DNA of 64,000 nt from Halichondria panicea (taxonomy: Eukaryota > Porifera > Demospongiae > Suberitida > Halichondriidae): positions 4,255,963 through 4,319,962 of the forward strand of contig NC_087382.1 in NCBI RefSeq assembly GCF_963675165.1. The letters are read 5' to 3'. Shown here piece after piece: positions 1-64,000 of this stretch. Below the pieces are notes generated by a model. It was given only the letters and a program-made list of their open reading frames with translations. It was not told the origin of the DNA and ran no database searches. Position 1 is the first letter of the stretch, and each line of letters starts with the position of its first letter. Made by a program: the position numbers and the translations under genes.

Positions 1-132
1 ATTGCAGTTACAGGGGCACAAATGTAAGCCACAAGACCTGCACGCGTGTATGTGTATATAATTTGTCATGTATGCATGCATGCATGTGCATGATGCATAG
101 CCTTTTTAATTCGCAAGTTTCTGACATTATAC

Positions 133-1113
133 CTAAATCATAATCTCTTGTTGTATCAATCGTAGAAGCAATGGGCACTGTGAAAGTGAAACGAAGGCTG
201 TTTTGAGTTGAATTGATTGCAGAGGTGAATTTTACAACAGTGTTTCTTAAAGTTGTACTTGGTGTAATAACACAACCAGCTATGAGGACAGTCATGTTTG
301 AGAAATTTCCAGCACCAGCAGGATTGTCAGCACGAACGCCAAATTCAACTTCCATGTCTTCACAACCACTATAGTTGTACTTGTATTCATAGAGAGGTTG
401 GTGTATTAAAATGAGTTCAAAGCTACTATTGATACGAACTGCAACACTGTAAAGAGATACAGTGACCAGACTAGGGGGTGGATCCCACATAAGATTGATG
501 ATGTGAATATTGCGAAATATCGTCGTATTCACATGAAAGTTAGGAGGAGAACTCAGTGCACCTATATAATTATGCACAGCAAAAATATAGAAAACAGTGA
601 CTCAGAATCAACTCGTACATTTATACATGTCATAATTATAATTATCGAGTTACCTTGTACTGGTATTGTTATTGGGTCACTCCGCTCGATCATTCGATCA
701 GGTCCATAAACCACACATTGAATGGTGTGGTTAGACTCAGAAATTGCAGTAAATGACAAACGACTATTCAGTACACTAGGTGATACTTGAAATAATTCAT
801 TTTGAGCCATTAATTGGGTGTCTGCCAAACTAATTGAATCCATGCCATCCACAATCCAAAAAACAGTGATACTGCCAGTGCAAAGAGAACAGTTTAAGGA
901 TATTCTTTGTCCAGAAAATCCCACTACAGGCTCAGGGGGGGATAAAAGACCTGCATTGGTGCATGCATGATCACATCATATTAATATAACTACAGTTATA
1001 CGTGCATGCAGACGCCAGCAGCTTATAATGATACACCTACATGCTTCCATCACAATGAACTTGTTAAAGTATTGTAGAAGAAAAAGTATGGTCAGGTACC
1101 AGCACTCTTCCAT
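133..1113 (-). CDS. Gene A: Ig-FN3 surface receptor, 5' part (runs off the window)
   Basis: Three exons visible, the rest lies beyond the window start. Exon 1 (1041-1113, 73 nt) encodes a hydrophobic leader starting MEECWYLTILFLLQYF and ends in phase 1 at a GTAGGT donor. It has the same length and phase as the leader exons of genes E and E2. Exon 2 (654-950, 297 nt, phase 1-1) is an Ig domain: Cys in ISLNCSLC, Trp in VFWIVDG, second Cys in TIQCVVYG, ending PVQG. Exon 3 (133-561, 429 nt, phase 1-1) is an FN3 domain (SSPPNFHV, LMWDPPPS, GVRADNPAGAG) followed by about 40 Ser/Thr-rich residues that look like a stalk. Membrane and tail exons are not in view, so signalling capacity is unknown. The architecture matches D and E, so a tyrosine tail is likely by inference. 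The Ig and FN3 calls are firm; the leader exon is a phase-consistent prediction. Confidence 0.8.
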
Positions 1114-3533
1114 TTTTTTTAGTTTTAGTACTGAGTCCGATTTCTGACCAACAGATAATAATTATAGCAAGCTGCAGACTGAATGTTAAGCTAGTTAGGT
1201 GATTATATTATGTGCATAGGCCATAAACTTATGGAAAATTGTCACAGAGTTCTATATACATGATTGCATAACAGTATATTGTGGAAAAGGTTAATGTTTT
1301 ACAAACTTGCAGGCTGGTTATATGCATGTGCATAATAATATACATGATTTTCAAAAATAATATTTACAGACAAACTAGTAAATAATAAGTGCATGCATAC
1401 ATGCATGCGTGTGTTTGCCGTCACAATCATGCTCATGGAGCAGTATTAGCTCCATTGCTTCCATGCATAGTATGCACTTGTTCCGTATAAGGTTTCATAC
1501 ATCTGTTTTTTTGTCTGCCGGCAAAATTACAATCATGAGTATGACATATATACATGGCACATCTGTTTGACAATATAATTATATTCATTTTACACAACAC
1601 CCAATTAAGGTTGAAGTATATAGACAATTGACGCAAGAAAATCTCTCATACTTTATAACATGTACATTGCTATAAGCCTCGATCCCAGGCCGAGTTTTCG
1701 CTTTTATAACGGTTAGGTGAACAGGATCTAGAAACCTGTATAGTGTGCAAAAGTCAAACATTCCGTCCACGTGGAATGTCTAAAAATAATAACAGATGGA
1801 AAGTGCTGATTCTGAGAATAGCCCCGAGTTGCATGCCTTCTTCTCTTTATAAGCCCTTGGCACAACAAAGACTTAGAGTTCATTCATCCTTTGAACTCTT
1901 AATATAATTATAATAGAGCTTGGTACAACACATGCAGTCATGTCATAATGATAGCGCAATTATTTAGTGTACGTGACCTAGTTTCAACATATTCAATTGC
2001 TATGATGAAATTGGGGGGGTTGAACAACTTTCAATGTCTGTAACTAGTATCATTGATCCAATTTCACAATTTGTATGTTTTCTGAACGCTTTGAAAGATA
2101 CCTAAATACAATTAGCTGTGCCATATATTGAATTTGGCTTTTTGTTAGGTATTCCCAGGACTAAGCTGATAGTATTCAAACATACCCGCTTGTCTCAAAT
2201 AATATGCGGAAATTCATAGGCGGCCACCAAGAACTTTTCCCCTTCCTAAATTCTCAGAATTTTAACGAGGGCGAAACTATTCATTGCCATCATTATTGTG
2301 CCTCGAAGCGTAGCCGCAGATCTGTTAAAACAGCTCTGTATAGTAGCTACATGTATAGTAACCTCGATTCCAGGCCGAAGGGGCTGGAGTCGAGGCTACA
2401 TGTATAGCCATCGTGAACTTGATCTTTGGACACACCCTTTAATTATTCCGCAATGCCGGCCAATGCGCATGCGCGCTCATTCCCACATGTTTAATAGAGA
2501 ATCCAGTGGCAGAATCAACTTACTTCTTTTTCTTTCATGGTATACTTGTAAGCCACAAAACAAATGATACCATATAGACTAGATAACAATAGATTCATGT
2601 ACACAAATCTGGTAACAATATATAGATACATGTACACAAGTCTTTTCTTCTCAGTATTAATAGATACACACTTTCTGCTTGTTTATTATACTAACTGTCT
2701 GTGCTATACTACTGTCTGTGCTTAAATTCTCTCATGTGTGCAAGGTTTGCTCCCACTGTTTGGCTACAGGCCATTTCAATAACATTTCAATGCAGTTGCT
2801 TCAGTATCGTTGATTTAATTCGAATTGTACTTATCTCACAGAGTCGACTATACTGACTATATGCCTTTGACAATGGTTTGCTCCCACTGTTTACAGGCCA
2901 TTTAAGACGATCAGTATACACTATTAACTGTGGACACCCCTTTCTTGTGAAACAATCAAAGCACATTGCAAATTATTTACCTCTTCTATAACACTCTAAT
3001 ACTTTTGAGCGAAAGCAAAAACATGGCGAGATGCATTAGCAAGCGCACGCTTGCAATACTCGTTATGAATATCATTCCATTGATATAAACTTTGTCTGCC
3101 ACATGGCCTTGTGGCTTAATTGATGATGTCATATTAATTAACAAAATAATAGATAAAGGGTACAAAGATCAATGACTAAGTTGCCTATATTTTTGTCTAT
3201 GCAGTTAATTTGCCACACACATGTGCACAGGAAAGTCCAACTGCATGCATGGCAAAATCTATACTATACTACCCCCCCCCATAAAAAAAAAACAGTGTCA
3301 GTACAATGGGGCTAAGCCCTCCATTTTTTTGTCTCGGAATTTTTCTTTGGAGGTTGGCACCTATGGAAATTATGGTCGGGAGAAAAGTGCTTACAAGCAC
3401 ACTAAAACTCCCTTAATTTATATACTTTGTAAGTATACCCCTCAATTTATATTTTAACAAGTGAACACGCACACTGTGACATGGGTTTCATACATAACAT
3501 ATTGACATACCCTGAGGTCGCCCCCCCCCCTAC
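1114..3533. other. Intergenic stretch upstream of gene A
   Basis: No convincing coding exon. Contains a half-palindrome at about 1674-1722 (GCCTCGATCCCAGGCC then AT-rich), whose inverted relative sits at about 54136-54186, and the small palindromic element at 2358-2397. Homopolymer runs occur near 3272 and 3521. The short ORFs here have no domain-like content. Confidence 0.6.
2358..2397. mobile_element. 40-bp palindromic element with 9-bp target duplication
   Basis: The ends GTAACCTCGATTCCAG and CTGGAGTCGAGGCT are near-perfect inverted repeats. The element is flanked by the direct repeat ACATGTATA at 2349-2357 and 2398-2406. It belongs to the same family as the elements at 7771, 20416 and 37821. 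There is no coding capacity. A 9-bp duplication suggests mobilisation by a Mutator-like transposase, which is inference. Confidence 0.7.
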
Positions 3534-3593
3534 CTGCAACATGATGAGCACCCAGAACATCTCAAACATGGCGGACACCTCCGTGGTTAGGAC
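3534..3593 (-). pseudogene. Orphan JAMM-gene exon (FEMFWV exon), broken
   Basis: Similar to the exon at about 6830-6926 of the JAMM-gene copy at 4219-7920 (GTCCTAACC start, FEMFWVL core). In the phase used by the other copies (phase 1) the frame hits a stop before FEMFWV. It is open only in phase 0, so it is most likely a decayed duplicate exon. No partner exons lie downstream toward the window start. Confidence 0.5.
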
Positions 3594-4218
3594 CTGCACA
3601 TCAGGATGGGTGGAGAGACAGACTCACTATCAAATAGTGAACTTCAAGGTTAGATACACTCTAGCTGTACATGCACTGTACCAATTACAATAGAAGTGAG
3701 TATCCATCACTGCCATGCATGTAATAAATACCAAGGCTGATTGAATAAGATAGAATACTGCATGTAGCTATCATTACAGGTGAGCAGTAATTATTAGATT
3801 ACAGTCTAATGGCCTCCAAGTAAAAACTTTTCTTTTCAGTATTAATCAGCTCATTTTAACGATGTACAAAACATGGAAATGAGATGAACAGTGAAATGCT
3901 GTTTAGTGGTTTTGTAATTGCCCCGCCCCTTCAATAAAGGGGCGTGGCAAGCGAGATTTGGCTTTACAAGATAAATTTCATGAAATTTATAGCTGTCTTT
4001 CGTATCAGACTCACTACTAGTATAGAGCATAGAGCTACTACAGCTGTAGGGATGCTACTAGACCCTTCACTGTCAACTATAAGCTAGGCCAGTTAATTAT
4101 TCTGTAAGCTGACAAAAGATCATTTCTAGTCTTCTATATAGATCTACACGGTGAAAATTATGATTGCGGACATATAGAGCTACAGCAAACAAAATACCAT
4201 GCATATTTATATACTGAC

Positions 4219-7200
4219 CTTTAACTTGTTGACAAAGTATATGTTCTCCTTCCAGATGGCCTTCATTTCTGGAGTAGCTTGCTTGGTTTTGTAGTAGGCC
4301 ACCAGTGCATTCTATGGGAAGTAAATGTATCAGTTTGCACAGTACGTATATTAAGAGGCAATGGGTTTACTATAAGATATGCCACCAATAATTGCTGCAT
4401 GTATATGCATGCGATTTGCAGGAATACCCCATGCAGCAGTGTATATAATGTACTTAAAATACATACACGGCCAATCTCCTAAATGCAGGGGATTATAAAT
4501 GCGATTGCCTATACAACACAAGTGTTTAGCAATCACAAGAAGGCTGGTGGTGTCAGAGGGTATATGGCAATGGGTGCAGATAGCAGGAGCACCTTAATTG
4601 GGGTGCGCTCAACCATGCATCTCATAGACTCAATTAAGGGTCTCTAACATAATTATTATACTCGGCAGTGGTATAGGCAGAGGGGGACTGACGGGGCCTC
4701 CCCCCTTTTATGCTCCATGAACTCTAACTCAGCTTGAATCATCGTGATCTGTCAATCTATCTTGTACTGTCCTGCATGCATAGTTACTAGAATGACGTCA
4801 TGCAATTGAAATGCATGTGGGCAGAGTTATCTAATGTGCATGCTGACTGCTGAGAAATTCAGCCCTATTTGTCCTACTCAACCAATGAGCCCTGCCCTTC
4901 CAAAAATCTTGGCTATGCCACTGCTCGGATTGACTAACTTGCTACCCACATGTACTAACACCAAGAGTAGATAAGAGAAAGAGTGTTGAACTACAGTAAC
5001 AGCATTTGCCTTGTATTGCGTCACCACTTGATAGTATTCAGTATTAATTTGTTATGTTAGCAACACTTCCAGAAACCGCACATGCTGATTGCTAGTCTCG
5101 CGAGTAGACTTGTCCTAGAGGGAACGTCTGGTCACTATTGCAGCAATTCCATGGCCCCTGCTGGAATGTTGGCATGCAGTGCCAATCAGATTTGATTATG
5201 TGCTTAGTGGGTGGTAACAACCCCGTATTATAGCATAAGTGAAAAGAAGATTATTGACTCTAGCAAGGCTAATTTTAGTGTTGAACCATATACCTGGCTG
5301 CGAAGAAACTTGGTTACAAGGAGCTCAGACCCAAGCAACAGCTAGCTAGCTGCGAATGAAAAGATTTGTCTACATGTGAATTTGGTTAATTAACAAATCT
5401 TGCACGTGACTACATTCCTCAGTGCCATGGAATTGCTGCAATAATTATAGTGACCAGAGTGACCAGACGTTCCCTCTAGGACAAGTATGCTCGCGAGACT
5501 AGCTGATTGCGCAGTTCCTGATACAGGCAGTGCTACAAACAAACCACAGACCACAGTTTACTCAAGAACATGCACTTAACAGTTTACTCAACAGGCGTCA
5601 TTAATTGAATAATGAGAACAGTGATGCCGCAATTTAAGGTAAATGCGGTTTTACTACAGGAGTTCAACACTCTTACTCTTATCTACTCTTGCTAACACTC
5701 ATCATGCACAAAACACTATTAGTCACAGACTGATGATGAACTGAGGAAGTACAAGTGCATACACTGCACACGGTTGAGTGCTATGAATATTGACTGCATG
5801 TTCTGCATGCATGCATGTATGCATGTATACTAGGTATCCAGCACCATACATGCACCCACCATTTCGTCCACTATCTCCTGAGTGAGGTATTGCTCCCACT
5901 GGGTTGAGTAGTTCAGTTTCATTGGGGATGCCTGCAGGCACATAGGTACACACATCAGTACACATGCAGCCTAGCTGTCAGGTCATATTGATGTGTGAAG
6001 GTGTTATGCTGAATACATTTTTGAATGTTTATGGGGAGATAATATTCTTTCGGTAATCTTTGACCTAGTGATGACCGTATATATTCAAGTATGAGTCCTG
6101 TTATCGATCAGTATACATTATTGGAAGTGTGTGCAGGTGCTATGATGATCATGAATACATTAGCAGTGCCTTTGAATTTAGTGGTCTGGGATGATGGGAT
6201 TCTTCAGGTTGTTTTATGACCTATAGTTGACAGTATTCACATGCATGTTTATTTGTGAGTTGATACGCCCCTTAACTCCAACTAGTGCAGGAGGGCTTTG
6301 AATATACAAATGGAAGACATGCATAATAGTCTGATGGGCTATACCAATAAGCAGTGCCTGTAGGCTAATTAATTACTATTCTGACGTGCTGTGTTATAAT
6401 GATGTACAAGTGTACATATTTAGTATATTGTGTGTTTAAATCCATAGCTGTTATGACTTTAATATAGTGAATGTGCAATTGTATATATACATGCATAATT
6501 GTATAAGTGTATTTCCACGTCACCATGATTAACCCTAGCTACTATTAGTCACTTTTTGTACTGGTGTATATGTAATTATGCCAACTATAATAAATCCCAT
6601 ACTCTCCAAAGCCGGGAAAAGAGGGGCCAATATTTTGCTTGCTTTAATCTCACTTTCCAATCTGTATATATATAGGCATGCACTCAAAGTTAGTCTCCAT
6701 ATACAAGTAAGGATCAGTTCTAAGCGAAAATTTGGTTTTACCTATATATACCTATATACTCAATTTAACGTGCAGACATTCACAATTAAGTTACGTATAC
6801 TTAGATAAATATATTACCGTACACTAAGATCGTCCCCCTGGACCATGAGCACCCAGAACATCTCAAACAAGGACACTTGTCCGTCTAGCTCTCTTATACC
6901 ACCGTGGTTAGGACCTGCACATGCAGGGACAAAGTAGGTGGGTGAGGGAGAGACAAACAAGCAGTGAAGGGGTTAATACACAGATACAGTACAATTAGTC
7001 CATCATGCAGTTTACATAATTATGTAGAACTCACTGGTATTCTGTATAATCCGTTGCAGTATGTCACTACCAACTACCACAAAATATAACTCAATCTCAG
7101 TGTATATAAATGGATACTTACTCGCATTATATTGAAGATTGGGTGGTAGCAATTATTCGTTTACTTAACACCAAACTCACTAACAATCACCTCACATACT

Positions 7201-7920
7201 GCCACATCCACGTACCCTCACCCCCAGCCCACACCCCCACATCCTTACAACTATGATCCCCACACACACTTTATACACTCATACCAACGATCATGGATCC
7301 CCACACACACTACGCCCACACACCAATGATGAATTCCATGCAAGTCACACCCACCGCATCCACACCCACTTAACATACCCACTCACACACGTACCCTCAC
7401 CAACGACAATCCCCACACACGGTTCCTCTCCCCCTGACGTCATCATCTTGTACTGGTACATACGTTGAGAGAGGATGTCATTATGAGAGGGATTAGGTAG
7501 GGAAACGGGATGACTGTGGTACCAACCAACCAACTCCAAACCTCGGCTCAACATCTGTTCCTGGATATGGGAAACAAAATATAATAGGTAAATATCACCA
7601 CAGTAAGAAATGAAAAAAGCATAAAGGTAAAAAAAGAAATTGGTAAGGGTCATCATACTAAAAAATAAAAATTGCATTATGTGCTTGCTCACTTCTGTTC
7701 TTTGTCTCCTCTGAATTGCTGATATCACATCAACACAACGCTTGCTTCCAGAGCTGTACGGGGGAGACCTATAGCCTCAAATCCAGGGCGATTAAAATAC
7801 GTATTTTAATCGGCCTGGATTCGTGGCTAAGGGAGACCTTGCATGATTACCACATGACTTTGCTTATACTTAGTGTCACTACGATAGGCTCCCCCCAGAT
7901 AGCCCATCACCTCATGTACA
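4219..7920 (-). CDS. MPND-like: JAMM/MPN metalloprotease-like gene (MPND/MYSM1 type), 3' exons, copy a
   Basis: Six exons in order on the minus strand. 7870-7920: HEVMGYLGG, carrying the upstream Glu of the JAMM site. 7693-7753: DVISAIQRRQRTE. 7401-7560: GLELVGWYHSHP...SHND, giving H-x-H-x7-S-x2-D, the zinc-binding JAMM signature. About 6830-6926: phase 1, ending SLFEMFWVLMVQGDDL. 5860-5931: STQWEQYLTQEIVDEM. 4219-4311: ALVAYYKTKQATPEMKA. Phases agree at every junction I could test. Order and motifs match the C-terminal half of MPN-domain-containing proteins, which are JAMM deubiquitinase or demethylase-reader relatives. Odd points: roughly 14 residues expected between the first two exons are missing and a palindromic element sits in that intron. 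No first exons and no clear last exon (KSLGEVRP-type, seen at 8.12 kb) were found. It may be a functional remnant or an early pseudogene; intact catalytic residues favour recent function. Confidence 0.55.
5092..5501. mobile_element. Fold-back DNA element with 8-bp target duplication
   Basis: The left end CTAGTCTCGCGAGTAGACTT and its reverse complement at the right end form inverted arms of about 60 bp, which also include a CCCTCTAGGACAAG segment. The direct repeat GCTGATTG flanks it at 5084-5091 and 5502-5509. An 8-bp duplication fits hAT-type insertion (inference). No ORF. It lies in an intron of JAMM copy a. Confidence 0.65.
7771..7830. mobile_element. 60-bp palindromic element with 9-bp target duplication
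   Basis: A dyad centred at 7800/7801 (ATTAAAATAC|GTATTTTAAT) with arms of about 29 bp ending TAGCC/GGCTA. Flanked by direct repeats GGGAGACCT at 7762-7770 and 7831-7839. It sits in the intron between the first two exons of JAMM copy a. Confidence 0.8.
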
Positions 7921-10900
7921 CTGAGAAAGTCCTCTGTGTGTGTGTGTGTGCGGGGATGGGTCAGTGGGGCCTGTTGTACAATGTAATACATATAACGCGC
8001 ATGTTGTTATAGAGAAACTTAAAAACTTTGCGGCACATGACATTGGTAGCTATAGTCCTCATTTCGGAGGATAGCATCAATATTGTAATTGTATGATCAA
8101 TGTAAATTATAAAAGAGTCACCAAAGTTTTCTCCAGGGAATCGTGGCCTCACTTCTCCCAACGATTTCTGTACGTGCGAAATTGATCAGATTTCTTGGTC
8201 ACTGTAGTCCTGTTATCAGCATGTGTTTGTGCTTAATAGTACATAATAGTTGCGTGCATGCACAAACAATGTATATATCAATAGATCGGTGTATACATAA
8301 CTATAGTATTGCCAATGATTTTATACTGATATATCGACTACCACATGTTGACAAAGTAAATGCTGTTATCCTTCTAATATAGATGACCTTTGCTTAGGGA
8401 GTAGCTTGCCTCATAGTATAATTATACTACCATAATGCCTACCATGCAATGCATTCAGTACATGCACGCAGTGCCATATATATATATATAATATTATGTA
8501 TCAAATTGCTCATACAATAATAACAAACATGCATGTGAGAATCTCCATGGTAATGAGTTTAAAGAGATCCATGCATAAATAACAGCGTGTGTACAGCACT
8601 GTGTACGTCATGTTGTGGGGATATTACTATTATATAGCTGCAATCGTTATAGTTTAGAGCAAATAACTTATTATCATCCCTATTTCTCATAATACGTTTC
8701 ATGTGCCTATATATAATTATATAGGCTTTGACCTAATTTGCTTCTTTTAACGTATACCCTCCATTTTGCGCTTTTATCATGCACATTTTGCTTCTTATGA
8801 AGAGCCGGTGTACTCATGCATGTATATGGTTATATACATAATTATACCTTTAAAACTTACAATTAACATAACAAATAACACCGGCTATAATTATACATGC
8901 ACATGTACATGCAGTTGAAATGAAGTGTGCAAGTTTCCTCGTTCACATACAGACCAAAGTTTGTTTAGAAATGGGCCTGGGAACGAGGCTAGTGTGCAAG
9001 GCATGCGGCATTGTTTTGTACATGGAATGCAATTAGTGGTCGATCCTTATTTTGCTTATTTTACAGCCCATTTGCTAGCAAATTTCCCCCATTGCTTTCA
9101 AGTTCCAACATTTTGCTAGAAATTTGGTCAAGGCCTATATAATAGCCGAAAACACATTCACTTTTCCGTACGGTGCCAGTTGTGCGTTTTATCATACACA
9201 TTAATTTTGGCTTCTTAATTATGAGCCTATGGTTGGATAAAAATTGATATGATATACTGAATTTACAAGTAACAATTTACATCTAGCTTGCACACTTCAG
9301 GAAGACGGTGTTGTACAAGATGCAAGCAGGTGGCACACTTATTGTGGCTGCTGTTGCACAATTTTTGTGGCTGCTTTTGCACATGTACAATGGTAATGAA
9401 ATTAGTGGTCCATCTAAAATTTTGATTTGCTCATCGCTTTCTAATTTCCTATTTTGCTAAGCAAATTTGGTCAGCTCAGTTGTATTAGCTGTGCCCTCAA
9501 GCAATATAAATTAAACTTGGTATAGAAAGCAATATAGCCTTAACTTGGGCTATCACAGTGTGTCAATAAGTATACCCTTTATCAGATTCCAATTGTTTAC
9601 ACTATTATGTTAATATCAGGCTAGCATGATATATTCTATACAAACTTCATGTCACACCCTTAATAATGATGTGTGTTATCACACTGCCGTATATTATGTG
9701 CTGAGTTTATGTGGATCCAATTCTGAGGGGACCATTTATGTGTTGTTGAAATTCCCTGTAAAACTTAGAAATAATAATGAACGTACCTGTTATACATGTT
9801 GAAATATAGCCCTGTCATGACTGGTTCACATCATTCTGTCTGCATCAGTGTTTTGTACTTGAACTTTGTATAGAGAGTGGTATACAGAGACATGAGTCTC
9901 AAAGTTCAGTAGCAGGTGTTTCAACCTCTGACTACCAGACAGATTTCACTGTAACATCTGACCTTTTAGCATATGCATGCATGCACTGTGGTCGCTCATT
10001 CTTCCTGTCTAGATCAGTTAATCTTGCCACATCTGTAAATGCATGCACTATATACATGTGTACATTGAGTTTTGGTGTACAGTAAAGTAACACACTTATA
10101 CAATAATTATGTATTTTATAGCGTATGCATGTGCCTTAATTAATTTATAAACCGCACCATTTTGAGCTCTTAATTAATTCCCAGTATAGTTGTACCCTTG
10201 TCTACATATAACAATAATCCAACTTTAACCCCCCCCCCCACCCTCACAAGCCTCGGAGGAGTTCGTTGATCCACTGGAATTTCAGGGCTGTATGTGTATA
10301 AATGATATGGGGGGTGGGGGGGTAAGCTTAAATGAATTTTGCAGTTTATTATGGACTGGTAGATCCAGCAAATAGCACTAACAGGCTCCCCCCACGTCAA
10401 GACACTAGCTGTCACACCATGGACGCATCTAGCCATCTATAATATGTATACTGAGTATATAATTATAGTGTAACAACTTTTGTCAGCATTATAAACTCAG
10501 GGTTGCATGCATGCATCCAGGATTTGGTTTTAGGTTAGGAGAGCAAATACGGCAAATGAAAATTATAGGGGGGGATTTGAGGGCCTTAATCGATCAGCAA
10601 TTATAATTATAGTACAAAGTGTCTATTAATAATAATTATACCGGGTGGAGAGCAAAGAAACTAGAGCCAGGGGTGGGGGAATTACCCCCTCACCCCCTTC
10701 AATGCATGCCGTGGTATAATATATAGTATAGTCTGACTACAGCTTTACGTTACCCATACAAGGCTGCGCATGAAGTCTTATTATAGGTGTTATTGTTTTG
10801 TACGAGCATCAGAATCACACCATCTAACTATTCTCAGGCATAATTGCATTGAGAATGCATGGCCCTCCTGTAATGTTGCCATGCACAACTTGAATTGGTC

Positions 10901-11119
10901 ATGCATATATATACAATAACTCAATGCTTGACAATGTACTTACTGCATATATATATATATATATATACCCTGTCATAATAACAAAACGACCCGCATGCAT
11001 ATAAATATAATATAATTATAGTAAAACACAACAGTACTCAACAACACAAGGGAAAATAAAAATGAATTACACAAATGCCAGAGGAATATCAAAACATACT
11101 ATATAATTATTGAAGTACA
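7921..11119. other. Intergenic region with JAMM-gene exon remnants and repeats
   Basis: No complete gene. About 8105-8161 (minus) matches the last JAMM-gene exon and reads KSLGEVRPRFPGENFGDSF. About 8345-8440 is a degraded relative of the ALVAYYKTK exon. 8845-9115 is a dispersed repeat whose second copy at about 32698-32975 forms the 3' end of gene G. A GT microsatellite lies at 7937-7952 and an AT run at about 10949. From about 9120 to 11119 I see only AT-rich sequence. Confidence 0.55.
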
Positions 11120-13242
11120 CTAAGTTGCTGCTCTATTATCCATTTCTTGTTCAATGACATCATTTTGTTGAGACGATTTAGTCGGACATATCATTTTCTT
11201 CTTACAAATGCTGGAAATTATTTCATATGCTGTTATACCGGTATTTGCATAATATTAACTCACCAGATAACTATGCATATGACAAGTACTACAAGTGCTC
11301 CAATTACTAGGCTTGCTGCTATAAGGCCTGCTGTAAGGCCGACGACGTCTATAGGAGGCTCAGTAGCCATTTCAGTAGCCAGGTCAGTACTTGGGCCTGT
11401 AGAGTCTGAGAAAAATTCTAGTTCGTTACTACTGGCACCTTTGTATTAGTATAGAGACAGCCTATAACAAAAAAGGTTTCGATAAACATTACAAAGGCTA
11501 GTGGTATCAGTGCATGAGGAAAAATATGCGTGGCTGAGGGGTGGCAATAAGCTACCACTTCTTTGAATTTTAGACACATATTCAAGCTCAGGTAGGTTAA
11601 GGCAGCTTTTTAGCAAAACAGCATTAAATTGAAGATGAAGTGTACTGTATATACAACTCAGATTTATTGTATAATATCTTGACAATAGTACCTTTTTTAA
11701 CCCAAAATGTATTGTGGACATAATTATATACCATTAATTTGATAACACTATTACCATGGTTACTATCTTGTTGTGTGCGTTACCTGTGACCAAAAATGAC
11801 TGACCTTAACTAACATTTTAGAAATGCAGCCTCCAATACTACTTTATACAAAGCAATAAAATTATTACTACCAAAAGAAAGCTATTGGTGATATCTAATA
11901 GAAAAAAGGTTAGTATTTGGTATGAGGTCATTCTAGCTCAGATTACAGTAACTTAATTGATAAAAATGCTAGAAAATTAATCATTCATATGCAAAATACA
12001 TGAAAGCAGCCCTAAATACTAGCATAGTTCCTACTGTACTATAGTAAGAGCTTTCTTTTGATACTAAGATGGGGTCATGAAATTGTGTATTGGAGGCTGC
12101 ATTCTGAAAAGAGTTGTTTAATAAATGGTCACAGGTAACGCACACAACATGCTAGTAACCATGGCAATGATGTTATCATCCTGATCCTTTCTACGTATAA
12201 GATATAATTCAAGAGCAAAAACATGCATTGATGATGCCATTTCACAATAACAAGGCACTTCATTAATTATACTATTTATGGCACTGCATGATCTTAATAA
12301 TTATGCCTTAACCTACCTGAGAGGGTGTCATTTACTAAGGGTCAAACAAACAGACAAGAGAAATTACAACTCACTTAGAATGAACTCTATCATTAAAGTG
12401 TTGTTGGCTACATCCCCCATTTGTAAATCATCCTGTAATTGCCTAGCAGTACAGAGAACGTTCAGAGTTGTTTCTCGACACAAGTTATAAATGTAGATCT
12501 TTGCCTCACGATTGCTATTAGTGTTATTAGGCCTTACAACAACTAAATCAAATGGGAACTTGCTCGATTGTACTCTGTGACAAAGAGTTTGATCTACTGT
12601 TGTAGAGCTTTCATTCTCCCCTCCAGTGTGATAAGATATCACTAGGTTATCTGCGTGCGACGTTGAAGTGTGCAGTCTACATAAAGAAGACACTTTGACT
12701 CCAATGGAAATTGTTTGCACTTCCGGCAGGGAACATACTTGGAAATCTGAGAAAGAAATGACGTCAATTAAATACGTATCTATAAAATTGAATTATGACT
12801 GACTTACGATTTGGACAGAGACTGGTAAGGTTGGTACTTAAATCTATGAAATCGTCCTCTGAGTCTTGAATCTCTTCCAACACATCATTATCACACTCAG
12901 TCTCAGTCTCAGCAAACATCATAACCAATGAAACCTGATATTATGATGTATGTCATAACAATCATCATTGATAAGATACTTTATACTTCCACCCATGCAT
13001 GCACTACTGTATGCCATAATTATGTGAAGAAGATATAATTATATATACTATCAGGAGAGTGATGCACTCCCGATACTATCGAACAGTCAAGTCACTAGAT
13101 TCACACCAGTCATAATTATCATAGAGTTTACAACTCTAGATCACTATAAAGTACTTGGTTTCCTAGTGACCTCTATATACACATGAGTAGGCTGAGATCT
13201 TCCACTTACCAGAAAACAGCTGATGATAAACAGATGTTGCAT
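11120..13242 (-). CDS. Gene C: CP-module single-pass membrane protein without tyrosine tail
   Basis: Five exons, 765 nt, 254 residues; phases all agree. Exon 1 (13210-13242) MQHLFIISCFL and the start of exon 2 (12808-12934, 127 nt) form a signal peptide. Exon 2 then gives an acidic segment with Cys at TECDND and SLCPN. Exon 3 (12375-12746, 372 nt, phase 1-1) is the CP module: VCSLPE, SSLCRLH, TLCHRVQSS, DLVVVRPN, AKIYIYN, NVLCTA. Exon 4 (11264-11405) has a Ser/Thr-rich stalk then a membrane helix (LTAGLIAASLVIGALVV). Exon 5 (11120-11210) gives a short tail starting CICKKKMICP with no tyrosine. It lies head-to-head with gene D (518 bp between start codons). Intron 3 holds a fold-back element (11740-12178). 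It could be a ligand-binding partner or decoy of D; that is inference from position only. Confidence 0.82.
11740..12178. mobile_element. Fold-back element in intron 3 of gene C (second copy at window end)
   Basis: Inverted ends: TGATAACACTATTACCATGG at the left, reverse complement with few mismatches at 12159-12178. Inner inverted blocks include TTGTGTGCGTTACCTGTGACC and GCAGCCTCCAATAC. It is repeated at 63621-64000, and similarity extends left to about 11588 / 63486. No coding capacity. Confidence 0.7.
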
Positions 13243-13760
13243 TGTCCTCCTCAAGATCAATGGGGGGTCCTTAGGAGCTCTTTGTGTCTACGTACATGTA
13301 CAGAAATTCATAGAGTCTATACAGCTAGGCTTGTTCTGCACCGGGCCGCGCCTTTCGGACCCTCCTGAGACAGAGAGCAGTGCAGCCTCGACGTTATCAC
13401 GTGTGACACAACCAAGGCTATTTATTACGTCACCAAAATTCTTGGGATATAGTAGTCTCATGAATCAGCCGCCGTTCTTTTGGAACCACAAAAGGAACGG
13501 TTCCAAAAGAACGGCGGCTGATTCATGAGACTAGGGATATAGTATGATCTATGTAGTTTTAAATTCTCATGGATCTCTGTGTAGACTATTTGCTATATTG
13601 CCGATATAGGACTCTGTTGTGTTGTTGGGATAGAGCTGTGGTGTGATAGCTGTATTGTTGAAGCGGTTAACTGTTGTCAATAGGAATTCGACTTGAGATT
13701 CAGTTGTTACCAATGCATATCGCGCATAGTGCATTTGAACTGTTGGAACTATTTGTTGAG
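13243..13760. promoter_or_regulatory. Shared upstream region of divergent genes C and D
   Basis: 518 bp separate the two start codons, so promoter elements for both genes probably lie here. No specific binding site could be recognised. It contains a palindromic insertion at 13453-13533 that may add or disrupt regulatory sequence. Confidence 0.45.
13453..13533. mobile_element. Perfect 35-bp hairpin element with 9-bp target duplication
   Basis: Arms 13453-13487 and 13499-13533 are exact reverse complements (start TAGTCTCATGAATCAGCC) around an 11-nt loop. Direct repeats GGGATATAG flank it at 13444-13452 and 13534-13542. The perfect arms imply a recent insertion. It lies in the C/D divergent promoter. 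Confidence 0.85.
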
Positions 13761-16137
13761 ATGAACCGATGCTGTACACTCGTATTACTGATTGCCTGCA
13801 TTCTCCTTTTCTGTGATGGTGTCATTGGTAAAAAGTTTACTGAAATCAGCCTCAATCAAATGTGCATTGTATTCTTTCTAGAAACCTGGAGTCTATTAGT
13901 ATGTAGCTAGATCTACTGCACAAGATTAAATTATTCCCCTCAGATTTTCTATTTCATTTTCCAGCAGGTAGTTTCATTGCTCCACCTGATAATGTTACTG
14001 TCTATTCTGGACAAATGGCGACGTTTACATGTAAGGTAAGTCGAAGTGGACAGATGGGACACTACTGGTTGATTACAGAGGAGCGTTTGCAACCAATTCA
14101 ACTTCAAAATTTCTATCAAGCCAGTACCTGGTTTCCTAGTGAAGGAGTTAATGGCCAAATTATATCCTCTATAGCTTTGCAGATGATTGGAATCTCAGAA
14201 ACTAACAACACATCAGTAGAGTGTATAGCTTATTATCTAAACCCTGAGTACATTCTCAGCGATCGGGTGTATCTAAGAGTACAAGGTATGTACACGGTAT
14301 ATATAAATAGCTTGGAAATTCCATAATATATAGATCAATGGTTTCACATGTCTCTCATGTATAGGAATTCTCGATGCTCCAAGTAATCTGGCCAGCTCTG
14401 CAATGAATGACTCAGTGTTGATAACCTGGACTCCTCCCTCTACTCTGCCGGGTACTACCATGAGCTTCAGAGTCAACGCGTCAGTGGGAGACCAATCAGA
14501 AATCTTTACTACCTCTCAACACAACTTCCTTATCGGCCTCTGTGATCTTGGTGTTAATAGCAGTTGTCACTCTAATTGTGAATTGAGTGTGTCTGTGAGA
14601 AGTATCAACCAAGTTGGTGAAGGAGAACCAGCATATACTACAATTTCTATTCAACTGTTCTCATGTGATGGAGCTGAGAATGGTATAAATGCCGTAAATA
14701 ATAAATTACAGGCAAAATTTCCCTTCCGTGTTATATTACACAGTCACGTATAATATAACCTCAAGGCATAATAATCTAGTGAGAGTCGTCGTGATATAAA
14801 ACATGAGAATCCTATCCTATAATTATGCATGCATGTTACTGTCATACATTCAGCATTTGTGATACATTTTAGTCAAAATTATTTACTCTTGTGTCTATGC
14901 ATACAGATAGACCAGAACCCCCTACAGACCTTGTAGCCAATGCTCTGGATGACTCTCTATCTGTGTCTTGGTCACGCCCCTCCTCCAGTCACCCCATTTC
15001 CCACTACAGTATGGATGTATGGGATACTCAGACAGAGTCCCTAATAGCCAATGAAATTGAAATTACTGATCTAAAATATACACTGGAGTACATGGCTGTG
15101 GGCATAGATACATGCAACAGAAGTTATGGGATTGCAATCAGTGTTTGTGCAGTGAATATTGCTGGAAAAGGCGTGGCTGTAAACACAACTTCGGCAATAC
15201 AACAAAACATGCAGTCGTGTCCTACTATTTCTGGTAATTTCCTTGTTTAGCGGTATATATTCCTTAACTTGCTTTGATATAGTTTGTATACAAGTTAGGT
15301 TTGTGTATGGAACGAATTTATACGCTTGCCCTGAGTGCGATTTATAGTTTATAATTATATACTTGATAGTTCAAAAAAGCTTTTAAGTACCGGTATGTAT
15401 TTGGTAGTTTGCAGTTGCATGCATGCAGTTGACAGTTGTAGTTCCGGTTAGGATAAGTGTATCTAGTAAGTGCGAACTATCCACTACGAGTCGTACTCAG
15501 GGTCAGTGTATTTAATTTAATGTACAAACAAGTCACTTTGGATTTCTCTTTTCAGTTGTAAGGACCGTCATGACTCCACAAACAGCTACCTCAGCTCATT
15601 TGCCACATCATTTGCCAAAAGGTTTGTTGTGTCTCATTGATAGGAGACCACACATGTGTGCTTACTCTTTGTTCTTGCCAATGGACTTATAGATCTGATC
15701 CCACACTACATAATAGCTCTGATAACAGCTGGTGCATTGATTGTAGTTGTGCTGATTCTGGGAGGTAGGTATATGCTTTTCACTTGACGTCTCTTACTAT
15801 TCAATTATGCCTTCAGTTGTTGCAATCATTGGAACATACACTTTGGTGAAAAGAAAAAACAAGATTTATGGTAAGGTTGAATTGTCTGTTTATCATAATT
15901 ATGAATTAACTTTGATTTATAGACAATTCAAAGCAATCCATTGAGACTGGAAAGAATCCATCATACGAAGATGCCTCTACATTAACAAAGAATCCATGTT
16001 ATGAAGAGCCGCCGCATCTGTATGAGTCAATTGACCAAGTTTACAACACATGCACTGATAATAAAGATGCAATTCTATCATACCCAAAAAACATAGATTT
16101 ACTATCAGTTGTATATCTCGCTCATGAGAATATATAG
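13761..16137 (+). CDS. Gene D: Ig-FN3-FN3 receptor with NPxY/YEEP/YESI tyrosine tail
   Basis: Eight exons (13761-13827, 13968-14285, 14365-14682, 14907-15233, 15556-15621, 15693-15764, 15817-15870, 15923-16137), 1437 nt, 478 residues. All junctions are phase 1. Exon 1 is a signal peptide (MNRCCTLVLLIACILLF). Exon 2 is an Ig domain (ATFTCKVS, HYWLI, SVECIAYY, ending RVQG). Exons 3 and 4 are FN3 domains (VLITWTPPS; SVSWSRPS). Exon 5 is a short stalk. Exons 6 and 7 carry the membrane helix and the basic stop (VKRKNK). Exon 8 is a tail of about 70 residues with KNPSYED, KNPCYEEP, HLYESI, QVYNTC, ILSYPK and VVYLAH. The NPxY pair could bind PTB domains, and phosphorylated YEEP/YESI could bind SH2 domains (family knowledge). 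No kinase domain. The exon 2 acceptor is CAGCAG, which allows a one-residue splice variant. Confidence 0.87.
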
Positions 16138-17264
16138 CAAAACAAGGAGCACACAAAACAACACAACAGCCATCATGCAGTGGCACATTTTTTACTCCAT
16201 TTTTTTACTGGACGCTACAATAATACATCCTACATATACGACAATCTTGCAAAGATGATTAAAAGACTCAATGTTGTGCATTGTAATCTTTCATGTTTCC
16301 AATTCAACTCAAAGCATTGAAACAGAAAAGAATATTATCGTCTTCTATAACAACAAAGCAGAGCCAGCACGTTAATTTGTACGTCAATGTTGTGATGTTA
16401 TAACTCGTGTTCCCGACTTGTTTTGCAATTTATATATAGCAATCGCATATACACCCATCTTCATCTCAAAGCTGCTACATTTGGACTCAATGTTGTCATC
16501 TTAATTATGATTGTCTCCATTTACTTTTTCAAATCGTTGGCTGAAATTAAACGAAATCATGTATATACATATACCGTCAATAAAGAATTCATGAGAAGAG
16601 CAACAAAATTTTTCCGAAAAATCCCATTGTTGCATTCCTTTCCATGTAGTACACATCTCCTTTTATCTATCCCAGAAGCCATATATAATTATACCTCATC
16701 ACTATCTAAATTGTAAGATGCCCACATTTAGACACAGGATTCTGTGAGAAGCTTATATGTACTAGGCAACAATCATGGTGTAGCACTTGTCAGGTACAAT
16801 ATACTCACAACAGTGTCATAACCAGAAAGGCGAGTTATTGACAGCATGAATATAATACATGTATATAGGGGGTGTTGCCCACACAATTGTGGGTGGGAAG
16901 TGAAAATTAAATCATTCACTAACCTCGCCTCGTCCAGCCCAATTTTTGTTTAATAAAGTGTAAGGGGGACAACTCAGCCTAGTGAAGAAGCTATATAATT
17001 TATATCACTATCACTAGCTATTGATGCCAATATACTAATTTGAAGTTTTATGATCCCCAGTTACCCCCATGCCACTTAAGCAGCATTTTTTATACAATTC
17101 AATTATCAGCCAATCAATTACACTAATTACACCACATTTTTCTCAAACTTGTTTCGAAAAGAACGCCAGCTATAATATAATTTTTATGGCAGATTATAAT
17201 GAACATTGATTGAAAAGGTAAATCATAGAATACCTCATTTGGGCATCATTAATTGATCGATATA
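16138..17264. other. 3' flank of gene D
   Basis: Probable 3' UTR of gene D followed by AT-rich spacer. A plus-strand ORF at 16423-16716 has no recognisable domain and begins inside this flank; I do not call it a gene. No clear repeat was found. Confidence 0.45.
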
Positions 17265-17417
17265 AGTCATAAAAGAGTCACCAAAGTTCTCTCCAGGGAA
17301 TCATGGCCGCACTTTCCCCAACGATTTCTGAAAGAGGGAAGAGAGAAAGAATGCAGAGCCATCAGTACATTGATTTACAAAGCAATAGTAATTAGATACA
17401 GGTAGGTTGAAGATCAT

Positions 17418-18053
17418 ACAGCTGTTTGCATAGACCTTGCAAAAATAATCAGCTCACTGCATTACCACAAAACCACAACATCATCATACAATGTTGCTAT
17501 GCAAACAACATGCAGTCCTGAGCAATGATGGGTTCTAGAAGTGATGGGTTCTAGAAGTTGTATATCGGGTACTCCTTGAAAAGTACCTGCTATAAGGTGG
17601 TATCAAGCTTTTATCTACTCTTGGTGGTATGGAAACTCACATAATTATGGTGAGGTTTGAAGAAGTTTCAGGCTGAAGTACGAAGTACCTTAAACACAAA
17701 CAGATCACAAAATATTGTTTGGTGCTTATCTAGTAGAAAAATATGTTCGGACTTGATAGTCAAAACCGGTATACCGCAGTGAGCAAGTTAGTAGGTTCTT
17801 TAGTGGAACAATTTTTCGTACAGCACAAGTCTCAGTGTAAGGCGTTGGTAAACCATTCTCTACTTAAATCCTCCCGGCTCTATGAGTCTCCATAGTCTAT
17901 TCTAGAAGACATGCACCATTGGTCACTTTTTATTTAGTCATGTGATGCGAATGTACCCAATACTATTATTTTGTTTGCATAGCAACATTGTATGGTGGTT
18001 TTATGGTAAGCAGTGAATGATTAATATTTTGCAAGGTCTATGCAAACAGCTGT
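17418..18053. mobile_element. TA-flanked fold-back transposon (636 bp), no ORF
   Basis: Ends are CAGCTGTTTGCATAGACC and its reverse complement, flanked by TA on both sides. Subterminal inverted blocks include ACAATGTTGCTATGCAAAC. A second copy in the opposite orientation lies at 56964-57605. TA target and short inverted ends fit a non-autonomous Tc1/mariner-type element. Confidence 0.75.
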
Positions 18054-18070
18054 AACGTTGAAATGAGCAC

Positions 18071-18154
18071 ACACAATAACAAGCCTCTAAACCACAAAGC
18101 TGTCCTCTACAGGATATAGACACAGCTTTGTGGTTTAGTGGCTTGTTAATTGTG
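18071..18154. repeat. Palindromic hairpin
   Basis: Arms AACAAGCCTCTAAACCACAA and its near reverse complement are separated by about 18 bp. No clean target duplication was found, so its origin is open. Confidence 0.55.
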
Positions 18155-20415
18155 AGTACTTCATTTCAACATTCAACTTTGAATGTACATGTGCATGTAC
18201 TTGAATGTATTCGAAGAAAACAGTCAAACGGCACATCTGTAAACTTTAAAATTGTCTATTGCACGAACATTCCTTTGTATAGCTATATTATTATCCTGAC
18301 CTTAACTTATTGACAAAGAATATGTTCTCCTTCCAGACGGCCTTCATTTCGGGAGTAGCTTGTTTGGTGTTGTAGTAGGCCACCAGTGCATTCTGTACAG
18401 GAAGGTACATGTGTCAGTTTGAACAGTATTAGTTAGCGATGGGTTTGCTATGAGATCCACCCCATGAAGTAACTGTGTACAGTTATAGTTCATATATGTG
18501 TGGTAGAGTATGCTTGAGAGATTATTAAGAGGCTATCATAACAATGTACAATGAATACAGGCATTACGTTACCTCAGTGCAATATTGGCGTGTTAATCTA
18601 ATTAGTGGATTTGCATTGTCATTTGCAATACACTTACAATAGCGCACACAGCCAATGCATGTCTTATATATACACAGGGGAATTACAAACATTGCCTATA
18701 TACAACAAAAGTGTTAGCAGGTGGTGTCGAGTACGTGGTATAATTAACAATGGATTCAGATAGCAAGAGTACCCTTTAAGTGGAGTGATTAATGCATATC
18801 GTAAATCCAATTAAAGGTGCTCCACTGTACAAACAACCATCACAAAACTGTGTCATGCATGCATACTATAATTATTACATGCTTAAATACAGTTTATAAA
18901 GTACAAGCTAGTGCATACATTCCACCATTGAGTGCATATAGATGAACTAGCACTATGAATATTGAATGTATGTTCTCTGTACACAACTAGGTATCCAGTA
19001 GCAACAAGTTCCACCCACCATTTCGTCCACTATCTCCTGAGTGAGGTATTGCTCCCACTGGGTTGAGTAGCTCAGCTTCATTGGGGACACCTGCAGGCAC
19101 ATGGGTACAACACATGCAGTCATGTCATGATAATGATAATGAAAGTGCGCATGACTATTCAATTTATGCATCATAATTATTTTATATAAACAAATTACGA
19201 ATACATGTCCTATGATGACCTATTTATAATTATGTATTCATAATTAGGGTGAGGGGGCGGGTTGAAAATTTACATAATATCTATAAGCTAATTATGCTAA
19301 TGGTGGGTCTTAATGACCATGTCCATGTATGTACACAATCATGTATATACGTAGCTGATACATTATACGCTTTGTCTTCATTGTACGTATTTGACTTTTG
19401 ACTCAAACTAATGCGAGAATTATGATCGATAGAAGTGAGTTGTTTGCTTACAAGAACGCTTTAAACCAATCTCAATTATGGGTATTATAATATTCTCCGT
19501 AAGTAAGGATAATAACAAGTTCTACGCAAAAACAAAAAGCTGGCTTTAACCTACCCTCTCAATTTAATATGCATAATAATGATTCGCCCGGGCCCCTGGA
19601 CCATAGCACCAAGAACATCTCAAACAAGGACACCTCTCCCTCTCTCTTACCACAGGACCTGCACAGATCAGAGACAGTGGGTGGAGAGACAGACTCACTA
19701 TAGTATGAACAGTTAATACAAAGATGCAACTGTATACACTGTACATTATTTTATCGAATCAATGTACATAATAATATTATGTAGATACTCACTTGCATCA
19801 TAATGAAAGTCATCAGTCATACTACCTTATTTTGCAAAATATGATAACTGATATAATTATTAATAATTCAATACATGCGATATAATACTTGGGCAGCAGG
19901 TTATAGTTACAAAAATGACATATTATCACTACAGTTAGGTTAAGACGACTCTCACCAACAACATACACACTCACACACCCTTGTTTAACAATCACCCTTA
20001 CACACCCTCCACACTTCACACCCTCACTAACAACCATCCACACACCCTCCACATCCTCACACCCTCACCTTGGCTCAACATCTGTTCCTGGATCTGGGAA
20101 GCAAAATATATTAGGTAAAGATCATCCCAATAAAAAAATTAAAAGGTAGAAGTAAGATCAATGCTGCGGTAAGGGTCATTATTCACAAAAGTGTAAATTG
20201 CATTAAATGGCCTGGCTCCCCAGGTACGTGCTTACTTCTTTTTATCTCTTTGCAATCTCCTCAGAATCGCTGAGATCACATCGGCACGAAAGCACTTTAT
20301 CAAATGCGGTCATGTAACTGTACTAAAATAACTTTGATTATATCACAGTAAGTAAGTGTGCAATAAATTGTTATTGTACAATTTTTCTGGTAATGCTTCA
20401 TCATCATGCATCATC

Positions 20416-20472
20416 TAGCCTCGAGACTAGGCCAATTAAAATACGTATTTTAATCGGCCTGGTCTCGAGGCC
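20416..20472. mobile_element. 57-bp palindromic element with 10-bp target duplication
   Basis: TAGCCTCGAGACTAGGCC, then a central ATTAAAATAC|GTATTTTAAT dyad, then the reverse complement. Direct repeats ATGCATCATC at 20406-20415 and 20473-20482. Its core is nearly the same as that of the 7771-7830 element. Confidence 0.8.
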
Positions 20473-20744
20473 ATGCATCATCCAGCCATCTCAAAAAGCT
20501 AGCTTGACAAGTTTTACAGCTTCATGATCAGCAATATTTTTTATAACACACATAGCTAGCTATGCTAGCACATGGTGCACTCGATAATGCTCTCAGTTGA
20601 GTAATGCATTTGCTATACGCTCTACGTACCTCGACATCCCATAGCTGCATGTACACGTTAAAACATGCACTTATAAGCTTAAAGCTATATATATATATAA
20701 TATAATATATAATTGCAGAATACTTCCAGATCTGTAAGCCGAGA

Positions 20745-21090
20745 GAAAGGTGCATGCATGATTGCTTGCGGACGTAGATGCGTCATTATAGATCTCATGC
20801 ACTGATTCCATAGGCTCCATTTTCTTCAACTCCACGTCATGTTGAAATGCTAATATTTTTGATTGGTGCTTCTTCATTTTCAAGAGTACTATCAATGCAT
20901 GCATGCAATTGCTGACAAGAGTGAGGAGAAAATCAGTGAAATTTTTTTGGCATAAATAGTAGAGTGATGAACTTATTGCAGTATAGCAGGAATTGTACTC
21001 CGTATTCAAAACCATGCATGTGCATGTATTAGTGCGCATGATACATGCATACATGCACAGTCTATACATACAATAGTACATGCAGGTGTC
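20745..21090 (-). pseudogene. Decayed receptor tail exon
   Basis: On the minus strand the stretch LKMKKHQSKILAFQHDVELK aligns with the start of the E2 tail (LKMKKYRSKTLTFQHDVELK). After it the tail is truncated: the AYG motifs are gone and ESVHEIYNDAST replaces the YEEI end. No membrane exon upstream is intact. The surrounding 20.05-21.3 kb resembles 53.7-55.3 kb, so this is part of an older duplication. Confidence 0.65.
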
Positions 21091-21713
21091 ACTGACGATA
21101 CCGTAAACAAAATTTGGCAGGTATTATAATTATTTGGCGAATGAGCCATGCATTTGAACCGACTTGGCGTTTTTTACTTTGGCACCTCAGGTGTGGCTAC
21201 TACAGCAATGACGTTGTGCATGTACACTGGAAAACTTTAATTTGATAAAATTTGCCCAAATCGCCAAATTAAATGATCGGAACGCGTTATCCGAAAGCAG
21301 GTTTTAATTAAGACCTTTCCTATCCTCTTCTGGTTCACAGTGCATGGTAGTAGTTTGCTATTACTTGTGCATGCATAATTATATTAATTATATAGTTGCA
21401 ATAACTGAATTCCTGCTAGTTTATATCACTCTATATAATTATATAGAAGCATGCCATGCAGTTAAATTCAGCAATGCTTTGTGTCGAAATAATTATGTCA
21501 TAATTTCAAAAGTATACAACTAAACTGAATGAATGAAAGTATAGCAAAATATAGTTATGATTACAGCAATGCAATGAAGAGTGAGGTAGCGAACATGCGC
21601 TTTATGTTTTTTAGTTGAAAAATTGAATGTGATGTAGCTATTTACTGCATAAACAGTTTTCTTGATTCTTGAATTATATACAAGTGCATGCATGTGCTTC
21701 ATTCTATGCACTT
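21091..21713. other. 3' flank of gene E
   Basis: AT-rich spacer. Part of it (about 21450-21713) resembles the 3' flanks at about 55600-55928 and 59715-59935 (AAACTGAAATGAAAGTAT and TTTTTCAGTTGAAA blocks), consistent with duplication of the tail exon together with its 3' flank. No gene. Confidence 0.5.
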
Positions 21714-23539
21714 TCAAGACTTTTGTTGGGTATCAACAATTTCTTCATAGATGTGCTGTTCTTCCTCGGAATTGCAATGATATGCATCATTTCTCATTGA
21801 TAAACTTACGCCATACGCTCCATTTTCTTTCAGAGTCGGATAAGAAATTATCGTTTTTGATCGTTGCTTCTTCAGTATTAAAAAGAGTACTATGATTAAT
21901 GCAACTGACGCTCCTGCATGCAACAGATGTATTGTCATGTTCTGAATCAGTATAATTACGTATATATACATACCCAATGTTAAAGTTATTACAGCAGGAG
22001 TTGTAGCAGCAATCGTAATTAAAACATTGGAAGCTGCATGGGTATAGACAAACTTAGAATAACTGTTACTATGATGCTGCCACATATACATGTATATATA
22101 TAATTATATCAGTATACCGGATGGGGTATGTCCGATTGTCACAGTAGTGATACGATCCTCATTCACTGCACACAGAATGCATAGCGAAAATTATCATGAA
22201 TATGTAATTGGCATATATACCGGTATACCTGTTGGTGAGCAAATTTGTGTCGATGGTATCATTTTTGTTATCCTTGCAAAATCACCTTCCACCTGTGCCA
22301 TGTCCACTCCAGCAACATGTACTTCAACAAGGTAATCTTCATTACATCGATTAATGCCAATGGCAGAAAAAGAGAAGTTGTAGGTGGTATCAACAGTGCA
22401 ATTGAGCATGAACTGTGTGAGTGTGCTAAGGGGATGCAGAGACGTACTAACATTAAGTGATATCTTGTAACACACGATAACATCAGGAGAATTCAGGAGG
22501 AGAGGAGACTGCCATGAGAGTATTAGGGATGTCTCCTCAACAACAGTATACGTATTTACATCAGTTGGAGGGCCAAGTCGATTGATTGCTGTATTGAAAG
22601 AGTATATACACAATTAACGCTTCATCATGAGCAAAATCAACTAATTCGCTTAAAAAGTATATGCCATAAATATGATCACGTATATATATGCAGTCACATG
22701 CATGCACACCTTGGCTGCAATTCTTTGATTGAGACTGTGGAATCATGGCTTGTACAAATGATGGTTCACCTTCACCTGCTCCATTCACGCCATAAACTGT
22801 TATATTGACAGTGTGATCAGAAATGCAGCGATCAATATTTAGGAAAGAGTAAGAGAATGATATTTGAGTTTCAGCTGTTGTGAACAACCTGTAATTACTA
22901 CCCATGGAAACATTGATAGCAAACTCTAACTCTGTCTCAGGCAGAGTGTAGGGTTGGTTCCATGAAAGGTTGACATAATTGTCATCGTAATTGACAAGTA
23001 CACTAGTTGGTTCTGCAACTGTTCCTATATATTATTATTGGGAAATAATTATGATGAAAGGTGCACAACTATTATTACTGCAGTTTACCTTGCACAATAA
23101 TTATGGCATTGCTTTCTTCGTTATTAGGAGGATTCAATAGCCAACAAGTTACAACAGAGTTGTTTGTAGCAGCAGACGCCTCAACTGATAGTGTATATAT
23201 CCAATCATTAACAATGACGGCTCGATATGGATATTCCGTTTCCCTTTGAGCAAAAGAACCATTTAGTCTCCAAAATTTTTCCCCGCAAGAAGCGACACAG
23301 CCGAACATTAATCTCTCCCCAACATATCCAGTTACATTTTGCGGATGTGAAATGATACCTGCACAGCAAAATAATAAAGGTATATTCATAGTCTTAACTA
23401 CTCAATCGTGTTGTTCCTAAGGTATAAAAGTGTAGTCCATGCACAGCGTGAGTTACATGCACTCACATGATCCAAAAGCAGCTCCAAACACAGTTGCTAT
23501 CCAAAAAAGCTGAGCTGCCAAATTTCTTACACAATTCAT
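21714..23539 (-). CDS. Gene E: Ig-FN3-FN3 receptor with YEEI tail
   Basis: Seven exons (23467-23539, 23089-23358, 22710-23024, 22229-22588, 22118-22165, 21974-22033, 21714-21913), 1326 nt, 441 residues, all junctions phase 1. Exon 1 is a signal peptide ending VFGAAFGS. Exon 2 is Ig (LMFGCVASC, KFWRLNG, VVTCWLLN, ending IVQG). Exon 3 is FN3 (VNLSWNQP, YGVNGAGEG). Exon 4 is a second FN3 (AINRLGPPTDV, LILSWQSP). Exon 5 is a 16-residue stalk. Exons 6 and 7 make the membrane segment (VLITIAATTPAVITLTLG, VALIIVLFLIL). The tail has KKQRSK, NGAYGVSL, NDAYHCN and HIYEEIV. YEEI is the preferred Src-family SH2 ligand once phosphorylated (established). No kinase or ITAM pair is present, so it needs an outside kinase. 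Head-to-head with F. Confidence 0.88.
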
Positions 23540-23694
23540 TGTCAGGCTGCATGTATAGATCTTACTAATATTCATCATAATGAATGAATGCATGCATTTT
23601 ATAGCATACAACTGCACATGCACAATAAGGGGTGGGTCAACACAACACTTGCAAAGTTTGCACAATTTAAAACTGTATAGCTGGTACTGTGTGA
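23540..23694. promoter_or_regulatory. Bidirectional promoter region of E and F
   Basis: Only 155 bp separate the two start codons, so both genes must share regulatory sequence or have overlapping 5' regions. The duplicated counterpart is 42986-43133 (148 bp). No named motif was recognised. Confidence 0.55.
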
Positions 23695-26600
23695 ATGATG
23701 GCTGAGTATCTGTGGGTATCACTCATTGTACTGGTAAGTCAATAATAATAACATAAGTTTAAATTAATTTGCGCCCGTTTTTAATACAGTTCCTCTTTTC
23801 GAATGTGGTAAACTCAGGCATTGACGAGCAGTGTATAGAAACAACACCGGCACCAGGTCGAGATAGTTCTGGATATCTACAGGCTGTAAATTTTGCTGAA
23901 GCAAATTGTCCCGTGTCAAGTATTGACAATGAAACACTATGTAAGTCGCAGTGTAATTATTACATCTATGATAATTATAACAGCATGCATGCATACACTT
24001 CAGAATCTACATGTATTGCAAGATTCCTGCCATCCATTGAACAAATGGTCAATAGGACCTTTGTAGATCACCTCCAGCCATGCATATAATTGTGTGACTG
24101 CATGCAGGTTATGAAAAATGCTTGATGCCAAATATCACCCTTCAACCCGAAATGGATGCTTATGCAGAGTGTGTTGCACCACCAGAAAGTGAAAACCAAA
24201 CAGATTTTAACAGGGTAAAACTTTTTTACCACCCACCTAATGGCGGTCCGTGTTCCAAATTTCAATCAACAACCAACGACAGAAGTTGGCATCATCTTGA
24301 TGAACATATTCACTTCCGTAGACAAGGTAGAGTAGTTGAAGTATTTATTGTGAATGTTGCGGCGGAACATCATGATCTGATAATTGTTTGCTTGCCAACG
24401 AATACGAATAGTAGTGTACTCGAAGGCTGTATGAATGGCTCCAGATCTACTTTATTTGTTGCTCCTGAACAAGATTCTGAAAGTGAGTGCCCCAAAATCA
24501 ATATTAAGTGAGACTGCCTTGAAATGTATATACCGGTACCTTCATTGCAGACACAGACTCCTCAAGCAACTCCACAGATAATAGTAAGACAAGACAACAT
24601 AATTATGCAATAAGTTGCGCACATGCATACATGCATGCATTCATGTACCGTATTGCAGCTAAATTTTAATGTTCGCTGTACAGTTTTCAAGAGTTAGTCT
24701 ATAGCAATCCTCCTTGAAACTAACAGAAGACACAACGTCATTTGACCAAAGATCACGAAATTTAAAATTACGCGCTGTACGGTTTTGCACACTGCATGCA
24801 GCAACAACTTTTTTAATAATAATTATGCTTTTATAATAGTTTTGAATATACTTCTAATTATTGGCTATAGATCTACTACTAAATCAATAGTATAACCGAC
24901 TAGAAAAACATTTGCAATGTGAAAAATTGCTAGGATTGGCCAGGGGAACCACAAAAAAGCGTGGGAACAAGAAATCAGACGAGAGCATAACTCCAATCCG
25001 TTACAACGTCAATCACATGTATATACTGGTAGTTTTCCCATGTTTTCCCAGCCAATATGCCACGCAATTTTTACTGGTGGAGTGATGACCAATCCCTATA
25101 TATATTTATTATACATCCATTTTAGAATGTGGGGCACATAATCATGATGATTTGTGATGAATTGATGTTCCTAATACATGCAGTGTTGAGCACAGGTACA
25201 CACAGTCCATCCATGCGTAGTAACATGCACGGACCGTACTGGTGACTGCATGGAATGATGTGGTGGATGGAAGCTGATAGGTGGATCTGGAACACAGTCT
25301 ATTATTTAATATACTATGTATTGTACATGTTCATGACGTTGTAACGGATTGGAGTTATGCTCTCGTCTGATTTCTTGTTCCCACGCTTTTTTGTGGTTCC
25401 CCTGGCCAATCCTAGCAATTTTTCACATTGCAAATGTTTTTCTAGTCGGATTCCCTTTCTTTTTCAGTACAGTTTACGTATCATGACATGCATAAAGTGG
25501 AACGTCAAGAGGCAGTACAAGAAGAGAAGACAGGACTAATCAGATATCTTCTGGAATATCTCTGGACTAATAATTATAGTATAATGAGTAATAATTTATT
25601 GCTTGATAATTATGTTGAATTTGCGAATCAGTATTAAATGACAGCCATTTTAAGAGCATGATATCTAGCCAGTGCATATAGCATGCCTGTCAGAGAAAGG
25701 GAGCTAGAGCTGAACAGTGTGAAGAAAAGGAACACCTCAGGCTCTGGAAAAGCACCTGCTGCACTGATTTTAGGCGCACGGTTTATTAGCCACGCCTATC
25801 TATTATTCCACAACGCAATTGCTGAGTCATTAAAGATGGCGGAATTGTCTAGGTAAGAGAAATAGAGACTGAGAGGTCATCTGCCTCGTGGAAGCAATCG
25901 CAAATCTGAAGAAGCGCTTTGTAATCCAGGTTGTAGTCGTTTGGAAACCCTGTGCAGAATGTCCTGGAGATGGCTGTACTTGGAGTAAATGCTGGGCAAG
26001 AAACTTACTTACTTACTCACTTACTTACTTAGTCAGTCAGACAAAGAGCGGTGAAACGTCGAAATAGTGCAATTTTTAAAATGAAAATATTCATTCATTA
26101 AAATGTTTATGGATTATGAAATGAGAGATACAAAGAGAGAAAAGGCTAAATAAACTATCTGTTCAGCCAGTTTCTTGATGTGGCCTTTCCCTGCAGAGAT
26201 AGAACAGTTTGAACATGAGTCAAAATAATTGAAATATTGCTAAACACGGGCAAACCCACTGCCAATCCTATGTAAAACCTACTGGTTTTACTAATTATGC
26301 GTGACTAATATTATATTCTAATACAGGTGTGACAGACACAGATTCCCCAAGCACCACCACAGACAATAGTAAGTCATGCATGCATGCAGGAATTACCGTA
26401 TAGCACGACATTTTCTGAGGGGCTTAATTTTCACTGATTTTGTGGGTTAGCAATCCTACACAAAAAGTAAGTCCACAAAAATTGTTCTTTAACTGCTATA
26501 ACGTGCTAAGATTTAAGGCATGGCTTCCGGTAAGCAGTCATTCCACGAACATTGTGCAACGAAATGCTTTTAGAGGCTATTCCACAAAATAATATAAGCC

Positions 26601-27711
26601 CCTAGAAAATTTTGCGCTATACGGTATACAATAAAGTGGACTCACCATGTGGTAGTTTGCGCACCACACATGCATAATTATGCCTCGGTGCGCATGCGCA
26701 AGCGAGTATACGGTTATGGAAGGGTATTAGAGTCAAAATTCCCAGCTTTTGTCCCAGTATTTGTCCCGGTGTTTGTCCCGGTACACGTCCCAGTAATGCC
26801 TTTTTCCTGTGGGCGAGGTCGACCCGTCGCACAGCCGAGCAATTACTGCTGCATCCGCTCCAGTTCCTTGCCTCAGAAAGTGTCCCAGTATGTGCACCGA
26901 CAAGTGTCCCAGTGAATAGAACACAAAACTTCACGCGGTATTTATTCGAGGCAATACATTATAGGTAGCCCAGTGTGCATTATATATAATAATTATTTTG
27001 ATGTGTGTCTTGATGTATGTGAAAGTACAGAGTAGAAGCGTAGACACTGTCAGTGTCACTGACAGTGTCTACACATGGAGTTTTTTTTTTCACCCATTAT
27101 TCAGGTAGACATAAACACAGCACACAACTGACACACGACATAATTATGAATCTCAGTTAGTTGGGTGTGGCCCCACCCTGGACGCTCACGTAGGAGTCCA
27201 GGGTGGGGCCACACCCAACTAATTCTCTAATTTTAACTTTCTGCTAATCACCTTCAAGCATTTTTGCCATGAAAATATCGTCTTGCAAAACTTAATGTAA
27301 TGATCTTTACCAAAAATACATGGATATTGATGCCTATTAATTCTTTAGACACCTATTACGCTAAATTATTCCGAGCATAATTTATCAGGGCCTAATCCTA
27401 GATTTGTTATAATACAGGTGTGACAAACACAGATTCCCCAAGCACCACAACAGATAATAGTAAGTCAGTATATAGACATACTACTACAGTCTACATACTT
27501 GCATGCATGCATCTATGATATACCAATCCTATATATATATATATATGCATGGTTTTACTAAAATAGTATTGTGAGCAGACAATTATTTTGTGTGAGACTT
27601 CGTGAATTTTAACATAATTATACACGCATGCATGCAGATTCACCTGGAATTGCCACTGTTGGGCCAGTAGTCCTCTTGATAATTGGATTATTGAGTATTT
27701 TCTGCTATTAA
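23695..27711 (+). CDS. Gene F: CP-module protein with repeated mini-exon stalk, GPI-anchor-like end
   Basis: Seven exons (23695-23733, 23790-23940, 24108-24482, 24551-24583, 26327-26368, 27418-27459, 27638-27711), 756 nt, 251 residues. Exon 1 (MMAEYLWVSLIVL) plus the start of exon 2 (FLFSNVVNS) form a signal peptide. Exon 2 holds DEQCIE and ANCPVS. Exon 3 (375 nt, phase 1-1) is the CP module: YEKCLMPN, YAECVAP, GPCSKFQST, VVEVFIVN, LIIVCLP. Exons 4-6 are 33-42 nt copies of one unit (VTDTDSPSTTTD). Exon 7 encodes NSPGIATVGPVVLLIIGLL then SIFCY and stop, so there is no cytoplasmic tail; this suggests a GPI signal or a tailless anchor. Retaining intron 2 (23941-24107) keeps the frame open to a stop at 24087, giving a possible short secreted form. 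Partner of E by position. Confidence 0.82.
24896..26293. mobile_element. Insertion block in a gene F intron, absent from F2
   Basis: The paralogous intron in F2 runs straight through at 44330-44333, so 1.4 kb was gained here or lost there. The first part (24896-25449) is a fold-back element with arms of about 115 bp beginning CCGACTAGAAAAACATTTGC. The second part (25450-26293) carries an ACTT-type tetranucleotide tail at about 26006-26032, as seen at retrotransposon 3' ends. No intact ORF. Confidence 0.7.
26394..26626. mobile_element. TA-flanked MITE in a gene F intron (copy at 44431-44663)
   Basis: Ends TACCGTATAGC and GCTATACGGTA in inverted orientation, 233 bp in both duplicate copies. 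Non-coding. The element predates the E/F duplication. Confidence 0.7.
27040..27222. repeat. Two hairpins in a gene F intron (copies at about 45074-45259)
   Basis: 27040-27072 is a perfect dyad (GTAGACACTGTCAGTG, one base, then reverse complement). 27157-27183 and 27196-27222 are perfect 27-bp arms (TTAGTTGGGTGTGGCCCCAC...) around 12 bp. In copy 2 the second hairpin has one mismatch and the first has a small change. Confidence 0.75.
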
Positions 27712-30277
27712 GTCCACCTTAGAGCCAGGTATATATGACATCCTTCGTGCATATATGCATGCAGTATAAAAATTATATACACTGATTTAATATCAAAATG
27801 CAATCTGGTTTATTGCAGCTTATAACTTAATGATTGAGCCACAAGAAACTAGATGATGTAGACTACGCTATAGCTATATGATTTGACATGTATAGAATCA
27901 TTACACTAAACTTGATTCAGTTAGAGTACGACATATGCCGTTTATAGTGAGGCCTATTGTATTTATGTAAGTGTTTCTGTTTCTGTGTGAGCTGTGTATA
28001 TTCTATATTACTTGTTCATGTTCACTGAGTAATATTTAACAGTACATATACATAATTATATAGACTGTAAAGCAAAACATAATATTGGAAAGACTTAACG
28101 CAATATGCCATGGTCATTAATTAAGCCATGCTGTTCATGGTAGATTGAGAGAGGGAATAATTAATTACACATAAAAGAGTCCCCAAGTTTTCTGTAGGGA
28201 ATCTTAGCTTTATGTGTATACATGCATGTATATTCAATGAAAGTATAAGCTAATTGTATTGCAAAACAAGTTGGTTGGGTTGAATACAGTCAGGTCATAC
28301 AAGAATAACAGCTTTCTGCTTTCCAAGAATTTACAAAAATTCAAAAGCACAGCAAATTGCTATAAGATGCACCATACAATAAGTATTATAAGCTAATTAA
28401 GTCAAGGAGTGAATGTATTGCAAAACAAGTTGGTTGGATTGAATTAATACAGTCAGGTCATATCCTAGACCCTACGAAAATTTCGACCATACGAAAATAT
28501 CCCAGGCTGAGGGTGCTCTAACATAATATATACTTGAACTGACTAAAATCCCTTGATAACGCTAACACCCATCACAAAACAGTGTCATGCACATACACTG
28601 TTCAGTGTATTAATTTAAGTAAACAAAACCTGCATGGTCTCACTTTTCTATAGTTTCCACATTAGTTTGAGTGAAAGTGGGTCATATAATGTGTACTTAT
28701 AATATAGGAATTAGGATGCAAAATTGAATACTGTCAACACTATATAGATCAAAGATTTATACCAAAAGAATGGTGTCTCCCCATAAACGACATTGATACC
28801 TATTATTATTCTAGCTATTATGCTAAAATCATTCCGAGCATATATAGCCTATAGCTATAATTATATTGACTGCATGTTCTGTACAAACAATATGCATGCA
28901 ACTCCACAATTTCGTCCACTAGTTCCTGAGTGAGGTATATATTGCTCCCATTGGGTGGAGTATATAGCTCAGTTTCATTGGACGCCTGCAGGCACACAGG
29001 TATACAGATACACATCAGGTCATAATAAAAGTGTGCAGGTGTTGTAATGAATACATTTTCTAGTTTCTGGGGAGACAACATTAACTTTGACCTGTTGATC
29101 AGTACACATTTGAAAGTGTGCAGGTGCTGTGATGAATACACTTTGTTGTAACATTGAATTTGGCTTTCTGAGAAGATGGAATTCTTTACATACCTATGTT
29201 GATTCACATATAGTCATGCTTTGTGAATTGATATACCCTTTTAATTGTAAAAGTGGCCGGGGACAATATTTAGCTTTTGGTGCATTTGTAAGTAAGATTC
29301 CATCTCAATTATGGGTACACTCTACATAAGTATCAGTCTTAAGTAAAAACCTGGCTTTTAATCTAACATGCGGACACGCACGAGTTGCATTACAGACATA
29401 TTTATATGACTGCATGTGGTTAGTATAGTATAGGTCTATAGTCTGATTCAGAGAGCTGTACGTTGTGGAAGCAATCATATAATATTGCGTGGAACTACAC
29501 TATAATCCACTGTTATGTATATATGAGTTATAAAAACGATGGGATAATAATTATCATAATTATGAAAATACGACATTCAATGAGACAGGTTCTGTTACTG
29601 ATAAGATTCTGCTTCATCGGGATCAGACCCTAGTGAAAAAACCTGCTGTGACACAAACAATATGACTGAGACTTCAAGAGGATTAACTGAAAAGGACAAA
29701 TTTGATTCGAATGAAAAGTTAAAAATTCATAGGCATCTTAAATTTTATGGCAATGGATGGAAGGTGAACAAAAACAATGAAAATAAAAAGTACACTTTAT
29801 GCTCATGAAAATGGCCGTGTCCCTTAAATGCTAATGCGCGTTGCAGCTGTTACTATGGAGACAGGCCTGCTTATCTTCTGCGCATGCACAGACAACCCAT
29901 GTGGCACTGCTGTTTATCAATAAAGTAGGTGGATCAAGGCGTGGTTTATCTATTTAATTATCCAGCCTGCCTCTGGAACCAAGGTGTCCAGATAATCGAG
30001 GTTGTACTGTACATTGTAAAAATTACAGCTAGGACATGCATGAGACTATACATCTTACGTATATAATATGAATTTTGTCCAAGAAAACTAAATCCAAAAG
30101 GCACAGCAAATGTAAAACCTGCATGATATCTTGTATACATTAATCGACCAGAAAATGTATTGCATGACACCTATAAAGTGTAATAATACAATCACTACAT
30201 ACTTCTTGGTAAGTACACATAGAGCTACTATAACAGCAAAATAAGATACCATGCATATAATTATAGTGATTACTGAC
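27712..30277. other. 3' flank of gene F with JAMM-gene exon relics
   Basis: No intact gene. About 28170-28215 resembles the last JAMM-gene exon. About 28905-28990 (minus) resembles the QWEQYLTQE exon but is frame-shifted (reads SNETELY...YLTQELVDEI). About 29800-30000 holds a GC-richer repeat (GATAATCGAGGTTGTACTGT). All of it up to 30151 is repeated in copy 2. Confidence 0.55.
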
Positions 30278-32000
30278 CTCTAACTTTTTGACAAAGTAAA
30301 TGTTTTCCTTCCAGATGGCCTTCATTTCGGGAGTAGCTTGTTTGGTTTTGTAGCATGCATTCTATATATAATTATGGGAAAGTAAATGTAGTACATAAGA
30401 GGCAACGGGTTTACTATAAGATCTGCCACCTGTATGTCTGTGCATGAGATTTGTAGGTCTCCATGCATAACAATGTAAAACGCAGTGTATAACACTTAAA
30501 ATATATACACAGCCAATCTCCTATATGCAGGGGCATTAGATGTGATTGTCTGTGGACCACAAGTGTTATAGCAATCACAAGAAGGCTGGTGGTGTCAGAG
30601 GGAATGGCAATGGGTGCAGATAGCAGGAGCACCCTTAATCGGGGTGCGCTCAACCATGCATCTCGTAGACTCAATTAAGGGGCTCTAACATAATTATTAT
30701 ACTAGGCAGTGGTATAGGCAGAGGGGGGCTGACGGGCCTCCCCTGCTCCATGAACTCTAACTCAGCTTGAATCATCGTGATCTGTCAATCTATCCTGTAC
30801 TGTCCTGCATAATTATATATAGTTACTAGAATGATGTCATGTAATTGAAATGCATGTGGGCGGGTTATCTAGCTATAATGTGCATGCTGCATGCTGCTGA
30901 GAAATTCAGCACTATTTGTCTCAACCAATTTTAGCCCTGCCCTTCCAAAAATCCTGGCTATGCCACTGCTCAGGTTGACTAACTTGCTACCCACACGTAC
31001 TAACACCCATCACAAAACACTATTCATAGACTGATGATGAATACAGTTCAGGAAGTACAAGTGCATATACACTGCACACGGTTGAGCGCTATGAATATTG
31101 ACTGCATGTTCTGCATGTACACACAACTAGGTATCCAGTAGCAACAAGCTTCACCCACCATTTCGTCCACTATATCCTGAGTGAGGTATTGCTCTCACTG
31201 CGTTGAGTAGCTCAGCTTCATTGGGGACACCTGCAGGCACATGCATGGGTAGTCCGTACAACACATCAGTATACACATGCAGCCTGTCAGGTCATATTGA
31301 TGTGTGAAGGTGTTATGCTGCTGTGTGTTTTGAATGTTTCTGGGGAGATAACATTATTTTGGTAATCTATGACCTATAGTGATGACAGTATTCAAGCTAG
31401 TATGAGTCCTGTTAATTATCGATCATGCAGTATACACATTATTGCAAGTGTGTGCAGGTGCTATGATCGATAATCAAATAGATAAACCACGTCTTGATCA
31501 TTAGCAGTGCACACTGCCTTTGAATTTAGTGGTCTGAGACGATGGGATTCTTTAGGTTGTTTTATGACCTAGTTGAGAGTATATTCACATGCACGTTTAT
31601 CTGTGAGTTGATACACCCCCAACCAAATGCAGGAGGGGCTTTGAATACACAAATGTAGGAATTTTTTGACATGCATAGAGTTGATGGGTTACCTATTAAT
31701 AAGTCTTGTCTGTAGGCTATATATATACTATCTCCCTGACATGCTGTGTTAGGCAGTTGCTTACATACATGAGTACATACTTATGTACAATTTAGTATTG
31801 TGCGTTAAATATCCATATCCATAATTATAGCTGTTATAAACTCAATTCACTTTAATATGCAGACACGCACAAATTGCATGCCGCTGCATACACATGTGAC
31901 ATACCCTGAGGTCGTCCCCCTACACCATGAGCACCCAGAACATCTTAAACAAGGACACCTGTCCCTCTCTCTTACCGCTGTGGTTAGGACCTGCACAGAC
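30278..32000 (-). pseudogene. JAMM/MPND-like gene copy c, broken
   Basis: Three exon relics: about 31915-31995 (FEMFWV type, with Phe-Lys change and TAG at 31920-31922), about 31156-31235 (CAGTGA stop at 31195-31197 in the QWEQ position) and 30278-30356 (PEMKAIWKENIYFVKKLE, 5' end truncated). No JAMM catalytic exon. Confidence 0.65.
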
Positions 32001-32084
32001 GGGGCGGGGTGGGTGAGTGCATGGATCGAGAGACAGACAAACATTGAAGATTAATTAATACCTAGAAGTGATATAGAAAACCTG

Positions 32085-32304
32085 GAAAAAGTACAGAGAT
32101 TTGCCATGAGAGTGTGTCTGGGTCAGTGGGATCTAAAGCAGGAAGAACTGCTGTCAGCATCTGGCCTTACAAGTCTGGAGACAAGAAGAGTAGTTGCAAG
32201 AATGTGCCACTTGTACAAAATTTTACAAGACATGATAGACTTTCCCAACCCACCGGTTGAAAGAAGAGAGATTGTCTACAATAGCCGTTCAGTTAATGGT
32301 CTCT
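32085..32304 (+). pseudogene. Non-LTR retrotransposon reverse-transcriptase C-terminal fragment
   Basis: Reads LEKVQRFAMRVCLGQWD, then SGLTSLETRRVVARMCHLYK and ILQDMIDFP. This follows the pattern after the RT domain in CR1/Jockey-like elements (LExxQRxAxR ... SLExRRxxxxLxxLYKI). It is truncated at both sides and followed by a MITE at 32320. Confidence 0.7.
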
Positions 32305-32319
32305 CCCTGGTACCAATTA

Positions 32320-32697
32320 GATTTCTTCTAATTTATCGGACACTTCTAATTACCCCGGACACTCTTTTGGGCAATTTTTGTTGTTCTAATACAACGGACA
32401 CTCCAGTGCTTTAAATACCCGGACAATACTTTGAAAAGTTGAGTTACATTCACAGACGGCAAGTAAGACTTAGAGTGCTGCAGTTAGATAGCTTTGAGTA
32501 GCTAGTTTTAGATAGCTATAGTGCAACTATTCAGTCGCACACTGTTCTATTAAACTTAGCTAGCTCGCATGCAGCTGCTTGCTTGTTCTAATTATTCCGG
32601 ACACTTCGCATGCTCTATAAAAATCTGTTCCAATTATACCCGGACAATTTCCAAAATAATTATTTTTTACAGTCTGATAAATTAGAAGATATATACC
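32320..32697. mobile_element. MITE with CTTCTAATTTATCGG ends, copy 1
   Basis: Inverted ends CTTCTAATTTATCGGAC and GATAAATTAGAAG, with several internal CGGACA repeats. A longer, cleaner copy lies at 62213-62613. No coding capacity. Confidence 0.7.
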
Positions 32698-32975
32698 TTT
32701 AAAACTTACAATTATAACATAACAAATAACACCGGCTATATATAATTATACATGCATGCACATAATTATACATGCATGCACATGTACTGAAGTGTGCAAG
32801 TTTCCTCGTTCCCATACAGACCAAATTTTAGAAATGGGCCTGGGAACGAGGCTATAGTGTGCAAGGCATGTGGCATTGTTGTTGTACACACATGGAATGG
32901 TGGTCCATCCTTATTTTGCTTATTTTACAGCCGATTTTAGCAAATTTCCCCCATTGCTTTCGAGTTCCAACATTT
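32698..32975. repeat. Dispersed repeat overlapping the 3' end of gene G
   Basis: Matches 8845-9115 in order: CACCGGCTATA, AAGTGTGCAAGTTTCCTCG, GGGAACGAGGCTA, CTTATTTTGCTTATTTTACAG, TTCCCCCATTGCTTTC. The gene G stop codon and its last 18 codons fall inside it. Confidence 0.75.
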
Positions 32976-35211
32976 GAGTTAACTGTTCGTTATCAGAATT
33001 GCATCCATATGCATTAACTTTCATTGGTAAACTTATGCCGTAGGCTTCATTTTCTCGCAGATTCACATTTTGATGTTCATTTGATCGCTGTCTCTTTTTT
33101 ATAATCACGAGTATTATGATGATGGGAACTGACACTCCTGCATAATGAATGAGACTAAAAATGTTTTGGCGGCATAATAGAAGTACATACCAAGTATTTG
33201 TGCTATTACAGCAGCAACAGGAGCGATCACAGTCCACATAATTTCCAAATCTGTATCTGTATATGCATGGGTGTAATATATTATGACAGCGTAGTTGACG
33301 TTGGATACATACATACCCTGAGTAGTCCCAGTCGTAGTTTCTGTAGTTGTTTCTCTGGTGGATACATACACATCCTGAGTAGCCCCGGTCGTAGTTTCCG
33401 TAGTTGTTTCTCTGGTGGATACATACACATCCTGAGTAATCCCGGTCGTAGTTTCCGTAGTTGTTTCTCTGGTGGATACATACACACCCTGAGTAGTCCC
33501 GGTCGTAGTTTCCGTAGTTGAAGGTTTTGTGCTCGGTCTGGTTGTTTTAATAGTTGTAGTGCCTAGTGGATAAGTGATATCATTATAGTATTCACTGACT
33601 GCATTGCTCCTTTCATATCTGCATCAGGGGTAGTGGGTATGACTGTACCTGTTCGGTCTTCAGTCACATGAAATAGAGATTACATTACATGAAGCAAATG
33701 CACACATGCATCATGCGTGTGCACAACTTGTGTGAAGATTCATGCAGTGAACGTTTAGTGCCTCGAAAATAACCAGCTATTATGGTAAATTACATTATAG
33801 AAGTGCAATAAAAGTGCAATATGTCTATATACGAGCTCTTCAACATACCTTGTTCATCGGTTAATTGAAGAAGAATCAATAAAGTTTGCTGACTAACAAT
33901 AGCCAGGCCACCATCAGGTAAAAATTGCAGCGCTAAACATTTCACTCGAGTATTATTGTTGAACTCGCTTGGATTATGAATATATTATGTTGATCTGTCT
34001 ACTTGTGAGTCGTTCAATCCATATATTTGTCCTATTATCGTACCCACACTGATGATAGAATGGAAGCCGTTCACAATTTGAATCTGAACATAATTGTATA
34101 TCAACAAAGTCAGCGAAGTCTATGACACAGCTAGCAAATCCCATTTGTTGAGTTGATCTGATAGTATAGCTACTCTCAGGACAGAGGACGAAATCTGCAT
34201 ATAAAATAATGTATATATACCATGCAATATATAATTATGTAACAGCAACACAATTACTCTATACTATATATATAATAATATAATCTACATTATTATACAT
34301 ACCAACCATGCATTCAGAATCACTGAGAACAAATAAACACTCTTCTCTCAAGTTGGTGTCAACTGTCAACACACCAAAATTAATGAATAAGAAATTGCCA
34401 CAATTGCGTCAGCATACCGGGTATATTTCGAGGGTATATGCATGTTTGTGGTTTTCGCGGATTAAGCATGTACCGCAAACATTTATAACTGTGATTGAAA
34501 CATAATATCGCATGCTGCAAAAGGCTGCTATTTCACGAAAATCAAGTCCACGAAAACCTTTCTAAAGGTATTTCCACGAAAATTTATATACCCTCGAAAT
34601 ATACCCGCTACACGATAACTTATGTATAGGTGTGCAATGTCGGAATATAACAGGAGCAAATCCTCTAAACTATGTATGTACATTGCATGCATGCATGCAT
34701 GCTCATGCACACATAAAAACTCACAATCTTCACAGCCCTCAGTGGTAGAAAAATTATTCCAGTCTTGAAATGGCCCGATTAAGCTAGTACAATTCTCGTC
34801 TTGAGCGATACAGTAATAATTTAGAGACTGCATGAAAGAGAAAAACACTCTGACACTGCATCACCATAGTAAACTAATAAAGCTCGGCTATAGGTTGTGA
34901 ATCACCAGTATATATAAAATGTCTATAGTCTGTTAAGTCAGCATCTTATACAATGCTACCCAATCTATAAACTGCTCTGTAAATAATAATTATATGTGCC
35001 ATAATTATGGCAGCCAGTTCATGCAACTCTCATGTGCTGTAGAAGCTATTATACAATTATATGTAGTGAATAGTTAACCTTGTGCAGTCTGCTAGATCAC
35101 ATAGGTATATACAAGTATAATTATAGATCTAATAATTATGGTCATATAATTATAGTATAAGCTTACCTTAAAAGACAGTATTGCCAAGATGTATGCATAA
35201 AACTTCGCCAT
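32920..35211 (-). CDS. Gene G: CP-module receptor with Thr-rich stalk; tail end replaced; one frameshift
   Basis: Six exons (35167-35211, 34725-34827, 33849-34194, 33317-33562, 33191-33250, 32920-33137). Exon 1 is a signal peptide (MAKFYAYILAILSFK). Exon 2 holds YYCIAQDENC and EGCED. Exon 3 is the CP module (FVLCPESS, ASCVID, NCERLP, HQCGYD, INIIYS, VKCLALQ) but is 346 nt, not a multiple of three. A TAA at 33974-33976 interrupts it, and the frame resumes one base over as NPSEFNNNTRVKC. So it carries a one-base insertion, which could be a pseudogene lesion or a base-call error. Exon 4 is a mucin-like stalk of 57-bp repeats (STRETTTETTTG). Exons 5-6 give the membrane segment and the tail NEAYGISLP, NAYGCNS. 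HIYEEI is absent; the last 18 residues are encoded by a dispersed repeat. Confidence 0.72.
34418..34607. mobile_element. MITE in a gene G intron-proximal region (CGGGTATATTTCGAGG ends)
   Basis: Inverted ends CGGGTATATTTCGAGGGTAT and its reverse complement, about 20 bp. A relative with weaker ends lies at about 39841-40010. Internal block GGTTTTCGC...GCGAAAAC is shared. It lies in the exon 2-exon 3 intron. Confidence 0.65.
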
Positions 35212-35595
35212 CGGGCTAGCTTGATAATGCAACACTAAGGTGTTTTGCACAAGTCTTAAAGTTGGGTAATTTTGGTTGAGCTTTCCTAAAAAATTTAGCT
35301 ATGTGTATCTAGATCTAATTGCATGTATATATAGTTAGCAAAATATAGAAATCTAAAGTGGACTCAATTGTATTGGCAACAATTTCTATATTTACTGCTA
35401 GACTATAACATAATTATATAGTGCTGTGTCTGGCAGGTATTGTGTATAAAGCCTTAATTATATGAAGTTTTCACTTGAGTCTTACTAAATTTAGCTAGTG
35501 CATGCATGGTATAGCTAATATACATTTAGGTAAAAACTACAATAGCATCATACTTTAATTTTTAGTTCCAACTTGTTTTGCACAAGATTCTAAAA

Positions 35596-35716
35596 CAATT
35601 ATCCATTGCATGCATGAGACTGGAAAGAATCCATCATATATACGGAGATCCTCCTCCTCTAACAAAGAATCCATGTTATGAAGAGCTGCCACATTTGTAT
35701 GAGTCAATTGACCCAG
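35596..35716 (+). pseudogene. Orphan copy of the gene D tyrosine-tail exon
   Basis: Matches gene D exon 8 from ACAATT...ATCCATTG through KNPCYEE and HLYESID. A small insertion in the NPSY region breaks the frame; the KNPCYEELPHLYESID part stays readable. No upstream membrane or ectodomain exon was found on the plus strand, so it is a solo fragment. Confidence 0.75.
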
Positions 35717-36915
35717 ATTGCATGCTAAGGTTGTACAAGCACTCAGTTGAGGGGCTCAAAATCCTAATAGTACAGCACTATGCAGTACTGTGTGCATGTG
35801 TGTATGCATATGTGCATGCAGGCTACCGATGGCCCCAGAGATCGAAGACCTATAGAGGAACCGGGATATAGGGTCAGCTATGGAGGTCAGTGGCTGCATG
35901 TGCAAGTATGTGTGTGCATATGTATGTGTGTGTGCATAATGTCATAAACAGAAAACTATACATACTTGCAAAGTGCTGGCGCATGTACATAGCTATAATA
36001 TGACACAGCGAACGAAGCTATACGTTTTGCAACCACACAACGGTTATGGGGGACACAGTTAAAATTCTATATGCACCTCATGCTCATAATCATTATAGGC
36101 ACATGTCAGAGGTATTGCATGTGATCCCCGTTTCATGAGTATAATAATAATTATAGCATTCGTCATGCTTTCGTATACAAAATTAATATTCACTTTCATT
36201 GATATAAGATTGATACACCAAAACATTTAGGCAGAATTATAATCGGTATAAAGAGTCATCAAACTTCTCTCCAGGGAATTGCTTCTCCCAACGATAATGT
36301 ACGGGCATGTATGAATCAGATTTCCAGGTAAATAATAAACAATCAACAATGGTTTTCTTGCTTATCAGCAATATTCACCGTAAATATGTTCATATAATAT
36401 AATAAACAGTCAACAGTCAACAGTCAGTATTGTGCGCACAAACAGTTCTTATAGTAATTATGACATAACTAAGATTGATTGACTCACATCAGAGACCTGC
36501 AACATGAAATGCTGACAAATTCTTAATTAATTTCCAAAATGCCTTCTTTTCGGCAGTATAATAGTTAGCTTGATAGAAGTATATATACCAGGGCATCCTG
36601 TACAGGGATCACCCCTACACACATTCATGCACACCCTCACACCGTCACACCTCATCCCAATACCTTACACGGCTCGTCCCCCCTGATATACATGTGAGTA
36701 TATACGTCATTATATATGCATGATGGGAGGGTTAAGGGTTACAACCTAACTATAGATCTATCTAAAATAATAGTTCTATTGCATGCAGCAAATTATTATG
36801 AAAAGTGGAGGTATACACTGAAACAGATGTGCATGTGATTGATTTGTATTTAGCTAAGTACTGCATGAACAGTACTTCTTGGACTATAATTATGTATGAG
36901 CGTGCATGCTTCATT
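35717..36915. other. Spacer with relics of the last JAMM-gene exons
   Basis: About 36243-36300 resembles the last JAMM-gene exon (minus) and about 36530-36570 the ALVAYYKTK exon, both degraded. Otherwise AT-rich sequence with no gene. Confidence 0.5.
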
Positions 36916-39000
36916 CTATGCAGTTCCATGGGCTTCAAGTTCCACTCGACTTTCAAGTACAATTTCTTCATAGATGTGCTGTTCTTCATTGGAACTGCAG
37001 CCATATGCATTATTGATTCTCATTGATAAACGTATGCCACAGGCTTCATTTTCTTCCAGGTCTACATCAGGATCTTGATGAGGAGTTGACCTCCATTGTT
37101 GCTTCTTTATTATCAAGAGCACTATGATCAATGTAGCTGATGCACCTATATTGATTGAAAGAGATCTGTAACTATTAGCAGTTTTACAGTATAAATATAA
37201 GGCATCATAACTCGCTCGTACCCAATGTTAAAGCTATTACAGCAGGAGTTGTAGCAGCAGCAATCGTAATTATCACGTCTGAATCTGCATGAGTAAATCA
37301 GTGTTGCCATAATAATATACAATGCACTAGTGCAGGTGTATATATATATATATACCAGATTGTGTATGTCTAGTTGTCACAGATCCACTGGTACTCGGTG
37401 CCATGGATTCACTGTTGGTCAGGGTCACAGATCCACTGGTACTCAGTGCCACGGATTCACTGGTAGTCAGGGTCACAGATCCACTGGTACTCGATGCCAC
37501 GGATTCACTGGTAGTCAGGGTCACAGATCCACTGGTACTCGATGCCACGAATTCACTGGTAGTCCTGGTCACTGATCCACTGGTACTCGATGCCACGGAT
37601 TCACTGGTAGTCAGGGTCACAGATCCACTGGTACTCGATGCCACGGATTCACTGGTAGTCAAGGTCACTGATCCCGGTTCATTATTCCCTATAATTATAT
37701 ATACACATGCAGGTGACTATATACTGTAATATACATAGTACAACTACCTGTCACCAATAATCCGGGATAGAGCAGCTTATGTTTACTCACTATAAGTATA
37801 CTTCTGACTTGGGTCAACCCTATATACAGCTTCGGTTCCAGGCCAATTTTTCTTGAAAAATCGGGCCGGGGCTGAGGCTAGCTAGGTCAACCCAATCTCT
37901 ACTATAATTATATAAGCATGCAAGAATGCCTAGGATTCCAGCCTAGATTAAACGACTTGCGTAAGCATGGTATTGAATTAAGAGCAAAAGAAAATAATAG
38001 ATACATCACCCTCATTAATTTTTAGTCAGCAGCTGTAAATATAAGATAACCTATATATAGCCTAGACCCATGCATATATATAGCTGGTGGTTTGCACACT
38101 TAATTGTACAACTACGTGTAAATTTCATCATACATAACTATATGGAACTTACCGTATCTGACAATAAAATTAAAACGCTCTAGCTCTTCATCATTAAAAA
38201 TGTGGTCCCTGTGTACTATGCATTGAATCGAAATTTCACAACTACTTATCACATTGTAGTTCTCAATGTACACAGTTACATGTCGGTTAAAGTCTGTCGC
38301 AGGCCTTACATACACTATATTAATGCCTGGAATAGTAGTACTGCTCTGAAAACAATTTCTTGATCCTATGTTGTTAAATATAGCTCCTGGGCCACAACCA
38401 CAGCCACATTCAGCTGTTCTCACAAAAACTGCTGCTCTTTCCTCTGCTTGGCATGTTACAAACAGAACATTGCTATCGACGCCAATGGCTTGATTCACAA
38501 CTTCCATCGGAGGGCAAAGTTTCAAGTCTGTAATAAAGAGCCATGGCAAGTAAGCTAAGGAAGAATCAGATGCAATGGCAGTGTAGTAAATTATAAAATT
38601 ATGGTGAGAAATTTCAGTATATTGGCAGTGGAGAGGGAAGTACTTATAATTATATATGGCCCACTGTAAGCAATGATTGGCGCAAGAAGATGCATGGATC
38701 TCATAAAAATTTAGCCAACCCTCCTGTACTGATACATAAGATAAAACTCACTCTGCTGAGTCCCCTGCTGACACTGATTTGTAGACTTGTTTATCGCACC
38801 AGTAAGACCAATCAGTTCATTTCCATTGCACAACAGCTCCTGTCCATGAACGGTAGAAACGTAAGCTAGTAGATCTACCTGTAGCCAATAGAACGTATGG
38901 TATAAAATATATATAGATCTAGTCACATGATAATTATTATAGAAAACAAATATAAATTTACTGAAGCAAATAGTAGCAGCAGGTTTATTATTGTTGCCAT
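36916..39000 (-). CDS. Gene H: CP-module receptor with expanded Ser/Thr stalk and YEEI tail
   Basis: Six exons (38962-39000, 38752-38878, 38153-38527, 37356-37688, 37222-37284, 36916-37145), 1167 nt, 388 residues. Exon 1 (MATIINLLLLFAS) starts a signal peptide. Exon 2 (127 nt, same length as in C) has ELLCNGNE and NQCQQG. Exon 3 (375 nt) is the CP module (LKLCPPME, LFVTCQAE, RNCFQSST, INIVYVRP, VTVYIEN, SIQCIV). Exon 4 (333 nt) is a stalk of six 48-bp repeats (LTTSESVASSTSGSVT). Exons 5-6 give the membrane segment (VIITIAAATTPAVIALTLG, LIIVLLIIKK) and a tail with ACGIRLS, NNAYGCSS and HIYEEIV. The first conserved tail Tyr is Cys here. No FN3 or Ig domain. Confidence 0.87.
37821..37884. mobile_element. 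64-bp palindromic element with 9-bp target duplication
   Basis: Inverted halves AGCTTCGGTTCCAGGCC and GGCCGGGGCTGAGGCT around TTTTTCTTGAAAAA. Direct repeats GGTCAACCC at 37812-37820 and 37885-37893. It lies in the gene H intron before the stalk exon. Confidence 0.75.
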
Positions 39001-41141
39001 TAGCTAATGTAGCTGTATAGACTATGAGTTAACACTTATTGTAACTGAAGTAAGCGCAGCGACACCGTTGGCACGATATTTGCTTTTGAGACTTGTGATC
39101 TTTACCTACTCTACTTGAGGTTGCGCATGTGCAATAACGTACTCACCACTCAAGAAGCTCTGCTCGTGCATCTCATAATGGTGGTAAATCCATACATCTG
39201 CTTTTATGGCCATGCATGACTCTTTTGAGCTACATATCCTCTTCACCGGTTGTACGACTGCGGGGTGAATGGCAAACTGTGGTGCCTTAGTATTCAAACT
39301 CGATGAGATGGTATAGCCTCAATCTCAGGCCGCACTTCATCAGGGAAGTGGAAGGAGGCTACTAGCATGGTAGTGCAGCAGACTAGAGCCCAATAAAACT
39401 TTGAGCTTGATTTTTGGTCAGCAGCTAGAAAAGAGTTCCACTCTAGTCCTCGTGTTTGCAGGAGTACTGCATGGTCACGTTGTTTTTGTCCAACTCTAAG
39501 ACAGACCATTCTCAATGTATAGCTACGAATAGATAGGCTAACAAGCACCTATAAAATGGTCCTTGAATGGTGTCTGTATATCTGCTGAAGATATCAGTGC
39601 CCGACATAATTATAATTATTATGATGACGTCTGATGATTATACTTTACTCTACTACTGCACTACTAGCACCAGCGTTACCAATGCTACTGCTACTACGTA
39701 TACTACCAACCAACTTTTAGACAATTATTTGTTGCTAGATCTATATACAACCATTTTAGGTAATGATTTCCCGAAAATTGCCTGGTGGCTATAAGAAGAC
39801 ACATTACGTGCAACTAGATGGGTACTGTATATTAATTTCTAGGGTATAAAAATATTTGCGGTTTTCGCTGATTATATAAACATGTCACGAACATTTATAC
39901 CACGAATTTAATATCGCATGCATGCATGCTGCAGAAAGGCTGCTATTCCACGAAAATTAAATCTGCGAAAACATTTGTAATGGTCATTCTGCGAAAAATT
40001 ATACCCTCCCAATATAATAATTATAGGGGGAAAGTAGATGCATGAATTATTAATTTCTTTATGAAGAGTATCACTTAGATTGCCAGTAAAATCCCAGGAG
40101 AATTCCTTTTTAGTTACTTAATGTACAGAGTTTTACAAATTTGCCATTTACCTGGTAGTCCCAGCTATATAGTTAGTAAACTATCACTGCATGATGTGCA
40201 TATGCTTCGTATAGTTGTGTCCATGAAACTCATGGTGAAGTACATAATTCCCAGCTATATAATAGTTAGTAAACTATCACTGCATGATGTGCATACGCTT
40301 CGTATAGTTGTGTCCATGAAACTCATGGTGAAGTACATAATTCCCAGCTAGTATAATAGTTAGTAAACTATCACTGCATGATGTGCATACGCTTCGTACA
40401 GTTGTGTCCATGAAACTCATGGTGGAGTACATAATTACCAGCTAGTATAATATACGTTGGGAAAAACACTACAACGAGGCATGTTGCAATCGTTAGAGTG
40501 TTTAAATGCATGGAGGAGGTATAATAATTAATGAATGACGTTCAAGCCTATATAGTAAACCAACCAACTAACTCCTTAACCTTGCATCTGATTTTGGAAC
40601 TGGGAATGTGACACATTATAGCATAAGATCCTCAGAAGATATATGGTTAAAGACGTAGCTGAAATAGTGCAGTTTACCTGTTCCACCTGTTGATTAATAA
40701 TTATTATGATTAACGCTCGCTCATGCCATACCAGCAGTTGTGTGTAAAACAGTTAAGGTTTTTCATTTGTATATATAGTGGAACCTCTGTTAACAACCAC
40801 CTCCGAATAAAGGCCAGTTGCTATATAACGGCCAGGCACCCAGGTCCCAAATGAACAGTTTGTGTACAAAACAACTTCTCAACAAAGGCCACCTCTGTAT
40901 AAAGGCCAAAACATTGTAGGGGTTTCCACTGTAGCTATATGCATGAAATTGCAAAAACTAGCTTAAGCTTATTATAGCTAATAAACAACAGAAACAGAAC
41001 TTTGTTTCATAACACACAAGCTAGTAATTACATCACAGTGTTGAATGAAGGAGTTCATGATTCATATATAGTTATAGTTATGGTGGATGGTGGATGCATG
41101 CATGTGATCTATATACTTCGAGAGCTTCGTTCTATGCACTC
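39001..41141. other. Spacer between gene H and gene E2
   Basis: No gene seen. It contains a MITE relative at about 39841-40010, the tandem repeat at 40160-40440 and an inverted-end element at about 40780-40935 (GTGGAACC...GGTTTCCAC). The minus ORF at 39294-39548 has no recognised domain. Confidence 0.5.
40160..40440. repeat. Tandem repeat, three units of about 90 bp
   Basis: Each unit has CCAGCTA, TTAGTAAACTATCACTGC, GCTTCGTA and GAAACTCATGGTG. The units differ by few substitutions, so the expansion is recent. No coding meaning was found. Confidence 0.85.
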
Positions 41142-42985
41142 TTAAATTCCAGCTATTGTAACGATTTCCTTAGCAACAATCTCTTCGTAAATGTGCAAAT
41201 CTTCATCAGAATGACACCCATATGCTTCATTAGCTATCATTGAGCTGATTCCATAGGCTGCACTTTCTTTCAACTCCACGTCATGTTGAAAGGTTAATGT
41301 TTTTGACCTGTACTTCTTCATTTTCAGGAGTACTATGATCAGTGCAATTGACAATCCTGCATGCGTAATGTATACGAGAGTGTAGAAAAGTAGAAGTGTT
41401 TCTGGCATAACCATTATTATAATAAATACCTATTATTAGCGATGGACTTATTACAGCGGCAGCAATCGTAATCCATAAATCTGCATAATTATATAAACCA
41501 TCGCATTATATAATAGTCAGTCTATACAATAACATGCAGGTGTCATTGACGTTATATAGTTTCTACAATGCAAAGGTGTATACATAATTATATATAGATA
41601 TACTGGATGGTGCATCTGTATTTGTCTCAGACACGGTATTTGGCTCCTCACTTACTTCACATGCATGCATGGTTGAAGTTTATTACGAAACTGTATACTG
41701 TCAAATTTGGTATTAATAATTATACCTGTTGGCGAGCAACCTTCTATGGATGATATTACTTCCACTATCCTTGCAAATACACCTTCCACCTGTGCAGAAG
41801 TCACTCCAGCAACGTGTATTTCAATGAGGTAATCTCCATTACACCGATTGATGCCAATGGAAGATAAAGATAGTGCATAAGTTGTGTTGTAGGCACAATT
41901 GGACACAAACTGTGTGAGTATGTTTTGGGGATCCAAAGATTCAGTAACATTGACTGATATCTTGTAGCACAACATGACACCAGGAGCAAGCATTAGGAGA
42001 GGGGGTTGCCATGAGAGGGTTAGAGATTTCTCCTCAACAACAGTATTTATATCAATTGGAGGTCCAAGTCGATAAATAGCTGCATTAAAAACGTACACAA
42101 TTTTAAAAATGGCATAAGAAGGCATCTTATCTAATATAGTCACATGCATGCACACCTTGGCTGCAGTTCTCTGATTGAGACTGTGGAATCATGGCTTGTA
42201 CAAATGATGGTTCACCTTCACCTGCTCCATTCACGCCATAAACTGTTATATTGACAGTGTGGTCAGAAATGCAGTGATCAATATTTAGGAAAGAGTAAGA
42301 GAATGATATTCGAGTTTCAGCTGTTGTGAACAACCTGTAATTACTACCCATGGAAACATTGATAGCAAACTCTAATTCTGTCTCAGGCAGAGTGTAGGGT
42401 TGATTCCATGAAAGGTTGACATGATTATCATCGTAATTGACAAGTACACTAGTTGGTTCTGCAACTGTTCCTATATATTATTATTGGGAAATAATTATGA
42501 TGAAAGGTGCACAACTATTGTTACTGCAGTTTACCTTGCACAATAATTATGGCATTGCTTTCTTCGTTATTAGGAGGATTCAATAGCCAACAAGTTACAA
42601 CAGAGTTGTTTGTAGCAGCAGACGCCTCAACTGATAGTGTATATATCCAATCATTAACAATGACGGCTCGATATGGATATTCCGTTTCCCTTTGAGCAAA
42701 AGAACCATTTAGTCTCCAAAATTTTTCCCCGCAAGAAGCGACACAGCTGTACATTAATCTCTCCCCAGCATATCCAGTTACATTTTGCGGATGTGAAATG
42801 ATACCTGCACAGCAAAATAATAAAGGTATATTCATAGTCTTAACTACTCAATCGTGTTGTTCCTAAGGTATAAAAGTGTAGTCCATGCACAGCGTGAGTT
42901 ACATGTACTCACATGATCCAAAAGCAGCTCCAAACACAGTTGCTATCCAAAAAACCTGAGCTGCCAAATTTCTTACACAATTCAT
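41142..42985 (-). CDS. Gene E2: Ig-FN3-FN3 receptor with YEEI tail (duplicate of E)
   Basis: Seven exons (42913-42985, 42535-42804, 42156-42470, 41726-42079, 41604-41654, 41430-41480, 41142-41356), 1329 nt, 442 residues, all phase 1. Exons 1-3 (signal, Ig, first FN3) are almost identical to gene E; one Ig change is VGERLMFGC to AGERLMYSC. From exon 4 on (AIYRLGPPIDI, LTLSWQPP) the two genes are clearly diverged. The stalk is VSEEPNTVSET. The membrane segment uses exons 6-7 (ITIAAAVISPSLII, IALIIVLL). The tail has KKYRSK, SAAYGISS, NEAYGCHS, HIYEEIV and a longer end AKEIVTIAGI. Head-to-head with F2 (148 bp between start codons). The shared ectodomain suggests the same ligand with different membrane/tail parts. 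Confidence 0.88.
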
Positions 42986-45900
42986 TGTCAGGCTGCATGT
43001 AGATCTTACTAATATTCATCATAATGAATGAATGCATTTTATAGCATACAACTGCACATGCACAATAAGGGGTGGGTCAACACAACACTGCAAAGTTTGC
43101 ACAATTTAAAACTGTATAGCTGGTACTGTGTGAATGATGGCTGAGTATCTGTGGGTAGCACTCATTGTACTGGTAAGTCAATAATAATAACATAAGTTTA
43201 AATTAATTTGCGCCCGTTTTTAATACAGTTCCTCTTTTCGAATGTGGTAAACTCAGGCATTGACGAGCAGTGTATAGAAACAACACCGGCACCAGGTCGA
43301 GATAGTTCTGGATATCTACAGGCTGTAAATTTTACTAAAGCAAATTGTCCCGTGTCAAGTATTGACAATGAAACACTATGTAAGTCGCAGTGTAATTATT
43401 ACATCTATGATAATTATAATAGCATGCATGCATACACTTCAGAATCTACATGTATTGCAAGATTCCTGCCATCCATTGAACAAATGGTCAATAGGACCTT
43501 TGTAGATCACCTCCAGCCATGCATATAATTGTGTGACTGCATGCAGGTTATGAAAAATGCTTGATGCCAAGTATCACCCTTCAACCCGAAATGGATGCTT
43601 ATGCAGAGTGTGTTGCACCACCAGAAAGTGAAAACCAAACAGATTTTAACAGGGTAAAACTTTTTTACCACCCACCTAATGGCGGTCCGTGTTCCAAATT
43701 TCAATCAACAACCAACGACAGAAGTTGGCATCATCTTGATGAACATATTCACTTCCGTAGACAAGGTAGAGTAGTTGAAGTATTTATTGTGAATGTTGCG
43801 GCGGAACATCATGATCTGATAATTGTTTGCTTGCCAACGAATACGAATAGTAGTGTACTCGAAGGCTGTATGAATGGCTCCAGATCTACTTTATTTGTCG
43901 CTCCTGAACAAGATTCTGAAAGTGAGTGCCCCCAAATCAATATTAAGTGAGACTGCCTTGAAATGTATACCGGTACCTTCATTGCAGACACAGACTCCTC
44001 AAGCAACTCCGCAGATAATAGTAAGACAAGACAACATAATTATGCAATAAGTTGCGCACATACATGCATGCATTCATGTACCGTATTGCAGCTAAATTTT
44101 AATGTTCGCTATACAGTTTTCGAGAGTTAGTAGACTATAGCAATCCTCCTTGAAACTAACAGAAGACACAACGTCATTTGACCAAAGATCACGAAATTTA
44201 AAATTACGCGCTGTACGGTTTTGCACACTGCATGCAGCAACAACTTTTTTAATAATAATTATGCTTTTATAATAGTTTTGAATATACTTCTAATTATTGG
44301 CTATAGATCTACTACTAAATCAATAGTATAATTATGCGTGACTAATATTATATTCTAATACAGGTGTGACAGACACAGATTCCCCAAGTACCACCACAGA
44401 CAATAGTAAGTCATGCATGCATGCAGGAATTACCGTATAGCACGACATTTTCTGAGGGGCTTAATTTTCACTGATTTTGTGGGTTAGCGATCCTACACAA
44501 AAAGTAAGTCCACAAAAATTGTTCTTTAACTGCTATAACGTGCTAAGATTTAAGGCATGGCTTCCGGTAAGCAGTCATTCCACGAACATTGTGCAACGAA
44601 ATGCTTTTAGAGGCTATTCCACAAAATAATATAAGCCCCTAGAAAATTTTGCGCTATACGGTATACAATAAAGTGGACTCACCATGTGGTAGTTTGCGCA
44701 CCACACATGCATAATTATGCCTCGGTGCGCATGCGCAAGCGAGTATACGGTTATGGAAGGGTATTAGAGTCAAAATTCCCAGCTTTTGTCCCAGTATTTG
44801 TCCCGGTGTTTGTCCCGGTACACGTCCCGGTAATGCCTTTTTCCTGTGGGCGAGGTCGACCCGTCGCACAGCCGAGCAATTACTGCTGCATCCGCTCCAG
44901 TTCCTTGCCTCAGAAAGTGTCCCAGTATGTGCACCGACAAGTGTCCCAGTGAATAGAACACAAAACTTCACGCGGTATTTATTCGAGGCAATACATTATA
45001 GGTAGCCCAGTGTGCATTATATATAATAATTATTTTGATGTGTGTCTTGATGTATGTGAAAGTACAGAGTAGAAGCGTAGACACTGACAGTGTCACTGAC
45101 AGTGTCTACACATGGAGTTTTTTTTTTCACCCATTATTCAGGTAGACATAAACACAGCACACAACTGACACACGACATAATTATGAATCTCAGTTAGTTG
45201 GGTGTGGCCCCACCCTGGACGCTCACGTAGGAGTCCAGGGTGGGGCCACGCCCAACTAATTCTCTAATTTTAACTTTCTGCTAATCACCTTCAAGCATTT
45301 TTGCCATGAAAATATCGTCTTGCAAAACTTAATGTAATGATCTTTACCAAAAATACATGGATATTGATGCCTATTAATTCTTTAGACACCTATTACGCTA
45401 AATTATTCCAAGCATAATTTATCAGGGCCTAATCCTAGATTCGTTATAATACAGGTGTGACAAACACAGATTCCCCAAGCACCACCACAGATAATAGTAA
45501 GTCATGCATGCATGCATGCAGGAATTATATACAACATAATCATTATATTGATCATGACTCACAATGTGGTAGTTTGCGCACCACACATCCATAATTATGC
45601 CTTATACTTCAAATTATTGCTGCTATAATTATGCATAAAGTAGATTTTGTCCACTAAAATTCGATCTGTTTGATCCTTATTTATTGTTATATTGACTGAT
45701 TCGTTATAATACATGCAGGTGTGACGAATGCAGATTCCCCAAGCACCACAACAGATAATAGTAAGTCAGTATATAGACATACTACTACAGTCTACATACT
45801 TGCATGCATGCATCTATGATATACCAATCCTATATATATATATATATGCATGGTTTTACTAAAATAGTATTGTGAGCAGACAGTTATTTTGTGTGAGACT

Positions 45901-48459
45901 TCGTGAATTTTAACATAATTATACACGCATGCATGCAGATTCACCTGGAATTGCCACTGTTGGGCCAGTAGTCCTCTTGATAATTGGATTATTGAGTATT
46001 TTCTGCTATTAAGTCCACCTTAGAGCCAGGTATATATGACATCCTTCGTGCATATATGCATGCAGTATAAAAATTATATACACTGATTTAATATCAAAAT
46101 GCAATCTGGTTTATTGCAGCTTATAACTTAATGATTGAGCCACAAGAAACTAGATGATGTAGACTACGCTATAGCTATATGATTTGACATGTATAGAATC
46201 ATTACACTAAACTTGATTCAGTTAGAGTACGACATATGCCGTTTATAGTGAGGCCTATTGTATTTATGTAAGTGTTTCTGTTTCTGTGTGAGCTGTGTAT
46301 ATTCTATATTACTTGTTCATGTTCACTGAGTAATATTTAACAGTACATATACATAATTATATAGACTGTAAAGCAAAACATAATATTGGAAAGACTTAAC
46401 GCAATATGCCATGGTCATTAATTAAGCCATGCTGTTCATGGTAGATTGAGAGAGGGAATAATTAATTACACATAAAAGAGTCCCCAAGTTTTCTGTAGGG
46501 AATCTTAGCTTTATGTGTATACATGCATGTATATTCAATGAAAGTATAAGCTAATTGTATTGCAAAACAAGTTGGTTGGGTTGAATACAGTCAGGTCATA
46601 CAAGAATAACAGCTTTCTGCTTTCCAAGAATTTACAAAAATTCAAAAGCACAGCAAATTGCTATAAGATGCACCATACAATAAGTATTATAAGCTAATTA
46701 AGTCAAGGAGTGAATGTATTGCAAAACAAGTTGGTTGGATTGAATTAATACAGTCAGGTCATATCCTAGACCCTACGAAAATTTCGACCATACGAAAATA
46801 TCCCAGGCTGAGGGTGCTCTAACATAATATATACTTGAACTGACTAAAATCCCTTGATAACGCTAACACCCATCACAAAACAGTGTCATGCACATACACT
46901 GTTCAGTGTATTAATTTAAGTAAACAAAACCTGCATGGTCTCACTTTTCTATAGTTTCCACATTAGTTTGAGTGAAAGTGGGTCATATAATGTGTACTTA
47001 TAATATAGGAATTAGGATGCAAAATTGAATACTGTCAACACTATATAGATCAAAGATTTATACCAAAAGAATGGTGTCTCCCCATAAACGACATTGATAC
47101 CTATTATTATTCTAGCTATTATGCTAAAATCATTCCGAGCATATATAGCCTATAGCTATAATTATATTGACTGCATGTTCTGTACAAACAATATGCATGC
47201 AACTCCACAATTTCGTCCACTATAGTTCCTGAGTGAGGTATATATTGCTCCCATTGGGTGGAGTATTATAATATAGCTCAGTTTCATTGGACGCCTGCAG
47301 GCACACAGGTATACAGATACACATCAGGTCATAATAAAAGTGTGCAGGTGTTGTAATGAATACATTTTCTAGTTTCTGGGGAGACAACATTAACTTTGAC
47401 CTGTTGATCAGTACACATTTGAAAGTGTGCAGGTGCTGTGATGAATACACTTTGTTGTAACATTGAATTTGGCTTTCTGAGAAGATGGAATTCTTTACAT
47501 ACCTATGTTGATTCACATATAGTCATGCTTTGTGAATTGATATACCCTTTTAATTGTAAAAGTGGCCGGGGACAATATTTAGCTTTTGGTGCATTTGTAA
47601 GTAAGATTCCATCTCAATTATGGGAACACTCTACATAAGTATCAGTCTTAAGTAAAGACCTGGCTTTTAATCTAACATGTGGACACGCACGAGTTGCATT
47701 ACAGACATATTTATATGACTGCATGTGGTTAGTATAGTATAGGTCTATAGTCTGATTCAGAGAGCTGTACGTTGTGGAAGCAATCATATAATATTGCGTG
47801 GAACTACACTATAATCCACTGTTATGTATATGAGTTATAAAAACGATGGGATAATAATTATCATAATTATGAAAATGCGACATTCAATGAGACAGGTTCT
47901 GTTACTGATAAGATTCTGCTTCATCGGGATCAGACCCTAGTGAAAAAACCTGCTGTGACACAAACAATATGACTGAGACTTCAAGAGGATTAACTGAAAA
48001 GGACAAATTTGATTCGAATGAAAAGTTAAAAATTCATAGGCATCTTAAATTTTATGGCAATGGATGGAAGGTGAACAAAAACAGTGAAAATAAAAAGTAC
48101 ACTTTATGCTCATGAAAATGGCCGTGTCCCTTAAATGCTAATGCGCGTTGCAGCTGTTACTATGGAGACAGGCCATGCTTATCTTCTGCGCATGCACAGA
48201 CAACCCATGTGGCACTGCTGTTTATCAATAAAGTAGGTGGATCAAGGCGTGGTTTATCTATTTGATTATCCAGCCTGCCTCTGGAACCAAGGTGTCCAGA
48301 TAATCGAGGTTGTACTGTACATTGTAAAAATTACAGCTAGGACATGCATGAGACTATACATCTTACGTATATAATATGAATTTTGTCCAAGAAAACTAAA
48401 TCCAAAAGGCACAGCAAATGTAAAACCTGCATGATATCTTGTATACTTTAATCGACCAG
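42137..48459. repeat. Segmental duplication, copy 2
   Basis: Partner of 22690-30151. It contains exons 1-3 of E2, all of F2 and the 3' flank. It has one extra stalk-exon block (about 45497-45774) and lacks the 1.4-kb insertion. Identity ends abruptly at 48459, where the flank switches to TGCATTCTGAACAGG. Confidence 0.92.
43134..46012 (+). CDS. Gene F2: CP-module GPI-anchor-like protein with four stalk mini-exons
   Basis: Eight exons (43134-43172, 43229-43379, 43547-43921, 43988-44020, 44364-44405, 45455-45496, 45719-45760, 45939-46012), 798 nt, 265 residues. The same protein as F with few changes (AEAN to TKAN; VSLIVL to VALIVL) plus one extra 42-nt exon (VTNADSPSTTTD). The CP-module exon is 375 nt. 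It ends PVVLLIIGLLSIFCY without a tail. The open intron 2 (43380-43546) is preserved as in F, and the one base difference I saw inside it is synonymous. Partner of E2. Confidence 0.82.
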
Positions 48460-48765
48460 TGCATTCTGAACAGGAAGGTACATGCATGCATCCTTGCATG
48501 TACTGTATTATAGTACATGTAAGAGGAAATGTGGTTTACTATAATTATTATGATCCGACCAATAATCTGTATTGTGTGATTTGTAGGAATACGCACTTTA
48601 ACGCAGTGTATATATATAATGTGCACTACACTTAAAATACATACACAACCAATCTCCTATAATTATGCGCGGGGACAATATTTTACAACACAAGTGTTAG
48701 CAATCATGCACAAAAAGGCTGGTGGTGTCAGAGGGTATGGCAATGGGTGCGCTCAACCATGCATA
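46013..48765. other. 3' flank of F2 (duplicate of 27712-30151) and following spacer
   Basis: Contains the duplicate JAMM-gene relics (about 46470-46520 and 47205-47300, the latter with a few extra bases relative to copy 1) and the GATAATCGAGG repeat. 48460-48765 resembles the spacer of JAMM copies a and c (AACCATGCAT junction). No gene. Confidence 0.55.
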
Positions 48766-50720
48766 TGGGTCATTCCATATCAATTCAACGAAATTTAAAA
48801 CGTGACGTCTTCAGAATTGCACGAAACTTGGTACATGTGTGAGGAATGGTATGATAACATCTCAGAAAAAATGTTGGGTTTGTAAACAATATGGCTTCTA
48901 AGATTAAGTTAATTAAAAAATGCAGAATTTCCCCACTTTTAGAAACTGGCTGCTGTTAGTTAAACTGTAACTTTCTAACCATTAACATTCAAGACTAAGA
49001 ATGTATATCATCTTGTTGCTCAAGAAATTCTGCATCATTTGGCATGTTGTATGGCTTTACTCGATAAAGTTTGGGTATTCCATCTAATTAGTGTTCTTTG
49101 AAGTCTGGCTTCTCAAAAAAACGCTGTTTTTTTCCTGTACTTTTTTGAGTATCATGTTCCTTATACAATTCTCTTGAAGTGTGACAAGTTTGATTCTGGG
49201 ATTCCAATGGGATCATGAGATATGTTGTGGGATGTAGTGTGATATTTGGGCAATATTTGTGGTTTTAGAGAATAAACAGTCCTTAAAAAAATGTTGCAAA
49301 GCTTTCTGCATTCCCAATTGTTACTGTGCACTTTTCCTTAGTAAGTAAGCTGTGTGTGAGGCCCTTTGTTGTGGCAATATTGCAATTAGCAATATAATTT
49401 ATCGTAGGTTTTAAGTTGATGAGCGACATTACCTACGTTCAAGCTAACAATTGTACGTTTTAGTTGTAGCAATGGTGATTTCATAGCATAAAAGTTCATA
49501 AAAGTTAAAACATTAGCATTAACATTTAAAAACATTAACAAGCCTAGCCCAAATGTTTGGTCAGTATTTCTGATGCAGCTTTAATCTCCTTTTTGGATAA
49601 ATTCGACCTGTTCTGATTTGATGATCAATCGTTTAAAAAAATAAAATCATGTAGGCAACGTATAAAATTATCTATTTCTGAGGCTGGGATACTTGAATAA
49701 GCTGCATTATGGCCCGTGAGGGTAAAGAAATTGCATACAACTAGTGAGTTGTGTGGTTTTACTTGGAAAACACCCTAGCTAACCACCCATTTTTTTTGCA
49801 AACCAATTACGAAATATTCTCTGGTGGCATTTCAGTTTCTACTGAGATTACTCAGTGTCCATCTTCTGACTGCAGTACTATACTGTATCAGTAGCTAGAG
49901 ATGGTTCAAATAATTTATGATGTGTGTAGTTTGCATGTGTCTGGAATCGTTTGAGAAAACAAGAAATTATTGTTCAAGATGATGCTGCTCTCTCTCAAAT
50001 GGCTGATATGCTTGTCGCCGCTCAATCAAATAGCTGGCGTGGTGTCAGTATTATTTTGCTGCTCGTATGGTCGCTGTAAACTTGTTTTAGCTATCAGTCG
50101 GTTTACAGTTCCTCGGCTGAAAATGTCACTCGGCCGAAAGTTCGAATTCTTCCTTGTGATAACATAAGTTCAGGAAAGTTAGCACACATGTTTTAGGTAC
50201 ATTACACAACAAAGAAGGACTGTTTATTCTCTGAAACCACAAATATTGCCCAAATCACACTACATCCCACAACATATCTCATGATCCCATTGGAATTCCA
50301 AAACCAAACTTGTCACACTTCAAGAGAATGGTATGAGGAACATGATACACAAAAAATTACAGGGAAAAAACAGCGCTTTTCGAGAAGTCAGAGTTCGAAG
50401 GATACTAATTAGATGCAATACCTAAAATTTTTAAGTGAAGCTGTACAACATACCAAATGATGCGGAATTTCTTAGGCAACAAGATGATATACATTCTTAG
50501 TCTTGAATGTTAATGGTTAGAAGGTTACAGTTTAACTAACAGCAGCCAGTTTCTAAAAGTGGAGAATTTCTGCATTTTTTTATCTCAGAAGCCATATTGT
50601 TTACAAACCCAAAATTTTTTCTGATATGTTACCATACCATTCCTCACACATGTACCAAGTTTCGTGGATTTCTGAAGACGTCATGTTTTAAATTTCGTTG
50701 AATTGATATGGAATGACCCG
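48766..50720. mobile_element. 1.95-kb TA-flanked element with about 520-bp terminal inverted repeats
   Basis: Ends TGGGTCATTCCATATCAATT and its reverse complement. Arms run about 48766-49290 and 50205-50720, with blocks such as TTGAAGTGTGACAAGTTTG and AGAATAAACAGTCCTT. TA lies on both sides. Paralogous empty sites exist: GCATATCGTA near 18794, and GCATCTC[AG]TAGAC near 4617 and 30658. The inner 0.9 kb has no recognisable transposase; the ORF at 49970-50167 is short. It is probably non-autonomous. Confidence 0.85.
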
Positions 50721-51487
50721 TATCGTAGACTCAATTAAGGGGCCATAACATAATTATTATACTCGGCAGTGGCGTAGGCAGAGGGGGACTGACGGGGCTA
50801 GAGCCCTCCCCCTTTTATGCTCCATCATGAACTCTATTGTGATCTGTCAATCTATTCCGTACTGTTCTGCATGCATAGTTACTAGAATGATGTCATGCAA
50901 TTGAAATGCATGTGGGAAGGGTTATCTAATTTGCATGCTGACTGCTGAGAAATTCAGTGCCCTATAATGAGCCCTGCCCTTCCAAAAATCCTGGCGATAT
51001 GCCACTGCTCGGATTGACTAACTTGCTGCCCACACGTACTATAACACTAACACTATTCACAAAACACTGTACAAATGTATTCACAGACTGATGATGAATA
51101 TACAGTTCAGGAAGATGCACTGCACACGGTTGAGCGCTATGAATATTGACTGCATATTCTGCATGTACACAACTAGGTATCCAGTAGCAACAAGCTCCAC
51201 CCACCATTTCGTCCACTATCTCCTGAGCAAGGTATTGCTCACTGGGCGGAGTAGCTCAGCTTCATTGGGGACGCCTACAGGCACATAAATTATAGGTATA
51301 CAACACATCAGTATAAAATTATACACATGCAACCTGTCTGGTCATAATTATATAGAGGTGTGAAGGTGTTATAATAAATACATTTGCTGTGCGTTTTGAA
51401 TTTCGTTTCTGGGGAAACAACATTCTTTCGATAATCTTTGACTTAGTGATGTGACAGTATTCAGAGTCCTGTTAACGATCAGTATAC

Positions 51488-51683
51488 TGTATAGCGGGTA
51501 ATTTTCGTGGGGTAAAAATTCGAAAATGGTGGTTTTCGTGAGTAAACATTTCGTTTAGTCTCGTTTCCTGCACTGCATTCATATGTTCCAGTAAGCCACG
51601 CCTACGTTAAAATTTTGTGGAGGTCAGCTTGCCCACGAAATTAACGAGTTTTTACCCCACAAAAATTATCCACTATATACGGT
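51488..51683. mobile_element. MITE with GCGGGTAATTTTCGTGG ends
   Basis: The left end GTATAGCGGGTAATTTTCG mirrors CACAAAAATTATCCACTATA at the right. A half copy lies at about 60985-61095 (TTTTTACCTCACGAAAATTACCCAC). Non-coding. Confidence 0.65.
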
Positions 51684-53039
51684 ACACATTATTGAAAGTG
51701 CATGTGCAGCAGGTACTGTGATGAATACATTAGCACACAGTAAAAACGAACATAAATTTCTGTCATTTAAACTAAAATACGATGATGCATCTATAAGTGT
51801 TTTTGCTGTGCAGTGCCTTTGAATTTAGTCTTCTAGGAAGACGGAATTCTTTGGGTAGTCCTATCCTATAGTTGATAGTATTCAGAGTCCTTTGTGAGTT
51901 GATACACCTCTTTTGACTCAAAAACAGCAAAGTGGGACCAATATTTTGCTTTGACACCATTCCAATCTCATTATGGGTATATATATACTGAACATAAGTA
52001 TCAGTCCTAAGCAAAAACCTGGCTTTTTAATCTAACATGTGGACACGCACGAGTTGCATATACTCAGATCGACATAGTGACATACCCTGAGGTCGTCTCC
52101 CTGGACCATGAGCACCCAGAACATCTCAAACAAGGACACCTCTCCCTCTCTCTTACCACCGTGGTTAGGACCTGTACGGAGACAGTGGGTGGAGAGACAG
52201 ACTCAGTATCATATACACTGTACACCATACACTTATTCAATCAGTGCATAATACATGGATATACTCAGTGTCACTATCATAATGAAAGGCATAACTGCAT
52301 GTCATGCATACATATACAGGCACATCTGTTTGACATTGAGAATGCATGCTATTCATTTTGCATACCCATGCATGCATGCACACGTAACTATACTCAAATT
52401 ATTACCTTCCATAGTAACATAACCTGTGTCACCTCTCAGTATCAAGTACAAATATTGCATGCTCACAGCTGTATATCATAATTATACACATTGGGAGAAT
52501 TTAAATTGAGATGTGCATGTAAAGCTGTACCATATAAATTATAATACATGCATGTATGATGATTGTGTGCATCTAAAATCTTTTATGAGACTGACAACTT
52601 TAGATGCACATGCACATACAAGAGACCACAGTCATATATAACTAAATTCAAAAGGCACAGCAAATGTATTATAGCACCTACATTAGAATTTCGTAAATCT
52701 TGCAACGTGTATCACATGACACCTGAAGTACAGTCAACACTGACTATAATTATTGCACAAACATTTCTTTATAAGTAGCAATATATAGTAAAATTATACT
52801 GACCTTTAACACATGCTGTGCACCACTAGTACTGCGTGTTATGTTGTATCTTTGATCTATAGCATTGACAGTATTCAATGTTTGTGATTAGTGTCAGGTG
52901 CTATGATGAATACATATCTGTGCCATTGAATTTAAGTATTCTGGAAAGATGATAGTATTCACATAGTGCTTTGTGAGTTAATACACCCCCTTTTGACTCC
53001 AACTATTAGCTAATTATTAAGTTGTTAATTGTGTACACA

Positions 53040-53660
53040 ACCAAGATGGGATAATTATATTGGCTCAGTATACTATCAGAGTAGGTATGACAGGCGCGGT
53101 GCAGTTCAGGCAGGCGATTATCCTTTGATTGGCAATAATTATCCGCCCACGCCCCGCCCACATCGTATGTTTTTTGCTGAAAGTAATCAGAGGCTAATTG
53201 CTTGAGCTGCACCGCGCATGCCTGTCGGACCTCCTCTGGTATACTATACGCCTCGAGGGCAAAGGGTATCCTGATACAGTCTAGGTGGTTCATTATCTTG
53301 TAGATCTGGCAGCATGTCAGGAGTCTACGACGATCCTCAAGGGATAGCCAGGATAGTATTTTCGGCAATTGTCGTACGATTTGTTCCAGCAGTAATTAGC
53401 TCTGTTCCATTTCGCTTCTATCCATCGAGCTGCTCGCTTTTAAACATTTTCTAGTTTAGTAGTGTTCATCTTAGTGTGGGGTGACCACACAGGGGCTGAA
53501 TACTCAAGGTGTGGCCTGACCAAGGCTGAAAACGCTCTTGATTTTGCTGTTTTCGATGAGTGGTGGAGGTTTCTTCTGAGGAGATTCAGGATCTTAGTGG
53601 CTTGTGCTTTTGCTCCTCTTCCCCACTTCCCACACCCACACTTTATGTATGTCGTTAGGA
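53040..53660 (-). pseudogene. Non-LTR retrotransposon reverse-transcriptase C-terminal fragment
   Basis: Two frame pieces: KILNLLRRNLHHSSK then ALVRPHLEYSAPVW and KLENV, followed after a stop by RAARWIEAKWN and later LSLEDRRRLLTCCQIYKIMN. The LVRPHLEY-x-x-x-VW block is typical of CR1/RTE-like RT ends. It is interrupted by a stop and a frame change, so inactive. Confidence 0.8.
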
Positions 53661-53870
53661 AGGGAAATGGGATGACTGTGGTACCAACCAACCAATTAAC
53701 TCCAGCAACATCTGTTCCTGGATCTGGGTAGGTAAAGATCATCCAAATTAGAAATAAAAAGTTAGAAGTAAGAGCAATGGTAAGGGTCCTCATTCACAAA
53801 AGTGTAACTTGCATTGGCTCAGCGCTCAGTTATCTCCTCAAAATCGCTGAGATCACATCGGCACAAAAGT

Positions 53871-55928
53871 ACTTTTCTAGTGCTTCCAGACAAGACCTCT
53901 TCATCTCCTGATGTTATTCTTGTACTGAAAAGAAAATTTCATTATACATTTATAATGAGAGGGGTCAGGCGGGAGACTGTGGTACATGTACCACCCTGCA
54001 TCTGATTTTGGACCAGGGGATTGAGACAAAGCATTACAATTAAGCTTATCATGTGATGTTCTACAGCTAAAAATGACTGCGGTCATGTGACTGTACTTTG
54101 AATGTGCAGTTATTGCACTGAAATGGTTCATCACTAGTTGTTCACCTAACCGTTATAAAAGCGAAAACTCGGCCCTGGGATCGAGGCTAATCTCATCATG
54201 TCAACATGCATCCTCCAGCCATCTCAAAAATGCTAAAAACTAGCTTGACACAAGTTTTACAGGGTTTTAATTCATGATCACCTTTATCTAGCTATGCTAG
54301 CTGGTACATAGTTAGGGGTTAGTAGATTATGCTAGCATAATTTTGAGCATAATAGGCAAATTTTTTGATGAGAATTATGCTAGCATAATAGGCACATTTA
54401 TAACAATTATGAGAATAATAGGCAGGTTTTGGAAATACAGGTCAGTACGAATCATAGTATAAACATTCGTAGGCCTGATGGAAGTACTGGTGGATAATTA
54501 TCTCCTTAATTGGCATTCTACATTATAGTGCAAATAGATAGAGTCGTGTGGCCATTATTTATAGTTTGATGTTACTTGCATGTGCGACAACATGGGGTCT
54601 ATGTTCAGTTGTGCTTTGGAGGGAATGATGTGGGAATAATACTAGGCAATTTGAAAAGAATAATAGGCTGTTAACTTGAGCATAAAAGAATAGCATAATA
54701 TATATAGGCAATATCTCGAGCATAATCTACCAACCCCTATACATGCATGGTGCACTCGATAATGCTCTCGGTTGAGTAATGCATTTGCTACGCTCGTGTA
54801 TTACGAGCCTCATGCACACGTTATAATTAAAGCTAGAAAATCTATATAAGAACTGCAGAACACAGATCTGTATATAGGCCAGGACAAAGATATATGATTG
54901 CGGTCGTAGATGCATCATTAGATCTCACTGCACTGATTCTATATTACGCTCCATTTTCTTTAACTCCAGTTGTGTTGAAAGGTAAATATTTTTGAGAGTA
55001 CTATGATCATGTAATTGGCTGGTGATCCCCTGTAATAATTATAAGAGAGTGAAGAAAAAATGAAAATTAGACGTATTTCTGGTATAAATAATCTCTATTA
55101 GTCAGAGTGATGAACTTAATTATATTACAGCAGTAAGAATCACAATCTATATAATATTATAGCCTCACGTATTTTAATCGGCCTTGAATCGCGGCTAGCA
55201 TGATACATGCATGCATGCACAGTCTATTTAATTTGATGATCTTCGATAAAATTGGCCAAATCGCCAAATTAAAACGCCCACAGTTAGGACCTGCACAACA
55301 TGTAGTGTATATATAGTTGTTAATATGTTGCCTCCAAAATTTGGGTATAAAATTATAATACTGCACATGCAATAATTATTGTAAATTGTTACGTTTCAAT
55401 GAACTGAATTCTGAGTTTTTTTCTGCTTTGATTCCAAGAATTAAATTCAAAGCACAACAAATGTACTAACATAAAAGGCATGGCCTAGGAGTGTTTCAGA
55501 TTCCGATATAAGCAGTCAAACCATTTTAACTATATATATATGCGGTAATGGGTACCCTGCGGTAATTACACTCTTTGTTTGTATTACTGTTGCGTTCAAC
55601 AAACTCAATTCCTGCCTTTAAATTTAATATAATAGAAGCAGGTCAGTTTACAATTCAGCAATAATCCCCATGCACACAACCTAATATGCATCGATTCAAC
55701 ACAGTTCATAATTCTCATAATAATTATGATATCGTATAATACACAACTTAAAAACTGAAATGAAAGTATATCATAAACCACATGATTGTATACCTGACAG
55801 CTATTATAGCTAGTTATGATTGTGCATGCATTATGAAGTAGCAAACACGCATGCAGATGTTTTTCAGTTGAAATTGATGTGAATAATTATTGTGCTTATA
55901 ATTGTATTCTGTCTGTGTGTGCTTCATT
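53871..55928. other. Spacer with a decayed receptor-tail relic
   Basis: About 54740-55130 parallels 20575-20990: GGTGCACTCGATAATGCTCTC, TGAGTAATGCATTTGCTA, then a minus-strand relic of the tail exon start (ATCATAGTACTCTCAAAAAT, GTTAAAGAAAATGGAGC) with stops. About 54136-54186 and 55160-55200 hold GCCTCG-family half palindromes. 55600-55928 resembles other tail-exon 3' flanks. No intact gene. Confidence 0.55.
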
Positions 55929-58900
55929 CTATGCACTTCCATGGGCCTCAGGTTCCACTCGGCTTCCAACAATTTCTTCATAGATGTGCTGTTCTTCATT
56001 GGAAGTGCAGCCATATGCGTCATTGATTCTTATTGATAAACTTATGCCATAGGCTCCATTTTCTTTCAGGTCTACGTCTTGATGAGGAGTGGTTTTTAAT
56101 CCTTGTTTTTTCATTAGCAAGAGTATTATGACCAGTGCAGCTGAAACTCCTGCATGCATAATATTATAATTAAAAAAGAAATATTGCCAATGTAATTAAG
56201 CTGCACCGTGCTAAATTAAACGTACCCAAAGCTAGAGCTACAGCAGGAGTTGTAGTAGAAATTGCAATTATCAGATCAGAATCTGCAATAGTGTATTGAT
56301 TGTGTTACATTGCATGTCTGCATGTGTATTATTTCACTGACAGTTTTACTATATACGATACGTATATTATATATTAGCTATAGCCCTATACTATGATATG
56401 TACGGACGTACGTGATAGGTGCATGTGTATAATAATTATTTATACCAGATTGTGCATTGCCATGTCTAGTTGTTACAGATCCACTGGTACTTGGCTCATC
56501 ATTCCCTGCACACAAATAATTATAGTACTAGTGTCATAATCATTATAGAGAATATTACTTATAATTATATACCTGTCACCAAACAACTCTGTGTCGATAA
56601 TATTAATTTCGTTATTGTTGCAAAATCGCCTTCCACCTGTGACATGTCCACTCCAGCAACATGTACTTCAACAAGGTAATCTTCATTACACTGTTTGATT
56701 CCACTGGCAGAAAAAGAAAAATTATAGGTCGTGTTATAAGTGCAGTTGGACACAAACTGTGTGAGTATGTTTTGGGGATCCAGAGATCCAGTAACATTAA
56801 CTGATATCTTGTAGCACAGCATGACATCAGAAGAAAGCATGAGAGGTGGTTGCCACGAGAGTGTTAGTGATTTCTCCTCAATATTAGCGATTACATCAGT
56901 TGGAGGACCAAGCCGATTGATAGCTGTATTGAAAGTGGATCTCTATGTAATATTATTTGAGCTACAACTGTTTGCATAGACCTTGCAAAATACTAAATCA
57001 TTCACTGCATTACCACATATTTGCTATATGCAAACAAATAGTATTGGGTACATTCACATTCATAAAAAGTAAGCAATGCATGAATTCAAGAAATAGACTA
57101 TACATGGAGAGTCATAGAACCGGGAGGATTTGAAGTGGAGAATGGTCTACCAACGCCTTATGCTGAGACTTGTGCTATACGAAAAATGTTTACGCTAAAG
57201 AGCCTAATAACTTGCTCACTGCGGTATACCGGTTTTGACCATCAAGTTCGAACACATTTCTCTACTAGATTAGCATCAAACAATATTTTGTGATCTGTTA
57301 GTGTTTAAGGTACTTCGTACTAACAGTTTCTTCAGCCTGAAACTTCAAGCCTCACCATAATTATGTGAGTTTCCATACCACCAAGAGTAGATAAAAGCAT
57401 CTACTCTTGATATAATTTATACCACCTTATACAGCAGGTATTTTTCGAGGGTCTACTCAAAAAGTACCCGTTATACAAGTTCTAGAAACCATCATTGCTC
57501 AGGACTGCATGTTGTTTGCATAGCAACATTGTATGGTGATTTTGTGGTTTTGTGGTAATGCAGTGAGCTGATTTAGTATTTTGCAAGGTCTATGCAAACA
57601 GCTGTATGAGTGCAACAAGCTGTTTATTGGCCCAATAGTAAGTAGATTGTGGTCAAGAGCTTTTAGGCCCGAGATCATTATCTACTATATATATATACCG
57701 GGCCAATAATTTAAACTGCTTGTGGCATGAATTGCCATGTATAATAACTACTTTTTTGCCTTAAAAACCATTTGCTGCATATAGAAATAGAAACCATAAC
57801 CACTCGCTGCGTAGATATGAAAAAAATTAGTGGCTGGAATTACTATAATAGTAACTGCATTGAAACAATGCATGCATGCATATAATACTGTCTATAGATA
57901 ATACGTCATATAGTACATTTACCATGCACATGCAGGAACCTCATTCAGTGTGCATGTACTATAAAAGCTGACAGTTTGGATGGAAAGTGTTATATAGCAT
58001 GGGAACTTCACTGAAAGGTCACATTTCTGTATGCCATATATACAGAACTGGCCACATGCAGTGCCAGCACTGGGCCGGAATGTAGGTAGGCAGCACTGGG
58101 CTAGTGTATAGGTACAGAATGTAGGTATAGGCAGCACTTTCTATGCCATATATTGGCACTGCTATTCCAAGGTCAAAAAAGGTATAATAAATATAATTAT
58201 ATAACATAATTTACCTGTCACAGAGCAATTCTGTATAGATGATATCGTTTCTGTTATTCTTGCAAAATCGCCTTCCACCTGTGCAAAGCTTACTCCAGCA
58301 ACGCTTACTTCAACAAAATAATCTCCATTGCACCGATTAATGCCAATGGAGGATAAAGAGAGTGTATAAGTTGTGTTATAGGTACAATTGGACACAAACT
58401 GTGTGAGTATGTTTTGAGGATCCCGAGATCCAGTGACATTAACTGATATCTTGTAGCAATTAGTATCAGAAGAAAGCATGAGAGGTGGTTGCCATGAGAG
58501 TGTTAGGGATTTCTCTTCAATAGCAGTATTAACATCAGTTGGAGGGCCAAGTCGATTGATAGCCGTAGCTGTATTGAATAATTGTATACAATTGATAATT
58601 AAAATGCATGGTGCATGCATGCATGGTTTGTATATATATATGTACCACGATTTATGCAATTACGATAACTTACTGTATCTGACAGTAAAATTGAACCGCT
58701 CTAGTTCTTCATCATTAAAAATGTCTTCCCTTCGTACTATGCATTGAATTGAAATTTCAAGACTACTAAACACACCAAAGTTCTCAATGAATACAGTTGT
58801 ATGTCGGTTTCTGTTAGTCTCATCAGGTCTTACATATACTATGTTAAGGCCTGGACTAGCAGTACTGCTCTGAACACAATTTCTTCCCCCGCTGTCAAAC

Positions 58901-59586
58901 CTAAATCCATGGGCACAGCCACATTCTGCTGTCACAAAGACTCTCGCTCCTTCTTTAGCAAGGCATGTTACAAATAGAATAGGATTATCAACTCCAATGA
59001 TTTGATTCACAATTTCCATAGGAGGGCAAAGTTTCAGGTCTGCAATTGTGTTAAAAATTGCTATACATGACATGGCGTGATAAAGTTTCAGGTCTGAAAT
59101 AATTGAAAGAACCTATAAAAGCTGCACTGACATGCATGCACGCATGCATGAATGCTACCATTTATATAATATCATGCAGAATTAATAATATTCATCAAAT
59201 GAGCAAATGGACCGTATAAATGGTCATCGGTGTTACCGGCACAATTAAAGAGAGACCGAGACCAACTAAATTACTATATGACTCACTCTGCTGAGTCCCT
59301 CCTGATCCCTGCTGACAATAATTTGTAGACTTATTTGTCCCACCAGTAAAACCAATCAGTTCATTTTCATTGCACATCAACTCTTGTCCATGCACAGTCA
59401 AAACGCAAACTAGATCTATATATACCTGCATGTAAGCAACTAATTATTGGCTATAGTCTATATAATTTATACAGATCTACACATTTGAACAGACGCAGTA
59501 TGCAAGGCTACACCGTGACATAAACTATACATTTAACTGACCGCAGTAAAAAGTAGTAGATCTAGCAGAATCATAAAGGTTGCCAT
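55929..59586 (-). CDS. Gene I: CP-FN3-FN3 receptor with YEEI tail
   Basis: Eight exons (59542-59586, 59287-59425, 58674-59039, 58215-58568, 56573-56923, 56446-56505, 56226-56282, 55929-56149), 1593 nt, 530 residues. Exon 1 (MATFMILLDLLLFTA, donor GTCAGT) plus exon 2 start form a signal peptide. Exon 2 has ELMCNENE and YCQQG. Exon 3 (366 nt) is the CP module (LKLCPPME, LFVTCLAK, RNCVQSST, LNIVYVRP, TTVFIEN, SIQCIV). Exons 4 and 5 are FN3 domains similar to each other (INRLGPPTDV, LTLSWQPP). Exon 6 is a 60-nt stalk (NDEPSTSGSVTTRHG), the unexpanded form of the gene H stalk. Exon 7-8 give the membrane segment and the tail NGAYGISLS, NDAYGCTS, HIYEEIV. A TA-flanked transposon (56964-57605) lies between the FN3 exons. 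Confidence 0.88.
56964..57605. mobile_element. TA-flanked fold-back transposon (642 bp) in gene I intron
   Basis: Opposite-orientation copy of the 17418-18053 element. Ends CAACTGTTTGCATAGACC and GGTCTATGCAAACAGCTG with TA flanks. It sits within the 1.29-kb intron between the two FN3 exons, by far the longest intron of gene I. Confidence 0.75.
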
Positions 59587-60118
59587 TATCCTTTATAGAG
59601 ATCAATCTAGCTATAATTATTATAATGACATGCAGTATTAATTTTGTCCAGACCTATATGTATATAGCCTTATATAGCCTCGAATCCATGCAGGCCGATT
59701 AAGCAGGCTTTACAATTCAGATAATCCCCATGCATGCATGCATGCACACAACTGTCATAATTATTATACACTGCATATATTATACAGTTCATAATTCTCA
59801 TAATAATTATGATTGTCGTATACACAACTTAAAAACTGAAATGAAAGTATCATAAACCACATGTACCTGACAGCTATAGTTATGATTGTGCATGAAAAAC
59901 ACAGATATTTTTCAGTTGAAAATTATTAGAAGTGTGGGTGACTCTGAGTGCTTCTTCAATAAGGTATATTAGCAACATTTCTGAACATTATTCCGTTTCG
60001 TGAGATATCCATGCAGGTGCAAAGCGAGTTAATTAAAATTCTCTTGAAGTTGTGTGTATAATCAGATTGCAAACTATAGGAGAGCGGTGTCGTTGGCATA
60101 CATTGTAATGCATGCTAG
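59587..60118. other. Upstream flank of gene I with a 3'-flank relic
   Basis: 59667-59712 is a partial GCCTCG-family element. 59715-59935 resembles the 3' flank of tail exons (compare 55600-55928) without any tail exon next to it, so it is a footprint of a lost receptor copy. The promoter of gene I is expected here but was not recognised. Confidence 0.5.
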
Positions 60119-60415
60119 TCAGTGACACACAGTTGACAGCCTTGTCAGAAAGACTATATAGGGTCGGCCAAGAGTTGACCCCTGAGGGACCCCCGAAATC
60201 ACTTGGTATAGGAGGCTTGATTCTACACCATCAAGAACAACTAGCTCAGCCTTCCAGATAAATCCATTGGTGACATGAATGCCAATTTGTTTTAGTTTGT
60301 CTAGCTGCAAGGGATATAACCCTTTCCCGGTCAGCCGCACACAATCTGCAACCTGGAACAGTTCCATCACTTTAGTTTGCATCACTTTAGTTTGCATCTG
60401 AGCCCAACCCACCAA
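60119..60415 (-). pseudogene. Non-LTR retrotransposon reverse-transcriptase core fragment
   Basis: Contains LDGVESSLLYQVISGVPQGS followed by TLG, matching the RT motif-B block (SGVPQGSVLGP) of non-LTR elements. The following polymerase motifs are missing or altered (YIVFLTRL), so the piece is truncated and inactive. Confidence 0.75.
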
Positions 60416-62212
60416 AATTAATTAGCTTGATGTTATCGCCGCCCCCAATGAAGTGGCTATGGCTTGTAGAGATGGGCGTGGGTCAATGGTTGTGCACTAA
60501 CCATCGATTTTATGCCTTGCTGCTGCCTCGATGGAAGTATGTGTGGCCTTTAAAAGCTGCACTCTGGTCAACTAAGCTGCTTAGCAAGCATGTAGACTAT
60601 TGTAGAGCTTGTGTCCACTTGTGAAGTGCCTGTGTACACAAATGGCTTGCTGCTTCCTCTTCGAAAATATTCTATGGCTACCAAGATAGTCCAGAGGGTC
60701 TACCAATGGATACTACTCAGTCCTACATGCTGTATAGCTTGTTTTAAACCTTTTTTTTTTAAGTGTCCTAATTGAACAGCTCAGCAGAACTTCAAAGGAT
60801 AATCGGATTCATGACACTATCCAATCTGCCACAGAATCCAATATCATGCAACATTCACAAGTTGATAACACGCTCCCTCCCAGATTGTTGTTGTAAAATT
60901 TACAACAATTTGACCAGTAAAGGGATAAGGGGAGTCGGACTGAATCTAAGCCTTGCTACAACTGCATGCTGCATTATACGTGGCACGTCACACTGCACTG
61001 CATTCATTCCGGTAAATCACGCCTAGATTTTCTTGGATAAAATTTTCATCGAGGTCAGTTTGCCCACGAATTTTTACCTCACGAAAATTACCCACTCATG
61101 CACATGCATAATTATAATTATAATTATATTATACAGACGACATAATTGCTACATTAATGGATACGCTCACCTCAATTTAATTATTATAAGAGTCATTACT
61201 CGTATACTCATTAGCAGCTATATAATAATATACATGCATGCACTATGCAATCACGACAATAATAATTATCCACAATAATAGCTCTGTACTCATCAGCAAT
61301 CGTTGTGTACTTGAAAGTAGTAGTTCTTCTTCTGCTGCATGAATGAGAATATGAATAATTATATGGAGGAGGCCGGGATAGACATTATAGCGTTTGCCGC
61401 TCATGAAAACACTAGCACTTATGTTATAGGTTATTAAGGGCTTTTAAGCTCTTCGTTGTGTAATTATAATACATGCACTAAAGCTATAATTATGCAACTG
61501 CATGGTGATGCATGCATGATGCATATATACTGTACTGGGTTATGATGCAGTGTTTGCTCATGAATTATTCGTTTTTTTGTGAGAAGGAAATATTGTTTCT
61601 GTGTCTATACTGTTGTACTGTTCATAAGTAACTATTACAGCGCTTGCTAGCTATCAGTACGCTAACTATAATTATAGACGGCACAACTTTACCGCAAGAT
61701 CTCGTGGTCATGCATATAATATAGCTGAGTTTAGTCGTCAAATAATTATAAGACTCTGACTGACAAGAACTATAAACATTGACCTATTATACCAACAGTT
61801 TGGGGGCAGCTCGAAGAGTTTTTGCTCCTGTCTACGAACTTCAACGATATTGAAGTAACAGCATGTTATTTAAATGGCCTGTATATATACAGTAGCTAGG
61901 CCTGTGCCAAATATTTCGAAAAAAAATTTTGAATAATAGGCATGCAGTCTTTTTTACAATTTGCACTGTGAAATTATTGAGTTGCACATGCGCATGCAGC
62001 AGCTCAGAACACGCCCACGTACATTTTACATGGCAGCAAACCTAATTTTGATGATGTTATATAGTCCAATCAATTGAGACCACATTTTTGGTACTATAAA
62101 GTTTGTTATTTCGCTGCTGAAATTGACTTAATCCCATTTTTTGGTGCTATATAATTATTTTATAGGTGTTTTATTTTGCTGCGATGTAGCTATAATTATG
62201 TTGAATAATAGC
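60416..62212. other. Spacer, no gene recognised
   Basis: 60427-61000 is less AT-rich and may be transposon-derived (short ORFs, no domain identified). A half MITE lies at about 60985-61095. The remainder is AT-rich with TGCATGCA and ATAATTAT strings. Confidence 0.45.
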
Positions 62213-62613
62213 TACCGTATATCTTCTAATTTATCGGACACTTCTAATTACCCGGACACTCTTTTGGGCAATTTTCGTTGTTCTAATACAACGGACACTC
62301 CAGTACTTTAATATTACATTTGTTCTAAATATCCGGACAATACCTTGAAAAGTTGAGTTACCATTTATAGACAGCAAGTAAGACTTGGAGTGCTGCAGTT
62401 AGATAGCTTTGAGTAGCTAGTTTTAGATAGTTATAGTGCAACTATTCAGTCGTACCTTGTTCTATTAAACTTAGCTAGCTCACATGCAGCTGCTTGCTTG
62501 TTCTAATTATTCCGGACACTTCGCATGCTCTATAAAAATCTGTTCCAATTATACCCGGACAATTTCCAAAATAATTATTTTTTGCTGTCCGATAAATTAG
62601 AAGATATACGGTA
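62213..62613. mobile_element. TA-flanked MITE, copy 2 (401 bp)
   Basis: Perfect terminal blocks TACCGTATATCTTCTAATTT and its reverse complement. The interior matches 32320-32697 almost base for base (GAGTAGCTAGTTTTAGATAG, GCATGCTCTATAAAAATCTG). Non-coding. Confidence 0.8.
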
Positions 62614-63620
62614 GGTGTCATAATTATGGGGTGATGAAGTTGAATAATAGTATAGTGTGAAGAATAATAGGTGAATATTTGGCAAAGGCCTACCTGTAGC
62701 CAAACAGTGGGGCAAAGCACATGCAGACTATATAGTATATAGCACAGACAGTATAATTGTTTAGTATCTAAACAAGCAGAGAAAAAATGTGTGCACATGT
62801 ATCTATTGTTATATCAGACATAATTGTGTACATGCATGCATGCATCTATATATATCATTGTCGTGTTTTGTGGCGTAATTACCGGTATAGACTGTGCAAC
62901 ACGAGTTTCTATACACCAAGTTTGATCAGTCTATACTGTTCGCCAGCAAAAATATATATATATATAGGGCTTTAGTGCAAGGCTAACGCATGTTGAATAG
63001 AAAAATTGTGCGAACATGCAGATGATGCTATGAAAGATTCTGAATTAAGAGACTTCAACAGCCTTCAATGTGAGTCAAACTAGCCATAACTCGAGAAAGA
63101 AGCTTTAGTTTGCTAATCCATGAATCGAGAACGTGCATGGTTAGAAGCCTATATAAGTTATTTTTCATCACATTGCAACCGTTGAACAGTTGTCACCTGG
63201 AACAGACAGCCAGCTTTACCGTATCCCTCGTGCGGCTACGCCTCGAGGCATAATAATGTGAATGTGGGTGTATTCTGAGCTACTGCACATAATATTATTA
63301 TGTAACTCAATTTTTCACACACATGCATGACAGTTGCATATTATTAATTATCATTGCCTATAATTATTTCATAGACTGCCTATAATTATATTATTCATTA
63401 TTCCGGAATATTTGGCACATGCATGCATGTCTAATTATGGTGCAAGCCTCTTGCATGCGTGCATGTATATAATTATAGAACTTCTCAGGTAGGTTAAGGC
63501 AGCTTTTTAAGCATTAAATTGAAGATGAAGTGTACTGTATACAACTCAGATTTATTGTATAATATCTTGACAATAGTACCTTTTCACCCAAATGTATTGT
63601 GGACATAAATACCATTAATT
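62614..63620. other. Spacer, no gene recognised
   Basis: AT-rich sequence with microsatellites. 63486-63620 matches 11588-11739, the left flank of the fold-back element. Nothing coding. Confidence 0.5.
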
Positions 63621-64000
63621 TGATAACACTATTACCATGGTTACTATCTTGTTGTGTGCGTTAGCTGTGACCAAAAATGACTGACCTTAACTAACATTTT
63701 AGAAATGCAGCCTCCAATATTACTTTATACAAAGCAATATTACTACCAAAAGAAAGCTATTGGTGATATCTAATAGAAAAAAGGTTAGTATTTGGTATGA
63801 GGTCATTCTAGCTCAGATTATAGTAACTTAATTGATAAAAATGCTAAAAAATGGAGAAAATTAATCATTCATATGCATACTGTACAAAATACATGAAAGC
63901 AGCCCTAAATACTAGCATAGTTCCTACTGTACTATAGTAAGAGCTTTCTTTTGATACTAAGATGGGGTCATGAAATTGTGTATTGGAGGCTGCATTCTGA
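63621..64000. mobile_element. Fold-back element, second copy, cut by the window end
   Basis: Matches 11740-12125 with small indels (GATAACACTATTACCATGG start, GCAGCCTCCAATATTAC, TATTGGAGGCTGCATTCTGA at the end). The right inverted end lies beyond the window. Confidence 0.75.

Follow-up and report, generated by a model that had tools for sequence, protein, structure and literature searches.

Halichondria panicea carries, at one locus, a crowd of neighbouring surface-protein genes with tyrosine-bearing tails, which raises the question of what such a family does in a sponge. The original prediction for the window (the whole stretch of DNA analysed, 64,000 nucleotides) was a family of modular receptors with phosphotyrosine-type tails, copy turnover and gene pairs, possibly serving immune or self/non-self recognition. 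This family is borne out by splice-consistent models, tail key residues biased toward synonymous change, a nearly single locus and the genome's own Src-type SH2-kinases, but the division between YEEI and NPxY receptors has to be given up.

Gene content and extent of the locus

Six genes of the window, C, D, E, E2, H and I, gave complete spliced models of membrane proteins, and every model has a single hydrophobic tract at the N terminus and a single one ahead of the tail. The models contain 35 introns, 31 of them in phase 1, and no internal stops; because splice borders were placed manually at GT/AG, the 35 GT-AG introns out of 35 are partly built in, while phase and open frame are not. The earlier count of eight complete genes and one partial gene was thus too high in its first part: A is indeed partial, being cut by the left edge of the window; for F and F2 no membrane or tail exon was resolved; and G has a frame break and no YEEI. 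The predicted span of 11120–59586 agrees with the models, as it runs from the stop of C to the ATG of I. The features are as follows (window positions, except those on C6).

131–1113, minus: gene A, only partly inside the window; signal exon 1041–1113, Ig-like exon 654–950, second ectodomain exon (codons 131–559) called FN3 by position only, with no Pfam match; the exons for the membrane span and tail fall outside the window on its left, where C6:4255560-4255649 codes ...NEAYASLPGTQHIYETIK
11120–13242, minus: gene C, 254 aa; signal, N exon, X ectodomain 12375–12746, stalk and membrane exon 11264–11405, short tail 11120–11210 without tyrosine
13713–16137, plus: gene D, 494 aa, head-to-head with C; signal, Ig-like 13968–14285, FN3 14365–14682, FN3 14907–15233 (only this second FN3 above the Pfam cut-off, 30.5 bits), linker, membrane, tail exon 15923–16137 with NPSY, NPCY and HLYESI
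20674–21123, minus: stretch like the E2 tail up to HDVELK, without YEEI; probably decayed, by sequence reading only
21714–23539, minus: gene E, 441 aa; signal, first ectodomain exon 23089–23358, FN3 22710–23024 and FN3 22229–22588 (both matches under the Pfam cut-off), linker, membrane 21974–22033, tail 21714–21913 with NGAY, NDAY and HIYEEI
22692–30151, no strand: segment recurring at 42138–48459, main aligned pieces 98.1, 99.3 and 99.0% identical; left break inside the intron that follows E's FN3-1 exon, 18 bp from its start; 24896–26291 (about 1.4 kb) without counterpart in the other copy
23695–24583, plus: gene F; signal 23695–23733, N exon 23790–23940, X ectodomain 24108–24482, stalk exon 24551–24583, 3' end not resolved
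32923–34195, minus: gene G; ectodomain X-like but broken in frame, repeated stalk rich in Thr, membrane, tail that has two AYG tyrosines and diverges from the family before YEEI
35641–35712, plus: D-type tail remnant
36916–39000, minus: gene H, 388 aa; signal, N exon, X ectodomain 38153–38527, Ser/Thr stalk exon 37356–37688 based on a 24-bp repeat, membrane, tail 36916–37145 with NNAY and HIYEEI, first tail Tyr replaced by Cys
41142–42985, minus: gene E2, 442 aa; 5' half (first exon, FN3-1) a recent copy of E, 3' half (FN3-2, linker 41604–41654, membrane, tail with NEAY and HIYEEI) an old divergent version
43134–43920, plus: gene F2, copy of F; X ectodomain 43549–43920, 3' end not resolved
55929–59586, minus: gene I, 530 aa; signal, N exon, X ectodomain 58674–59039, FN3 58215–58568, FN3 56573–56923 (by homology to FN3-2 of E), linker, membrane, tail 55929–56149 with NGAY, NDAY and HIYEEI
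C6:4235691–4237153, outside the window: G', a relative of G that keeps HIYEEIV

For gene F, a scan of 24583–31500 for phase-1 acceptors gave a sole candidate membrane exon, at 27638, which we did not accept.

The receptor family extends beyond the window. Across the whole genome, nine queries returned 37 match rows, 36 of which fall within C6:4229458-4320537 (91 kb); the remaining one lies 305 kb left of the window. The predicted turnover was also found, with copy-number change in the recurring segment and decayed copies in the D-type tail remnant and gene G.

A shared three-tyrosine tail

YEEI is the optimal ligand of Src-family SH2 domains and NPxY is a PTB ligand, and the receptors had been divided between these two motifs. 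Instead, the nine tails look like one family, with a common order of N-x-x-Y, N-x-x-Y and H-x-Y-E-x-I and two lapses (E2 lacks the first N, H the first Y). We rejected separate YEEI and NPxY classes because the three-site order is shared and the A tail region matches both the D tail (tblastn, E 4e-3) and the I tail (E 1e-3). The pattern was found in 7 strict and 11 loose rows in 124 kb and in none of 40 first-order Markov copies, under a rule drawn from the same tails in which it was counted. YEEI patterns lie on the minus strand at 21738, 36961, 41178 and 55971, i.e. four against a mean of 0.30 in 100 shuffles.

Concerning single tails, the motifs predicted for D (NPSY, NPCY, YEEP and YESI) are all present. 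E, E2, H and I had been described as having AYG-type tyrosines and a terminal HIYEEI; all four models carry HIYEEI, but it is not terminal, with 7 (E), 11 (E2), 13 (I) and 14 (H) residues following, and in H the first tail Tyr is Cys. Only G' ends in HIYEEIV among the YEEI tails read. The ITIM pattern occurs in one of the nine tails (E, ISYPTL), the ITAM pattern in one (A, YASL-x6-YETI) and the hemITAM pattern in none, and we therefore rejected a canonical ITIM/ITAM/hemITAM label for the family.

The last tyrosine has Glu at +1 and Ile at +3 in all nine tails (YE[EST]I), which would make it a putative Src SH2 ligand. The N-x-x-Y and YExI sites could also serve endocytosis or sorting and not tyrosine signalling, since NPxY is a known internalisation signal; but NPxY proper is found in two of the nine tails (D and D'), the other seven having N-x-x-Y without Pro. 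Moreover, a Y-x-x-hydrophobic sorting signal leaves +1 free, and the fixed Glu and Ile fit an SH2 ligand better, so that we regard sorting as quite improbable. The eight key tail positions show 76 synonymous and 16 nonsynonymous pairwise differences, and six other motif positions show 36 and 124, respectively, all of these counts being non-independent. This synonymous bias at the key sites, together with six open models, speaks against a decaying cluster of little function, a reading to which the broken ectodomain frames of G and H' and the tail remnants lend something but which we consider highly improbable.

Divergent gene pairs and their ectodomains

Genes with an X ectodomain are divergent to Ig-type genes at six places, some of them incomplete. 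The head-to-head pairs originally proposed, C-D and E-F, were recovered, with the ATGs of E and F 156 bp apart; E2 and F2 are likewise head-to-head, with ATGs 149 bp apart. C is the only divergent X partner whose tail is fully read and free of tyrosine, B1-B2 and the distant pair being incomplete, and no divergent partner was seen by tblastn beside A, G, H or I.

The X types are weakly alike in hhalign (C-I probability 46%, E 2e-4; C-F 2%, 0.024; I-F 0.6%, 0.1). Structural models of X (pLDDT 60.6 for I and 67.0 for C) align best with V-type Ig domains. In VIA, T-cell receptor V domains came first for the X of I (Z 8.5) and of C (Z 6.2), scores close to or under what the tool describes as common for models that lack a clear match. 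In Foldseek, the best E was 1.6e-3 (VISTA) for the X of I and 1.3 for that of C, whose list is headed by unrelated folds. With low-confidence models and weak Foldseek and VIA scores, X was not assigned as a firm V-set Ig domain. As for the partners, the Ig matches in D, D' and A are below the Pfam cut-offs; E has none, and its first exon, earlier called Ig, is Ig by position.

Mosaic genes and selection

Judged from their sequences, the genes are mosaics, since dS between E and E2 runs along the gene through 0.00, 0.08, 0.50 and 1.18; between D and D' the values are 0.83, 0.22, 0.10 and 0.48. Of 18 comparisons, 16 have dS above zero and give dN/dS of 0.22–0.97; in the other two the only changes are nonsynonymous, 3 and 2 in number, which is not enough for a verdict. 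No diversifying selection on the ectodomains was seen by dN/dS in these 18 comparisons, a test limited by gene conversion and saturation.

A dN/dS below 1 would also be expected of ordinary adhesion or tissue-organising receptors of DCC/IgCAM-like kind, expanded in this lineage, whose tails would control adhesion through Src and PTB adaptors with no immune or self/non-self role. The Ig-like and FN3 build points the same way, as do the three PDB matches of the E FN3-1 reading frame, all weakly to the netrin receptor DCC (best E 0.035). However, this one locus combines recent and decayed copies with chimeras and divergent partner genes, and such turnover with divergent partners is unusual for conserved developmental receptors; we find this reading rather unlikely.

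Kinases and neighbouring genes

At E<=1e-10, and with 129 of 1749 candidates scored, PF07714 has 146 matches genome-wide, and the C6 interval from 2.33 to 7.35 Mb contains none of them. This agrees with the claim that no gene of the cluster contains a kinase, and a receptor tyrosine kinase was rejected on the same absence. The genome holds three SH2-kinase reading frames, one SH2 of which was aligned to FRK and HCK, as well as SH2/PTB genes; SH2 domains are encoded at C2:7249317-7256049. The Src-type SH2-kinases keep the pYEEI pocket residues as named in the available text of PMC7337045.

STAND/NB-ARC-type ATPase reading frames start about 4.5 kb past the last X exon (28.5 bits for NB-ARC against a cut-off of 23.5; 14.3 bits for Death, below its cut-off of 22.6). 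These frames and the variable modular ectodomains would suit innate immune receptors that recognise microbes or symbionts and are not used in allorecognition, but gene neighbourhood is weak evidence, and we hold this possibility to be somewhat doubtful.

Proposed model

Our preferred explanation, which we put at just short of an even chance, is a family of tandemly expanded type I receptors, nearly all at one locus and assembled from phase-1 exon cassettes, in which X or an Ig-like domain stands outermost and is followed by FN3 domains or a stalk, a single membrane span and a short tail. Ligand contact would cluster the receptors and a Src-type kinase would phosphorylate their tails, after which the kinase might be held through its SH2 pocket at the final site, pYE[EST]I, and PTB- or other adaptors might bind the N-x-x-Y sites. 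For receptors of the D and E kind, the probable partner is the X protein of the adjoining divergent gene; one complex of X and receptor is hinted at because I and H have an X domain and a tail in one chain. Exons would be copied and swapped within the locus, and therefore the ectodomains would change and the signalling tail would stay. Such receptors may recognise other cells or microbes, in an immune or self/non-self role, and the locus is a candidate simple system of cell recognition that lends itself to testing.

A narrower reading, distinctly unlikely in our estimate, is that the locus is the receptor side of a sponge-type, early-animal allorecognition system: a haplotype of divergent ligand-like X genes and Ig/FN3 receptors with exon-cassette exchange and a three-tyrosine tail to Src-type kinases, in which A has shifted to a canonical ITAM.

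Comparison with known systems

Mammalian paired immune receptors carry ITIM, ITAM or hemITAM motifs in short tails read by Src/Syk-type kinases. The tails here are likewise short, but by pattern the nine include no hemITAM, one ITIM (E) and one ITAM (A). In the available text of PMC7337045, the middle T antigen of hamster polyomavirus has a pYEEI ligand of the Src SH2 domain; the same four residues occur in six of the nine tails here, in a host receptor tail and not in a viral antigen.

The Hydractinia Alr and Botryllus FF/FcoR clusters are the nearest analogues. In the accessible part of PMC11067881, the Alr family of the allorecognition complex consists of Ig-superfamily receptors that span the membrane once and lie in a cluster, with numerous copies and probable pseudogenes; that of PMC12065747 reports ITAM/ITIM-type motifs in them. 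The sponge genes are also related, clustered single-pass surface proteins in many copies at one locus, but here, in one assembly, some FN3 exons are above the Pfam cut-off, the tails read N-x-x-Y/N-x-x-Y/HxYExI with ITIM and ITAM patterns once each in nine, and there are divergent partner genes. For the Botryllus fuhc locus, the text of PMC12065747 available to us gives FcoRs with V-Ig, sushi and C2-Ig domains and tyrosine-motif tails including a core YxxI/L/V, and fester-type partners without a known signalling domain. Neighbouring gene pairs and tyrosine-motif tails are shared with it; in contrast, the build here is X or Ig-like plus FN3, with no sushi match among the exons scanned. The pairs here are divergent.

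The same portion of PMC12065747 says that the proteins proposed for allorecognition in sponges, cnidarians and ascidians show no conservation and that the mechanisms are a mystery; for sponges it cites work on aggregation factors. We found no sponge locus of the present kind in the literature searched by title and start of abstract, most subscription papers being outside its scope. If the allorecognition reading is true, the logic of paired, tyrosine-tailed recognition receptors arose also outside cnidarians and chordates; and a defined docking code for a known kinase family, combined with receptors and partner genes in one compact locus, would make the receptor question directly testable.

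Genomic distribution

We searched the whole genome (131.5 Mb in 39 contigs, in which the window is G000:C6:4255963-4319962) with nine queries, setting E limits between 0.001 and 10. Match rows numbered 8 for the first FN3 exon of gene E, 7 for the I tail, 6 for the I FN3, 4 each for the I X domain and the D tail, 3 for the F X domain, 2 each for the C X domain and the D Ig-like exon, and 1 for the A tail; these counts are lower bounds, since only the best candidates were scored and N runs may conceal members. Of the 37 rows, 36 fall in C6:4229458-4320537, some places being hit by two queries. The sole outlying row is an F-type X at 52% identity. The relatives C', D', G', H', B1 and B2 lie to the left of the window and a second I-type X exon to the right.

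Gene models and domain order

We assembled six of the receptor-type gene models (C, D, E, E2, H and I) manually from splice sites, homology and frame, the E2 linker exon being the sole open choice found. None of the six models has an internal stop codon, and each carries one N-terminal hydrophobic tract and another preceding the tail. All 35 introns are GT-AG, though exon ends were picked for GT-AG; 31 are in phase 1, three in phase 0 and one in phase 2. D, E and E2 read Ig-like exon-FN3-FN3-linker-membrane-tail, and I has this order with X in place of the Ig-like exon. H is composed of X, Ser/Thr stalk, membrane segment and tail, and C of X, stalk, membrane segment and short tail.

Pfam scores lend these predicted domains modest backing. 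The second FN3 of D (30.5 bits) and both FN3 exons of D' (31.5 and 32.5) exceed the cut-off of 25 bits, while the first FN3 of D (22.5) and those of E (16.1 and 16.2) are below it. D, D' and A have Ig matches that likewise stay under their cut-offs, the Pfam scan gave no Ig match for the first ectodomain exon of E, and the FN3 exons of I were named from homology to those of E. Moreover, gene A is truncated at the left window edge, G has a broken frame and lacks YEEI, and F and F2 (signal, N and X exons, with a stalk exon read in F only) are partial at the 3' end.

A common cytoplasmic tail

Nine tails (A, D, D', E, E2, I, H, H' and G') have in common the order N-x-x-Y, N-x-x-Y, H-x-Y-E-x-I, with two exceptions: the first N is S in E2 and the first Y is C in H. 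The A tail lies left of the window at C6:4255560-4255649, ends in NEAYASLPGTQHIYETIK and is weakly matched by the tails of D (E 4e-3) and I (E 1e-3) in a search of 124 kb. Over the same length the strict pattern gave 7 rows and the loose one 11, the latter counting an overlap in D' and a remnant. The loose pattern had no match in 40 first-order Markov copies, which shows rarity and not independent discovery, as the pattern was derived from these same tails.

At eight key positions, which were picked for conservation, comparing codons pair by pair gave 76 synonymous and 16 nonsynonymous differences; at six other motif positions the figures were 36 and 124, the pairs being non-independent. The fixed His, Tyr, Glu and Ile use more than one codon, which argues for constraint on the predicted tail. 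Among the nine tails, NPxY is found in D and D' only, the ITIM pattern in E only, the ITAM pattern in A only and the hemITAM pattern in none. The A tail fits ITAM spacing (YASL, six residues, YETI), and this single fit in nine may be chance.

Candidate readers of the tail

Whole-genome searches gave at least 71 SH2 rows, at least 9 PTB rows (PF00640) and many tyrosine-kinase matches; the SH2 and kinase numbers suggest that the genome is that of an animal or a near relation of animals. Three reading frames at C2:7249317-7256049 have both SH2 and tyrosine kinase, the two domains looked at. Compared with solved structures, one of these SH2s is closest to Fyn-related kinase, followed by HCK, Fyn and other Src-family SH2s. 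At what we take to be the pocket sites, by alignment to HCK and the usual numbering, the three carry Tyr, then Ile or Val, then Thr, Tyr and Leu. The pYEEI pocket is given as Tyr-betaD5, Ile-betaE4, Thr-EF1, Tyr-alphaB9 and Leu-BG4 (PMC7337045).

No kinase match was found in C6 2.33-7.35 Mb (PF07714, E<=1e-10, best 129 of 1749 candidates). Elsewhere, tyrosine-kinase matches run in tandem at G000:C10:1701723-1939391 and C15:4006901-4033741, in open frames that mostly span about 560-640 aa, possibly a lineage expansion.

Divergent gene pairs

Genes with X and Ig-type genes are repeatedly arranged head to head.

Divergent X and Ig-type pairs
C-D: 519 bp from C ATG to inner D ATG
C'-D': 444 bp, with start codons placed by weak matches
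F-E: 156 bp
F2-E2: 149 bp
B1-B2: roughly 3 kb, both genes partial, no Pfam Ig match for B2
C6:3950639-3951001: the outlying F-type X, with a divergent E-type signal exon and the beginning of an E-type first exon, cut by an N run

No divergent partner was seen beside A, G, H or I in C6:4216001-4339899 (window plus 60 kb flank). The C tail, the sole fully read one among the X partner genes, has no tyrosine. In I a single chain joins X to FN3 and tail, and in H it joins X to stalk and tail; from this we infer that X proteins and receptors may act together.

Fold of the X domain

The aligned X types have few common residues, with three invariant columns. Profile comparison, which covered the C, I and F/B1 types, gave a probability of 46% (E 2e-4) for C against I, 2% (E 0.024) for C against F/B1 and 0.6% (E 0.1) for I against F/B1. 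AlphaFold models of I X (pLDDT 60.6, pTM 0.55) and C X (pLDDT 67.0, pTM 0.62) are all-beta. Foldseek matched the I model to VISTA (E 1.6e-3) and found nothing below E 1.3 for the C model. In VIA, T-cell receptor V domains came top for both, at Z 8.5, rmsd 3.7 and 100 aligned residues for I and Z 6.2, rmsd 3.4 and 99 for C. The predicted folds are suggestive, not proof, of a V-type Ig domain.

Turnover and exon mosaics

Repeated blocks and elements
22692-30151: repeated at 42138-48459, main pieces 98.1, 99.3 and 99.0% identical; left break 18 bp inside the intron after the first FN3 exon of E
32985-39115: G-to-H block, repeated at C6:4235714-4242094 in three main pieces, 90.2-93.9%
24896-26291: about 1.4 kb in the F copy without counterpart in the F2 copy, its start marked by an inverted repeat of 98% (24896-25021 with 25324-25449); resembles a mobile element inserted downstream of F
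48763-50723: three pairs of inverted-repeat arms at 90-94% identity, resembling a palindromic element

Between E and E2, dS rises from 0.00 in the first exon through 0.08 (FN3-1) and 0.50 (FN3-2) to 1.18 in the tail; between D and D' it is 0.83 in the Ig-like exon, then 0.22, 0.10 and 0.48 in the tail. Such uneven dS, together with the repeated blocks, indicates that the genes were assembled from exon cassettes differing in age. In 16 of 18 comparisons dN/dS is 0.22-0.97, and the other two have zero dS with only 3 and 2 nonsynonymous changes, so that diversifying selection is unsupported by dN/dS in this set.

Ser/Thr stalk repeats, by rough counts using different patterns, number 6 in H (37356-37688) and 8 in H' (C6:4240141-4240674), and 4 in G (33117-33623) and 5 in G' (C6:4236019-4236531), possibly a length polymorphism.

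Neighbouring genes

Other coding features
7348-7776 (-): JAB/MPN ubiquitin-protease fragment, PF01398, 30.3 bits; a similar-looking fragment was read in piece L013 (C6:3945948-3946271)
L005:2285-3160 (C6:4322184-4323059): PF15299 ALS2CR8 frame, 120.9 bits, located past the last X exon and before the ATPase genes
L005:5139-8612 and L006:1368-4500 (C6:4325038-4334399): STAND/NB-ARC-type ATPase frames right of the cluster, with matches to TPR and to Death (L006:372-950), all below cut-off

Comparison with known systems

The locus is a real, ordered cluster of tyrosine-tailed receptors, with recognition as a candidate role. Because the family does not fit the ITIM/ITAM definition and the data cover one assembly, we do not class it as an FF/FcoR or Alr member. 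Its closest analogues are the Botryllus FF/FcoR pairs and the Hydractinia Alr clusters (PMC12065747, PMC11067881), both of which this locus resembles in outline.
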